Assembly: GCA_037951105.1 (NCBI GenBank) | Contig: JBAMJV010003810.1 | Location: 62,001-126,000 of the forward strand | Direction of reading: 5' to 3' | Length of the DNA: 64,000 nt | From: Echinarachnius parma | Taxonomy: Eukaryota; Echinodermata; Echinoidea; Clypeasteroida; Echinarachniidae | Shown: piece by piece, positions 1 to 64,000 of the stretch | Layout: each line of letters opens with the position of its first letter | Position numbering within the stretch: the stretch's first letter is position 1 | The notes under the pieces: generated by a model | What the model was told of the DNA's origin: nothing | Database searches by the model: none | What the model saw: the letters and a program-made list of their open reading frames with translations, nothing else | Program-made: the position numbers and the translations under genes

Positions 1-421
1 GGGGTAATCATCGGATCATGGCAATTTGATCAAGGAATATGATAAAAACATTGTCGACAGGCAGCAGTTTATATCTGGCAATTTATCTGTAGTCCCATCT
101 GCCCTCTAAAATAAAGCAAGCTGTACAGGAATTTCGAAATCAATAAATCACTTTTGTATCCTGTTCTTTTTAGGAGCATCATATGCATTCTCTTAAAAGC
201 CCACTCCACACCTTACGAGTCACCATGTGATCAATCAAACTCCGCTGTCATTGTTACGTCAGCGCTAAAGGTTAACTCCGGTCCCCTGAACGGTTGCCAA
301 TGTGATCAGAGGTAAATTGTGATGTGTGTGGTCGGCTTAAGTTGTTCCATGCAAGGACAATGTGCGGTGTTGAACGGTTTATAGATGCATATACCCATAG
401 ACCTAACTTTTTCTGGGATTC
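1..421. other. No gene recognised (left edge)
   Basis: I see no convincing exon, RNA gene or repeat here on either strand. The minus-strand ADAM-Ig gene must continue past this edge, because its last visible exon ends with an open phase-1 donor at 3621, but none of its later exons was recognised in this stretch. Confidence 0.5.
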
Positions 422-667
422 AACACTCGGAGAAAAAAAGGTTTCTTAAAGGATTCCACTTTTGTCCCATATTTGGAACCTTTAAAAGGTTCATTAAAGG
501 TCCTGAAGTTCATTAAAAGGTTCTAAATCACGTTAAAACAGGCACTTTGTAACCATTTTAGGTTCTTCATAGAACCATTTAAGGTAATTGAACACGTAAA
601 GAACCTTTTGGGAAGGTTCCAAGTACGGGACAAGAAGGTTCCAATTCGCACTTTTTTCTTAGAGTGA
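422..667. mobile_element. MITE-like element rich in AGGTTC/GAACCT motifs
   Basis: The stretch begins ACACTCGGAGAAAAAAAGG and ends with the near-inverted CACTTTTTTCTTAGAGTG, giving imperfect terminal inverted repeats. The interior is packed with AAAGGTTC-type motifs in both orientations. There is no ORF. I infer a non-autonomous DNA transposon; no target-site duplication was identified. Confidence 0.55.
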
Positions 668-858
668 AAAGTGATTTTTAATTCTTTAAGGTAGATCCTT
701 GGATGTATCTATGCCCGTAATTCATTACTAGTCTGTTATGTCTTGTGATTTTACCCTCTTTGATTTTGGTTGTTATAAAATACAGAATGTTTTACTTCAT
801 TTGTGAAGTGAAATTCGACATTCCAATAAAAAATGATGCAGGGAGCATATTTCCTCTG

Positions 859-891
859 ATGGCGGATGACTCTGACGACGAAACGCAAGGA
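859..891 (+). other. Candidate first coding exon with a strong splice donor (speculative)
   Basis: An ATG opens the acidic stretch MADDSDDETQG, which ends exactly at a consensus GTAAGT donor (892). Acidic N-termini of this kind are common in nuclear proteins. No matching downstream plus-strand exon was found, and an upstream out-of-frame ATG at 832 opens a short ORF. This may be chance. Confidence 0.15.
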
Positions 892-1321
892 GTAAGTCTA
901 ATTGTGCAAAGATTTTAATAATTGTGGGTTTTATGGCATGATACACATGCAAGGAATATAGCAAGAACTTAACTTGGTAAAATGTTGTTGTATGGTTGTG
1001 TATATCATATGTTTTCGTTTTATTCCCCTTCGAAACATCGTTCGCTAGCCGGTGGCGTTATGTTGCTAAACAAAGAACAGCCCGGAACTCTGGCGTCACG
1101 GCGCGTCCCCGCCGTGACACTGCGGTCTGCAGCTCGAGCAAAACATGAATAAAAGAATATAAAAAAGAACCGGGTCAAAACGAAAATGAATGATATTACA
1201 AATGATTGATGTAAATCTCCCAGATATGTGTGAATCATAATCTCCTGCTCTTCAAAACCATTTTAGTTTTAATTTCAATACCAATTCACTCACACAACTT
1301 GCACTTGCCAAGATTAGCACT

Positions 1322-2490
1322 GGGCAATTCCACGCCAAATGAGCCAAAAGTGGAAAAATTAAATGAGGATTATTTCTGATCTTGTTTATTTTTTCTGGAT
1401 TACTTTTGAATAAATCATGATTGATATCTTTTATTTTATATGATTTACAAAAATTATGGGTGTCTCCTAATAGGAGAAACGGACACCATAATACATGAAC
1501 CTAGACACATGGGACTACACAGTCCCTATTTCTAGATTGTCTTCATATTTTGCATTCCTTTCTGGTATTTTTCAGTTTAAAGGTACCAAATTGGATGATT
1601 GAATATCACAATGTGTGTTCAGGTGGTAATTTTAGTATTTTGAGGGCCCTAAAGTATATTTTTAATGAATCAAACTTCTGTCCTTACATTACCGAACAGT
1701 GAAGTATTTAACTTCTTGTGATTATTATACCAAAAGACAACATTAAGGAATGGATTACGAGCCAATATAACATGATATTCCTTTTAGATTGACAGAGATC
1801 GGATCATAACTGAAGAACATGAAAATCCATGTCCATTTTGCTGTCCTTCCGTTACCGGCCTCATTAGTGTCAATATTTAATACACGTAATGTAAAAAAAA
1901 TGTTTTTAAAATAGTAAATCAGAGGTGTTCCACCAAGAATCTCAGAAATGTAATTTGCAATGATGAATCATAAACAGGATCCTGGAATTATTTGATTAAA
2001 TTTCAAAAATTGACAGAGATCCGATCATAACTGAAGAACATGAAAATCCATGTCCGTTTTGCTGTCCTTCCGTTACCGGCCTCATTAGTGTCAAGTTTTA
2101 ATACACGTTATATAAAAAAAAAAATGTTTTTAAAATAGTAAATCAGAGGTGTTCCACCAAGAATCTCAGAAATGTAATTTGCAATGATGAATCATAAACA
2201 GGATCCTGTAATTATTTGATTGAATTTCAAAAATTGACAGAGATCCGATCATAACTGAAGAACATGAAAATCCATGTCCATTTTGCTGTCCTTCCGTTAC
2301 CGGCCTCATTAGTGTCAATATTTAATACACGTTATGTAAAAAAAAATGTTTTTAAAATAGTAAATCAGAGGTGTTCCAAGAATCTCAGAAATGTAATTTG
2401 CAATGATCAATCATAAACAGGATCCTGGAATTATTTGATTGAATTTCGAAAATTGCGTCTGAATGTCCTTCCGTTACCGTGGAATTGCCC
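1322..2490. mobile_element. Non-autonomous TIR element, 1.17 kb, containing a 3-fold internal repeat
   Basis: The left end reads GGGCAATTCCACG and the right end is its exact complement, CGTGGAATTGCCC. Both ends are flanked by CACT (1318-1321 and 2491-2494), a possible 4-bp target duplication. There is no transposase ORF. Most of the right half is the tandem repeat listed separately, whose sub-motif (tccttccgttacc) recurs next to the right terminus, so the array probably grew from subterminal sequence. Confidence 0.6.
1791..2456. repeat. Three tandem copies of a ~222-bp unit
   Basis: The block starting GACAGAGATC(C/G)GATCAT occurs at 1791, 2012 and 2236, spacings of 221 and 224 bp. Copies are nearly identical, differing by a few substitutions and by the length of an A-run, so the amplification is recent. 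The third copy runs into the terminus of the surrounding TIR element. Confidence 0.9.
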
Positions 2491-2816
2491 CACTGCAGTT
2501 CGCCAGTTGCAGTCGCAAAATAATAATTAATGGCATTAATGCACACATCCTGGCCCAATGACCAGAACAATGGTGATGATCCTCTCAAGTGGACAATTTA
2601 CATGCAATTTAAACTTATACGCTTAAGATAAACATACAGTTCATACACTCGTTCTGTTCAACGGTTGATCACTATGTTTTTAGGATGCATCGGTAAGCAA
2701 AACAGGGTTGAGGCCGACGAAGGGGTAGAACAGGGCTAATGGGAGGCGTGGGTATGCTGACTTTGTCGGCCTTCTAGTTTTACAAACAATTCAGATTAGA
2801 AAAAATTCAGTCTCAC

Positions 2817-2866
2817 CTAGTTTTGAAGTAGGTGTGCATTGGTGATGATAGAACCGTATATATTGT
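2817..2866 (-). pseudogene. Decayed partial copy of the second-half Ig4 exon of the ADAM-Ig gene
   Basis: On the minus strand this reads YGSIITNAHL and is followed by a donor (gtgaga), matching the end of the exon at 3621-3764. The copy then reads a TAG stop just before the donor, and its 5' half is missing. It lies downstream of the intact exon and is best read as a relic of a local exon duplication. Confidence 0.65.
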
Positions 2867-2969
2867 TTGGAATATACTAACCATAACCCAATATAAACTA
2901 TTCTCTGGTAAAAAGAACAATAATATTTTTAATGCTAAATATATTACTCATTGCGGATATAGTATCGTA

Positions 2970-3572
2970 AATAATATCGCTAGTGCTCAGCTCGCCTGTC
3001 AGGCGGAAACAAAGGCGTGCTCAACCAATCAGCAGGCCGCTGGCTCGGCTCGCTTGCTGGGACGGGGTTCAGTGCCTTTCCCAAGAACGGCATTGGTACA
3101 CACGTAGGGTAAAAGAAGCTATCAATATCCACCTCAATCCCAATAATTTCAACAGAGACAACGGGATCGATATCCCCGAATTTTGAATGCGTACGATACG
3201 CCGCCATGACACTCCCCGACCAGCCTGCCCCGACACGCCATTGATTCCACCCAGCAGGCGAGCCGAGCCAGCGGCCCGCTGATTGGTTGAGCACGCCTTT
3301 ATTTCCGCCCGATAGGCGAGCCGAGCCAGCGGCCCATTGATTGGTTGAGCACCCGTGTGCGTCGGCCAATAGGCCTTGTCCGTTATTGACCAATTAGGAG
3401 CGTACTCGCTCAAGCGGGATAGTGCGTTGGAGCCTACTGCCAGGTATAAAACATGCTTGCTTACAGTAGATTGTATCACCTGTGTTGCAGCGGCGCACGA
3501 AACGTCGTGATCTTTTAGATTCCTTGTTGACCATACATTGCGAGACAAACGAATATCACTAGCAATATTATT
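2970..3572. mobile_element. TIR element with internal inverted CCAAT-rich repeats
   Basis: The left end AATAATATCGCTAGTG mirrors the right end (3557-3572; complement AATAATATTGCTAGTG). Inside are repeated blocks holding gattggttgagc and gctcgcctgtcaggcgg-like motifs in both orientations, so the DNA can fold back on itself. GATTGG is an inverted CCAAT box, and a TATAAA (3445) is present. A related partial copy lies at 31285-31405. Overlapping short ORFs on both strands are products of the palindrome and not genes. Confidence 0.65.
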
Positions 3573-3620
3573 TCCGAATAATATTTTTGTTTCATATTAT
3601 AATAACTTAATAAGTCTCAC

Positions 3621-3764
3621 CTAGTACTGTGAGGTGTGCGTTGGTGATGATAGAGCCGTATCTATTAGTTGCCACACACTGCACAGCAGATGAGCTGTCC
3701 ACATCACTAGTCTGTAAGATGGTCAGAGTCCCTTGACCGTCTACTCCACTGACCTCCAACTGCA
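3621..3764 (-). CDS. ADAM-Ig gene: exon for second half of Ig4
   Basis: Starts after an acceptor with two bases completing the codon from the 4304-4441 exon, and ends phase 1 at a gtgaga donor. It encodes the C-terminal half of an Ig domain: GTLTILQTSDVDSSSAVQCV, then a conserved NRYGSI stretch and a final beta strand. The usual Asp-x-Gly-x-Tyr-x-Cys motif is altered to an SSSAVQC form, keeping the second Cys. The open donor shows that the gene continues beyond the window's left part. Confidence 0.82.
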
Positions 3765-4167
3765 CTGACTGACCTTCACGAAGTGGGAATTGATTTAATT
3801 ATAAAATATGATTTGCTTGACTATTCATTGTACACTTCCATTTACCTTATTCAAATGATGACTTATATCTGATTAAAATTTGATACCCTTGACTATTTCA
3901 TCACGCAATTATGTTGACTCAATTCAAATCGTGTTCATTCAATTTTAATTAAAATAAAATCTCAGCATTGATCAACACATTTAAAAGAGGGGATGCGAAT
4001 TTTGGTTCAATTATATTCAAAATTTATTAGGTTTGATTTAATTTAAGCATTGCATTTTTGTTGTTGCAAGAAACTTACAAAAATAATTATATTTCAATAA
4101 ATTTGTATTGCACTGTTCCTTTTCTGCAAGCCTTAAGTTTTATGAAATGAATAGTACATTGTTTACC

Positions 4168-4275
4168 CCATTCAGGACTGGTCCCTAAAACACTCGGGCT
4201 GGGGTCTATGGAGAATGCGTGTCTGTCATGCCATAATCAATGCATCCTCAACAGGTTTAATGGCCGAGGGGAAAC
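4168..4275. mobile_element. Copy of a short CAGGACTGG/TTAAC inverted-repeat mini-element
   Basis: The sequence ccattcaggactggtccctaa and a nearby ggtctatggagaatg match the element at 9628-9701 and the copy at 50550-50646. This copy is degraded at its right end. It is part of a dispersed family of roughly 70-110 bp with TTAAC-type termini. Confidence 0.45.
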
Positions 4276-4303
4276 AGACCAATACTGTGAGATATATACT
4301 TAC

Positions 4304-4441
4304 TGACTTCTTCCACTGGTTGGTTGTTGATGAGCCATGTGATGGTAGGGGTAGGATCCCCCGTGGCCCCACAGTGGAAAGAGACGGACACACCCACTGG
4401 CACCGTCACACTCTCAGGAAGGTCCACCCATGTTGGGGCAG
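4304..4441 (-). CDS. ADAM-Ig gene: exon for first half of Ig4
   Basis: Two bases after the acceptor complete the split codon, and the exon ends phase 1 at a consensus gtaagt donor. It reads PTWVDLPESVTVPVGVSVSF, then HCGATGDPTPTITWLINNQ: a typical first Ig half with the B-strand Cys and the C-strand Trp. It is the only one of three neighbouring copies that keeps both open frame and splice donor. Confidence 0.85.
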
Positions 4442-4514
4442 CTATACAAACACAAAATAAATATGTCAAATAAATAATACATTGGAAACAAATCATAAAG
4501 AAGTGATTGTGATT

Positions 4515-4636
4515 TTGGTTGTTGATGAGCCATGTGATGGTAGGGGTAGGATCCCCCGTGACCCCACAGTGGAAAGAGATGGATACACCCACTGGCACCG
4601 TCACACTCTCAGGTAGGGCCACCCATGTTGGGGCAG
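4515..4636 (-). pseudogene. Tandem copy of the Ig4 first-half exon, donor missing
   Basis: Near-identical to the functional exon from the acceptor through WLINNQ, with an open frame, but it is joined to intron sequence right after NNQ and has no splice donor. It therefore cannot act as an internal exon with standard splicing. The ~180-bp unit includes the end of the preceding intron. Confidence 0.75.
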
Positions 4637-4711
4637 CTATACAAACACAAAATAAATATGTCAAATAAATAATACATTGGAAACAAATCATGAAAAAGTG
4701 ATTGTGATTTT

Positions 4712-4833
4712 GTTTTTTAAAAGGCCAGGTGCTATATGGGGTGGGATCCCCCGTGGCCCCACAGTAGAAGGAGACCGATACACCCACTGGCACCGTCACA
4801 CTGAGGAAGGGCTTCGCTACCATGTTGGGGCAG
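4712..4833 (-). pseudogene. Second tandem copy of the Ig4 first-half exon, frameshifted
   Basis: It starts with the same acceptor and CCCCAACATGG, but a 1-bp loss turns the next codon into TAG, and the tail (CCATATAGCACC) has further changes. It is the most decayed of the three copies and lies farthest upstream in the gene. Confidence 0.75.
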
Positions 4834-5377
4834 CTATAACAATCACATTTATAAAAACATATTTTATTTAATTTATTTATTTCCACAAATGGGTGGGATG
4901 GCCCTTTTAGCAGAAACTGATTTTCAAAGGGGTCCCGTGAAGGGTTAGCATGGAAACATTAAATAACATAAGTAAAACATTCTGGGAGAAAATTAAGAGA
5001 AAACGCTTGGAAACATATTTACATATACAATAACATTTAAGAACAGATAACTATGCCTGTTATATATATATTTTGCATACCACACATTTTGCTCTAGATC
5101 ATACTATGAAGGTTTACAAATCAATTTCTTCTAATTCGAATACAACCTGACATTAACTACAAAAAAGGTACACATCTTTAATGTAACTAATGTAATTTGT
5201 AACTCCTGCGGTTGGAAGTTTATAAAATGAACAACCTAAAAATAGATGGCACACTGCTCTAAAGCATGAAGTAAAAAAGCCAAATATTTGCTCAAGCAAA
5301 CACATTACACATAATATACAACACATATCTGGCAAATTTTTGGTCTCATTTTTTCAAAATATCCAAATTTGACTTAC

Positions 5378-5565
5378 CCCTGACTTGTAGTGTGACGGGA
5401 TATTCTACCCTGTCCCCAGCACCATTGTCTGCGATGCACACATAGGATCCTGCGTCTTGCGGCTGGAGGTCAGTGATCACCAACTCCTGACCGTAGCTGG
5501 TGTGCGACGACCGATTCGTTGGGAGTTCATCCCCTCTCCTCTCCCACCAAATTTGAGGTACAGGG
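5378..5565 (-). CDS. ADAM-Ig gene: exon for second half of Ig3
   Basis: A single C after the ttag acceptor completes an Asn codon from the previous exon, giving GNPVPQIWWERRGDELP, then QPQDAGSYVCIADNGAGDRV, the canonical Asp-x-Gly-x-Tyr-x-Cys ending of an Ig domain. It ends phase 1 at gtaagt. The combined Ig3 resembles the third Ig domain of L1-family adhesion molecules. Confidence 0.9.
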
Positions 5566-5884
5566 CTAAGATGAATTACAAGGAGATGTCATGGAGTTAT
5601 GTTGACATGTATCGAAAGGATTCATTTATATTGCCTATTTTAAAAACTATGGAACACTCGTCATGGTCAAATGCTTATAAATTGTTGTCTCCTCTGCACT
5701 CAGTCTTTGTAATAGTAGCTCCACACTGTATTTACAAAGAGCAAATCTTTACATCAAAGTTCCTGAAGCAAAATTCAAATGTTTTATTTGTATGCTTATT
5801 GTATAAACACTGAAACATTCATTGTCAAAAGTTCAAATGTTGGCTAATATGCAGCAAGCCCTTTTAGCTGCCCAGTACTGTATT

Positions 5885-5964
5885 TAACCCCTTCACTACA
5901 GGAACCAGGTGGGTTGTGTACAAAGTCTATGGGGATTTCAGAAACTCAAAGGGAACGGGTTAAG
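5885..5964. mobile_element. Short inverted-repeat mini-element with TTAACCC ends
   Basis: It begins TTTAACCCCTTCAC and ends GGGAACGGGTTAA. The interior has acccggttcc-like and TTTGTACACAACCCACC-like motifs in inverse orientation. Related copies are visible near 7324-7370, 9860-9928, 14860-14942 and 32309-32389, so this is a dispersed family of very small non-autonomous elements. Confidence 0.6.
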
Positions 5965-5985
5965 ATGGGTAAATTGGTAACCTAC

Positions 5986-6082
5986 TTTCCAACAGCGACA
6001 CACTTCAAGCTGAGCTGTTCACCTTGCAGTCCAGTCTCAGTGCTTTGTGGAGAGTAGACTAGTCTTGGTGGCTGAGCAGACT
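5986..6082 (-). CDS. ADAM-Ig gene: exon for first half of Ig3
   Basis: Two bases complete the previous codon after a T-rich tract and TAG acceptor. The exon reads SAQPPRLVYSPQSTE, then GEQLSLKCVAVG, and ends phase 2 at gtaggt. The pattern (Pro-rich linker strand, then Leu-x-Leu-x-Cys) matches the start of an I-set Ig domain. Confidence 0.87.
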
Positions 6083-6623
6083 CTACAAAAAAAAAAAATG
6101 GTAATGGAGAATATATTATTCTTACAATTTGATATCACTTACATTATTTCCATTTTTTGTCACAACAAATTTTAGTCACTTGATATGTCTCATAATTACG
6201 TCATGTGCTACAATCATAAAAAATAAAATAAAACCTGTGTTAATAAAAAAATATAAAAAATTTGAGTTCTCAGTGCTGATTGTTTTGACACATTATGAGT
6301 AATAAGAGTAATACATGACAACAGGGATACTTTTTTTACAGATACAATATTCTACAACCCATATACAGGTATACAGGGAACAGAAGTAGTGATGTCACAT
6401 TCTTTGGTTACAACATACAATGTTGTAACATTTCTAAATAATTTGCCTTCCGATTCTTGCTTTTGGTCGTGGGTTAAAGCTGGACGATTGCCTTCTTAGC
6501 AACTGCTCGGTCAGAAATGTCTGGCTTACCTGACATTGTTTAGAACCATTACACATGGCAATGAAAAGTGGTGATGTCACACATTGGTACTCTATTCTAT
6601 ACTCTGATGATGCATTTACTTAC

Positions 6624-6914
6624 TCTTGACTAGGAGGTTGATCCGCGGAGACTCGATCCTGACTCCCATCACCTCGTTGACCACGATGCAGTGGTAGAGC
6701 CCCGAGTCTCGCTCCTTGGCGTTGGCGATGACCAGGTTACCCCGAGGATCCTGGGATATGCGTCTACTGTACGCAATGGGTTCGCCAGAAGCGTTGAGGG
6801 CCCAGGAAATGAGAGGCGGGGGTACGCTGAGGGGCGGGTTGCATGCTAGGATCGCAGGGTCGCCAACATTCACCTCTCTGATGGTGCCGGGACTGGCGGA
6901 GAAACGACCCATTG
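6624..6914 (-). CDS. ADAM-Ig gene: complete Ig2 in one exon
   Basis: After ttag the exon runs in frame for 291 bp and ends phase 1 at gtaagt. It encodes a whole Ig domain: VNVGDPAILACNPPLS, PPPLISWALN, NLVIANAKERDSGLYHC and a closing strand. The CNPP.S.PP..ISW block is characteristic of the second Ig domain of the L1/neurofascin/NrCAM group, which is my basis for calling this region L1-like. Partial decayed copies follow at 6961-7058 and 7203-7240. Confidence 0.9.
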
Positions 6915-6960
6915 CTAAGAAGAGAAATTAATCCAATGTACACTTGGAATGATATTACAA

Positions 6961-7058
6961 ACTTGAGGGCCCAGGAAATGAGAGGTACATGTAGGGGTAA
7001 GCTCAAAGGTGGGTTGCACTCCCAAGGACTGGCAGAAAATTGGCCCATGGCCAAGTAG
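6961..7058 (-). pseudogene. Partial copy of the Ig2 exon
   Basis: The minus strand reads MGQFSASPW, then ECNPPLSL, then PLISWAL, clearly matching the intact Ig2 exon but with deletions and small insertions. It lies immediately 5' (in gene direction) of the functional exon. Confidence 0.75.
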
Positions 7059-7202
7059 AGAAATTAATCAAAATTATACTTTATTCTTCAATCATAAATC
7101 TTTGGAATAATAAATGATACAACAAGGACTTGCTAAGAATAAAAAATAGACTTTTTTTTTTTTAATTCTAAAACTTTGTTAAATTTTTGTTTTATAGATG
7201 AT

Positions 7203-7240
7203 ACAACAGTACTGGCAGAGAAACAACCCATGGGTAAGAA
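7203..7240 (-). pseudogene. Short third copy of the start of the Ig2 exon
   Basis: The sequence actggcagagaaacaaccca resembles the first bases of the Ig2 exon and its acceptor (actggcggagaaacgaccca at 6892-6911). Only the exon start is recognisable. Confidence 0.5.
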
Positions 7241-7451
7241 AAGGAGCAAAATAAATTATTCTCCTCCTTAAGAACTTCTTAACAAAAAATGAATTGCATT
7301 AAAATGAGGCATTACTATTTACCTGTTCACTACTATAACCCATCAGGTTCCCGTAGGCAATGGGTTACCTGTCAGCCTAACTGAGCTCTTGCCTGAAATG
7401 GTGATAACGTATAGATTTGACTATGTTACATAAGGAAAACAATATAACTAC

Positions 7452-7630
7452 CTGCTCGTTTGACTGAGCTTTTGGGAGACACAGCGGTTGTGTAGATATT
7501 GGACACCAGACACTGGTAGATGCCCACATCACCGTAGCCAGGGAACTGGATGGTGAGGTTGCCATGACGGAGCCACATGCGGGGATCATTAGCAATGTCA
7601 ATCTCCTCTCCATCCTTTAACCAGATGTAG
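7452..7630 (-). CDS. ADAM-Ig gene: exon for second half of Ig1
   Basis: One base completes a Ser codon from the large upstream exon; the exon ends phase 1. It reads YIWLKDGEEIDIANDPRMWL, then GNLTIQFPGYGDVGIYQC and LVSNIYTTAVS. The Ile-Ala-x-Asp-Pro-Arg stretch and the Gly-x-Tyr-Gln-Cys ending resemble Ig1 of neurofascin/L1-type proteins. Confidence 0.9.
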
Positions 7631-7939
7631 CTGCAACAGGGTAGGCAAAGGACAAATAAGTTTATCCATTATTAATGGGAAAGAAGGGAAAGATTTCATC
7701 ATGAAGTCACTTTGTAACATAAACTTTAGGCCCACAAATAACATTTTTAAAACTTATAAAAGTTAGTTACATATATTATTCCAGGCTTGAACACAGTTCT
7801 AATAAATCAGTTAGTACTTAACAGGCTCAAGGCTGATGTATATTTTTCTGTGACTATCCTAAAATTAACTAGAATGACAGTATTCAAACAAATTTCACAA
7901 GCAGTTACAAAAGAAAGACATGTAGGAATTATGTAGTAC

Positions 7940-9030
7940 CTTATAACAGAGAGTCCAGAGGCCTCACAGTTGAGTTTTAGGTCCCTGCCAGTGACGATGT
8001 ACAGCTCTGGATCTGGTTCAACTACAAACATTGGAGGATCTGACAGCTCTGTGATTCCTAACCTCTGCATGATCTCCTCCACTTCAGCTTGCTCACCATA
8101 GATGGGAGAGTTGACTCCAGTCGCTGGAGATAAAATGGAAGCCACAGTACATGTTGCACGTGTGGTAGCAACATCAGGTTTCTGTGGTTCAACTATGGAG
8201 GACCCGTCAATTGGGTCTAATTCTTCCAAACTACCATGTATTCCGTTATTGGATGCATTGGGATTCACCACTACAGGGGTTGCTGTTGAAGACGCTCCCT
8301 CGGTTGGTTCAATTTCTTGCTCTGGGTAGTGGGCAAAGACAGGAGGAGTTGTAGGAAGTGCCTTTGATAGTTGCGATTGTTGCCTGGTTGCTGGCGAGGT
8401 TGTGGAAGGTGCCTTCGTCTGTGCTTGTTGTCTGATGGCTGGTTTGGAGATCACTCTTTCCGTTACTTCAATGTCATTTTGCTCCTCATCTAGTCCAACT
8501 TCATTCTCCTCAGCATTCAAGGAGGACAAGGTTGTTGCCATAGCAGGCAAGTTTGCATGAGTGGCTTCAAACTTATTGGGTGTTGTCGGTATCTTCACGT
8601 GAGTGGTCAGAGTTGCAGGTGGCTTTGGGTTGTTTGCAACGAGCAGAGAATTGGTGTCAGTGGACGATGTGGTGGAAGTGGTCGACAACTTTGCTAGCAC
8701 TGTTGCAAGAGGCTCTGGAATGTTGGCAACAAGCAAGGCATCGGTGTCAATGGTGTTGAACCTCTCCTCTACCTCTTCCTCAACTCGCTGAAGATCACGA
8801 TTGATTTCCGCATCTTCTTCGATTCTCCCAAGATTTGGGTTGATTTCTGCATTCTGGTTTAGGGAAAGGGAGCTGATGTCTGCACTTACTGGTGCCGCTT
8901 GCCACTCAGTTGCAGGTGCCTCGATGGGAGCTGTGACAACCTCTGCGGCAGCCACAATCTGGCTGGAGCGACGGTCACAATCCTGCATCCTGCGACATTC
9001 ACTGGCGACACAGCAGGCATCACTGCACTC
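7940..9030 (-). CDS. ADAM-Ig gene: large exon with disintegrin tail, low-complexity linker and first half of Ig1
   Basis: This 1,091-bp exon is open throughout (phase 0 start, phase 2 end). It begins ECSDACCVASECRRMQDC, which continues the disintegrin domain but stops after this Cys cluster: the disintegrin loop and the Cys-rich domain of normal ADAMs are absent. About 300 residues follow that are rich in Thr, Ser, Pro, Ala and Glu with little hydrophobic content, suggesting an extended, possibly O-glycosylated stalk. The exon ends with FVVEPDPELYIVTGRDLKLN and CEAS, the first Ig half. Purpose of the stalk is inferred from composition only. Confidence 0.88.
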
Positions 9031-9516
9031 CTATCATGTGGATCACAAAATAAAGGGGAAAAAGGAAGAAATAGAGGCTTTAAAAACTTGTGAAGGGAAC
9101 GACCACTTAGGAGAGAAGTTTAATTTTGATGAGTCTTAAACCTGCCTGTAGGCAGACTACTTGAAGACTGAAGGGAAGGATGGCAATGTGATCAAATGTT
9201 GTATTCTATACCCTTAATTCAGGTATGTGGATTACAAAGGGCAAAAATCCATAAGGTTCAATTGTGTGAATATTAATTAGCGGAGAAGAAATATGTGAGA
9301 ACTGACTGCCTATATATATTATTGTATCCTGCAACATTTAGTTGCAATACAGCTCCAATGAACCCTTATCTGAAGCATCAAGGGAGAAAATGCAAACCAA
9401 AATGTACAACCGGTACCCCTATAAATGGATGCAATAATAATAATAATAATAATGCAAACTGCAAATACAAAGATAAATTACTGAATAAATTTGAAAAGAA
9501 AGGTGAATATTCTTAC

Positions 9517-9603
9517 TTGAGGCTCTCCACAATCACACTCCTCCCTGTCTTCAACAAGACCATTCTAACAAAGTGCGCCCCTCGGATAGGAGAGACAATA
9601 TTA
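9517..9603 (-). pseudogene. Decayed copy of the disintegrin exon (stop in place of the Gly after Cys)
   Basis: It reads YPRGALC, a TAG stop, then NGLVED and EECDCGEPQ followed by gtaag. The splice donor and the 3' end match the functional exon (9977-10145) closely, but an in-frame stop replaces the Gly of CGNG. Confidence 0.8.
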
Positions 9604-9627
9604 CAGAAAGTGACCAAAACTCCAAAT

Positions 9628-9701
9628 TAACCTGTTCAGGACTGATTGATTTTGCTCTAAGATGTATTCTCCATAGACCCTAGCCAGTCCTGAATGGGTT
9701 A
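9628..9701. mobile_element. Complete ~75-bp CAGGACTGG/TTAAC mini-element
   Basis: The left end TTAACCTGTTCAGGACTG is mirrored by CCAGTCCTGAATGGGTTAA. With terminal repeats of about 19 bp it is nearly all inverted repeat. It sits between two disintegrin exon copies. Confidence 0.65.
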
Positions 9702-9741
9702 AAAGAGAAATTACAGAATGGCGTTACTGAATTATACTTAC

Positions 9742-9828
9742 TTGAGGCTCTCCACAATCACACTCCTCTCCCTCTTCCACAAGACCATTCCCACTGAATG
9801 GGCTCATTGGATAGGACGGACAATCTAA
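9742..9828 (-). pseudogene. Second copy of the disintegrin exon (open frame, Cys changed to Ser)
   Basis: The minus strand reads [20 protein letters not shown] then GEPQ and a gtaag donor. The frame is open, but the Cys before GNG has become Ser and the 5' part of the exon is shorter. It could still be used as an alternative exon only if an acceptor exists upstream, which I could not establish. Confidence 0.75.
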
Positions 9829-9859
9829 CAGACACCCAAACTCCAAATAAAAAGAGAAA

Positions 9860-9928
9860 TTAACCCGTTCCCTACGAGTTCATTGACTTTGTACACAACC
9901 CACCCGGTTCCCGTAGTCAAGGGGTTTA
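9860..9928. mobile_element. Short TTAACCCGTTC mini-element
   Basis: Starts TTAACCCGTTCCCTACGAG and ends with an inverted counterpart (cccgtagtcaaggggttta). It contains TTTGTACACAACCCACC, shared in inverse orientation with the copy at 5885-5964. Confidence 0.6.
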
Positions 9929-9976
9929 GGAATGTCACTAATGATGGGATCTGAAAAGGAAGGTGAATATTCTTAC

Positions 9977-10145
9977 TTGAGGCTCTCCACAATCACACTC
10001 CTCCCCCTCTTCCACAAGACCATTCCCACAGAGTGGGCCCCTGGGATAGGAGGGCCGATCTTCCAGACAATCCAGTCTGCCCATGGCCAGGTGGTTGGCC
10101 AGAAGCTGCTTGGAGCATGTGGAGAACTTTGTTGGCGGCTGTTTC
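9977..10145 (-). CDS. ADAM-Ig gene: end of metalloprotease region and start of disintegrin domain
   Basis: One base completes an Arg codon, and the exon ends phase 0 at gtaaga. It reads [13 protein letters not shown], matching the ADAM FS-x-CS motif, then [19 protein letters not shown], the hallmark opening of ADAM disintegrin domains. Two partial copies with the same donor lie downstream. Confidence 0.93.
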
Positions 10146-10492
10146 CTGCAAGTGATGAAGATACATCAGTGTTTATTAACTCTTACAATGCAGTCGGTGA
10201 TGATTTGAGTCGGTGACGATTTGCAGGCTTAATGCAAATTAGCACCAAACAGCACACAAACTATCAATAAAGATCTATAAACCCCTTGGCATGTTCAGAA
10301 GCACTAAATGTATGGGAATCCATCAGTTTCAAACTTGGGACCAGTTGATGGAGGTCAGGCCATATCATACCCATCAGGTAAATGTTTTGATTGTGAATAA
10401 AACCAATATTGCATACCATATTAGCATGAAAGTTAATCTGTATCAAATATCAATAAATCATGTTTTGATGATGTGTATAGAATAGTGCTTAC

Positions 10493-10629
10493 CTTTTGAC
10501 AATATCCATGATGCAGTACTTGGTTGCATCCCGGCATTCGCACTCTGAGCTATCATGGCGCAGACCGATGTTATGTCCTATGCTGTGTGCAGCATCATTG
10601 GCAACTTGAACAACATCATCTGAATGGTC
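10493..10629 (-). CDS. ADAM-Ig gene: zinc-motif exon with Glu to Ser substitution
   Basis: Phase 0 start, phase 2 end at gtaagc. It encodes VANDAAHSIGHNIGLRHDSS, followed by a Cys pattern and YCIMD, aligning with the ADAM consensus H-E-x-x-H-x-x-G-x-x-H-D and C-I-M. All three zinc-binding His and the Gly are kept, but the catalytic Glu is Ser (AGC, complement of 10582-10584). Metal binding may persist while peptide hydrolysis should not. Confidence 0.95.
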
Positions 10630-10981
10630 CTGGGAAAGTGGGAATAAAATATAGCAAGTCAAAGCTGCTTTAAATAAAAATATCAAACATTTCAATTATT
10701 TTATTTTGGGGTTTATTTAGTACTTAATAGTGTATGTGCCAGGAAAAGCCAAATAATTATGTACTAAAATAAACCAGTACCTTCCGTGTAGTGTCTTGCA
10801 GAATCGGGCAATCTTCATGACTCTGCTATTTTGACTGTGCATTATTTTGTATGTAAATGTCTACAATTCAATTGTAAATATTCATGTATCTCTTTAAACT
10901 AACCATATAGCAAACATACTTCAGTACGAGGGGAGGGAAATTCTTGAAAACAATTTGGAGAAAAATAGATCAAGCATTTAC

Positions 10982-11066
10982 CTCCAAAACAGCAGCAGAA
11001 AATGATGGGGAGCACATCTCTCCATGGTACGTGTGGGACTTCATGTGATGCATAAATGTTGTTCCC
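10982..11066 (-). CDS. ADAM-Ig gene: metalloprotease exon (Met-Cys-Ser-Pro block)
   Basis: The 85-bp exon reads GTTFMHHMKSHTYHGEMCSP then SFSAAVLE. It matches the ADAM stretch ending in MCS(P) that precedes the zinc motif. Phases fit both neighbours (previous phase 2, next phase 0). Confidence 0.87.
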
Positions 11067-11476
11067 CTATAGACATTAGAAGCAATCAAACAAAGATAAA
11101 TCATAAAATATTTTGAATTACTGAAATTGGGAAAATAATCTTGGGTAATAAATGGGGTTCATACATCATGTAACAATCAAGACAAATTAAGAAAAGAAGA
11201 ATACTTCTTCTTACTGTGAATTCTCTTCTATAAATGTATGGCACTTAAATTAAAACATTTCTTCATTAATTTTTCTCACAAACACTTAATTCATGTAAGA
11301 TTAAATGAAATATTGTATTGAAACATTAATGAAACACTCATGAAAATATTATCATGATGCTCTTAATAAAATACTTCTGAAACATTGCAATGGGACATTC
11401 AAATGACATATTGATGAAACACTCATGAAGCATTTTCATTCAAAAATTGTAATCTATTACAAATGGAATGACTTAC

Positions 11477-11646
11477 GAAACGAGCAGAGCAAAGTCATGA
11501 TGTTGCTGTGGTAACAGATCCTGCTCTCTCCAGGCAAGGAAGCTATCCAGGGTTTCATAGACGTTAGGACTTACAGCAATCTCGTCTCCTTCATTCCAAA
11601 CCTCACTCCCTACTAGAGAAAGGCTGATGCCTAGGTCCTCATATAG
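11477..11646 (-). CDS. ADAM-Ig gene: metalloprotease exon (Val-Gly-x-Glu-Val-Trp block)
   Basis: It reads LYEDLGISLSLVGSEVWNEG, a TLDSFLAWREQDLLP block, then HHDFALLV. These correspond to the conserved ADAM segments around IxVxLVGxExW, TLxxFxxWR and HDxAxLIT. The exon ends phase 2 at gtaagt. Three decayed copies lie directly upstream in gene direction. Confidence 0.92.
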
Positions 11647-11721
11647 CTAGATTGATTGATAAATGGATTGACCAATTGTTTTATTAATTGATTGATTGAA
11701 AGATAAATCCCTTAGGAAACT

Positions 11722-11829
11722 AATTAGGGTTTCATAAATATTAGCCTAGGACTCACAGCAATAGTATCTCCTTCATCCTATACCTCACTCCCTACAAGAG
11801 ACAGGCTGATGCCTAGGTACTCATATAGC
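11722..11829 (-). pseudogene. Decayed copy 1 of the Val-Gly-x-Glu-Val-Trp exon
   Basis: Shares cataaatattagcctagg-type, ctcactccctac and aggctgatgcctaggt motifs, plus the adjacent intron text tagctagattgattgataaa, with the functional exon. The 3' part with the donor is absent. Confidence 0.75.
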
Positions 11830-11887
11830 TAGATTGATTGATAAATGGATTGACCAATTGTTGTATTGACTGCTGGATAGATACATA

Positions 11888-12011
11888 GACTTCCAGAAAT
11901 TATTCAGTGTTTCATAGACATTAGCCGAGGGCTTACAGCGATCTCTTCGCCTTCATTCTAAACCTCACTCCCTACTAGAGATAGGCTGATGCCTAGGTCT
12001 TCATATAGCTA
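11888..12011 (-). pseudogene. Decayed copy 2 of the Val-Gly-x-Glu-Val-Trp exon
   Basis: Contains tttcatagacattagccgag, cctcactccctactagaga and the same intron boundary as the functional exon. It is closer to the functional exon than copy 1 but lacks the second half and donor. Confidence 0.75.
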
Positions 12012-12081
12012 GATTGATTGATAAATGGATTGACCAATTGCTTTATTGATTAATTGGCAGATAGATTGATTTCATTAAGAC

Positions 12082-12176
12082 AGTAGGAAATGTTCCATCA
12101 TAACTATTAGGGCTCACATCAATTTCTTATCTTGTATTCCGTACCTCCTTCCTTCCTAGCGAAAGAATGATGCCAT
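12082..12176 (-). pseudogene. Decayed copy 3 of the Val-Gly-x-Glu-Val-Trp exon
   Basis: Only weakly similar: it keeps ttccatcataactattaggg, a cctccttccttcctagcgaa block in place of cctcactccctactagagaa, and aatgatgcc. It is the oldest of the copies by divergence. Confidence 0.5.
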
Positions 12177-12345
12177 GGGCTCTCCCCTAATCTTTTCTTT
12201 CAGGTGGCCAAATTTACATATCCAATATACTCTAACCATAGACTTGTGAGTTTCTAGCCCATTTCTAGTGGCCAACTGAAATTTCAGGTGGCCATTGGCA
12301 CCCGGGCCACTGCTAAGGGTGAGCCCTGATGCTTATGTCATCTTA

Positions 12346-12568
12346 AGCCCGGCGCAGACAGAGCCGACTCGACCCGATCCGACTGGTTTTGAGTCAGGCT
12401 AGAGTCAGTTTCGCTCAGTCGGAGCCGATCCAACATGTTGAATCGGCCTCGATTGACCTCCGACTGGCACCTGACTGAAAAAACCGGAGTCCTGAGGCAG
12501 CGCATACTGAGTTAATCAGGCTGGAAACCAGTCGGATCGGGTCGAGTCGGCTCTGTCTGCGCCGGGCC
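12346..12568. mobile_element. Harbinger-like MITE with long near-perfect TIRs
   Basis: Left end AGCCCGGCGCAGACAGAGCC and the inverted right end share more than 40 bases with few mismatches, including GACTCGACCCGATCCGACTGG on the left. TTA flanks both sides (12343-12345 and 12569-12571), the typical 3-bp target duplication of PIF/Harbinger elements. No coding capacity. Confidence 0.8.
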
Positions 12569-12722
12569 TTAGATCCAGATTGATTTATATATTGAGCAAT
12601 AAATATGGTGTGCATATTCTGAATTGAATTATGATTTTGATATTAAATTATGAAATGTTTTTGATGAAGAGATCACCAAAGTGAATCATTGTAATGACTG
12701 GAAATTTGTATAAGAAATTTAC

Positions 12723-12794
12723 CTGTGCAAGCAGGTGTGTCAGCATCATAGATTTGTTCTTCAGAGCTTCCAAGTCTCTACCACTGTTCACAAA
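12723..12794 (-). CDS. ADAM-Ig gene: metalloprotease exon (helix segment)
   Basis: A 72-bp exon, phase 0 at both ends, reading FVNSGRDLEALKNKSMMLTH then LLAQ. It matches the ADAM helix after the first strand (usually ...D..........N..D..Y). Confidence 0.85.
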
Positions 12795-13182
12795 CTGGGG
12801 AAACAAAAACAGTCAAATATCATAAGGCACTTATATATACACAAATATCATAACGTTCCCTCCAAAACATACTTACAAGCTGTCTATAGCTACAAGTCAA
12901 GTACAATAATTTCCTTATCAACTCAGGGAAATAACTTTTAAACCCTGTTACAGTATGGTTGGTTCATTTTTGAACACATTATAACATTGTATATGATTAT
13001 GTAAATCAGAATTTTGTAAAAAATGTGCATACATGTAATATAATTTCATCCATTATCAATATAGAATTGATATCAACCACATGCAACGACTGAGTTAATA
13101 CTGAGGCTGATGTATGCCAAATTCCATTGCACTCATTAATTTTGCGTTAGTGGGTTTTTAAATATTTCTCAAAATCTATTAC

Positions 13183-13707
13183 TTAAAGGGCAATGCAACT
13201 CAAGAATAGAGTTTATCCTACTTGATACATCGTAATATGCCTTTTTATTATATATAGCATAACTCCGACTCAGATTTCTGCTTTGGGAGAAATATGTGAA
13301 AACTCTATCGGGTTTACCACTATTCATGCGAACACTGGAGGCCGCCATTATTAGGTGTGTGCGGACTTACGGTCAGTGATATGCATTAATGCATTTCAAT
13401 AGCACCTATTCAAACCATTGTCTGAATACTTGTAGATGCTTTGACGAGTCTGCAAATCAGTGAAAAGCTTTTTGTTCGGCCCGTAGCACACACGTCATAG
13501 TTTGCAAAGCATGTCGGGCAATTACAAGAACATGGCCGCTCCCATCACCTTTTGCCGCTGTAAGAATTAGTAAAATGTGGGTATGTTCACGTAAGGATTT
13601 CATGGGATCCAGGAGGCCAAAATTGCCAAGTTATGTATCAAATAAAATGTCTGTTCACCCTCTAAACGATAATAATAGCCGAAAGCCATAGTTTCATTGC
13701 CCTTTAA
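13183..13707. mobile_element. piggyBac-like MITE bounded by TTAA
   Basis: Left end TTAAAGGGCAATGCAACTC is mirrored by CATTGCCCTTTAA at the right. TTAA at both ends fits the piggyBac target-site rule. No transposase ORF is present. Confidence 0.65.
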
Positions 13708-13811
13708 CGTCCCTCTGTGAAGCAACTGTGAAAGAACTTAAACATGGAACTGACCTAGGTCATGGTTAAAGAGTTGGCATAGAGTTACGATTTGTATTAA
13801 AGCACTGTGAA

Positions 13812-13890
13812 GAGGTGTTCTGGTCTAGTGGTCAGAGCTCCGCTCTTTGCACTTATATAATGGCCCGGGTTCGAACCTTTGCCGCGTCTA
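13812..13890 (+). mobile_element. tRNA-derived SINE head
   Basis: Contains an A box (TGGTCTAGTGG, at 13820) and a B box (GGTTCGAACC, at 13868) about 48 bases apart, as in RNA polymerase III promoters of tRNA genes. The cloverleaf is not intact, so it is a tRNA-derived SINE rather than a tRNA gene. Confidence 0.55.
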
Positions 13891-14113
13891 TCGGATGGTG
13901 ATGATACAGGGTGGTCCCAGACATATATATTCATAATTGATCGAACCTGTCTGTAAATATCAAAAACCAACCAACCAACCGCACTCAGTCTCAGAATGAC
14001 TGTAAATAATGCAACTGGCACCATCACAATCTGTACAAATTTTAATGATTAATGAGGTCAGTGATGACAAAATAAAACAACCAAAGTGCAGTTATGCCAA
14101 GATATTTGTTTAC

Positions 14114-14250
14114 CTGATTATAGTCATGTACAATGTAGAGCTCCAGGTATTTAACTCCTGGATTGGCTCCTGAGGTAGAGGCTTGTGGGGCTCCATTGCC
14201 AGTGGTCTCCCTTCGCTGTCGTCTCCCAGACTGCCTGGTGGGATCCTGTC
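14114..14250 (-). CDS. ADAM-Ig gene: propeptide/metalloprotease junction exon with furin-like site
   Basis: Two bases complete an Arg codon; the exon ends phase 0 at gtaaac. It contains RQSGRRQRRETT, a proprotein-convertase type site, then KYLELYIVHDYNQ, the standard first strand of the ADAM metalloprotease domain. This defines where the propeptide would be removed in the secretory pathway. Confidence 0.92.
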
Positions 14251-14695
14251 CTGGAACAAACCACAGAGGCTTCTCTACTCTAAATCATGCTTTGCTTGCT
14301 TAACAGGTCACGTTTTACTCTAATGAGACCATGTAAGCTGACAGGACCTGTGTTTATCGTATTAGAAAGGACATCCCACAAATAAGATACCCTGACTCTC
14401 TAAGTCAAAGGAATCTTCTTCAGAAGAATAATTAACCTTTTTTCATAATGGAAACAAAACCAGGCAGTGCAGGCACAATGTAATTTCTAATTTGCATCTA
14501 TTTTATATATGTATATGACAGACTTTGAAAATTACATTAAATATTCTTAATGGTGAATTATGTTGATGACATAAACAATCTGACCATTTAAATTCAAAAT
14601 TCAAGACTTATCACAATATGCAAACTTGATGATGGGAATGAATTCCAGAGTCCTGACTACAATCAAGTCAAGGCCTTGTGGAGTCTCACACTCAC

Positions 14696-14808
14696 TTGTT
14701 TCCTGGCGATGTTCTTCAGATGGAGTCAGCCGGGAGACAATGTGAAGCCTCTCATCTTGGCTTGAATCCCTGATGATATACGTTGCCTCGTCAGCATAGA
14801 TAGTTCCC
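14696..14808 (-). CDS. ADAM-Ig gene: propeptide exon
   Basis: Reads RGTIYADEATYIIRDSSQDE then RLHIVSRLTPSEEH, the propeptide strand region of ADAMs (Gly-x-Ile...Tyr-x-Ile-x-Pro-like). One base completes the first codon and the exon ends phase 1 at gtgagt. Both fit the neighbours. Confidence 0.88.
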
Positions 14809-14859
14809 CTATTCAATACAAAGAATGTTTTATTATTTTGTTTATGCGTTTCATTTCAA

Positions 14860-14942
14860 CCCATTCCATTTAAGATTTTGAAATCCCTAGACTGTGTACA
14901 TAGGCCACCAAGGCCCAACCAGGTACCCGTAAGCAATGGTTT
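14860..14942. mobile_element. Degraded TTAACCC-type mini-element
   Basis: Begins tcaacccattcc, holds gactgtgtaca and gcccaaccaggtacccgtaa, and ends caatggttta. It matches the family seen at 5885, 9860 and 32309. Confidence 0.45.
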
Positions 14943-15535
14943 ATGCATTGTAGTTTAATACCAGAAATACTGATTCATCATAATCTTCATCTCAAGCTAA
15001 TGAAACTATAAGTGGCACATGAAAGCAATGATAACATGACTATAATAAACAAAATGAATGTGGCACAAAATCACTGTTTCTATGACATATATTGTGAACA
15101 CTTTGATTTTATACTTGATTTATCATTTTTACATTAAAAAATCGTCTTTTAGCAATATGAATTACAAACATTTAATTGAACAATTCTGCTTCTGCTCGCT
15201 TTTGTACAATGGCTTTCCCTTACAATTATGTTACAATTTCAACATGTATCTTCAAATGCCCTTTAAAAGGCTTTAGTGACAGCCTTCAAAACAAACTCTC
15301 AAAGAACTTGAACTTGGCAAAGTTTACTGCTTTATTTTACAAAAGACTTCTCCATAACATTTCTTCATCTTATTTTTAGTCTTGTAATAATGTAACTCAA
15401 TCCAAGGGGGTGCAGTAATTGGCCGATATACTTAAAAATAAGATTTAGTTCTGTTCACATTCTTATTGGAAATAATGCTATTTTTTTAAAAAGGTTATAC
15501 CCCAAAAAAAGAGTAATTTTTGTTTAAATAATTAC

Positions 15536-15615
15536 CTGATGCTATTTGTACAAGCATCGAGGAATACAGAAGACTTTGTTTGTCCACGGACCGTTCCATG
15601 ATAAAAACAGTTATC
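15536..15615 (-). CDS. ADAM-Ig gene: propeptide exon with the Cys-x-Tyr-His-Gly block
   Basis: Reads DNCFYHGTVRGQTKSSVFLD then ACTNS. The DNC(Y/F)YHG(x)V.G sequence is a signature of ADAM propeptides. Phase 0 start and phase 2 end agree with the next exon. Confidence 0.92.
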
Positions 15616-15772
15616 CTGTGTAAGAATGAAAACAAGCATTTATATTAGAATATGATGTGTTGTTGACAAATAAAATAATTATGAACATTTCTTGTTGTTT
15701 AATCAATATTGACAGATCAAACTTGAATAGAATACTACAATTATACAGTACAATATAAGTCAAAGACGTGAC

Positions 15773-15843
15773 CATGTCTGATCGGTATTCTCTACGACGC
15801 AATTCCACTTCAAAGCCTTGTATGCTCGTGCCTAATATAGCCC
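15773..15843 (-). CDS. Possible ADAM-Ig propeptide exon (uncertain)
   Basis: A strong acceptor (ctctctgtcttgcag) precedes an open frame containing GFEVELRRREYRSDM, which resembles the F-x-L-x-L-x-x-N strand of ADAM propeptides. The proposed donor (ATG|gtcacg) is weak, and the start phase does not match the exon I found upstream, so it may be a decoy or need another exon between. Confidence 0.3.
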
Positions 15844-16192
15844 CTGCAAGACAGAGAGGGGCAAGCTAGCAAGCAATACTAATTGTAAGTAAATACTGCA
15901 AAATACTGTTGTAGGGAAGGAATGTAATATGTCCCGTAACGTAGTGGTAGAATATAGACGGCATCCCCGGTCTGTACGGCCCGCGATTGCCCCGGAAGAC
16001 GGCGTGGATGTGGATGCGAGGATCGCCTCGTACATGTAGCTAGTGCTACATGTACCGCTGCTGGGAGACTCTGGCTACGTGTGGAGGCGGATTCACTGGT
16101 GCGGAGTCGAGTAGGCAGCGTGAACGGCCGCGATTCTCTGATCACACAGCACACATCCATGCGGGATTGGAACCGTTTGTATCATACCACGA

Positions 16193-16204
16193 ATGGACAG
16201 AATT
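16193..16204 (+). CDS. Candidate start of a nested two-exon gene, cut by a transposon
   Basis: An ATG followed by GAC AGA ATT lies directly before the foldback element at 16205. If the element and one AGAATT copy are removed, this frame runs without a stop into 17034-17302. Other upstream ATGs in other frames exist (for example 15930 and 16050), so the true start is uncertain. The surrounding DNA is locally GC-rich, as expected for a 5' exon. Confidence 0.3.
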
Positions 16205-17027
16205 GGGCGCTAATGTGGTTTCGTACCCCTTTTTTTTTCTTCTTTTTTTTCCGTACCCCTTTTTTTTCTTTTTTTTCCAATGCATTATTTGTCTTTAAAC
16301 TCAACTAAATTAGTTCGTATTACTCACTGCACTTTGTCCTTATCCCTCGATGGTCTGTTGTAATATTTTGGTCAACATTTAAGCCCTTTTTTTGGCGACT
16401 TTAATCGATGGTTTTGAAAGCGTCGCGGCACCAGCTTCGCGGTCGCAAGAATCGAAATAGCGGGGCTTCACGAGCAGCTATGCCGTTAGCTACCGGTGAC
16501 ATGAACGTGGAGAGAGTACCGTACTCCTGCGCGCTCAATACCGGTTACGTCCATATGTATGGTGGCTATAAATCTGAAACGTAATCAATTGATCAAGCGG
16601 GTGGCCGTATGATCGTGTTTTTGTTTAGTTCCACATTTAGAGCCACCATACATCGCTTCATCTATGGATGTAACCGGTACGGCGCGCGCTAGCACGTACG
16701 ACAGGAGTACAGTACGTTCAAGTCACCGGTAGCTAACGGCATAGCTAGCTGCTCGTGAAGTCCCGCTATTTCGAATCTTGCGACCGCGAAGCTGGTGCCG
16801 CGACGCTTTCAAAACCATCGATTAAAGTTGCCAAAATAAGGGCTTAAATGACCAAAATATTACAACAGACCATCGAGGGATAAGGACAAAGTGCAGTGAG
16901 TAATACGAACTAATTTAGTTGAGTTTAAAGACAAATAAAGCATTGAAAAAAAAAGGAAAAAAAAGGGGTACGGGGAAAAAAAAAAAAAAAAAAAAAAAAA
17001 AAGGGGTACGAAACCACATTAGCGCCC
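16205..17027. mobile_element. Foldback (palindromic) element, 823 bp, with AGAATT duplication
   Basis: Ends GGGCGCTAATGTGGTTTCG... and its inverse; the two arms of roughly 350 bp are near-identical inverted copies around a short centre near 16600. AGAATT flanks both sides (16199-16204, 17028-17033), a 6-bp target duplication. Poly-T/poly-A runs sit near each end. There is no coding capacity. Arm similarity suggests a fairly young insertion. Confidence 0.85.
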
Positions 17028-17033
17028 AGAATT

Positions 17034-17302
17034 GTACTCGACATCGACACTAGAAGGACCGGAACTTTACCATCTCCTTCCAGGTGTTTGTCGAACAAAC
17101 TATTCTCAGCAGTAGAAGTAGAACTGGGCTCTCTCATCGAGGCTTCGTCGTCGGGGCGCCCCGCTCACCCGCCGTCGCCGCCTTTACCGCTGGTAGAGAG
17201 CCAGTCAAACCCACTTGTCGTGGGACCTGTTGTAGCTACCTCGATCTCGGCCCGATCCTCGGCTTACCAGACAACAATTGTCACTGGGTCACTGCAGTGC
17301 TT
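17034..17302 (+). CDS. Unknown nested gene, exon 1 remainder
   Basis: An open frame of 89 codons runs from the transposon junction to a consensus gtgagt donor at 17303, ending phase 2. It encodes a Ser/Pro/Val/Ala-rich sequence (for example SLIEASSSGRPAHPPSPPLP). The frame joins exactly to the exon at 17797. I do not recognise the family. The gene lies on the opposite strand inside an intron of the ADAM-Ig gene. With the element present there is no in-frame ATG after the insertion, so this allele may be inactive or use another start. Confidence 0.45.
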
Positions 17303-17796
17303 GTGAGTTTTGTGTAATCTTCTCTAGACATGCACAATTTAGAATACGTGGGACTAGCATCAACAATTCGTCACCAAACAGTACAAAGTCAAAGTAATAC
17401 ATTTTTTTCCACTTCACACAATGTGATCATCTCAAATGTGCTCTCATACTTCACTTTCACATAATTATATAATTATAATCGCTTTTAATTACCGTAACAG
17501 TATTTAATACACTCTGCTTGGCGATGAATTTTCCCACTTGTTCTCGGAGCAGACTGTATTAATTTTAGCAAACTTTCAATAAATCAACAGTGAGAATATG
17601 CGCATGCGCAATGCATCTCAAAACAAATCTCAAATGCTCTATGCCAAACAATTAATTTACTTGTTTCTTTCTTCCTGGCTTACTCACTAACGAGTTAATA
17701 TTTGATTAGAGTTTAATTACCACATTGTCCGATTTTATTGTTTGTTTTTTGTTCTCATACCTTTTTACTTTCTTCATTATCCCTTCCACTTTCCAG

Positions 17797-17962
17797 GGAG
17801 CATTATCATGTTTCCGATTTTTATCAAAACAAAGTCATGTTTACCAGAAGAGGTGTGATGCGCCTGAAAGGCTCATCCTGTGCCCTGTATATCGTTTCTA
17901 CAGTTGAGTCCAATGCGCTGTATTTTCTTCAAGAGACAAGAATGATAACAAAGACAAATTAA
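17797..17962 (+). CDS. Unknown nested gene, exon 2 (terminal)
   Basis: A pyrimidine-rich tract and CAG acceptor (ttccactttccag) precede a frame that completes the split Leu codon, then reads EHYHVSDFYQNKVMFTRRGV, followed by about 35 residues, and stops at TAA. Composition is protein-like (mixed hydrophobic and charged). The phase match across the 494-bp intron is the main support. No family was recognised. A LINE fragment follows within about 300 bp. Confidence 0.5.
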
Positions 17963-18270
17963 TAGATTTGCTACGACAAAGTAAAGACATCTATTAAGAC
18001 ACATGTGAGGTGAGCCACTGTATTTCTCTCCATTGCCTGATGTGGAGACTATTATACAGACTATAAAAAAGTATAATTTTACTTTTAAACTATTTTCAGT
18101 CATTATAATATAATTGATTTTACAACTTTTAATGCATTCTTATACTTAAAAAAAAAAAAGCCTGTGCAATGAACACGTGACTTTTATCAAATCATGCACT
18201 TGTAATATTATAAATTATATTGGGAGGGTATATAGCTATTATTTTAAAAAGTTATAACATAAACTGTAAC

Positions 18271-19665
18271 AGTATGGCATTGCTAAAAGGTCTATTATAG
18301 TAGATGACGATGTAGAGGTATTTTTAAGGTTGTATGCTTTACTTTATGCCGATGATACTATTGTGATGGCTGAGTCAGCTGTAGAGTTACAAGCTGCGTT
18401 ATGTGCAGTTCATCAGTATTGTGAACTTTGGAAATTAACTGTCAATGTTACTAAGACAAAAATTATGATTTTTTCTCGCGGAAAAGTTCGTAAATTTCCT
18501 GCCTTTATGTTTGGTGAGAGCGAAGTGGAAGTAGTTCCTGATTATGTTTATCTTGGGACAACCTTTAGTTTTAATGGTTTATTTAATAAAGCTATAGTTA
18601 AACAGGTGAATCAGGCAAGGAGAGCATTATATTGTTTAATTGGTAAGGCAAGGAAATTGTGTTTGCCTTTGGATATTCAATGTGAGTTATTTGATCAGCT
18701 TGTAGTACCAATTTTATTATATGGTTGCGAGGTTTGGGGGTTTCAGAAACTTGATTGTATTGAAATGTTTCATAAGAAATTTCTTAAAAGTTTGCTTAGA
18801 GTTAATCGTGGTACTGCTAATTGTATGGTTTATGGAGAACTTGGTAGGTCTGATTTGAGAAGTACTGTAGAGTCGCGTATGGTTAGCTACTGGGCTAGAA
18901 TTGTTCAGGGGAAAAAGTCAAAGTTATCTTACATTGTTTGTAAGTTGCTGCGTAAGTTGTATGATAAGGGTGATTTTGAGTCGAGGTGGATTAAACATAT
19001 AAAACATATTTTGGATAGGTGTGGAATGTCAAACATCTGGACTGTTGATGTTCCATTGAATATTGATTGGGTGAAATTGTCTTTGAATTTGAGGTTAGCT
19101 GATATGTATAAACAAAATTGGAATGATGAGGTTAATAGGAATCGTTTGTGTATAAATTATAGGATCTTTAAAAGTGTGGTTGGTTTTGAAAAATATTTAG
19201 TGCAGTTGGATGTTAAAGATAGGATAACTTTGTCTAGATTTCGGTGTGGAAACCATAAACTCCCAATAGCAAATGGTCGCTACTTGCCTGAGCAAGAGTT
19301 GCAGATTTGCAGCTTGTGTTCCTTACAAGATCAGGGGGATGAATTTCATTATGTCTTAGTGTGCCCTGCATTTCAGAATGATCGGAAGCAGCTAGTTAAA
19401 GGTCATTATTTTAAGAGGCCAAATGTATATAAGATGTACCAGTTATTTAATGTTAGAAATATTAAACAGTTAAAAAAATTATCAAGGTTTTGCAGTATTA
19501 TTATGGCTAAGTTTTCTTAGTGTGTGCTAGTTAAAAGTTGTTGCCAAAGATTTTGTTTGTTTTTTATCATGTTTATATATGTATATATACACTTGTTGTA
19601 TTTCTCCCATGCCCCCGTGAGGGGCCGTTATTGAGAATAAAATTCATTGTCATTGTCATCCGATA
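18271..19665 (+). mobile_element. 5'-truncated LINE (reverse transcriptase C-terminal half)
   Basis: A 396-codon open frame (18330-19520) contains the reverse-transcriptase motif YADDTIVMAES, the following LNVTKTK-like block, a YLG strand motif, and a C-terminal zinc-knuckle-like C-x2-C...H...C (QICSLCSL, then FHYVLVCPAF). The fingers and upstream domains are absent. The 3' end terminates in a (CATTGT)-type tail (19643-19660), as in several non-LTR clades. The long open frame suggests recent insertion. It lies in an ADAM-Ig intron in opposite orientation. Confidence 0.9.
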
Positions 19666-19830
19666 GCAACAATAACAGTGATCGATACTAGTAGACTGCG
19701 AACAAAAAAAACACCAAGACAGTAGTAATACAATTAAATGCAAGGTATAAGATTGAAATTTGTTTCAGTACGTGCATATGCGAAAAGAAGAGAAAAGTAG
19801 AGATATAATTTTTACGTTTGTACTGTTTAC

Positions 19831-19911
19831 CTCGACTTTTTGACATCCAGAATCAGGTCTTGTTGAAATGCCGCGATGTAAATAGTCGTTTGATTTAGAG
19901 ACCGTAAAATC
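19831..19911 (-). CDS. Possible ADAM-Ig propeptide exon, frame unresolved
   Basis: A good acceptor (cttctag) and a gtaaac donor bound 81 bp. Frame 0 is open (ILRSLNQTTIYIAAF...), and it fits phase with the AAG|gtgagt end of the 20481 exon. A second reading uses the internal acceptor caaag and gives DLILDVKKSR, which looks more like an ADAM propeptide strand and would pair with the alternative ACG G|gtaagg donor. Transcript data are needed to choose. Confidence 0.4.
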
Positions 19912-20071
19912 TAGAAGAAATAAGCAAATTCATATTTTCACCACTACGCATTTAACGGCACGTATTACGTTAATAGTTATTATGAAAGGAAAATATAAAA
20001 ATCCAAACTATTCATATGATCCCTTTATTATGAAAATATTTGCCAGAGTGCAGCCCAGATATGGGGTAAGA

Positions 20072-20235
20072 GGAGGTACAGGGGACAGGGGACAGGGATT
20101 CTCGGGAAAGGGGAGGTATACAGGGGACATGGGACAGGGATTCTCGGGAAAGGGGAGGTACAGGGGACAGGGGACAGGGATTCTCGGGAAAGGGGAGGTA
20201 CAGGGGACAGGGGACAGGGATTCTCGGGAAAGGGG
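20072..20235. repeat. Minisatellite, ~40-bp unit, four copies
   Basis: The unit GGTACAGGGGACAGGGGACA + gggattctcgggaaagggga repeats four times with one variant copy. It is G-rich on the plus strand. It lies in an intron between propeptide exons; ORFs through it are repeat artefacts. Confidence 0.9.
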
Positions 20236-20480
20236 GTAGTAGGTATAAACATGGGTAGGGGGAGCCCAGTCTCATATTCTCAACATTGATGGTATACGTA
20301 TAGGCCCATTCTGGATTTCCCCCGCATGGGACAGTGAGGGATGAAATCATTTCGTGACGTTGGTCATTATTTTCACCTCTCGCACCCGCTTTATTTTGCT
20401 TTAAAATGCATTTCCATAGACCCCAGTCAAATTATTTTCTATTTAAAAGTCAGGTGAAGGGTGATTACATAATCACTCAC

Positions 20481-20572
20481 CTTACCCGTTGCGAATGCCC
20501 CCTCCAACATCAATGGGACTTCGACGGACTGAGGCCGGGAGATGGGCTCCTGGTGGAAGGACTTGGCAAGGA
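20481..20572 (-). CDS. ADAM-Ig gene: N-terminal propeptide exon
   Basis: Two bases after tgcag complete a Val codon from the signal-peptide exon. The exon reads LAKSFHQEPISRPQSVEVPL then MLEGAFATGK and ends at AAG|gtgagt. The leading residues complete the signal-peptide region. Assignment rests on matching phase and position. Confidence 0.72.
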
Positions 20573-20929
20573 CTGCAAAGAGAGTGAAACAAAAACAATA
20601 ATACAAGTTGTTTCATTGTTTCATATTATTTACATATCTGAATAATATCTGACCACCAAAAAAACAACAGAAGGGGAAATCCTTAAAACATAAATAAATC
20701 CATAGAATGTGCCCCTAACAAGTCGAGCGCCCCCAATCAGTGTCTATATGCCTCTGCCCAACAATATTATTATGACAGTAAAACAAAATCACCATATCGG
20801 TTGTTGGACGAAAACGTTAATATACTTCTTTGATTATAAAACAATATCCATTTACAGCATGTATATTTTGTGTAAATTGGGTAACTAAACTCTTAGCGAT
20901 GGACTTAGTAGTAAATCGTCAACCGTGTA

Positions 20930-21755
20930 AAACATCTGCATGTATATAAGTGATATAATAATAATAATAATAATAATAAACCATTTTTATATAGCGCATA
21001 ATCACAACAAATAAATTTAAGTCTCTAAGCGCTTTAAAGGATTGAAAATATAAAAATAGAATAACAGACAGGGAGCGAAGAAAAGACAAGGTGAAATGAA
21101 AAATGACAAAACTTTGACATACAGTGTAAAACCTAATCAATTTACAAATTAAACAAATACGTTTTCAAAAGACTCTTAAAATCATTTACTGTGTCAACAT
21201 GCTTGAGATGGCTCGGTAATTTATTCCATAACTCTGCGGCTGCCAGTTGGAAAGATCTCGCACGGTAAAAATTTGTTGATATTATGGGGGTGACTAAAAG
21301 AGATTTTGACTGAGAGCGAAGGTTTCTTGCTGGACAATATTTTGTTTTCAACTGTTGTAAATAAGCAGGGCCTAATTCTTGCAAGCACATGAAAACCAAT
21401 ATTAAAATCTTAAAATCAATTCGCTGCTTAACCGGGAGCCAATGCAATTGTCGTAAGACTGGACTTAAATGCTCATTGAGTCGAGTGCGAGTAACCAACC
21501 TAGCCGCAGAGTTTTGTATTCGTTGCAACTTTTGAATCTCATTATTAGGCAGACCATACAAAATACCATTACAAAAATCAAGCCGAGACATAACGTGGGC
21601 ATGAACAAGCATCTCTGTCGACTTTTTAGAAAGAAAGGGACGAATTGTTCCAATCTTGTACAAGGCAAATGAAGCAGCTTTGCATATTTGATTTACATGA
21701 GTTGACAGTGTCAGATGCTTGTCCAGTCTCACACCAAGGTTTCTAGCATAGCATA
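20930..21755 (-). mobile_element. CR1-like LINE 3' fragment
   Basis: A 196-codon minus-strand frame (21142-21732) holds the typical end of CR1/L2-type reverse transcriptase: SRLDFCNGILYGLP, IQKLQRIQNSAARLV, LHWLPVKQRIDFKI, a SLLVTP block and AAAELWNKLPSHLK. The 3' end reads AGCGCTATATAAA-like and finishes in (ATT)n (20953-20984). A related copy is at 44085-44670. Confidence 0.93.
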
Positions 21756-21759
21756 ATAT

Positions 21760-24700
21760 AGATTAGAAGGAATCTTTTTTTCTTATAGGGTCTATCATCA
21801 GACACAAAAACAATGACATTGATGTGCAATAACATGTTGTCCCATGCATCCATCCTCATAAATTACCCCAAGTCCCCTTTAACCCGAGGCATGATATCTC
21901 ACGGCCTGAGAAATCAACAGTTAAGTCACATGATGGAAACCACCCCCGCTATTCTGTCGACTACCGCATTTTAAAAATACAAATATGTTGGCCTATTTAA
22001 CGTTTTGTTGTACCATGTTCGCCTATATACGTACATCAGCAATAACAACACCGATCATATTGTTGATGACGATAAAATGAATTAAATGGACATTATTATT
22101 ATAGTAATGACAATTGAAATGATAATAACAGAACTAGTCGTCACAACAAAATAGTATATTATATTTATTATGATATGTATTTCAAAGCGACATGAGCGAG
22201 AGTGCTGCATCCCATTTCTTTTTTTGTATTAGGGGGGCGAGGGAGGAGGGGTGGGGCCTAATGGGAGTTAGGGGGTCACCCCATACCTTTCTCTAGGACA
22301 GAATATAGGAGAATATCAACAAACAAGTTTTTTATTATTAATTATACTATTTTACGGGATGCATTTTCTTTCTTGCCAGAACTGAGATAATTCAAATTAT
22401 TTTCATTGGCCTCTCAACTGGAACAAAAGACAAACAATATTGTCCCATCTTCTCTGATTATCCGGATCTGCCCCTTTATGTCTCCATGGTAACGTGAATC
22501 CTGGCTACGCGCCCCCGATTATGATAATCAAAAGTGATGGAAAACATCCCACCGCGCTTTGTGGTGGTGAATCTAAATGTTAAAACACCCACTTAAAAGT
22601 AGAAAAGATGCATTCAACCCCAAGAGAACACTGTGCAGTGACAGTTCCTCTAAATCTACTCCTAGAAGGCAGTTTCAAGGGTTGGGGCGAGAGTGCAGCG
22701 CCCCCTTTTTTCTGGGGGGGGGGGGTGGCTATAGATAGATTGTTAAAATGTTTTAAGTTGGTTAATCACATTCCTTTCCTTGAGGCAAAATGTTGATATA
22801 GTTTTGCTAGCCTACCAAAACAGTATTCTGGTCCCGTCTCTTATCTGGATCCGCCCATACTTGAAAATATCTCCATGAAAACAGAAACCCTGGCTTTGTG
22901 TCCTCGATAATATAATCCATTCTGATTTAAAACATCCCCTCAATTTTTCATGGATAAGAATCCAAATGTTATGGTTTCAATTGTGAGTTAAACGGTATCT
23001 GCTGAATATAATATGATGCATTTACCAAGCTTTGGGCATTTTGTCGCCTTATTTTCATCACTTCTAAACATCTGGACGTTTTAAAAAAGATATAAAGCAT
23101 GCATTGGGAAATTCATAAGGTCGTGGAAGGTTGTGGGTAGGTGTCTGGTTGCTTTTAAAGTGACTTTACTGTTTGAATTGTGCTATAAAAATTGAATGCA
23201 TCTGGTCATATTATAGATATATCACTTTTAAATCGGAAACTGCATAATATAAAACAATGGGGATGATGGAATATAAAAGACTTAGTAATGCAAATAGACG
23301 TTTCGCATCCTGATGTTCTTCATATGGAAGAAGGATTTAAGGATTGAGAAGACTGGTGGTAACGAAATATAATGTTCTGTCTTTTGTGTTATATATAGAC
23401 TAGAAACACCACGCTCATACATTTTGATATTTGACATTTTTAATAATCTATTCTTAGTTACAGTCAATAAAACTGGGAGCCAATATTTTGTCGAGGTACG
23501 CAAATAATATACGCTCATCTTCATGCTGATATCCAAAATGGTATCCCGTTATCTTTCATACAAATGATAAATGAAGTGTAATGATACCATGCTAGGAGGA
23601 TAAAAACTCTTACATCATTCACGGTATGATTTGCCAGTACAACTGTGAGTATACAAGGAGGTCAGAATGATACCATCGTAGTTTTATCCAATAAACCACC
23701 TTCTTCTCTAATCACAAAACCGATATTTCGCGCACTTGGCACGGTGACAAACTCCAACACCGTTCAACAGATTCAAGCTGCGATATTTCATAAACTCTCT
23801 CGCCTTCCGGTTGCACTATTAATATTCTCACCTGCGTTAAGTGCTCCCATCTATGATTCTTTATGATTAACCATCTATTTACAATCAGCGCATGACCCTT
23901 TCATGACACCATATACCAGGAGGGTTAATTATAAGTATGGGAACGTGCATACTGGATTAAAGGGGGTGCTGATGTAAGCACATAGGCTTGTATATGATCT
24001 TCGACAGGTGAGCGGAAGAGATCAAGTTCAAATAAGGGATAATCGGCCACGCCCAGAATATGCCTTTATACTGTGACCATAATAGGATAAGCAAGTTCGA
24101 AGAATGACAAAACTCATATCTAAAAGATGAGAGTAAATTGCAATGGGAATTCTGAATGGAATTTCGCACCTGGTGAGTAAAATAAACACGATCAAGTCAT
24201 CTCAAAATCACGAACAGCATGAGGCTAAATGTCGGCCACCTCCTCCAATTTGTAAGCAGTATGTGGCTAAATATCGACCACCTCCATCTAATTGTGAGCA
24301 GCTTGAGACTAAAATAAAACCGGATTCATCTTCACAATATCACTACGATGTATAGACCAATCCGATTTCAATTGTCAATTTGTCAAGTTGTAGGAAACCC
24401 GCAGGTAATCGTGAACTTAGAACTACATTCGAGCTTTCACACACTCGAAGTGTGAACGCACTGTTTGACAATATGCATAATAATTGTATATAAACATGGT
24501 CCGATTTCAATTTTAAAGATGTTCCCTAAACAAACCCGAAAATACTAATTTGATTATTTATGAATAAGTAAATTATGTTCAATGCCTATGTGAAAATATG
24601 ACATTAAATGTACGTTCAAGTATATCTGAACAAATCACATTTTAACGTTGACATTTCAGAGTATAGATTTATCGGGCCAAATTTGTATTGGAGCTAAGTT

Positions 24701-25660
24701 GTTGGTCGTTCATTCACTTATATTGTATTTGACAGAAATTGGCAGATACTTCAACATTACATATGACAGGAGCGCTTCATAATAATCGCAAAATGCTGTT
24801 CTCACTTCCTTTTTTGTTATACATGTATTTCTTTCACATTATACAATAACATATACCTCATCTGCTTCTCTTGCTTCTTGGAGGAAATTGGACATTACCA
24901 CTTTCCATCCTCTTTAAATGAACATTTTACAACTTCCCAATTTTCCTAATTTATAAACAAAATTGATGAAGCCTGCAGCAACAATTCTTCCTTCCCTTGC
25001 TTTATTTAGTTACAGTTCACAAATAAATCTGTTTCCAAAATAAATGTTGACTGATTTACAGTCTTCATATACATGAAATGAAATGTCATAGCAATTTCGA
25101 CAGTATTATGCATTTACTTAAAATTAAAGGGGCCACGTGGGCACATTTGTAGGTGCCTGAAATTGATTTTGCTGATTTTGTTTCCATTTTCTCCACAGGC
25201 TTGATATATTTAGTTGACTCGTTTTAAACAAACAACATGGTAATGATATCTTTATAAAATACGAAAATACGAAAAGGTTACATACTAAATGAAATTAGCG
25301 CCGGAGTACTCTGACAGAGTGACAGACCATACAATTTGTTCACGCAAACTGGGGAGGGGGCAGGGACACACTCTTGTCTCTGAGGGGCATGTGGAGGGTG
25401 AAAATACAGTTTGCGCCCCCTCCCCTCTCCAAATGTCCTCACCCATATAATTATAGATGGCATAGGTAGCTAGAGCAGGGCTGCCTTTGTCTGCAAGGGG
25501 TATTTGGAGTGGAAATTCGCCCCCTCCCTTATTATGATTGTTTGCGACCGCCCCCTGCCCACTACTTCCGGTCAGCTCTGGGTATTTTAGTAAAATCATG
25601 CAAAGTGTAGAGAAAACTAATGTATCGCTGGCGCTGCAAAGTGTTACTCATAGTCGACTT
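21760..25660. other. ADAM-Ig intron, no gene recognised
   Basis: This stretch between the signal-peptide exon and the CR1 fragment holds G-rich tracts (22230-22260, 22717-22727) and unclassified AT-rich DNA. Short ORFs on both strands lack recognisable motifs or matching splice sites. Confidence 0.5.
24205..24330 (+). repeat. Three degenerate 42-bp repeats (14-residue period)
   Basis: Units begin cagcatgaggctaaatg, cagtatgtggctaaata and cagcttgagactaaaat. In the plus-strand frame they read QHEAKCRPPPPICK, QYVAKYRPPPSNCE and QLETKIKPDSSS. The frame is only 70 codons long and no gene context supports it. Confidence 0.4.
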
Positions 25661-25662
25661 AC

Positions 25663-25735
25663 CTGTGACTACAAGGCACGTGAGACAAACGACCGTGTGG
25701 TGAAAGGTCGACTCCATCATCGTTGCTGGTGTCAT
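25663..25735 (-). CDS. ADAM-Ig gene: start codon and signal-peptide exon
   Basis: The ATG at 25735 follows an in-frame TAA by two codons (TAA GGA ATG). A second ATG pair at 25720 has A at -3 and may be used instead. The exon reads MMESTFHHTVVCLTCLVVT after the inner start: a short polar head and hydrophobic core typical of a secretory signal. It ends phase 1 at gtaagt, matching the 20481 exon. An acceptor (tatcgtctttctag) at about 25791 suggests an upstream 5'UTR exon. Confidence 0.8.
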
Positions 25736-26946
25736 TCCTTAGATCATCTTACCACAGAGTTGAGAGGTTTACGATCACGCTGGCTCAGTCTAGAAAGACG
25801 ATACAAGATAATACAGAAAAGGAGATGATCTTTTTAATGGTGGTTGAGATTTTCTATAAATAGCGTGTGACTACCCCTCCTTGAGCTAAGTCTCTAAAAC
25901 TCAGTAGCCACATTTTGCATAATGTGCAGTAATGCAGTGATTATACGTCTCAGCTGAGATATAGACCTGCAAGAAATTCATGTATATATTTTAAACAAAT
26001 GTAGTTTGTTTCTGAAATCTGACAACATATAGCTTGCCCGATATATGCCCGACATACATTGCATAGAGAGAATGAAAGCCAAATTCCAAATAAATTGAGG
26101 TGTGTATATAAATAGGGACGTCTCATCTCAAATGGTCATATAAGAATTGAAGGAAGAACCATTGAAAATGAATACTGTACACAACTCTAGGAAAATTGTG
26201 TTGTACATGGAGATACATCGTGTAAATACAGTGTGAATTATACATTTAAATAATAACAGAGAGAAGGTGTGTATAGAATGATGCTCTCAGAGAACATTCA
26301 AGTGTATGTTAGCATCCACACAGTATTCAAGAGCGCGGCTTAACCTTTTAAAAATATTATGCAAATACCCATATTCACATCACGGTACCACATCTCCTTT
26401 TTCGGCAAAGAGCATTTGGCCAACCATCCTAAGGCGCTATGCATTAACATTCATGAAAACATCATGACTATTAACATTCAAGAGGAAACAACTCTTGGCA
26501 TCCAAAGCAACCTTCATTACCATGGTGTCACCATGTCCCTTTTCGGCAAATCGAATTTCAAATGACCTTCATCCCAGAAATCAACGAGTTTCAAGAACAG
26601 TCATTGTAAAGGAAGCTATTATTCAGCAATTTATTCCCGATTTGAATTTAAAATTTGGATCAACACATAATGTATAACATGTTTCGTATTATCATCTTGT
26701 AAACTATAGCATGCCCTCACAGACTATTATTTATATTATCCAGACAGGGACCTTATTTCTGTGATATGATACTCCCATCACTTTGTCGGGTAACCAAATG
26801 ACCAAAGACTGGTTTAGACTTCGTGTCTATGCAATAGAAGTACAAAAATAGTATAATAAAGTAAATAATAATGGTTGGAAACCAAAATTATATTATCAGA
26901 CATTAATTACAAGGTGTCTATGTGTCCTGGACCCCATGGAAGACCT

Positions 26947-27179
26947 GGGTCCCGTTGCAGAAAGAGATGCAGTCGATTGCAAAGTTGCAATTAATTGCAA
27001 GTCAGAAAATTTGCGCATTTGAACCAATCAGATGTGCGCATTTGGTCACATGATCGGACTTACAATTAATTGCAACTTTTTTTTTTTTTTTTTTGTGTTT
27101 TTATTGAACAGAATAACATATGTATAACAATTAATTGCAACTTTACAATCGATTGCATCTCTTACTGCAACGGGGCCCA
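26947..27179. mobile_element. MITE with TIRs around ATCGATTGCA/TGCAATTAATTGCA
   Basis: Left arm GGTCCCGTTGCAGAAAGAGA ... TTGCAATTAATTGCAAGT is mirrored by CAATTAATTGCAACTTTACA ... CTGCAACGGGGCC. The interior has a poly-T run. A fragment (gcaactttacaatcgattt) recurs at about 35780. Confidence 0.75.
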
Positions 27180-30100
27180 TGTGTGTCATGTTGGGAAACC
27201 TGGAAATGGGCCATCCAGTCGTTGTTATAAATGTATACTTGTATGTATATTATTTGTTGTATTTTTTTTTATAACGGAGAATACAAAATCAATCAATCAG
27301 TCAATCACCCCATGTTCCTTGTAACCTGACGGTTATTTTTGTATTTTTTTTGGTTGCATGTGGATGGCAATAATTGTAATTTACTGGTTGTCATGTGCAA
27401 TATGTAACATTAAGTCCAATTAAGTATCCGTTTGCTTATCTTTACATATGCAGGATATAATGTGGGAATTTCATGGAAAACGGATTGATTTTGGCTTAGA
27501 TACAAGCAGAAATGTTATTAAAGGAAAAAAAAGAAGTTATACTAGCTTCGGAAAAGGGTTATGCAAACATTGGCAATTTCATACCTTGATAAGACTAGTT
27601 TCGCTAAAACTGTTGAATTACCAGGCCTTGGGAATATATATACATACACGAATGACTATTGACATTTCACCTCCGGTTTGTACAGTTTTGCAATACGCCA
27701 TCCAAAATTGTAACATACTAGAAGATGTAAAAGGTAAGAATCCGACGATCTGGTTTTTATTACTTGCTAAGGAAATAAGTATGGGAAACTCTCTTTAAAC
27801 GTGTAGATTATCCTGTATGACAATCGTATGGAAATGCGCATTTTCCTCATAGAGTAATCTAAAACTCTTTACACCCACTTGCCCTACCCTGTATTACTGA
27901 AGAAGTTGTTCGCCGAGTTTTCTGTTCTTATCAAAGTTATAGAGGTGTGCATATAAAAAGCGGGGACATTATTGTGGAAACATAGGCAAAGTTCAAAGGG
28001 ATATCTTTTCCCCGCACCCCCCCCCCCCCCCCCCCGACACATGCACTAGCCGTTGGGGAAACACAAAATGCTTTGGGGGAGGGGGAATGCCCCCCTTCCC
28101 CCTCCCCCGTCCTTGGGTATGACCCTAGCTACACCAGGGGAAACAGGAGAACAAGGCTGTACAGGATGCATCTGTCATCTCGATTATGACTTGGGGCCGT
28201 GATCGATGATGTCCTGAATATGAAACATCCGAACTGTGTTTGGCGGAGGGACATATTAATGACTGACAGCCCGTCGTTGTTTGTAGTGCCTCCTCCCCAC
28301 CCTCAATACATAATGAGCACCACATCAGAACTAAAGGCATCGTTATTGACGTGATGATAATGATGATGCTGATGACGAAAAGGAGGAGTGGGAGGAGGAG
28401 GAAGAGGAAGAGGAAGAGGAAGAGGAAGAGGAAGAGGAGGAGGAGTAGGAGGAGTAGGAGGAGTAGGAGGAGGAGGAGGAGGAGGAGGAGGAGGAGGAGG
28501 AGGAGGAGGAGGAGGAGGAGGAGGAGGAGGAGGAAGAGGAGGAGAAGGACGACAATGGCAATAATCTGGTTTTACGCCTTCCAAAGGATGATGGGCAGAG
28601 AGATAATATTATCAGTGATTTGCAGTTCTTTAATTGCTTGTGGTTCCTATCGTACATGTGGATCTAATTAGTAAATTCATTACGAACAAATCACATAATT
28701 TATTTAATCTAATAATCTGTTTGCCCTATTGGTCTTTCATAGATATAAGATTTTAAAGATATCATTAACATGGTGTATGAACCATGTGCGTTCCACCACC
28801 CTATTTCGTAATCTTCATTATCATTATTATTAAAATAATTAGGTTTTGACCAGTTACAATGTGGGCGTTCCATGTGATGATAAAGGAAAGTGTTGAATCT
28901 GCATGGACCATATCAACTCGAACCTCGTACATATTTGCACAAAGGCACATCAATATATTATAAACCTCTAGATGACTCGTAACAAAAAAATCCCCCTCAA
29001 GACATACTAAAATTGAGGCGAGTATACAGTTGCCATTTTTGGTCCGAAACAAAAACATCAATTTGTGAAAATAGATGAGTATATCCATGAGACCATGACC
29101 TAGTCTTGGGCACAATATGAATCAGCAATCAGGAAAATTGGGTGGCACTAATCAGAATGAACCGGGACCGATCACTCGCCAAAATGGTAGGTATCAGTTT
29201 TCGGAATTCCGAGACGCGTTGTCGATGTTTGTTGACCTGGATGATTCGGGTTCAACGCCTTCCAAATGTCCATGCAATCCTCTGCATTAACCCTCACAGT
29301 ATCAGGGCACGTTGTGCCATTCCATAGTTTGGTAGTTAGAGGGTTAACTGTCTTGTTTCTCACTATTATTGCAGGCCTGAATAAGCAGTATGATCAAGGA
29401 TGTATTAGAAAGACTACCTCCTTGGTATAATATTATCTCGCGACATTTTTGTAACAGACCTCCCTGCTTTGGATGATTCGGGTTCAACGCCTCCTTCCTC
29501 CCGTCTCCCGTTCCATCTTCTTCAGTAACGTATCATGCATGGTCAACCCAGACTCTGATATCATGTACAAGGATAGTGCAAGAAATTGGGTAATATTATG
29601 CAAGACCCGGAGATTGAAGGATAGTACAAGGTTACAACTTTCAAATGATTGGTGACTACTGACTTGGTGTGCCAAAAATAGAAGTGATATCATGCATACT
29701 TAGTTTGTATTTGTTTTAGTTTCTTACTGAGCGAAGGGGAAAGTGAACATGGCGGGTCGGGAGGGGGGCAAGGTTACAAGAGGGGTAACTTTGTAGTCTT
29801 CAGGAGTAAGTCATGACCAGTACACCCTGATACGGGTATACATTCTTTCTAAAAGAAGCTATGATACCATAGACTTACTAGCACTGAGTAGGTATGTGGA
29901 TAGACCAAACATCATATCCAGCTCGCGGCAATTGCGGCATACCTCCCCGCCTCCCCTTTTGAAACTCGAGCCTTCCAGGGTCCTAAAACAAAAGTGCCGA
30001 AAAATATCCTCCGGGTATAGTGATGATATGTTTTCCACCATCATTATCATACTTACATTTTGTTATGTTTCAGTACGTCGAGGTCAACATTGTGTCACAT

Positions 30101-30319
30101 TATTGATAGCAGAGTATAGCAATATTTAAAGTCCTTCGTGTACCAAATTTGGCACATAATGCATTAGCCCTAGGCCGTACGTCTACTAAATGTAGCGAAA
30201 GCTACAGAAAGGGGCCAGTCCTCTGGTAACTCGTGTGGTTAACTTTCCCTTCTCCAATCTATAAATGCCGAGCGCCTGGCTAGAAGGCAGAAGGTACCAT
30301 TTTTAAAAGTCTTTGGTAT
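27180..30319. other. Intergenic, low-complexity and unclassified DNA
   Basis: Contains a poly-C run (28018-28035) and the purine microsatellite listed separately. The 116-codon ORF at 27448-27798 has no recognisable motif or splice context and is not called. No RNA gene was seen. Confidence 0.5.
28378..28545. repeat. (GGA)n/(GAGGAA)n purine microsatellite
   Basis: About 165 bp of GAG/GAA triplets, with an almost pure (GGA)n core at 28464-28532. Poly-Arg, poly-Ser and poly-Pro ORFs through it are artefacts. Mirror-repeat purine DNA of this kind can form triplex (H-DNA) in vitro. Confidence 0.95.
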
Positions 30320-30396
30320 GACCCAGTCTGGGTTCGAACCCAGGACCTCCCGTGCATGAGGCGGACACTCTAACCGCTCAGCCACAATGCTCGGTC
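30320..30396 (-). mobile_element. tRNA-derived SINE head
   Basis: On the minus strand it has a clear A box (TGGCTGAGCGG) and B box (GGTTCGAACCC), and a perfect 5-bp T-arm (CTGGG/CCCAG). The 5' end cannot be folded into a normal D-arm with correct spacing, so a functional tRNA is unlikely. Confidence 0.6.
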
Positions 30397-30775
30397 TAGC
30401 AATATACTCGGGGTATATCAATTTAGTATCATTCTATTCCTTTTATTTCTGTGCCCCCGTGTGTATCGGTTTTGTGAAATTTCGAACGGCTCTATTGTCT
30501 AGATCTATTTTTGTTTACACTGTCCAATAAACTATAAACTTTGTCAGAAAGTAATCGCATCACAAGACCCTACGAAGAATATGATATAAAAATAAATAAA
30601 CAACGCAGTACCATAAACTTTCAAAATAATGTTCAAACCCCGTTCAAACCTAGGACATGAGCATTCAGTCATAAAAAAGAATCGCCATCAACACCAGGAG
30701 CGAATGACAAAGTCTGAGCTCTACAGACATGAAAGATGATTTAATCTTCTCTTGTCGATTATATCAATATTGTTA

Positions 30776-30880
30776 TCACCCTCTGAATAATTGGATCTTC
30801 ATCAGATAAGATAAAGACAGAATAACAGCAAAAAATATTACAGTTTTGTCTACATCCGCCACATTTCCAGCTAGCTCCAT
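30776..30880 (-). CDS. Candidate small ORF with a membrane segment (or 5'UTR of an upstream ADAM-Ig exon)
   Basis: Thirty-four codons: MELAGNVADVDKTVIFFAVI, a further short hydrophobic stretch, then KIQLFRG and TGA. The acidic head plus ~15 hydrophobic residues could be a single-pass membrane micropeptide. It starts about 48 bp after an X-box/CCAAT pair, as expected just downstream of a promoter. However, a gtgagt donor overlaps the bases before the ATG, so the transcript may instead splice from here, possibly to the acceptor at 25791 of the ADAM-Ig gene. Not recognised as a known family. Confidence 0.25.
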   Translation of the reverse strand: MELAGNVADVDKTVIFFAVILSLSYLMKIQLFRG

Positions 30881-30927
30881 TACTCACTGACGGTCGCCGA
30901 CAGAAGCAGAGAAAATAAGAAGCATTG

Positions 30928-30941
30928 GTTACTATAGCAAC
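30928..30941 (-). promoter_or_regulatory. Palindromic RFX X-box next to a CCAAT box
   Basis: GTTACTATAGCAAC (minus: GTTGCTATAGTAAC) matches the RFX half-sites GTTxCx / xGxAAC with a 2-bp centre. On the minus strand it runs directly into AACCAATG, an NF-Y (CCAAT) box. X-box plus CCAAT is typical of promoters of ciliary and related genes; function here is inferred. Confidence 0.45.
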
Positions 30942-31284
30942 GGCTGACTACATTTCTGAAAGGATGAAGCTTAGACTTAGTAATCAAGCGCAAAACTTGA
31001 AACGGAAATTATGATGTGTGTCAAATTACTCCGTTCCTATCGGCACAATGACGATGAGTGATATTTTCATCTGATTACAAATCCATAAAACAGTATTTTT
31101 GTAGACAATAATAATGGTATTGTTATGGGTTATACGTATAATATTGCTCTTCACCGTTATTTCTTTTTTTTAGATAGTAAACCAAATAAAAAGCAATCAT
31201 ATAACATGAATATATAAATTTACAAACCAAGCATGAATACAAATATATATATATATATATAGAACAACATTAACTTTATCGTTA

Positions 31285-31405
31285 ATAATATCGCTAATGA
31301 TATTCGTTTGTCTCGCAATGTATGGTCAACAAGGAATCTAAAGATCGCGACGTTTCGTGCGCCGCTGCAACACTTCGTCAGGTGATACAAATATGCTGTA
31401 AGCAA
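31285..31405. mobile_element. Partial copy of the CCAAT-rich TIR element at 2970-3572
   Basis: From the terminus AATAATATCGCTAATGATAT through gcgacgtttcgtgcgccgct it matches, in inverse orientation, the right end of the element at 2970-3572. The CCAAT-rich interior is not present. Confidence 0.7.
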
Positions 31406-32308
31406 GGGTATTTATACCCTATGGCATTAACTTTGTACGAAATATTATATAAAAACATATATTAAATATTGAGCAACGAGATTGATTAAATCAAGTCAAT
31501 AATAAAAAGTATTCAATACTCACAACAATAATACGTTATTGTCACTTTTCTTACCTTTAAGTCCGTAGGTCAAGATCAATAAATATATATTCCCCCAAGT
31601 ATTATAGACTATAAAAAGGCGTCCGTGTGTATACGAATGATAAATAACAGTATAAGAAAGTTACCAGCTCACACAAACACAATCACAAAGTCCCTGATAT
31701 CGCGCGGAGACAGTCTGAGTAGTCTACAATCCCTATGATTACAGTCTGGTCTAAATTTGTTCCAGGTACATAGATTGTAAAGGTGTCTGTTGTTCCAGAA
31801 AGTTAAGAATTTAAAAGACTACATCTGCAACCCACTAAGGAACAAAACACGCTCAGTGGTATCACTCCTATAAGACAGCCGTCAGTCCTAATTATTTCAT
31901 AATTAACTGCCAATTAGAGTTAATCATCGCTACAAGATTAATATGAAGATACGGCGTTCCGCATATCCACGCAGAGTCCGAGGTTTCGCGCTAGTTGCTC
32001 TGAGTTGTCAAAACTAAGTGACAGACGACGAACTTTAGACAGACGGAACACATCCTAAAAGTTCACCACCACAATAAGCGTCTTTTCTGTTCAGTCACTG
32101 GTCACTGGTTGTAGAACTGCTATAATGTGTGTGTGCGTCGCTCGGAAATCTGATGTTTGTGACGTGCCTAGATTTGGTAGATCTTCACGAGTGACGTGAC
32201 GGTCATCAATATTAAAGTTCATCCATGCATCACAAAAAGTAAGATATCTCAATTGTCCTAGTGTTAAGCGCTCTCTGCAACGGCCTACAACAAGCAAAGA
32301 GTAAGTTT

Positions 32309-32389
32309 TAACCCGTTGCTAACGGGAACCGGGTGGGCTATGTCCAAAGTCTATGGGGATTTCTGAATCTCGTAGTGAACAGGTCAACA
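32309..32389. mobile_element. TTAACCCGTT mini-element
   Basis: Starts TTAACCCGTTGCTAACGGG and ends cgtagtgaacaggtcaac, an imperfect inverted repeat. The interior tctatggggatttc is shared exactly with the copy at 5885-5964. Confidence 0.6.
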
Positions 32390-32809
32390 CTTATTTTGTG
32401 TGTTTCTGTACAGAAAAAATCATTGCGATCAAATCCGATCCGACAAACCCCCAGACAAACCATTAAGGATCTGAGCCACACTTCAGGATTTAAATACGCA
32501 TATCTTGCTTTATAGTTCATATCGTTTTCTTCGTCTGATTGGAATAAGATCGTGTATAGAATATACGGTGATTTTATGTAAATCTTAGTCGTTAAATGAT
32601 GACAAAATACCTGCTAGTATAAGTATGAACAAAACTTTGATTCCAATGTCATTGCCAAACATTGGTGAACCCAGAGTATAGGACATAGTCTGCGTAGGCG
32701 TACGCCCCCTGTTTAGAGAACAAATTGATAATCAATCAAACCATCAACAAACATAACAAAATGATCACACTGATGTCGTAGATACCCCATCTACATGAAT
32801 GCCAATGTT

Positions 32810-33057
32810 CAGGCCCGAAGCCAGAAGGGGGGGGGGGGGGGGGGGGGGAGTGCGTTGGGTGCGTACGCACCCCCTCCCCCCTAGTTCTGAAAGGTCCACT
32901 TTTTACCGGTCTCGGGTCCACTTTGTGTCAGTCTCGACCATCTAAACCAATGGTCAACAACTTGACCAGTGGTCTTGGCCTCGGCCGCGAACATTTTGGC
33001 GTCTGGCGACGGACAACTCCCCCCCCCCCCCCCTGAAAAATCCTGGCTACGGACCTG
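32810..33057. mobile_element. Short TIR element with terminal CAGGCCCGAAGCCAG
   Basis: The left terminus CAGGCCCGAAGCCAG is mirrored by CTGGCTACGGACCTG. Just inside each terminus lies a long homopolymer (G at 32828-32848; C at 33019-33033). No ORF. hAT-like by its CAGG termini; no clear 8-bp duplication. Confidence 0.65.
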
Positions 33058-33167
33058 ATGTTTCACATCCTGAAATACATTACACCCCTCCCCCATGTCA
33101 ATGTCTAGCTATGACTCTACACCCCTCCCCCATGTCAATGTCTAGCTACGACTCTGTGACATGGACA

Positions 33168-33553
33168 TTAAAGGGATCTAGTAACTTTGTTGACATGTGC
33201 AAAAAGTGATGAATGGTTGATGCAATGTATATTATTGTTATCTCATATGTCCACAGGGTATTGTGTGAAAATTTCAAGTCAAATGGACATTGCATGGCCA
33301 AGTAATGAGCGAAAATGCAAAGTGATATTCAATAACTCACTGCACTCACTTTGTACACAGAAGAAAAACTCGCCCGGAGTTTTTCTTATCTGAATACTTC
33401 GATCGTACATATCTTTGTAACGAAAGGGAAATTTGAAAAACCGAAACCTGTCCCATGATTTTATTGTTAATACGAATACAACAAGGTATGAGGGAACCGC
33501 TAGAATGAAAAATTTATTTTGAGGATTTGGACAATGTTACTAAGTCCCTTTAA
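33168..33553. mobile_element. piggyBac-like MITE, copy 1 (TTAA-AGGGATCTAGTAA family)
   Basis: Starts TTAAAGGGATCTAGTAACTT and ends TTACTAAGTCCCTTTAA. The interior resembles the copies at 34279-35777 and 50682-51066, including an aaagatatntacgat-like block. No coding capacity. Confidence 0.7.
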
Positions 33554-34278
33554 AGTTACCATGTGTTTATTATTTTATTACGTATAGTTACTCATCAAAC
33601 ATAATCGGAAATGCCAATTAACAAAGTTTTTCAATTGAAAATTTAAGTATACTTTACAAAGATACAAACACAAGGCATGTTTAATACAGAAAAGAGTCCC
33701 GTTGTTTGGAATAATATGTCCCTGGTAAGACCCCCCCCCCCCCCCCCCCCCACCCCCCACCTCCCCCTCCACCACCTTTTAAGATTGTTCGACTGTACTC
33801 AAAGTTCATTCGGACATAACTCGGCACCTTACCTTACTGTGCTCTTATGCGAAATGGGTCGCGCAGTTGGATTACAACATGCCGAACATACCCACTGTTT
33901 ACCTGCGCTGCGACTTTGATACGACCTCATTATACGGAGCACAGTCAGCTCACTCGGAGCCGCTCCCATGAAAATGGGTCGTTTATTGATTGCAACGATT
34001 GCAACGTTTAGCCGAACGTTTCCGTTTGTCCTCTCTACCGAGCTAACCCGAACACTATACTCGTCACCCAAATCTGCTCCCTTGTAATGTAAAAGGAGTG
34101 CCGAACTTTCCCGATTGTTCCTCCGAGTCTAATACAAGATATCGAGCTAACTCTAGCAAAACTCGGCACCCAATTTGACCAGGAAAGACGTTCCAGAAAG
34201 AAGTTACAATGCGAGTCAAAACATGTGACTAAATGCTCAAATCTGATTGGTTTAAATGTGCATATTTTCTGATTTGCA

Positions 34279-35777
34279 ATAAAGGGACTTAGTAACATTG
34301 TCCAAATCCTTAAAACTTGCTTGGAACTCTACAGGGGCGTCGATCCTGGGGGGGCAAGGGGGGCGGTCGCCCCCCCAATGAAAATATTGGGGGGCGAACA
34401 TATCATTTCGCCCCCCCCAATAATTCCGAAAATGAGGAAGAAAAAAATCAAGTGACATAATGCGAAAGAGGGGAAAGACACATTTATCAATAATTAATCT
34501 TCAAAATAGCCGTTTTCTAGTTTGAAAAGGACTGTAAATCTCTTTTTTGCCGCGCGCTTCGCGCGCATACAGTTTATCATATTGCAAGTTTCATTTTGGT
34601 TGCGGGAACTCACATTTCGAAATGTGTTGGGCAGTGTAATTTCTCAAAAGCACACCTCAAACGAAGTTAATTAAACCCTCATCTATATATATAGCACATC
34701 GTCACAGCAAATAAAATAATCTGAAATATATCTTTCAGTCAATTCGGTCCATATGCGCTGAACGCAAATTATTGGAATAATTAGCATGTCCCCCTACATT
34801 TGAAAGTGGTGAAGATTGTCCCCCTCCCTTTGTCATTATGTATGTTTGGTTCCATACTTATATACTTCATATTACGTGAAATTTCTGTCTCAGGTGTGCA
34901 CCAAATCGCACAATTTCACGCCCAAAAATACAAAAGCTCCCTACTGTGGGAGGGGGACACCCCCTCCCACACCCTCCCCCGCTCGGTCGCTTCGCTTCCT
35001 AGCAATGTCTCCCCTCCAGTTTTGAGAAGTTGTTGACACCCTTGCTTAGTTTCATGGGAGCCCAATGCCCTAGACTATATCGAGGGCTCTATAGTATACA
35101 GGATCACGTGGATCCAACTCATGCAAGGCTCAATCTTTTCCTCGCTATGCCCTTTAACAATACGTCATGAGTATAGGCTCACTATTTTATACAATTTTAA
35201 CACACATGATCTTGATAGGGGTTGCAAATGTCTGAAATTTAAAAGCTTCCGGGGGCTCCGCCCCCTGGACCCCCATTATTGTCCCCAAATGTGGGTGCCC
35301 CCCAAAATCAGGTCTTCGAGCCATCAAGACACTTTCGATGAGCGCATAATACAACTTCCGGGCATGCCAATGTGGGGCTTTTAGCTCTCTCAGTGGTCAC
35401 TCTGGAATTTTTTTTGCAAATTTCGCCCCCTCAATATCAAAAACGGATCGACGCCCCTGGAACTCTAGTGGTTCGCTCATACCGTATCACATCCATATTA
35501 ACAATAAACGCACGGGACAGGTTTCGGTTTTTCAAATTTCCATTTCGTTCAGAAGATATTTACGATTGATAAGTTCATGCCGTGTACAAAGTAAGTACAA
35601 CGAGTTTAATAGTGAATATCACTTTGCATTTTTGCTCATATCTCAGCCAAAAAACATCCAATTCACGGGAAATTTTCACACATTATATTGTGGACATATC
35701 AGATCACTCCAATATACATTTTTTTTAATCACTCATCACTTTTTGCACCTGCCAACAAAGTTAATATGTCCCTTTAA
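34279..35777. mobile_element. piggyBac-like MITE, copy 2, interrupted by a hAT-like element
   Basis: Left end ATAAAGGGACTTAGTAAC and right end AAAGTTAATATGTCCCTTTAA match the family. Its interior is split at 34332 by the element below; rejoining the halves across the duplicated GAACTCTA gives the same order as in the other two copies. Confidence 0.72.
34332..35459. mobile_element. hAT-like non-autonomous element, 1,128 bp, 8-bp duplication GAACTCTA
   Basis: Starts CAGGGGCGTCGATCC and ends GGATCGACGCCCCTG, exact complements. GAACTCTA precedes it (34324-34331) and follows it (35460-35467). The interior contains a perfect hairpin (gcgcgcttcgcgcgc, 34551-34565), G/C runs, and a block (gctccctactgtgggag...) shared with the nested elements at 38.2-38.5 kb. 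No transposase. Confidence 0.88.
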
Positions 35778-35779
35778 AT

Positions 35780-37340
35780 GCAACTTTACAATCGATTTCA
35801 ACTCTGTATGCAATGTTCAGGGCTATAATGTGAGAGGGGGTATTATACGGAAGAGGAGACTGTGTGTGACATTGAACTGTCTTCAGCGACAGACTACGAC
35901 TGTTCTCGCGGGAGCAATAGAACATTTCCAGGTCAATTTTGATTTTCAATACTTAAAATAGAATTACAAAACAAACAGGAAGATAGGCAGGAAACATTGA
36001 GAAAGTGTAAATGTCTATTTTAATTTACATGTTAGTTGTCACTGCTACTTTAAACTTTTGAATGTTTTACTAAAATAATCAAACAATCGTATGAGAAAGC
36101 TTTGTATATCCGTATGCATAATAAATTGCCTATGAAGAAACAATAACTGAATGAGTTATGTAATGGTGCAAACCGCTTCGAGATTATATTGGTCGATGTA
36201 AGCACTTTATTACTGCGTTATCGTTACATTAATGATTTCCATGTAAGGTTATGAATATTTGTATAATTGTGATGTTCTACAACGAAATTTACTCAAAGAA
36301 ATGTCATAGCTCTATTTAAAATGTTCAGATGGGACTTGTAGAAAGTTACTATATATTATATGACCTTTCTGCAAGAAAAGTTCAAAGAAGTCTAATTATA
36401 AAAGAGTCTTTGAACGTTATCATTAGGTATATCAGTCAGCTATCATGATGTACAACTACAAAACAATGCCCTTTACTTGGGGAAACCCCATTTATCATTA
36501 ACATGTGCATGTGAGTCAAATTGATTCGGGATAATGTCAGAAAATAATGACACAGAACAAAAACACATGGTTTAAATAAATAACCCGCCTCCGCCCTCTA
36601 CATGAACACAACACAACATTTCCTAAACGACAAACAATGCCTTTACCGTGGGGAAAATGAACGAAATACGAATCAAATGACCTTAGTAATCTGATAAATG
36701 TTTTAAAGAGCAACAAATGGGTTAAATGTACTCAACGATGTGAAATCATCATCCTCAAGATCCTTTGAATGAATATAAGGCACCTTTCTCGTTTATAACC
36801 GGAACATCCCGCCCTTTTGAATGAATATAATGCAACTTTCTCTTTTATAACCGGAACATCCCGCCCGCCTCCGGTCCCGCGGGAATCAGAGTCCAAAACA
36901 ATCAAATTACCCCTGATCATCGGATAACGAATATATACGTTGACTTTCAACATACTTATGATCATCACGTAATAAACTTGTGCTTTATTCTATATTTGAA
37001 GGATTAGTTCTGTTTAACAGAACTTACAAATCAGAAATAGAAGGCCAATTGTCTAGAACGAAGAACAATAGATAATTCTGTTTAAATTTTCATAATTGCA
37101 CATTGTGGAAAATGGAAGCATTTTGCATTTAAATCAAACCACAAAAATGATTTCTGTGAAGAAAACAAATCACACAAATGATCGTTTCTCCTCTGTCTTT
37201 ATTCAACATAATCTGAATTTTCAATTATTAGGTGCATACAAGTGTTTTAGTGATAAAATATATACGTCAGCATATTTTCAGTATTGCATTGGTAGCAGAA
37301 ACTATTAAATAGTTTGACATAATAATATATTTCAAATTAT
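35780..37340. other. Intergenic, no gene recognised
   Basis: AT-rich DNA with a fragment of the 26947 MITE at its left end and a short tandem duplication (ataaccggaacatcccgccc repeated at 36796 and 36848). ORFs are short and without motifs. Confidence 0.5.
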
Positions 37341-37349
37341 CTGCAATTT

Positions 37350-37895
37350 AAAGAGGGGTTAGATGAAGGTGAAAACTTCGTGATGATCACAGCTTTATCT
37401 GTCATTTCACGCATGGGCATTATCTTCACAGCAGTATACCTCCGCAAAGCTATAACAATATAAACAAATATATAACAGCATGATTATCATGATTTCTAAA
37501 TTGTTAAAGGGGTGAGATAAAGGTGATAATTTGGTGACGATCATCTCTCTGGAAAGTCATTGTCTTCTCAGCGGTAGCTCCAACTACAGTAATTTATCCC
37601 CACGAACACAACGATATCATTATTATATACTTAAAATCATATTCAGAAAGGGTGAGAAAAAGGTGAACACTTGGAGCGAAGATCAAAGTTTGTCCTGTCC
37701 TAATTCGCATCGACATTTTCCTCACAGTATAAACGTTAGCTCGAATAGTATTTACAAAAAACTCTTGACAGATTTATTATGATATTCATTTAATGAATAG
37801 ATGAGGCGGAGGTAAAAACTTGGCTTCTATACCTGTCAATTTCACGCATCGTCATTATCTCAACATTAGCTTCCAAAAGACTTCGATATCATAAC

Positions 37896-37942
<47 letters not shown>

Positions 37943-38020
37943 CTTTTAATGATGAATATAGTTAAAGGATTATAATAAGATAAAGGTGAAGCAATGATCT
38001 CAGCTTCACCTCTCTATCTT
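37350..38020. repeat. Degenerate satellite-like array, ~140-165 bp period, left part
   Basis: Blocks beginning aag(g)ggtgagAaaAggtga...acttggtgacgatc recur at about 37354, 37506, 37649, 37799 and 37966, each followed by a tcatttcgcgcatcgtcatt-like and a cacagcagtagctccaa-like segment. An (AAT)n run (37895-37942) interrupts it. The array resumes at 40575. Confidence 0.6.
37895..37942. repeat. (AAT)n microsatellite
   Basis: About sixteen uninterrupted AAT triplets. Confidence 0.97.
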
Positions 38021-38584
38021 CGCAATATGGGGGAGGGTCCAATTGATCTTACGATTAACGGTATGATTACTCGTACGATTACGGCAACATCGTTCGAAAG
38101 TCATCACAATCATCACTGATCATCAGAATAATCAGTGGCGTAATGAGCCAAAACTTTTGGGGGGGCTTAACAAATTTGTGCAAGGGAGTGAAGCGACCAA
38201 GCCCGAAGGAGCGAAGCGACTGAGCGGGGGGGGGGGGGGGGGGGAGGGTGTGGGAGGGGGGTGTCCCCCCTCCCACGGTAGGGAGCTTTTGCATTTTTGG
38301 ACTTGAAACTGTGCAATCTGATGCATACCTAGAAAGGAAATTTTGACTCGACGACATGTACTATAATGTCGGTAAGTGCGTCATGATTCTACCGACTAGA
38401 AAAGATTTTGTATTTGTTTCATAAAGACAAAAAGCGAAGCGACTGAGCGGGGGAGGGTGTAGGAGGGGGTGTCCCCCTCCCACGGTAGGAAGCTTTTGCA
38501 TTTTTTGACTTGAAACTGTGCAATCTGATGCATACTTAGAAAGGTAATTCTGACATGACGACATGTAATATATAGTGCTATAAG

Positions 38585-39554
38585 CAGGGCCCTGGGAACG
38601 ATTTTTTTCACCGGGGGTGCTGAGATATATACGTATATATACCTATATTCTTCTTCTTCTTCTCCTTCTTTCAGTCTTTTTCTGTCATTATCAGAGGCGG
38701 ATCTAGCTTTTTGCTAAGGGAGGGGTTTGACCCAATGACGATGTCCATGAGTCGCTATTTTGAACCCCCGTAAGTGATTTTGTTAAACTTTTTTCAGTGA
38801 TAGCCGCGAAGCGGGGATTTTTTGTTGCTATTTTGAACCCCCGTAAGTGATTTTTGTTCACTTTTTTCACTGCTAGCCGCGAAGCGGCGAATTTTGTTGC
38901 TATTTTGAACCCTGTGAGTGATTTTTGTTAACTTTTTTCAGTGATAGCCGCGAAGCGGCGATTTTTTGGGGGGGCTATTTTGAACCCCCGTAAGTGATTT
39001 TTGTTCACTTTTTTCACTGCTAGCCGCGAAGCGGCGAATTCTGTTGCTATTTTGAACCCCCGTAAGTGATTTTTGTTAACTTTTTTCAGTGATAGCCGCG
39101 AAGCGGCGATTTTCTTGTTGCTATTTTGAACGCCCCTAAGTGATTTTTGTTAACTTTTTTCAGTGATAGCCGCGAAGCGGCGATTTTCTTTTTGCTATTT
39201 TGAACCCCCCGTAAAGTGATTTTGTTTAACTTTTTTCATTGATAGCCGCGAAGCTGCGATTTTTGTGTGGCTATTTTGGACCCCCGTAAGTGATTTTTGT
39301 TCACTTTTTTTCACTGCTAGCCGCGAAGCGGCGAATTTTGTTGCTATTTTGAACCCCGTAAGTGATTTTTGCTAACTTTTTACACTGATAACCACAAAGC
39401 GGCGATTTTTTGGCTATTTTGGACCCCCGTAAGTGATTTTTTTTCACTTTTTTCACTGCTAGCCACAAAGCGGCAAATTGTTTTGCTATTTCACTTTTTT
39501 CACTGATACATTTTCACTTGGCAGCCCAAGGGGGGGGGGGGGGGTTAAACCCCA

Positions 39555-39594
<40 letters not shown>

Positions 39595-39936
39595 TTGATC
39601 CGCCACTGAAATGTCAAGGTGCATTTTCCCGTCTGGTGATATGTTCGTCTGAGTGATTGATCTTTGTGAAGATTAAATAGTTTACAGACGTTGTAGCAAG
39701 CTGACCTTCCTGCCCAATATCGTCTAACCATAATTTGCACATATCCAAATTATCCCAAAGTAAAAACAAAAAGAAACAAAAAAGCGTCATTTGTGGCTGT
39801 CGGCTGTGTGACAATTTCGTAAATGAAGCATAATGATATATAACATACAGAAATGTTTGCAGGGGTGCTGCGCACCCCTGAAAATTTTCCGGGGGTGCTG
39901 CAGCACCCCCCAGCACCCCCGCTTCCCAGGGCCATG
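38585..39936. mobile_element. hAT-like middle element (level 2), 8-bp duplication GCTATAAG
   Basis: Starts CAGGGCCCTGGGAACG and ends CTTCCCAGGGCCATG. GCTATAAG lies on both sides (38577-38584, 39937-39944). It contains gggggtgctgcagcacccc-type palindromes near its right end. It hosts the level-3 element. Confidence 0.85.
38692..39608. mobile_element. CAGxGGCGGATC element (level 3) filled with a ~72-bp minisatellite
   Basis: Starts CAGAGGCGGATCTAGCTTTT and ends GATCCGCCACTG. Inside are about ten copies of a ~72-bp unit: gctattttgaacccccgtaa, gtgatttttgttcactttt, cactgctag, then gccgcgaagcggcg. Each unit holds the hairpin GCCGC-GAA-GCGGC. Long G and C runs (39532-39544, 39556-39593) precede the right end. 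Shorter relatives lie at 45880-46139 and 48006-48275. Confidence 0.8.
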
Positions 39937-40412
39937 GCTATAAGTACAGTAAGTGCGTCATGATTCAACCAACCGGAAAAGAGTTTGTATTTGTTTCATA
40001 AAGAAAAATCGAATATGCACCCCCAAAATAATGATAGCAAAGTGACATATTATACAGTTCAACAGTGCATCAAAAGCCTTATTATGTATGATACAAAAAT
40101 ACGAACAAAGAATTCTAGACGTAGACAAGACTTATTCCCGAGAGAGTGGAGCGACCGAGAGGGGGAGAAGGGTGGTATTGGGTCCGTGCACGGTAAGGGT
40201 GAGTTTGCAATGTTTTAAGTCTGGTGCATACTTAGGGCGGAAATTTGAATTGACATGAAGTAAAATATGAGTTATCTTGTCTTAAAAATACATTTTTTTT
40301 TCAATCACTGGTATCGAATTAGATATAAGCCATGATTGAAATTTTATTTGGGGGGGTCTAGCGCCCCCCAAGCCCCCCCACCAGTACGCCAGTGAGAATA
40401 ATCTATATGAAG

Positions 40413-40514
40413 CATGGGCGTCGATCTGTCATTGATACCCATTCATCAGGGGGGATGATCTATTCATTCACCCCCCCCCTGATTAATAGGTATTACGTAA
40501 GTATCGACGCCCAT
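40413..40514. mobile_element. Very short palindromic MITE (CATGGGCGTCGATC)
   Basis: About 100 bp with CATGGGCGTCGATC at the left and TATCGACGCCCATG at the right; the interior (tcaggggggatgatc ... ccccccctgatta) is also self-complementary. Confidence 0.7.
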
Positions 40515-40574
40515 GATATGAAGCTTCCGAAAGACATTAAAATCATAGTAAACAAAATAAAGACATAAATCTAC

Positions 40575-40870
40575 TATTATCTAAAATGATAAACGGGGTG
40601 AGAAGAAGGTGATATCTTTGTGGAAAATCGCACACTTCGACATTTCTTATCACAGCGATATTATAGCTACAACATAGACCCGCAAATATCTTCAAACGGT
40701 GATAGATGTCATCTTGATATAGGAGTAAGGATGGGAAAAGGGCGATAACTGGGTGTGAAAATAAAAGTTCACCCATCTTTTTCCCCAAATCGTCATTAGT
40801 ATGTTTACCTTCACAATTGCTCACAGTAGTACAGCTTCCAAAGCAATGTAAATAATAGTCATCCAGCTGA
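40575..40870. repeat. Degenerate satellite-like array, right part
   Basis: Two more units of the array at 37350-38020, starting aacggggtgagaagaaggtg (40590) and aggagtaaggatgggaaaag (40720). The nested transposon block 38133-40394 separates the two parts. Confidence 0.5.
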
Positions 40871-41684
40871 GATCCTGTGGCAGGTTTATGTTGAAAATGC
40901 CTTCGAATAATAAATTCAATTTTCATCGCTTTGTTTTTAAATCAATCAGATATATATTAGGCAGGGTGCCAGTCCCTCTGCGGTACTTGTTTGCGTTATT
41001 TTATTATCCCAACGGGCCAATTTTGAAGCTTGCTTACTTTCTTTTAAATCGGCGTACAAATCTGGAATCATCTCTCGTTCCGAGGTGTTATTTTGGGATC
41101 AAATAAACCCCACACAAAGTATAATTCTAAAGAATAAATGCCGATTACAGTCCCACTGTGACGATATAACGAGTCAATATAAACTGTTTGATTGGTTATT
41201 CACATGCCACGGTTCGAAGGTTACAGGCTGATTTTCCCAAACTAAAAGGCCTTCCACAAAACAAATACAACGTGCCAAATTTACTACGTTGATTTCAAAA
41301 TAGTCTTTTAAGAATTCATGGTATATTGATAAAAGGGTAGTAAATACCAACAGGTTTATTTTATTCTTTATTTATATTTAAGTTATTCTAAACAGCAACC
41401 GAAAATAGAGATGAATTACGTATATCGTGACTATTAAACACACAAGGGAGTGAAGAAATCGTTCTACTTTATAATAATGTATCCATTCAGATTTATAACT
41501 TATTTAAAACAATTTGCGATGTCCATGACCGCAAAATAAAACACAATTGAACTAATCTCCGAGGACTATAACATTAAGGAAATGTGCCATTATTTTCATC
41601 GTTCATGATGTCATTGTGCATTATGTATTCCGCGAGAGAATGACCTTTCGCCATTCGCTGAATGTGATTCATAACGAATTGTAC

Positions 41685-41780
41685 GTTGTTGTTTTCGTTG
41701 TTGTGATTGTTGTTGTTGTTGTTGTTGATGGTATTGTTATTATTGTATTGTGGTTGTTATTGTTATTATTGTTGTTGATT
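41685..41780. repeat. (GTT)n microsatellite, imperfect
   Basis: A run of GTT/ATT triplets on the plus strand. The ORF encoding poly-Val/Leu through it is an artefact. Confidence 0.9.
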
Positions 41781-41789
41781 ATGGTGGTG

Positions 41790-44080
41790 TTCCATCTCAT
41801 TTGGCTCTTTGTCAAAAACAATGACCATTTTTTTTCTCACTTTTACGGGTTTCCGATCTGGTTTATGTAGAACTCTGCTTTTGTGGCAGAAACAAATCCC
41901 CTCTTGGGAATCTGACCATAATAAAATGTCACCAGCAAGAATGGATGATTTCACTGAAAGATGACATAATACAAAACTCGTGTTGTTTCCCTTCTCGTGA
42001 TTCAAACAAATCCGCTTCGTGGTGCAACGAACCCTGGACATCTAGCCCCAGAGGAAAGCAGTGCCCCCCCCCCCCCCCCCCGGTCTGGAATCATCAACAA
42101 TTTGCATCACTTCTTTGGTATCAATCATTGTCTTATATAAATCTATTTGCATACTTTTTGACTCGACTGTGTACCGTTTTATCTTGTTTCTTGTTTTTTA
42201 CTTTGTTGGAAATATATGGGCAATAAACCTGAACTTTAACTTGATCTATCGCGTACGCAAAAAATAATAAAAATAAAAAAATGATTTCAATCACAGATCT
42301 GATACGTACACAACATATATTTCAAAGAAATGTTTAGTATTATGTATACTATCCATGGAAATGTTGAGGAATACAATAAGGTATAGTGATACAGACATTA
42401 TAATCAATGATTCATATTGTTGTTTGATTTAGTCTGATGCGCCTTACTCACTGGTTGCCCAGCAAGTATATTCCCTGGGGAGTTGTCATCGTGCAAAGAT
42501 ATTAACGTTCATTACGGCATAATCGAAATATAGTTGCAATGAATAAATCACACATATAGATTGTGCTACCTTTAAATAAGCGGAAGAGGGTTCGTTAGCA
42601 AATCGGAGTCGTCGAAATACAAAAAGGAAAGCGACTACAAACCGCAATCATTCTCTTTTATTTTGAAGGGGAAACAAATACGACTCCTCATCCCTTCCTC
42701 TCAATTTCCTTGATAAAAAATTGCCTCATGTCAGAGCAAGCTATGACAGAGTCATGAATCAGCAGAGAGAGTATACACACAGTTGTGTATTCATTACGAT
42801 CAACACAGGGGGACAAAGAGGGCGGTTAACGGGGGAGGGGCAGTCATTCTCAGAATTAAAATGTAGATATTTCTAAATTCCCACTGAGGGGACAGCAAAG
42901 ACAGTGGGGCAGGCAAGATTTCTCACGTGTGCTGATGGTAGTGCTGTGGGTGCGAATCATTACCCCATACGCTGCCTCCCCGTCTCTGTCCACTGCCCCC
43001 CCCCCCCCCCCCACCCCATTAGGTATTAGCAACGTCATTGTATAGATAAGTCTTTTATCACCCAATGAAATGCTTGAAATGCATTTTATTTGATATGATT
43101 GCTGGATGTGGGTCATGCTATCATCAGGCAGTTCTTTAACCTTTAGCATCGACATGGAACCCCAGAGTCGGTGTCATCCTCTGAAAGTTGGGTTCGAATC
43201 CAATACACCTGTTAAATAGATGTAGCGGTCATTGTACCACCGACTCAACATGACACCAATTTTGAAAGAGGGGGTGGCTATATAGGGGGGCAATTGTCCC
43301 CCCATGTGAAGTTTGTCTCCCTCCTATATAATATGACCACCATGCATGCCATGTGGGCAAAGTATGAACAAAGGAGTAAATTATTTAAACAAATTATTGT
43401 TTACACAAGCTGCCGTCCATGAGACTCCTTGCTCCAAATTACGGGGGGGGGGGGGGGGGGGCACGGGGGCACGTGCGCCCAATAATTTAACAAAAACAAT
43501 ACTTCCCATATACCAAGAACATTAATTATACAATAAATGAGTATGAACAATGTGCCCCCAATAATTCGCCTGCCTGCCCCCCACCCCCCCCCCCAAATAA
43601 AAATAAATAAATGCATACAAATTATTCCTACCACACTGCTTGTATCTCTTGCCCCCACCCCTCAGCGTGGGAGACTGGCTACGCCATTGTTTGTTCAATC
43701 ATTACATGAGGATGCAATACATATCATCACAGGTGTCGTGTCGAAATGATAAGTGTTTGGCACTCGCATCTATTCGACCGAAATTCTCGAATTCTCTTTG
43801 GTGATAATGTATAATGAGATGTCGCGACCAGGATCAAGTCATCATTTCCTTGCTTACATGATTACCAGTTCTCACATTCCTTAGTAGAGTAGCCAGGCTA
43901 GAACCAAAGGGGGTTCAAGGGGAGGAGGTATGTGCCCCTTCTCCATGGGCATAGGTGCACATTTTCCTTTAATAGGGGGATGAGGTCTTTTACCCGCGAA
44001 GTATATCAAGTTAGTAAAACAGTTAGTGCTGGATGGTCTGGCATTTATAAAATTGGTAAATTGAGGAAGTAGCCTATTTG
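41790..44080. other. Intergenic with homopolymer runs
   Basis: Holds poly-C at 42063-42081 and 42999-43012 and poly-G at 43442-43460, set in sequences like those of the TIR families but without clear paired termini. No gene recognised. Confidence 0.5.
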
Positions 44081-44084
44081 GATC

Positions 44085-44670
44085 AATCATCATCGGAAAA
44101 ACTTGTCCATGCTTTCATTACATCACATCTTGACTATTGCAGTAGTCTTCTTGCTGGTATACCTGACATTGAGATTTCAAGACTACAACGTCTACAAAAT
44201 GCGTCTGCCAGTAAACGCCACGACCATTACCCCTGTATTGCACAATCTTCATTGGCTGCCTGTTCATTTACGCATACATTTTAAAATATTGTTGATAATG
44301 TTTAAATGTTTTACAGGCAATGCCCCTAGCTATTTAAGAAATTTGATTGTCCCGTATGCACCAACGAGAAGACTCAGATCTGCCACTCAAAACTTGTTTG
44401 TTATACCAAAAGTGTTTTCAAGATCTTATGGTGAACGGACATTCTCCTTTATTGGGCGTATTTATGGAACGCTCTGCCTAACTGGGTCAAGAACTCTTCC
44501 TCAATTGACTCATTTAAAGATAATCTAAAAAATCATCTCTTCAAACAACATTATCAGTCATAGCTCAACCACTCTCTATTTCTTTACTTCGTATACTCTA
44601 ATTTCCTTTTCTAAAGCGCTTAGAGGCTTGTTTGCATTAAGCGCTATATAAATTCGTCATATTATTATTA
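44085..44670 (+). mobile_element. CR1-like LINE 3' fragment, frameshifted
   Basis: Two overlapping frames together give SSEKLVHAFITSHLDYCSSL, RLQRLQNAS, HNLHWLPVHLRIHFKIL, a LRSATQNLF block and SRSYGERTFSF. The frame breaks near 44205, so it is inactive. The 3' end reads AGCGCTATATAAAT then (ATT)n, the same tail as at 20930-21140. Confidence 0.9.
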
Positions 44671-45419
44671 TATCCTTCCCGCTTTTCAACTGACAAGCAG
44701 AAAACAAATCCTCGCCTCTTTGATGGCCGAAAATGTTGTTGATGTCTAGTCGGGTGTCTCGTCCGAAAAAATACGATTTTGCCCGAAAATTACGTTATAT
44801 TGTCCTGATATGACATAACTTTGCCCGAATGTAACAAAATATTGCCAGAATATGACATGAGTTTGCCCGAATATTATATTATTTTGCCCGAATATGACAT
44901 GGTTTTACTTAATTTGAGGTGCATTTTGCCCAAATACGGCAGTTTTCAAAACTCCCAGGGGCTGCAGCCCCAGCCCCCAGCCCCAAGCCTCCCTGCCTTT
45001 GACACATATGCTCTTCCCCAAGTCGTTATGTAATGTCGAAATAAGTTTCCACATGAATGGCGGGAGGCAGTGATGCACACCCTCTTTCTATTCTGGTTCT
45101 TAGCGACGCCACTACTGTCATCCGTGTATGTATCTCGTTTCCTTTTCGCTATAGGAAAAGTCTCTATAGCAACGTCTATTATTTTTCTTTTTTTCTTTCA
45201 CCTTTCCAGGCATTTATTGATTTCAATTTAAGTTCCATACAGTTTAACAAATCACATTTCAATCATTTTCTCTTTTACATCAATTTATATGCTTTTATCA
45301 TATATGGTAAATAATAATTTTTAAAATGTGTTTTCTTTACGCAGGTAATCATTAATTTGTATGCGAAAGTGAACTTCCTTTAAGAATGTAAACCATAGTT
45401 TTGTACTTCTTTCATCTTT

Positions 45420-45720
45420 TCCCGATTGATTTCTGATAACTATCATTTTATATATGCTCCAAAAAGCTATAGTTAAAATATCGTTTATCTTGTCTTCTAC
45501 ATTTATTTTTTAAGTAATGTAAATACATTAATTTCTACATTTACATTATAAACATGTTTTACCATTTGCGTAAAATTTCTGAAAAATATTTCATTCATTT
45601 TACATTCCAATAGAGCATGATATAAATCTTCTCGACAATGACATGTTTCACATGTATCACTATTACTAAGTTTCCACAGAAATTTTTTTCTTTTTACTAC
45701 GATCAAATTATGGCATAATT
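45420..45720 (-). mobile_element. LINE 3' fragment with zinc-knuckle-like motif
   Basis: The minus-strand frame (45503-45706) contains CETCHCREDLYHALLECKMN, the C-x2-C...H...C block at the end of several non-LTR reverse transcriptases, followed by a stop. No catalytic region is present. Confidence 0.6.
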
Positions 45721-45879
45721 ATAGCATAATAGCAACGTCTATTATGTTATATGGATGTTCGAATCACTTCAGAACAAAACAAGGATCCATTATAAAAATT
45801 AATATTATATACAAAAAACGTATAAAGAGTTTTATTTTTAGATGAATAAACATAAATCTGGACAATTGAAAACATGTAT

Positions 45880-46139
45880 CAGGGGCGGATCTAGCTTTTT
45901 GCTAAGGGGGGGGGGGTGGGGGGTGACCCAATGACGATGCGGAGCATCGTCCATGAGCCGCGAAGCGCCGATTTTTTTGGGGCTATTTTGAACCCCCGTA
46001 AGTGATTTTTTCCACTTTTTTTTTCTTCACTTTTTTCACTTTTTTCACTGATACATTTTCACTTGGCAGCCCAAGGGGGGGGGGGGGGGGGTGGGTGGGG
46101 GGTTAAACCCCCTAACCCCCCCCCCTATATCCGCCACTG
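45880..46139. mobile_element. CAGxGGCGGATC element, short copy
   Basis: Starts CAGGGGCGGATCTAGCTTTT and ends TATCCGCCACTG. It carries one unit of the 72-bp repeat seen at 38.7-39.5 kb, with gccgcgaagcgccg, and G/C runs near the right end. Confidence 0.8.
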
Positions 46140-46739
46140 TATATAACAGTAATTTGTTGGTTTACCTGCAATCTTTTTGACATGCATATTGCATCTGTTT
46201 TGAAGTTGTGGTCAAGCTATAAATTGAAAGTAAGTTTATTTTTGTTTCTTACCTGGATTGAAGACGAAATTCGCTCGTGATCTTTATCGAAAGAGTGAAA
46301 TTTACTTTCCAGGACCGGTTTGCCTCTGAATTACAGAAGTATCTCTTGCCAATAAACGTCGCATTTGTGTCCAAAGAAAATAAAATCTTGCAGATCTCAG
46401 AAATAATACAGTCGTTACCGTCTGCCAGCAGATCGCTCAATAACTTTATAAGTCACCCGCGATGACATTTTCAAGTTTGAGCGAAATCGGGTGTAAACAA
46501 AATTACGCCCTGAAATACTACCAAGCAATAAACCCGAACTTTTTTCACTATACACAAACATACATTATAATATCTTATTTGCAAAAACTCGTGATGACTG
46601 TTGAAAGCATGCAGCATCGCGACCTACAGCGATGCGCTATGAATAAAAAGAGAGAGCGAGCGAGAGAAAAATAGAAGAAAACAAATTATTTGTCTATCAC
46701 CGTTCTCCTCGGATTTCTCCATAAATGTGTATTCGTCTT

Positions 46740-47560
46740 TGACCCCTCACATTTGGAGACGAGTTGAATACCCAGTTGGGTGCCAAGTTAGATACCGATT
46801 GAGATGCAAACTTGGGTATCGAGGATGGTATCGAGTTGGGATCCGAGGTGGGAACCAAGTTTGGTGACGAATTGGGTACCTTGTTATTAATACCCAATTG
46901 GATGCCAATTTATCTACCGAGTTGTGTGCCAATTGAGTACCGCATTTGGGTATCGGGTTGGGTACTGAGTTAAGTGTCGATTTGAGTGCCGAAGTGGGTA
47001 CCGAGTTGGGAATCGAGTTGGGTGCCAAGTTAGGCATCGAATGTGGTGCCAAGTTGGGTACCGAGTTATTTACTAATTGGGTTCCGCTTTGGGTACCAAC
47101 TGAGATAGATGCCTGTTTGGGTGTCGATATTGGTAACGAGTTGGATTGGATGCCAAGTTGAGTGCCGAGTCAGTGCCGAATCAAGTTTCAAGTTTTGCAC
47201 CGAGTTGGGTGCCGAGTCGAATGCCCGTCGAATGTCGAGTTGGGTGCCGAGTTGCGAACCAATTTAGGTGTTGAGTTGTGTACAGAGTTGGGTGCCACGT
47301 TGGGAATCGAGTTGGGTGCCATTTGGGTACCAAGTCGAATGCCAAATCGGGTGCTGAGTAGTGCGTTGGAAACAGAGTTTGATGAAGAGTTATGTACCGA
47401 TCTAGATGTCAAGTCGGGTTCCAAGTTGGGTAGCGATTTGGGAACCGAATTGGATGCCGAATTGAATGTCGAGCTTTGTGCAGAGTAGGGTGCTGAGCCA
47501 AATGTCGAGGTTGCTGTCGTCTTGTCGAGTTGGGAACCAAGTTGGTTGCCGAGTTAGGTA
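46740..47560. repeat. 12-bp minisatellite, ~800 bp, open on both strands
   Basis: Degenerate copies of GAGTTGGGT(G/A)CC repeat with a 12-bp period. Because 12 is a multiple of 3 the repeat keeps frame: plus-strand frames read ELGTELG-like and minus-strand frames read PNSVPNSAP-like peptides of four-residue period (for example 46747-47052 minus and 47162-47488 plus). No start context or splice support for either as a gene. Confidence 0.85.
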
Positions 47561-48005
47561 CCAAATGTATACAAAGTTGTTTCCAGAGCTTATTCCACTT
47601 GACTTGTGAACAGCTCGGGTAACACTCGGGATAAATAGTAATACATGCGTATACAGTTATTCGCACCTAGCAACGAATAATTTGAACACGTTATATACCC
47701 ATGAAAGAGACGAAAGACGAACAAGAAATTAGCATAGATTTCTTTTTTCATTTTCTTATATTCCATAATGTATACGGCCAATACGGGGATGGGTAACAAT
47801 GGAGAGAGATGCTTTCCGCAAAAAAAGAGGACAACCCCAAGTCTACATCACATGTATTGTCTTCTTTTCGAGCTTGTTTAGCTCGTATCGATACACAAAT
47901 TCTCAACTTGACATATTCGTATGAAAGGGGTCTTAGCATGACTCGTATCTGAACGTCACCCCAGGTGTCACGTAAACACCTCAGACGGATCCCCTTGCCG
48001 GGTAC

Positions 48006-48275
48006 CAGGGGCGGATCTAGCTTTTTGCTAAGGGGTGGGGGGGTTGACCCGAGCCGCGTAGCGGCGAGTGGGGGGAGAGTCCGAGAGGGGGGTGTCCCCC
48101 CTCTCGGCGATTTCTTTTTGCTATTTTGAACCCCCGTAAGTGATTTTTTTCTCACTTTTTTCACTTTGTTCACTGATACATTTTCACTTGGCAGCCCAAG
48201 GGGGGGGGGGGGGGGGGGGGGGGGGTTGAACCCCCTAAACCCCCCCCCCCCCCCCCCCCCCTGGATCCGCCACTG
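48006..48275. mobile_element. CAGxGGCGGATC element, short copy 3
   Basis: Starts CAGGGGCGGATCTAGCTTTT and ends CTGGATCCGCCACTG, with gccgcgtagcggcg in place of the usual hairpin and with long G (48201-48225) and C (48241-48260) runs. GGTAC flanks both sides. Confidence 0.82.
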
Positions 48276-48732
48276 GGTACTCGTGTATCACTGGGGCCTA
48301 GCCAATCCCTTTACAATCAAGTTTGTCTGAGAATCAATAACAATAATTCTCGCATGAATTTTGGATCAAGGCTTCCGTCCGTTCGGTTTGATTCAAAGGT
48401 TTGTTGAAAACAAACATCCAACCTACTCGCACTCCCCCCTTCAATGTGATAATTCATTCAAGTTCACGTAGGCACGGTATGTAATGAGCTAACACACGTA
48501 ATAGCCGTAGCAGTTTTTTTTTTTTTTTTGTTTCTACCCGCGTTGGTCAGGATTGCACGCCATCTGAACCTTGGTACGTCGAGCTCGTCAAATAATCAGA
48601 ACGGTTGTGTGCCAGGTCATTGCAGACGAGGGGAAAATAAAAGACCATGGTTTGTCAAAAAAACAACACATTGTTAACATGTTTTTATTTCCCACTGGTT
48701 GGAGCCAGCGGGGGCGTGGGAATCATCAATAG

Positions 48733-48796
48733 TCTGCACCATCAGAATCATGATCATCCCATCACCATCATCATCATCACCATCTGCACCATCATT

Positions 48797-48838
<42 letters not shown>

Positions 48839-49011
48839 TGCACCATCATCATCATCATTATCATCATCATCTGCACCATCATCATCATCATCATCCATCA
48901 TCATCATCCATCATCATCATCATCATCATCTGCACCATCATCATCTATTATCATTATCATCATCATCATTATCATCATCTGCTGCACCATCATCTAGTAT
49001 CATCATCTATT

Positions 49012-49046
<35 letters not shown>

Positions 49047-49245
49047 TCATCATCATCCATCATCATCATCCATCATCATCACCATCTGCACCATCATTAT
49101 CATCATCTGCACCATCATCTATTATCATCATCATCCATCATCATCATCTCCATCACCATTATCAATCTATCATCCATCATCATAATCACTACCAACAATA
49201 TCATCATCATCATCATCATCATCATCTGCACCATCATCATCTATT

Positions 49246-49277
<32 letters not shown>

Positions 49278-49500
49278 TCATCCATCATCATCATCATCAC
49301 CATCTGCACCATCATTATCATCATCATCTGCACCATCATCATCATCATCATCCATCATCATCATCATCATCTCCATCATCACCATTATCCATCTATCATC
49401 CATCATCATCATCATAATCACTACCAACAATATCAATATCATCATCGTCGTCGTTGTCCTCATTGTCATAGCCGTCGTCATCGTCATCATCATCGTCATA
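48733..49500. repeat. (ATC)n microsatellite, ~770 bp
   Basis: Long runs of ATC with interspersed TGC ACC and CCATC variants that themselves recur (ctgcaccatcat...), indicating higher-order duplications. All ORFs here (poly-Ser, poly-His, poly-Asp, poly-Ile) are artefacts. Confidence 0.97.
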
Positions 49501-49509
49501 TTCTTCTTA

Positions 49510-50545
49510 AATTGTCTACTCGTCTATCTTGTTACTGTATAAAATGCAGTGATAGCAAGTGAAATACTAGCAAGATAGCAGTACGATACATATCATTTTT
49601 TACAGAGAGAGAGAAAAGAAATGAAAACATTCTACAATTTTGTTACAAACTTAATGCATATTTTAATGATCGACTTTTCCCACATTATGAACCTTTGTAC
49701 ATCAAAAATTGCAAATACTGTATCAAAATTGGCAAATAATAATAGAAATGGGGAAAATAAGAAAATAAATGCCTGTCCTAGATTAAATCTAACATGACAA
49801 GAAGCATTAATTTAATGATAATTAACATTTTTCATGATTGGATATAATTAAATAGATTCGATATACCATATACAAAATAATTATAAGGATGATATCCTTA
49901 AAGGAAATTACAGATATTTCTGATCAGGCATTTTAACATGTGACATTTAGCGCTGAGCTCAAATACTGCCAGAAATAAACAAAGATGAGCTATATGAACT
50001 ATTTGCATGCAGTATAGTATTTTTTCAAGGTTCTCAGTACAAATCAATAAAAGGGTAAGAAACTTACATCTTTTTAGCATAAAGAAAACAATAATCTTCA
50101 TTAAGATAAGTTAAAACTATATTACAGGGTGAAATGTTTTAAATACATACATGTATAAACAATAGCGTATGGTTAATATGATACTCTTTATGCGAGTGTT
50201 AAAGGGCATATACATGTACATGTAAGTTAACATATACATTGTACTTATAGGGGGAAGTTACATTTAGGGAAAGCATGCTACTTAGACCAAACTTATACAG
50301 GTATATAATGTATATACATATACAGGCAGTTGGTTTCATATGATACTTGAATAAATATCAAATACAATTCATACTCCACTGACTCTTAATACAATGTGTG
50401 GTATCAGTAAACATACATTAGTACATTGTACATGTAATTTATCACCATCTTACGTAAAACAAACTATCATCATTTTGTAAGATGTATATTTGACAAATCT
50501 CTACACATACTTGTACATCAATATGTCCAGACTTCAGTGGATGTG
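49510..50545. other. No gene recognised; possible distal RYBP 3' flank
   Basis: AT-rich DNA with no motif-bearing ORF. It lies 3' of the RYBP stop codon (53716) and could include part of a long 3'UTR, but nothing in the sequence proves this. Confidence 0.4.
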
Positions 50546-50549
50546 AATT

Positions 50550-50646
50550 AACCAGTTCAGGACTGGTCCCTAAAATACTCAGGTTGTGGTCTATGTGGTC
50601 ATGACTACATGGTATGGAAAATCAAATACCAGTCTTAAATGGGTTA
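50550..50646. mobile_element. CAGGACTGG/TTAAC mini-element, third copy
   Basis: Starts TTAACCAGTTCAGGACTGG and ends accagtcttaaatgggttaa, an imperfect inverted repeat of the 9628-9701 family. Confidence 0.6.
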
Positions 50647-50681
50647 ACAAATACTGCAGTGGAAGAATTTTCAGGTACTAT

Positions 50682-51066
50682 TTAAAAGGATCTAGTAATA
50701 TTGTCAGAATCCACAAATCTTACTTAGAACTCTGGAGTTTCTCACATATCCTGGTGAACTTGTATTACCAATAGAAGCATGGAATAGGCTTCAGTTTTCA
50801 GAATGTATTTTTCGTTATAAAGATATTTATGATTGAAGGGTTCAGATTTGAAAGTCTCCATGGGAGAATTTCAACTGTGTACAAAGTTTATGCAATGCGT
50901 TAGCAAATATCACTTTGCATTTGTGTTCATTACTCGGTCAAATGACATTCAATTACCATGGAATGTTCACACATGACTCAGTGGCACACCAGATTATAGA
51001 AATACACATTTGATCAACCCTTTGTCTGTTACTGCGCATTCCAACAAAGTTACTAGATCCCTTTAA
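50682..51066. mobile_element. piggyBac-like MITE, copy 3
   Basis: Starts TTAAAAGGATCTAGTAATAT and ends AACAAAGTTACTAGATCCCTTTAA (19 bases of it inverted to the left end). It is uninterrupted and serves as the reference for copy 2. Confidence 0.75.
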
Positions 51067-52019
51067 TATTAAGGACATAATACAATGGAGTGAATTATTA
51101 TTTCCATTGGCAGTGAATACAGTGTTGCTTTCATTTCAATTGCATATGCATTTAGATATTACAGCCTAAAGTTGCCTACGTCTCAGACGTAAAACAGTTT
51201 AATTAGCACTCTCAACAAAAATAGACAGTATTTATTATTCAAGATTAAATAAACAAATTTGCATTTGTATCCCTATTTCCAAGTGACTAAGGTGTTGTGC
51301 ACTGACTTTACAATTGGTGATTTACTTTGACAATATGTAACAATATTAACACTTATTATTTTAAGGATCAGAAGTACAAACACTGGTAACATTAACATAA
51401 CATTGTGTTCAAAACAGTAATGCAAAAAAATGAATGTTTTGATATGGTGCTGTTATACTAAAGAATGAATATTAATTAATCGATGAAAGTATAGAGATGG
51501 TAGACCGCAGAACTCCAGAGTCCCAATTAATAATGTTAATGAGCAGGATAAATACTTATAATGTAAGAAATATACTGACAATTGCAGTGAACTACATGTA
51601 CATGTATATAACATTAACACTGATCTACAGTGTCATCTCTGTTGGACTATTTCTAGTCTACTCATTTTCACATTCATATTAGCATGCATATCTTAGGTTT
51701 TTAACCCAGATCCTACTTATTATTTACAGAAGAGTCTATGTATACATTTGAATTCAAAAGGAAAATAATCACAATGCCAATTATTCACTTACAAAACCGT
51801 CTCAAAGACTAAATAATAGAAAGATTTACAGCTCTATCAAAGTATATAGAATGAAAATTTGATATATTATTTACATCAAGAGAAAATGAAAACAAAGCTG
51901 AAAGGACAGCAAGTTAAAAATACTGCATCGTGTCATCAGAACCAGGTGGAATCATGGTTGAGTGTGATACTCACGTAACTCTGTTGTGTGTAAGCAACGT
52001 AGCATGCAGTGTCCATATG

Positions 52020-52175
52020 CAGTGGCGTAGAGATGGGGGGGCGTGAAGGGGGGCACGTGCCCCCCCCCCCCCAATAATTTCCAAAAAACAATAGGGGACA
52101 TAAAAAATAAAAAATAAAAACATAAGGTGTGCCCCCCCCCCCCCCCCCAATCAGTCCGAGCAAGCTACGCCACTG
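52020..52175. mobile_element. CAGTGGCGTAG short element with C runs
   Basis: Starts CAGTGGCGTAGAGATGGGGG and ends AAGCTACGCCACTG. Flanks TCCATATG and TCCGTATG differ by one base, a likely 8-bp target duplication. Poly-C runs lie at 52060-52072 and 52132-52148. Confidence 0.78.
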
Positions 52176-52280
52176 TCCGTATGATATAGCAACTCTCTTT
52201 GATCACTTTGATAAGCCCCTTCAGTCACAACAAGCGCAGTGCCCTTTCATACACAAGCTTTCAACTTCTGTTAAAATCAG

Positions 52281-52454
52281 AGACCAATTGCTAGGGCTGA
52301 GCTACACTGTACGTTGTGTGCTGTGTTTAGCCCTGCTCTACATGCATCTCATCATGAGTTGGATCAGAGACCAATTGCTAGGGCTGAGCTACACTGTACA
52401 TTGTGTGCTGTGTTTGGCCCTGCTCTACATGCATCTCATCATGAGTTGGGAAGG
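52281..52454. repeat. Tandem duplication of an 87-bp unit
   Basis: The block agaccaattgctagggctga ... catctcatcatgagttgg occurs twice, at 52281 and 52368, with two or three differences. As 87 is a multiple of 3, a plus-strand ORF repeats 29 residues here; no gene context supports it. Confidence 0.92.
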
Positions 52455-52829
52455 AAGGATCCCTAGAAGTAGATGTTTGGCATATATACAACTTGTAGTA
52501 TATACATCATACTGCATGCATCAAGCTAAGCTACAAAGAGCCAAAAGAACCAAACTGTTCTATTTTCAGACATTTTGCACATATTTGTTTTTAACTTATT
52601 CAAACTACATTATCCTCAACAATCTAGAACAAACAGTCTCCCTGTAATGCATTTGTTTCTTCTTGGTGGTTTTTCTTGGCTCTTTACACCTTGATACTAC
52701 TATTGCTTCCTTTTCAATGTCACAATTTTGTTTTGGTATTTTCATCAATTTTCTAATAGGTGTTTGTAACTTGACTAGTAGAAAAGTGCTTGATAGCAAA
52801 GTCAGCATGTACATGTAGTGATGGCTACA

Positions 52830-53490
52830 AGAAATATTAACAAGATAGCTCACGCTTTGATAAATGAAATCAAAATAAAATTGAAACCCAGACAAATCAT
52901 TGTTTGCACTATAAGACACTAAATAGGATGAATAGTCTCTGATCATTTGAGCACGATCGGTCAAGAAATAAGAAAACGATGGCTCTTTGGAAATAGCCAT
53001 TTATTTCTACAAGTAACACAAATAGGCAATGTACTCTGGCAAAGTTGTGGACAACTCTGCATATGTTTTGTACACAATATGTCAATTTTTTTCTAAAAAT
53101 ATATGTTTATACCCTTCGTTTGAGTTCAAAGTTTTGCACAACATATGAGTTTTGAGATTGGAAAAGTGTGACTATTAGAAAACTTTTTTTTAAAGAAGAC
53201 AATTTGTGTACAAAACATATATATATATATGGGGAGTTGTCCGCAAACTTATTAGTGCCTTGCCAATTTCAGTCCCCCAGAGAAATAAATGTACAACTTC
53301 AAAGAGCCAGTTTTCTTCAATTGTGCTCTAACTTTCAGAGATTATTCCTCCTAATATCTTGGAACCTATGAACGTGACAATTAAATTGTCGCTTTCATAG
53401 GTTTTCAAATTGAATTTGCTTGGGTTTCATTGTCCTTTAATAAATTCAAACAAATCAGAGCAGTAACATGCAGCCATTTGTTTGTACAAC
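52830..53490. mobile_element. Foldback element, arms of ~300 bp
   Basis: Left-arm features (aaaacgatggctctttgg; ctctggcaaagttgtggaca; tgttttgtacacaa) reappear inverted on the right (cttcaaagagcca; gtccgcaaacttattagtgc; ttgtgtacaaaaca). The centre is near 53140. It lies 3' of RYBP. Confidence 0.65.
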
Positions 53491-53582
53491 TCTCTTGCAT
53501 TTCGCAAAATAATACATAACATGTTAGCAAGTATATGTGGCATGTCACAGAGCATAAATTAGTTGAAGTTTGCCAGATTTAA

Positions 53583-53640
53583 AGACGAGGTGTTGTCATC
53601 TAAACTAGGTCAATCTCTTGTGTGCAGTTACATGCAGCCA
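53583..53640 (-). pseudogene. Probable decayed partial copy of the last RYBP exon
   Basis: gacgaggtgttgtcatct and caatctcttgtgtgc match gacgaggtattatcatct and gactctcgtgtgc of the RYBP coding exon (53756-53798) with spacing preserved. It sits about 120 bp downstream of the stop. Confidence 0.5.
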
Positions 53641-53715
53641 TTTTGCTTTTCTATCATATATTTTAACAATTATACATATAAAATGTTTCCAAAAGTCTCT
53701 TTAAAAAATTGGGTG

Positions 53716-53893
53716 TCACCGGCCATTCAATTGAGTGCCATTTGCCGGTTCTGTGGACGAGGTATTATCATCTGAATCTGGTGAGACTCTCGTGTGCGCC
53801 TTTTCTCGGTATTCGGTGATGAGGACAGGGACGTCGTTGACGACCACCTGAGTTGTGATGGCAGAACTGCGGTCTACATTTTTTAACCTCGGC
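53716..53893 (-). CDS. RYBP: RYBP terminal coding exon
   Basis: After ctgcag one G completes an Arg codon, then PRLKNVDRSS, VVVNDVPVLITEYREKAH and a Ser/Asp-rich tail ending NGTQLNGR and TGA (53716-53718). The PRLKNVDRS block and the xVIIT(D/E)(F/Y)(K/R)EK strand are the conserved RING1B-binding region of RYBP/YAF2. Confidence 0.95.
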
Positions 53894-53934
53894 CTGCAGT
53901 TGTAGGAGAAAAAGGTAGAAATAAATGGCAATGC

Positions 53935-54012
53935 AGTACAATTGTAGATAAATGGCAATGCAGTAGATATGTAGATAAATGGCAATGTAGTACAATTGTA
54001 GATAAATATATT
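53935..54012. repeat. Tandem 20-30 bp repeat (gtagataaatggcaatg)
   Basis: Four copies of gtagataaatggcaatgyag in the intron just upstream of the terminal RYBP exon. Confidence 0.85.
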
Positions 54013-57000
54013 GGTATTGAGATTCAGTTGTACAGTACATGTACATGTATGTATAAAGATGAAGACTGGAAAAAAATTACTTTGGCTTGATTTCTTTTAA
54101 ATTTAAAACAAGACTTATTTAAAAGTTTTAAAAAAGAAAAAAGAAATATGTTAAATATTGAGCATATCCCAGTAATTTTGGAGCTGCTAAGAAAAAACAC
54201 ACACATGAGGGTATAAAGTCTCAAGAGGGATATATCCCATAATTTCTTCCTTAAAGCCCCCAAATCACAGAGGGGCTCAGGATTGTAAAATACTTTCTTT
54301 TCTTGCAATACATAGATCTACATGTACATGATGTACCTTCAATGCCTTGATGATTCACAAGTTTTATGTTTCACAATCCACAAAAACCAAGATTTGAGAA
54401 GCTAACAAATTGAAGATGAAAAATGTGAGGACCTGTCATTCTTGGCTTATTGACAACGTGGAAGTGGAAGCACCAGCAAAAGCCAATATCCTCTAATCAA
54501 CTTCATGTTGTATTACTCGTTACACTTTATGATAGATGACAACAATGTGAGAAAACAGCTGTGTTTGGGATAGTCCTTAAGACTCGTAAAAGTCCTGATC
54601 ATCATATTCATATCCTTTGAAAAATATTTTATTTTGGTATTGTGTATACGACTCGAACATTTCTGTACAATCATTCAACATTCCCAGCCTAAAATTGCTC
54701 TGCCTTGATCCTCTCTAGGTTAAACCTATAGCTCACCACACACTTGATCCGATCCAATCCGACAAACGACTATGGATCAGAACTATATTATATGCACATC
54801 TTGCTCTAGTTCAGATACACAGTTGTTTGTTGGATCAGAATTGGATATTGGGCCATATTTTAACGAGATCTCTTTTATTCATTTTACAACTTTCTAGCGT
54901 GTATACTGTTTTGTTTGTATTCATTTTTTTTTGTTTAGGCAGACAGTAACAGAGATGATTTCTCTAATGTTAAGAACTTATGGTACACATGAAAATTACA
55001 CAGCTCTGGTTGAATTCCTGCCTTCTCATTCTTGGCACATGTACATTGAAGAGGAAGCACCAACGAAAGCCAATATCCTCTAAAACTCTCCCAATCAACT
55101 TCATTGTATGATTATTTACCCAATAAGATGAAACAACTGTCCACACAAATCCACTGAATCTCAGGGAAATTGTACTGAATGGCTTCATGGCTTTTGTCCA
55201 TTTCATACTTACAACACATTTCAAACAATTCCACAATTTGTATTACATGCTCGAAATCAGCACTGGCCCGCTGGCCTGAGGCCAGGCCAGCAAATATATG
55301 ATTGTGGTCACAAACATTTCTTTTACTGTCACAAATTTTATTTGCCTCAATGGGCAACCAAATATAACAGAATTCCTTTCCCCCCTTTGTTTTAGACAAC
55401 CAAACCAGGTTTCGGGCCACCAAAATTTGATAACCCTTGATTTTCAATGACCAACGGGGCCACTGAGGAAAATAGGTTCATTTTGGGCAAATTCAAGCCT
55501 CCACACTAACTTCGTCGGTGACATTACGTACCGGCGAATCTTCAAATTTCGGTCGATTTTTAGATTTTGAGTTTTTGGCATATTTTTGATGTCTATACCC
55601 AACTCTATCACAATTTTGTCTCTATTTTCGAATATCAATTTCTGAAAATCAATGATATCGTGAATTTTGAAGACTGAAATTCAGATATGTGATAGAGTTG
55701 TTTTCCTACTTGCCCATTGTGGCAAGTAAAATCATGAATGTTCACATTTGACTTGCCCAAACAGAAAATTGACTTGCCTGCTTATTTATAGATGATATCT
55801 AAACATAAGGAATTACAGTCAAACCTGTCTTAGCGGCCACCTGTCTATAGCAGCCAACCTGCCTATAGTGGCCACTCAAAGTGATCCCTTGCAGAGAAAA
55901 ACAGTGTAATTGAACCTGTCTATAGAGGTCACCTGTCTACAGTGGCCACATTTCTTGTCTCCCTTGGTGGCCACTATAGACAGGTTTGACTGTACATAAT
56001 TCACTTGGAGTTGACCAATAATTTAGTTTCCCAATCGAGCAAACAAACTAGGCTATTTATGAAATTTTACTTGCCCCGGGCTATAGGGCAAGTGCTAGGG
56101 TCGAGCCCGAGATACTGTATGATTCAAATTTATACACTGTAGCTACTTAAATCATTATTGACCTTATAATTGCAAAGAATTAATATCGTGCCAAACATGA
56201 AGGCAAACAAAGTTTCTGTTTAAAAATAATGATAAACCGGAGAAACCCTATTTTTTGCTCATATTTCATTTATATTACAATATATTTCTGGTCAGTTTCC
56301 TTATGTTTGAAATAAAAAGTAATATTAAAACAGTATGATCATACTGTTGGCTTTGGCCCTGATCTAAAGATAAGTGTCCATGCACATTATCTATAAAAAA
56401 AAACCATAAAAAAACAGTCCCAGCTAGCAGCAGTTTATATTTCCTTTGTGTTTTCTTTTATCCTCTAAAGTCTCTGCAATAATTGGTGGAAGCTGTGGTC
56501 GATGACAAATCCAAAACCAACAATGTTTTGTTTTTTACATTGTAGTATAAAAACTTAGGCAGTCAGTCAATGCCATATTTTCTATAATTTTCCCACGAGG
56601 ATTTCATACAGACTGCAAATCTTGAAAAAGTGCCAATGTATTAAACAGAGTATACAATCTGTCTAGAAGACAATTATAGTTACATTATTAACTTTAATAA
56701 TGAACACAGCAGGATGGCACAAAGTTAGCTTGATTATTTTCATTTTCAGAGAAAACTTTTTATTATAAATTGAATGTAACGAGAGTAAAGAAACACAAAA
56801 CTGCATTCAACTTTGGGAAATAAGGCCTTTTTTACTTATGATATATTGGTTTACTGATTTTTGTGCAAATACATGAAAGGGTCTTTAAAGCTCTACATGA
56901 ATTCACTACATGAATTCTACCTAAAACTGCAACATTATCACAGCTACCACATGCAGTTGGTGGGGCTCTTGAGTGGGCCACTTCCTGTTGTGTCTGGGTA

Positions 57001-58007
57001 TATTCTACAAAATGTTAAACAAATATACACATTTAGTTTCACCCAGGTAAGCAAACTTTTAATTTAATTTCAGCGTAAACTTGTCTGCCCAGTCCGGACC
57101 TATGAGAAGATTGCAGTAATTGATAAAAGTGCAAACACATCCAACCTACATACCTATGTGACCCACATGTACCAGTGCTGAACCTTTTATCCGGAGACGT
57201 GTGCTTCCATTACCATGACAAAACAATTTAATATACTTCATCCAATTTCTTAAACTGCCGCATGCTGAAAATAAGTGTATTTGAAAAAGATGATGCATCT
57301 AAATGTAGCCTACATCATTCACACATCATTTCAACAATACCCCATGGATCTTAATACAGGTCTGCAAGTTTTAGTTAAACATTTATCTTGCTGAAATGGT
57401 AACTCTTGAAACTTGTACTTTTGTATTTAGACAAACTATCATCTTCAATGAAGCACATTTTGCAATATAGGTGAAAATCAAAATCTAGTTGCTGTGGACC
57501 AAAACAAATTTTGAGTGGCCAGTGCTAATTTCAAGCCCTGAATTATACGACAAATTCTCCTGTGTGCAACATAAAGACCACTGCACACTACATGATTTAG
57601 GATCTCAACTATAGAGTGGTCAAGTGTGACCATCATTTATTTCAATAGGAAATCTCTCGTTATTTTGCTCTGGTTCATAACGTTACGAATCAGAGCAAAA
57701 TAACAGTAATTTTCTATTGAAAGCTATAATTTATTCGGATGGTCATATCTCAACCAATACTCGATTGATTTTCAACCTTTGGGCATTATTTGTTATGCTT
57801 TTTTAAATTGAGAATTCTAAAAATAGATATGATATCACAGCTTCGGAACTCTATACCACATGCTTTAAATATGATACACATCTTGTTTTAAAGTTAAAAT
57901 ATATGCAGTTGTTCCTCGGATCCAATTTAGTCGTGCAGTGTGCGGTGGGTTCAAGATGGTTGGTTTTTACATTTAGAAAAAAAGTAAGACAAAATTGGAA
58001 AACATAC
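54013..58007 (-). other. RYBP intron; no further exon recognised
   Basis: Scanned for a phase-2-symmetric exon encoding the Lys-rich middle of RYBP; none was convincing. Apart from the Tc1-like element at 55816-55992 the interval is unclassified AT-rich DNA. Confidence 0.5.
55816..55992. mobile_element. Tc1/mariner-like MITE (CAGTCAAACCTGTC)
   Basis: Starts CAGTCAAACCTGTCTTAG and ends ATAGACAGGTTTGACTG, flanked by TA on both sides. Interior repeats of tggccac in both orientations. A fragment related to it is seen at 63645-63740. Confidence 0.85.
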
Positions 58008-58127
58008 CTGCTTTTCCTTGGTCCCACGTTGCCCTTTCTGAGATGCTTTGGTTGATGTAGCCCTCCAGGGGACAATAATTGTTGCGCCCTCTGTTGAGCA
58101 ACGACAGTGGCATTCAGTCTTGGCTTC
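58008..58127 (-). CDS. RYBP: RYBP middle exon
   Basis: A G completes the Arg codon after the zinc finger, giving KPRLNATVVAQQRAQQLL, which matches the vertebrate R-K-P-R-I-N-x-x-L-V-A-Q-Q-V-A-Q-Q stretch. The rest is basic (KHLRKGNVGPRKS). The exon ends phase 2 at gtatgt, matching the terminal exon. Confidence 0.93.
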
Positions 58128-58470
58128 CTGTTGGCAACAAGAAAAGAATATTATTATTTTAACATTAGTTCTATTTATGATACTAAATACAGAAATAAAT
58201 GTGTACTCATTAAAGAGTTGTGCCAAACACTAATAAGTTTGTTTTAGTTTTGCACAAACATTTTAGTGGCATTGATGGTTAATTGCAGTCTCTACCTGTT
58301 TTAATTAGACTTCTAAGATTCAGATTACATTTGTTACACCCCTCCCCTTCCTAGACAGTTCCTCACTTAGGCTACAATAAACTAAGCCACTTGGTTTGTG
58401 TAGCATTTATACATCATAAATGTGTATATAATTGTATTTATAAAAAAAAATTGAAAAGGGTTTCATCATT

Positions 58471-58625
58471 CATGGGAAGTACCCCAATACAAGGGCCTCC
58501 ATGGCTCGATGGTTGAGCACTGGTCTAGCAATCCGCTCATGGGAAGTACCCCAATACAAGGGCCTCCATGGCTCGATGGTTGAGCACTGGTCTAGCAATC
58601 CACAGGTCTCGGGTTTGATTCATGG
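58471..58625 (+). mobile_element. tRNA-derived SINE with duplicated head
   Basis: The A-box region (TGGCTCGATGG) and its upstream catgggaagtaccccaatac occur twice, 64 bp apart, and the second copy is followed by a B box (GGGTTTGATTC). The duplication probably arose after insertion. Confidence 0.65.
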
Positions 58626-59739
58626 TGAAGCTTATTTTTCTTTGCTCATTTTCATTAAAATTTACAATGCATTTACTGTTTTGTTTTGGTACCAAATGGA
58701 GAGATGTGTGATGTTGTATCATATTAGGCGCTATATTATCAACCTATTATATTATTATGTGTGCAGAGCCATATGATTCATGCGACCTCTTTAACTTGCC
58801 TTAACTGACAAATCACTCAGCTACTTTGACTTTCAGAATTACAATACATGTACATAATTAATCTGGCACACTAATCATAGTGACAGGAAATCTGTGCAGC
58901 CACGGAAGAGCTCATTCATTTCATTCTGCTCTATCTCATACAACTGACCTAGATTTAGCTTCCCCATTGATAATCTCAGCATCAATTTTCTTGCATAATC
59001 CCCTTTATTTCTTAATCATGTACAGTATTGTATTAATATCTACAAACCAGTCCAAGAAGAGGAAGTGAGCAAACCCTGTGCCCCCCCCCCCCCCCCCCCT
59101 CCGGTTCCTGTGTAAGTATCTTAAAGGTACAACATCAATTGCATCCGTCTGGATCTGGATTGGCATCTGCAATGACTCTGTGTGGATACTGTCAATTCAA
59201 ATTAGAATACATGTTTGTTCACAGTTAAACCAACTAGTGTTTCATATTAAATGTTTCAGACTATCTGGGAAGGTGAAATTAAAGAAGCTTTATAAATTAC
59301 AATGTCCGCAGAAATCACAATTCTACTCAATGAGAATTAAAGATTGAGGTTATAGGCACCATTGGCATTTGAAAGTTGAAATATCGGGTACAAAATTGAG
59401 TTAGATAGTTGCCACTGCTTTTTTGTGTGTGTGAAAAACTGAAAATGTATAAATGTTAATTAATATGAGAACAAAATATCAAATAAATGTTATTTTAAAG
59501 GTAAATGCCTCATAAAGAAAAAGAGGCCCCTAAGATCTATAGCTCTTGTTGAGTTACGTCCCACATCCACCCCAGGAAGTAGCATGGTCTGAGGCATGGC
59601 TGGAACATCCCTATTACCACACTTCCTAATTTAATCTGATTCAGACACTCTTGTTGGGAACCCTGGCACACACAAATCTCCAGAGGGCATGCTCTCATAA
59701 ATCTATGAGGATACATGTACTTCAAGCAACTTTTCACTA

Positions 59740-60877
59740 CCGTATTTGTCGGTGTATTACCCGCTCCGGTGTATTAACCGCATCCCTAACTTTTGGGGTT
59801 TTCCATGAAAAAAAAAAAAAATTTGATAGTAAAATTCTTGATTTTTAGATGGTCAAAATGTGCCGAGGATAAGTAAAAAACATAATTCTTTTTCAGAGAG
59901 TTTTGGTCTATGAAATATAATTAAATTTACTGAAGTCTATGAAGCACATAAAGGAAATTATGAGCCCCTTCCCCGGATTTTGTTGAGTAATTGAGTTTAC
60001 CAGAAAATACAACATGGAACACTATACATGGGACTGTAGTAAATTCTAGCAGAAAAACGAAGACAAAACAACAAAAATTAATTAAAACGGAGATAAAAAA
60101 AATGTACCTTGATATGTTATTCCTTCTTACAAGTTCAGATTTGGTTAAATCTACCCTTGAAAATTGTTTTCAAGGGTTGAAAATTGTTTTTGGAGATGAA
60201 AAATTGCGATCGTATTAAACTTGCAAGTGCTGGTACTGTGCAGGTTTGATTTGACTGAAATTAGCAATCAATCACGATAGGATTGGCTAACTTAAGTCAA
60301 GACTGAAATTAGCCAATCCTATCGTGATTGATTGCTAATTTCAGTCAAATCAAACCTGCACTTGCAAGTTTAATACGATCGCAATTTTTCATCTCCAAAA
60401 ACAATTTTCAACCCTTGAAAACAATTTTCAAGGGTAGATTTAACCAAATCTGAACTTGTAAGAAGGAATAACATATCAAGGTACAGTTTTTTAATCTCCG
60501 TTTTAATTAAGTTTTGTTGTTTTGTCTTCGTTTTTCTGCTAGAATTTATTACAGTCCCATGTATAGTGTTCCGTGTTGTATTTTCTGGTAAACTCAATTA
60601 CTCAACAAAATCCGGGGAAGGGGCTCATAATTTCCTTTATGTGCTTCAGAGACTTCAGTAAATTGAATTATATTTCATAGACCAAAACTCTCTGGAAAAG
60701 AATTATGTTTTTTTACTTATCCTCGGCACATTTTGACCATCTAAAAATCAAGAATTTTACTATCAAAAATTTTTTTTTTTCATGCAATTTTTCCTATCTC
60801 CGTGTATAAACCGCACCCCCCTTTTCGTCGGTAATTCCGTCGGGAAAACCATGCGGTTAATACACCGACAAATACGG
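59740..60877. mobile_element. Large palindromic element, 1.14 kb, TA flanks
   Basis: Two arms of about 560 bp are inverted copies, with the centre near 60300. Termini CCGTATTTGTCGGTGTATTA and inverse; TA on both sides (59738-59739, 60878-60879). Identical 75-codon ORFs on opposite strands (59991-60218 plus, 60370-60597 minus) simply reflect the palindrome. Confidence 0.88.
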
Positions 60878-61518
60878 TATTCACTTTTCACTATTCACTA
60901 ATAACCTTAACCCTTTATTATATCTGTCACTAGTTCAAAAGTTGGAATAATCAAATTTTCTGACTTTTGTATTTCTGAATGTATCCCCTGAATCTCAGCT
61001 TCCGGTGGTATAGATTATAAAACTTGTCATCAGAATTCATAAATCAATCAAAGACATCTAGACACTGTATTGACAAAATCAACTATTTCTCATTTTTCTT
61101 CAGACTTTGTACGGGTTTTGCACTTTTGTGGCAATGGGTCAGATAAAACATGAGCAGTAAAGCCAGCAAAATAATGTTTTCTTTGTAACAATGTAGCATG
61201 TACTGGGTAGTGGAAATATCTAAACAGGCTTCTCCTAACATTAGTTGAAGGAAGCAATGATAATGTACATGTAGGTAGCATGGTTTGAGGCTATGAGACA
61301 TGATGGCTAACATCCACATTGCGACGGTACTTCCTAATCTAATCTGATTCAGACATTCTCGGAGGGAAACATGGCACAGACTCATCTACAGAGGGCCTGC
61401 TTCTACAAAGCATTATAAGGATACATCAAGTGACCTCAAATGAGCCTACATGTAAATAGTCTGAAAAAAGAACACAAATCTCTATTGCCTCTGTGCAGTT
61501 TTGGTAAAGTCTAAAGTA

Positions 61519-61627
61519 GTGCTGTAACCGATCATCGGATCGGCATGCCGATCACGATCCGATCATACATGATCGGACCATTTTTGCCGATTTCCGATCA
61601 TTCAGAAAAAATCGGAAGATCGGATCG

Positions 61628-61676
<49 letters not shown>

Positions 61677-62059
61677 TTTTTTTTTTCTTTGGAAAATGAT
61701 CCCAAAAAACATATTTTGGGAATATAAATGAATACCAAAGCAACATATATCCATATGAATAAGCCCAAGGTAATCTTGTATGGGTATGCTTTCATTTAAA
61801 ACTGATTACCTCTCCTTTTACAAAATTACTCACGCCGATTTTGAGCTTAGTCCCATGTGATTAATTTGGCGTAACCTTTAAGAATCACATGGGACTAAGC
61901 TCAAAATCGGCGTGAGTAATTTTGTAAAAGAAGAGGTAATCAGTTTGAAATGAAAGCATACCCGTACAAGATTACCTTGGGCTTATTAATATGGATATAT
62001 GTTGCTTTGGTATTCATTTATTTTCCCAAAATGTGTTTTTGGGGGATCATTTTCCAAAG

Positions 62060-62110
<51 letters not shown>

Positions 62111-62207
62111 CCGATCATCCGATCCCGATCATCGATCCGATTTCGAAGATCGATAAATTTTTGCCGATCCCATCAAACGATCCGATCATCAAGGTCAGTT
62201 ACAGCAC
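61519..62207. mobile_element. Palindromic element with CCGATC clusters and poly-A/poly-T arms, TA flanks
   Basis: Starts GTGCTGTAACCGATCAT and ends TCAGTTACAGCAC, each bordered by TA. Many GATCGG/CCGATC motifs lie near both ends, then a ~43-base A run (left) and ~50-base T run (right). The centre is near 61865. Confidence 0.85.
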
Positions 62208-62770
62208 TAGTCTAAAGAGAGTACAGTTTTGGTGAAACTGAATTTTAGGAACCAAAACGTGCAGTGCTGCACCATTACATTACAAACTAATAGTTAACTC
62301 CACCATGCTCGAAAGGTATACAAAATTACAAACGACTAAGTAAAAAGCCTGTTATCATTCAGAAAGAGCCATTACAACTCAAGGGCGCTCTCTAAAAAGT
62401 CTTGGTTTCAACCATTTAAAATTTTTAATTGTACATACGTGATAATTTGTTAAAATAATGATTTTAGAGAGATCTTAAACAACTACATGTACTTGTATTT
62501 TAAAAACATCTTTTGTCAATTTTTGAAGTGTAAGTATTTTTTTTTTTCTTAAATCATCAAATAAACCTGGGGTCCCTGGTTTATTCCGATCAGATATATT
62601 TATTGATATTTCTTCTGTTCTGAACTGATTTTGATCAAATAAAGTTTATTCTGTCATTAAAATTGTATGCTCTTTCAAATTTGACACTCAGTTTTGTACT
62701 TTTTCATTACCTCGCAAACAAATTATTTCCTGCAGCACTCTCTATATACCAAAACTCAACTATCCCTTTA

Positions 62771-63635
62771 CACGCACCTCTTGACCCCCGGGAAAGGTGC
62801 CTCATTGTACCGATGTGCGTCACCCTTTTATGAACCATGACACACCCTCCGTCAGAAAAAGTGACTCACCATTAGGAAACATTGACGCATATTTGAGTAA
62901 AAATTGAGACGCACCATTTCATGAAAATGACGGTCCTATTGGTCCTACTGACGAACCTTGTGACTAGGGCTGAGTCATCACGGTTATTTTATAAACAAGG
63001 TACCGATGGACTTGCACCGGTCGGGAAGTGGTGCTTATTTTTAAAATTTTTATAAACACCCTATAGTGTCGTGGGAAACACACTGGCCTACATGTACATG
63101 TAGGCGCGCGCTCATTGCGTTTTACTACTTTAAGGAAAATTTAGCAACATATAATTTTCTCATATTCAAAAAAGTGGTTAGTAAAAAATTAGGTCATGTA
63201 TTTATTAGCAGTAACACATTGCTGCTTATGAATATTCATAAGCTAATTTTTTACTAACCACTTTTTTTTTATGAGAAAATTTTATATAATGCTGATAAAT
63301 GCTAAGTAGTAAGCACTTATGGGCGCCTTAGACCAGTGTCGTATGTATTCCAACGACACTACAGGGTGTCTATAAAAAATAAAAACAAATTAAAACAATG
63401 TTTTATTTGTTTTTTTCGGGGCACCGGGTCCGAAAAAATGAAACCGGGACCCGATGGTGACGGTCCGACTCAGCCTTACTTGTGACGCACCTATGGTAAA
63501 GTGACTGACTATGACGTACACATGGGTCAGTGTTGTGACTGACCTTTTGCTTCCATGACGGTACTGTGCGTCATCAATATGGGAGTACATGACGCATCCA
63601 TGACATACCTTTCCCGAGGGTCAAGAGGTGCGTCA
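62771..63635. mobile_element. TIR element with repeated GACGCA/TGCGTC motifs
   Basis: Left end ACGCACCTCTTGACCCCCGG and right end CCGAGGGTCAAGAGGTGCGT are inverted. The interior is dense in TGACGCA/TGACGTA-type motifs. It is split by the hAT-like element at 62965-63478. Confidence 0.75.
62965..63478. mobile_element. hAT-like palindromic element, 8-bp duplication CTTGTGAC
   Basis: Starts TAGGGCTGAGTCATCACGG and ends GACGGTCCGACTCAGCCTTA. CTTGTGAC lies on both sides (62957-62964, 63479-63486). Long inverted arms include agtggttagtaaaaaatta. No coding capacity. Confidence 0.82.
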
Positions 63636-63903
63636 TACAAATGACACCTGTATAATGGCCACCAAAAGCGATCTCCTGCAGGTCACCTTTCTACAGTGGC
63701 CACTTGTTTCTCTTTGGTGGTCACTATTTGTTTGTCTGTACTTCATGTGTGTGCATACTTGAACTTATCTCAGGCTGTCAAGCTCTGTCTGTCAATACCT
63801 CTTGTTAGTTTCTAAACTAATTCAAACTAAGTTGGAACTTTGGAAGGATATTTTATGAAATAACCCCCAAAATAGATATCCGAACTATAAGAGTATCACT
63901 CAC

Positions 63904-64000
63904 CTAGTGGAGGTACCCTTCCTGACATCACACATCTCACACTTGAACGCTTCAGAGCGGTTACGGTACGTGCACACACTGCAGTCCCAGTAGTTCCCTT
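63904..64000 (-). CDS. RYBP: RYBP zinc-finger exon (continues past right edge)
   Basis: Reads [20 protein letters not shown], then [12 protein letters not shown], ending phase 2 at gtgagt. The four Cys (C-x2-C...C-x2-C) and WDC-x-x-CT-x-RN match the RanBP2-type zinc finger of RYBP/YAF2 almost residue for residue. Confidence 0.96.

Follow-up and report, generated by a model that had tools for sequence, protein, structure and literature searches.

A sea-urchin gene that probably encodes a secreted ADAM pseudoprotease joined to an L1/contactin-like adhesion scaffold

The locus and its gene model

The window analysed here, a stretch of 64,000 nucleotides from the sea urchin Echinarachnius parma, carries on its minus strand the first part of a gene that comprises 41 exons in our final model (contig C3809), all separated by GT...AG introns, and encodes 2486 amino acids with no stop. 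Nineteen of these exons lie inside the window between positions 25735 and 3621 in a single open frame (Table 1), whereas the other 22 continue to the left of it on the same contig (C3809:43951-22541). The window part corresponds to residues 1 to about 1151, or 46% of the protein. The exons 10145-9977, 9030-7940 and 7630-7452, which the first-pass annotation had singled out for an RNA test, are unchanged in this model, in one frame and flanked by GT/AG introns.

Table 1. Exons of the gene within the window
Feature	Position	Strand	Evidence
Exon 1: start codon and signal peptide (MTPATMMESTFHHTVVCLTCLVVT)	25663..25735	-	Like orthologue N-termini; predicted, weakest exon call
Exon 2: propeptide	20481..20572	-	tblastn with Diadema orthologue, E 4.8e-7; splice sites and phase
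Exon 3: propeptide	19831..19910	-	tblastn with S. purpuratus orthologue, E 6.5e-10, 70%; splice sites and phase
Exon 4: propeptide	17845..17926	-	tblastn with S. purpuratus orthologue, E 2.1e-8; splice sites and phase
Exon 5: propeptide (DNCFYHGTVRG)	15536..15615	-	Gene model and homology search
Exon 6: propeptide	14696..14808	-	Gene model
Exon 7: propeptide end with furin-like RQRR, metalloprotease start	14114..14277	-	Gene model
Exon 8: metalloprotease	12723..12794	-	Gene model and Pfam
Exon 9: metalloprotease	11477..11646	-	Gene model and Pfam
Exon 10: metalloprotease	10982..11066	-	Gene model and Pfam
Exon 11: active site HSIGHNIGLRHD, zinc His kept, catalytic Glu replaced by Ser; Met-turn CIM	10493..10629	-	
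Exon 12: metalloprotease end, disintegrin start	9977..10145	-	Gene model, Pfam and PDB search
Exon 13, chimeric: remaining Ds half-disintegrin, about 300-aa stalk, first half of Ig1	7940..9030	-	
Exon 14: second half of Ig1	7452..7630	-	Gene model and Pfam
Exon 15: Ig2	6624..6914	-	Gene model and Pfam
Exon 16: Ig3, first part	5986..6082	-	Gene model and Pfam
Exon 17: Ig3, second part	5378..5565	-	Gene model and Pfam
Exon 18: Ig4, first part	4304..4441	-	Gene model and Pfam
Exon 19: Ig4, second part; last exon within the window	3621..3773	-	

A model built from the window only, used for the first Pfam and PDB searches, comprised 1090 amino acids, lacked exons 2 to 4 and included a spurious propeptide exon (15843-15773), which was dropped once tblastn with orthologues had placed the three missing exons. 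For exon 7, acceptor 14279 broke the frame, which is preserved by 14277. The introns contain truncated tandem exon copies.

The second haplotype (contig C11322) has the same module order. All 38 exons of an earlier model are present there, with AG at 37 of 37 acceptors and GT at 38 of 38 donors, and exons 2 to 4 and the last exon were likewise found.

The ADAM and Ig parts are joined inside exon 13, which carries the remainder of the first disintegrin (Ds), the stalk and the start of Ig1, and which is therefore incompatible with two neighbouring genes. We assign next to no probability to the idea that two or more such genes, one ADAM and one L1/contactin-like, were wrongly joined by the exon model or by misassembly. 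Because Ig and FN3 modules have common intron phases, matching phases say little by themselves across module borders, and long introns occur, such as the one of 21.7 kb after exon 19 in C3809. However, the same intron shrinks to about 0.45 kb in C11322, the FN2-Ig7 intron measures 326 bases (final-model coordinates), and the whole order is repeated in database proteins of three other sea urchins. Separate ADAM and Ig genes, named in the first-pass annotation as its counter-case, thus find no apparent support in the sequence. Its suggestion of exon shuffling fares differently: because the junction lies within an exon, the simple intron-to-intron form of this process does not account for the present junction.

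Module order, relatives and selective constraint

The predicted protein begins with a signal peptide, a propeptide with RQRR, a reprolysin domain, the half disintegrin Ds, a stalk and Ig1-6. These are followed by an ADAM17-type disintegrin and membrane-proximal domain (MPD), a Thr/Pro stalk, two FN3 domains, three Ig domains, four FN3 domains and a short end. The Ig domains number nine in the whole protein (nine Pfam stretches) rather than the four first reported, and FN3 domains account for five Pfam stretches, or six by module count. The combination of ADAM propeptide, reprolysin domain, disintegrin start, stalk and L1-like Ig domains in one gene was borne out by Pfam, the haplotype and the three relatives.

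Run on the window-only model, Pfam covered the whole Reprolysin profile (positions 1-200 of 200, 1.3e-49) and found Ig domains in four stretches (Ig_3, 1.1e-53); the first disintegrin gave a weak match to half of its profile (1-33 of 75, E 0.014). In the PDB search, atragin matched residues 154-396 (1.2e-47), an alignment that begins in the protease, crosses the 9977/9030 junction and reaches the disintegrin. In the final protein, PF01421 Reprolysin scores 4.2e-49 over positions 1-200, and all three relatives give values of 4.2e-49 to 9e-49. The propeptide family PF01562 was not listed for any of the four proteins at E 0.01; the position, the motif DNCFYHGTVRG and RXRR fit a propeptide. Likewise, the ADAM cysteine-rich family PF08516 was not listed by Pfam in any of the four, and only Ds directly follows the protease; a complete disintegrin is present, but is placed after Ig6. 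No TSP1 family, a feature of ADAMTS proteins, was listed at E 0.01 for the four proteins, for S. purpuratus among the matches listed. The best of 11 PDB sequences for the second disintegrin was ADAM17 (162 residues, 2.2e-18), and ADAM17_MPD (PF16698) appeared in one of the four proteins, that of Diadema, at 2.2e-5 and just under the cut-off (25.1 of 26.2 bits). Elsewhere in the genome, the partial match C10489:25342-25464 may represent a true ADAM17.

Ig1-Ig3 had been likened to L1CAM/neurofascin. The L1 match holds, whereas a preference for L1 over contactin does not: both contactins and L1/neurofascin match Ig1-2, and trees of Ig1-4 and of Ig1-2 (17 chosen rows each) pick neither clade. Ig1-6 and FN1-2 match L1CAM positions in order, but with the ADAM17-type block between them. 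The same genome contains a second, separate L1/contactin-like gene (C674:116495-124469; haplotype C3571), similar to the present one in the second half of Ig1 (41%), Ig2 (37%) and Ig3 (40%) in a comparison covering 4.3 kb of that gene. Neither of its contigs was among the 33 matches of a genome ADAM search in which 40 candidates were scored.

The same architecture extends end to end in three other sea urchins, as the first-pass annotation had proposed to check: Strongylocentrotus purpuratus (XP_003724086.2/LOC100889062), Lytechinus pictus (LOC129256838) and Diadema antillarum (2331 aa). All are database proteins termed 'uncharacterized', at least one of them marked PREDICTED. Overall identity amounts to 57%, 56% and 53%, respectively, and just 28-31% in the stalk. 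They share the module order and HSIGH, and no structural difference was found in this comparison; the C-terminal motif is KSKRS here and in two relatives and KTKRS in Diadema. The second haplotype and the three end-to-end relatives exclude chance.

A search with a 2416-aa query (375 candidates) yielded seven matches, the echinoid relatives among them, which weakly suggests that the order is absent outside echinoids. With the 1090-aa query, which could retrieve proteins no longer than 1.75 times its length and hence not the relatives of about 2331 aa, no ADAM + Ig protein was seen among the domains listed (58 matches; 120 listed of 401). The remark that no vertebrate ADAM has such an order made the wrong comparison, since the animal is a sea urchin, and the order already exists in uncharacterized echinoid database proteins. 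A vertebrate or other origin of the DNA was discarded, as the three nearest full-length proteins are echinoid. Titles and abstract openings in the literature gave no account of this protein, and the S. purpuratus gene name was not mentioned in the papers searched. Angerer 2006 is reportedly a survey of sea-urchin metalloproteases.

Between the haplotypes, exons 7-12 (propeptide end, protease, Ds start) differ by nine synonymous and no nonsynonymous changes, for which the neutral chance is about 1.4e-6 at 178/795 synonymous sites. The corresponding counts are 16/4 for Ig1b-Ig4, 9/2 for Ig5-6, 3/1 for the second disintegrin and MPD and 7/0 for the last FN3 domains. Constraint is moderate in FN1-2 (6/4) and Ig7-9 (8/6) and absent in exon 13 (2/6), the Thr/Pro exon (1/3) and the signal peptide and propeptide (0/4); all exons together give 61/30 and an omega of 0.15. 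These counts show selective constraint on the folded domains. Four FN3-domain exons of haplotype B carry small indels, which, if real, would shift the frame: FN3 has lost one base at three places, FN4 has +8, FN5a has -1 and +2, and FN6a has +1.

A pseudogene or decaying copy, in which a lost catalytic residue and truncated exon copies signal loss of function, is highly improbable. The catalytic Glu is indeed missing, truncated tandem copies lie within the introns, and the haplotype B indels would point the same way. Against this stand the identical Ser in the proteins of all four species, the exclusively synonymous differences in exons 7-12 and the 2486 codons of C3809 free of internal stops, and conservation across species refutes this reading for the species set.

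Active site and probable secretion

Where HEXGHXXGXXHD is expected, the protein has HSIGHNIGLRHD, and the relatives have HSIGHNIGLMHD (twice) and HSIGHTLGLRHD (once). In both haplotypes, as in each of the four proteins, HEXGH has given way to HSIGH. HSIGH, the three zinc histidines, the Met of the Met-turn and eight Ds cysteines are invariant in the four aligned sequences, and all four proteins retain the Asp after the zinc histidines and RXRR between propeptide and protease domain. Judged by its motif, the protease-like domain is a dead enzyme; the reprolysin domain of the first-pass annotation stands (Pfam), while a working metalloprotease does not. Since some ADAMs also lack the active-site motif, its loss decides on activity, not on kinship. 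The catalytic Glu is likewise lost in a skate ADAM19-like match (HGIGH) and in insect ADAMs (HMIGH), so a dead ADAM alone is not remarkable.

It is quite unlikely that the protein is an active secreted protease, with another residue as general base and Ig/FN3 arms that direct a live enzyme to its substrates. The zinc histidines, the following Asp, the Met-turn and RXRR after the propeptide, kept in all four proteins, would suit such an enzyme; yet Ser replaces Glu in all sequences compared, and visual inspection revealed no cysteine-switch motif ahead of RQRR. ADAM activity is stated to need HEXGHXXGXXHD (PMC4550289).

A hydropathy scan of the four proteins revealed no evident membrane segment. 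Over the last 150 residues, the 19-residue mean peaked at 0.66 in this protein and at 0.82-0.93 in the relatives; after residue 60 it reached 1.41 here. The relatives do have internal windows above 1.6, the usual mark of a membrane segment, but these (1.72-1.79) lie within the Ig8-Ig9 stretch. The last FN3 is followed by KSKRSHNVQ, and neither an L1CAM-type transmembrane segment with ankyrin-binding tail nor, in the hydropathy scan, the hydrophobic C-terminal tail of a contactin-type GPI-anchor signal was seen. As no membrane segment is evident, the sequence suggests that the protein is probably secreted; an alternative membrane-bound last exon may exist.

Proposed function and comparison with known systems

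Taken together, we consider it reasonably probable (about 0.66) that the gene common to the four sea urchins encodes a large, probably secreted binding module that combines an ADAM pseudoprotease with an L1/contactin-like adhesion scaffold. Furin-type cleavage would strip off the propeptide. The protease-like domain with the half disintegrin could then bind a partner without cutting it, by analogy with ADAM22/ADAM23 and LGI, while the Ig1-4 block might fold as an L1/contactin horseshoe and bind surface partners. The ADAM17-type disintegrin and MPD would offer a second, similarly putative docking site, spaced from the others by the Ig/FN3 chain, and the whole protein may bridge cells, or cells and matrix, without digesting.

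A minor possibility is that the ADAM17-type part on an L1-like ectodomain acts as a decoy or brake on shedding, competing with true ADAM17 for partners or substrates. In vertebrates, ADAM10/17 shed L1 and related molecules. The ADAM17-like second disintegrin and MPD, the ADAM17_MPD match in Diadema and the possible true ADAM17 on C10489 would agree with this putative interaction; however, the disintegrin and MPD are 54% and 45% identical to those of S. purpuratus, compared with 70% for the protease domain. In a related and rather unlikely version, the dead ADAM and a substrate-facing ADAM17 end, built into an L1/contactin-class ectodomain of the type shed by such enzymes in vertebrates, would form a secreted regulator that fuses components of the sheddase system, a soluble decoy or organiser controlling the place and extent of adhesion-molecule shedding.

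Here, one lineage has brought together a dead ADAM, a second piece of an ADAM and an L1/contactin chain in a single conserved protein. Pseudo-ADAMs and L1/contactin molecules serve neural adhesion in vertebrates as separate proteins. The gene would offer a natural test of a non-catalytic role of ADAM domains in the laboratory models S. purpuratus and Lytechinus, and an example of domain fusion with the junction inside an exon. Constraint acts on the exons that encode the dead domain. In public databases, the proteins are 'uncharacterized'.

With ADAM9/12/19/33-type ADAMs and the snake-venom P-III proteins (atragin, bothropasin), the protein shares the reprolysin fold, the Ds half-disintegrin and the propeptide position with a furin-like site; unlike them, it has no catalytic Glu, a first disintegrin that ends after its first half, no PF08516 listed and no evident membrane segment. 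Loss of catalysis is reminiscent of the adhesive pseudoproteases ADAM22, ADAM23 and ADAM11 (ADAM22 was among the PDB matches, 9.6e-27). These proteins retain a membrane anchor together with disintegrin, cysteine-rich and EGF-like regions, to our knowledge without an Ig or FN3 chain, and ADAM22/ADAM23 bind LGI proteins. The second disintegrin and MPD resemble ADAM17, but sit between Ig6 and FN3 with no metalloprotease directly before them. Finally, although the ADAM pieces at the N-terminus and after Ig6, the second partial Ig-FN3 run and the absence of a detected membrane anchor distinguish it from the L1CAM family (L1, NrCAM, neurofascin) and the contactins, the protein shares with them Ig1-6 followed by FN3, in modules that match in order.

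The junction of the ADAM and immunoglobulin parts

The exon model was built from the minus strand of the window, and its first, window-only version comprised 17 exons encoding a stop-free product of 1090 aa. Pfam analysis of this product yielded a Reprolysin match (positions 1-200 of 200, 1.3e-49), a half disintegrin (Ds; positions 1-33 of 75, E 0.014) and four Ig stretches. In the PDB search, atragin aligned with residues 154-396 (1.2e-47) and bothropasin with residues 154-392 (8.3e-47), and both alignments continue from exon 10145-9977 across into exon 9030-7940 and reach the sequence CDCGEPQ-ECSDACCVASECRR. Since the stop-free exon 9030-7940 (exon 13) encodes the remainder of the half disintegrin followed by the stalk and the first half of Ig1, the ADAM and Ig parts are joined within a single exon. 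The fusion proposed in the first-pass annotation is real, and the case for it has become stronger. The alternative of two separate genes requires this very exon to be wrong. The single-gene architecture is regarded as near certain.

The complete gene and its echinoid relatives

The genome (1.2 Gb, 14790 contigs) was searched, and 62 kb left of the window were added to the analysis. Here, tblastn with contactin, L1-family and ADAM queries located, with order and strand kept, Ig5, Ig6, the later part of a disintegrin, two FN3 domains, Ig9 and further FN3 domains, while Ig7 and Ig8 were identified from open frames. With phase-compatible splice sites at every junction, one acceptor being located by reading the sequence, the complete model comprises 41 exons encoding 2486 aa followed by a stop. 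In model coordinates, the introns at the critical joins are short (FN2-Ig7, 326 bases; membrane-proximal domain (MPD) to Thr/Pro exon, 463; Thr/Pro exon to FN1, 439), which argues against hidden gene ends; the intron between Ig6 and the second disintegrin spans 1981 bases.

This second disintegrin and the MPD constitute an ADAM17-type piece, for which ADAM17 is the best PDB match (162 residues, 2.2e-18). The ADAM part noted at first pass is present, but this second piece had been missed. With Pfam, the middle disintegrin is listed in all four echinoid proteins, above the cut-off in two. For ADAM17_MPD, the Diadema protein is the one of the four with a listed match (2.2e-5), its 25.1 bits falling just short of the required 26.2. 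Eight of the nine genome matches of the middle ADAM part represent the two haplotypes of the gene, and the ninth (C10489:25342-25464, 49% over 41 residues) is possibly ADAM17 itself.

The Ig domains are joined to the ADAM part as first described, but the chain is larger and the protein apparently secreted. In every one of the four echinoid proteins, Pfam counts nine stretches of Ig_3 and five of fn3, the count of six FN3 domains resting on module comparison. Within contactins and L1 proteins, the profiles of Ig1-6, FN1 and FN2 have their highest or close to highest scores at the equivalent positions, and Ig9, FN3 and FN4 match Ig6, FN1 and FN2 again; FN2, FN4, FN5 and FN6 give weak matches, and no assignment could be made for Ig7-8. 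These matches and the Pfam counts give the chain the appearance of a single L1/contactin array in which an Ig-FN3 part is repeated and two ADAM pieces are inserted. Two trees of 17 chosen rows each did not place the window protein with contactins or with L1. Elsewhere in the genome, contigs C674 and C3571 carry a separate gene, termed L1/contactin-like from the Ig genome search (67 matches listed, many being other Ig genes) and Ig-domain similarity alone; both contigs are absent from the 33 genome matches of the ADAM search and from the 29 listed matches of the contactin-5 search.

A protein search with a 2416-aa model as query, scored on residues 154-404, returned seven matches among 375 candidates. 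Three are whole-length relatives, from S. purpuratus (XP_003724086.2, 2332 aa; 73% over residues 154-404, 57.4% overall to the window protein), L. pictus (LOC129256838, 2331 aa; 71% and 55.8%) and Diadema antillarum (2331 aa; 62% and 53.2%). The remaining matches, three insect ADAM proteins and one Symbiodinium protein, have no Ig among their listed domains. The alignment revealed an identical module order from end to end in the window protein and the three relatives, and the four form one group with support 97/99 in a tree of 17 chosen rows. The S. purpuratus protein is 54.0% identical overall to that of Diadema and 79.1% to that of L. pictus; its identity to the window protein is 70% in the protease, 77% in Ds, 72% in Ig1, 31% in the stalk, 54% in the second disintegrin, 45% in the MPD and 69% in FN5.

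A probable second haplotype and local repeats

Contig C11322 parallels the locus on C3809, the contig of the window (C3809:62001-126000), the longer aligned pieces at the gene being mostly 93-98% identical. It carries 38/38 exons of a 38-exon model (acceptors AG 37/37, donors GT 38/38) and also has exons 2-4 as well as the last exon. This parallel course suggests a second haplotype rather than a recent duplicate. Haplotype differences total 61 synonymous and 30 nonsynonymous (omega 0.15), counted on an earlier model that included one spurious propeptide exon and lacked exons 2-4 and the last exon. By region, the synonymous/nonsynonymous counts are 9/0 in exons 7-12 (propeptide end, protease, Ds start), 16/4 in Ig1b-Ig4, 9/2 in Ig5-6, 3/1 in the second disintegrin and MPD, 6/4 in FN1-2, 8/6 in Ig7-9, 7/0 in the last FN3 domains, 2/6 in exon 13, 1/3 in the Thr/Pro exon, and 0/4 in the signal peptide and propeptide. 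Small indels in the FN3, FN4, FN5a and FN6a exons of C11322, frame-shifting if real, count against an intact second allele. Several are single-base losses in one-base runs or short repeats; they could be assembly errors, or the allele may be damaged.

Truncated tandem copies of exon ends lie within introns of the gene, each without part of its exon. The length difference of the intron after exon 19 reflects a large insertion or loss; the decayed exon 19 copies were not found in C11322.

Coordinates of features in and around the gene (window positions unless C3809 is given)
Feature	Coordinates	Strand	Remarks
Exons outside window	C3809 43951 to 22541		contig coordinate = window + 62000
Intron after exon 19	3620 to C3809:43952		21.7 kb in C3809, about 0.45 kb in C11322
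Partial decayed exon 19 copies	about 2864-2830; C3809:44213-44028		near both ends of the long C3809 intron
Exon 18 tandem copies	4320-4847		195-base unit; 2 extra in C3809, 1 extra in C11322
Exon 12 tail copies	9834-9742; 9607-9517	minus
Exon 9 tandem copies	11566-12049		180-base unit
FN6a tandem copies	C3809:24872-24037		6 extra in C3809, 7 extra in C11322
Tandem repeat	1788-2455		224-base unit, three copies, 94% matches
Reverse-transcriptase-like open frame (by eye)	C3809:33890-31525		within the Ig7-Ig8 intron, in one haplotype; both flanks align with C11322, nothing between
LINE reverse-transcriptase-like remains (by eye)	18270-19520; 21762-21145	+; -	long open frames near first exons
Simple-repeat tracts (by eye)	48641-49562; 28125-28671		open in several frames
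Stretch downstream of gene, about 11 kb	C3809:9720-20669		haplotypes 99.0% identical, versus mostly 93-98% in gene

Proposed mode of action and known ADAM proteins

Both haplotypes and all three relatives have HSIGH as the catalytic motif, and by this motif the ADAM protease is dead. All four aligned echinoid proteins retain the zinc histidines, the Met-turn methionine and the eight Ds cysteines. After residue 60, the 19-residue mean hydropathy peaks at 1.41 in the window protein and at 1.72-1.79 in the relatives, there within the Ig8-Ig9 stretch. At the level of sequence, the module order, the lost glutamate, the constraint, an RXRR site and the lack of a hydrophobic tail are established. We propose that the protein would be secreted and undergo furin-type maturation, that its ADAM-derived part would bind without cutting, and that it may act in bridging, the variable stalk resembling a spacer; we assign this mechanism as a whole a probability of roughly two in three.

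The literature searched yielded no account of this protein. According to PMC4550289, citing a 2006 survey, the sea urchin apparently has no ADAM10, and it has one ADAM outside the ADAM10/17 clade. PMC2527298 describes many Ig proteins in test and spine matrices, one named with FN3, with no connection apparent to the gene studied here. The search matches of the first ADAM part (fish berythractivase-like, Ptychodera ADAM12-like, skate ADAM19-like, psyllid ADAM12 and ADAM33) assign it to the ADAM9/12/19/33 type, and other matched ADAMs likewise lack the glutamate (HGIGH, HVLGH, HMIGH). The fusion protein, conserved among the echinoids seen, is a new combination of known parts.
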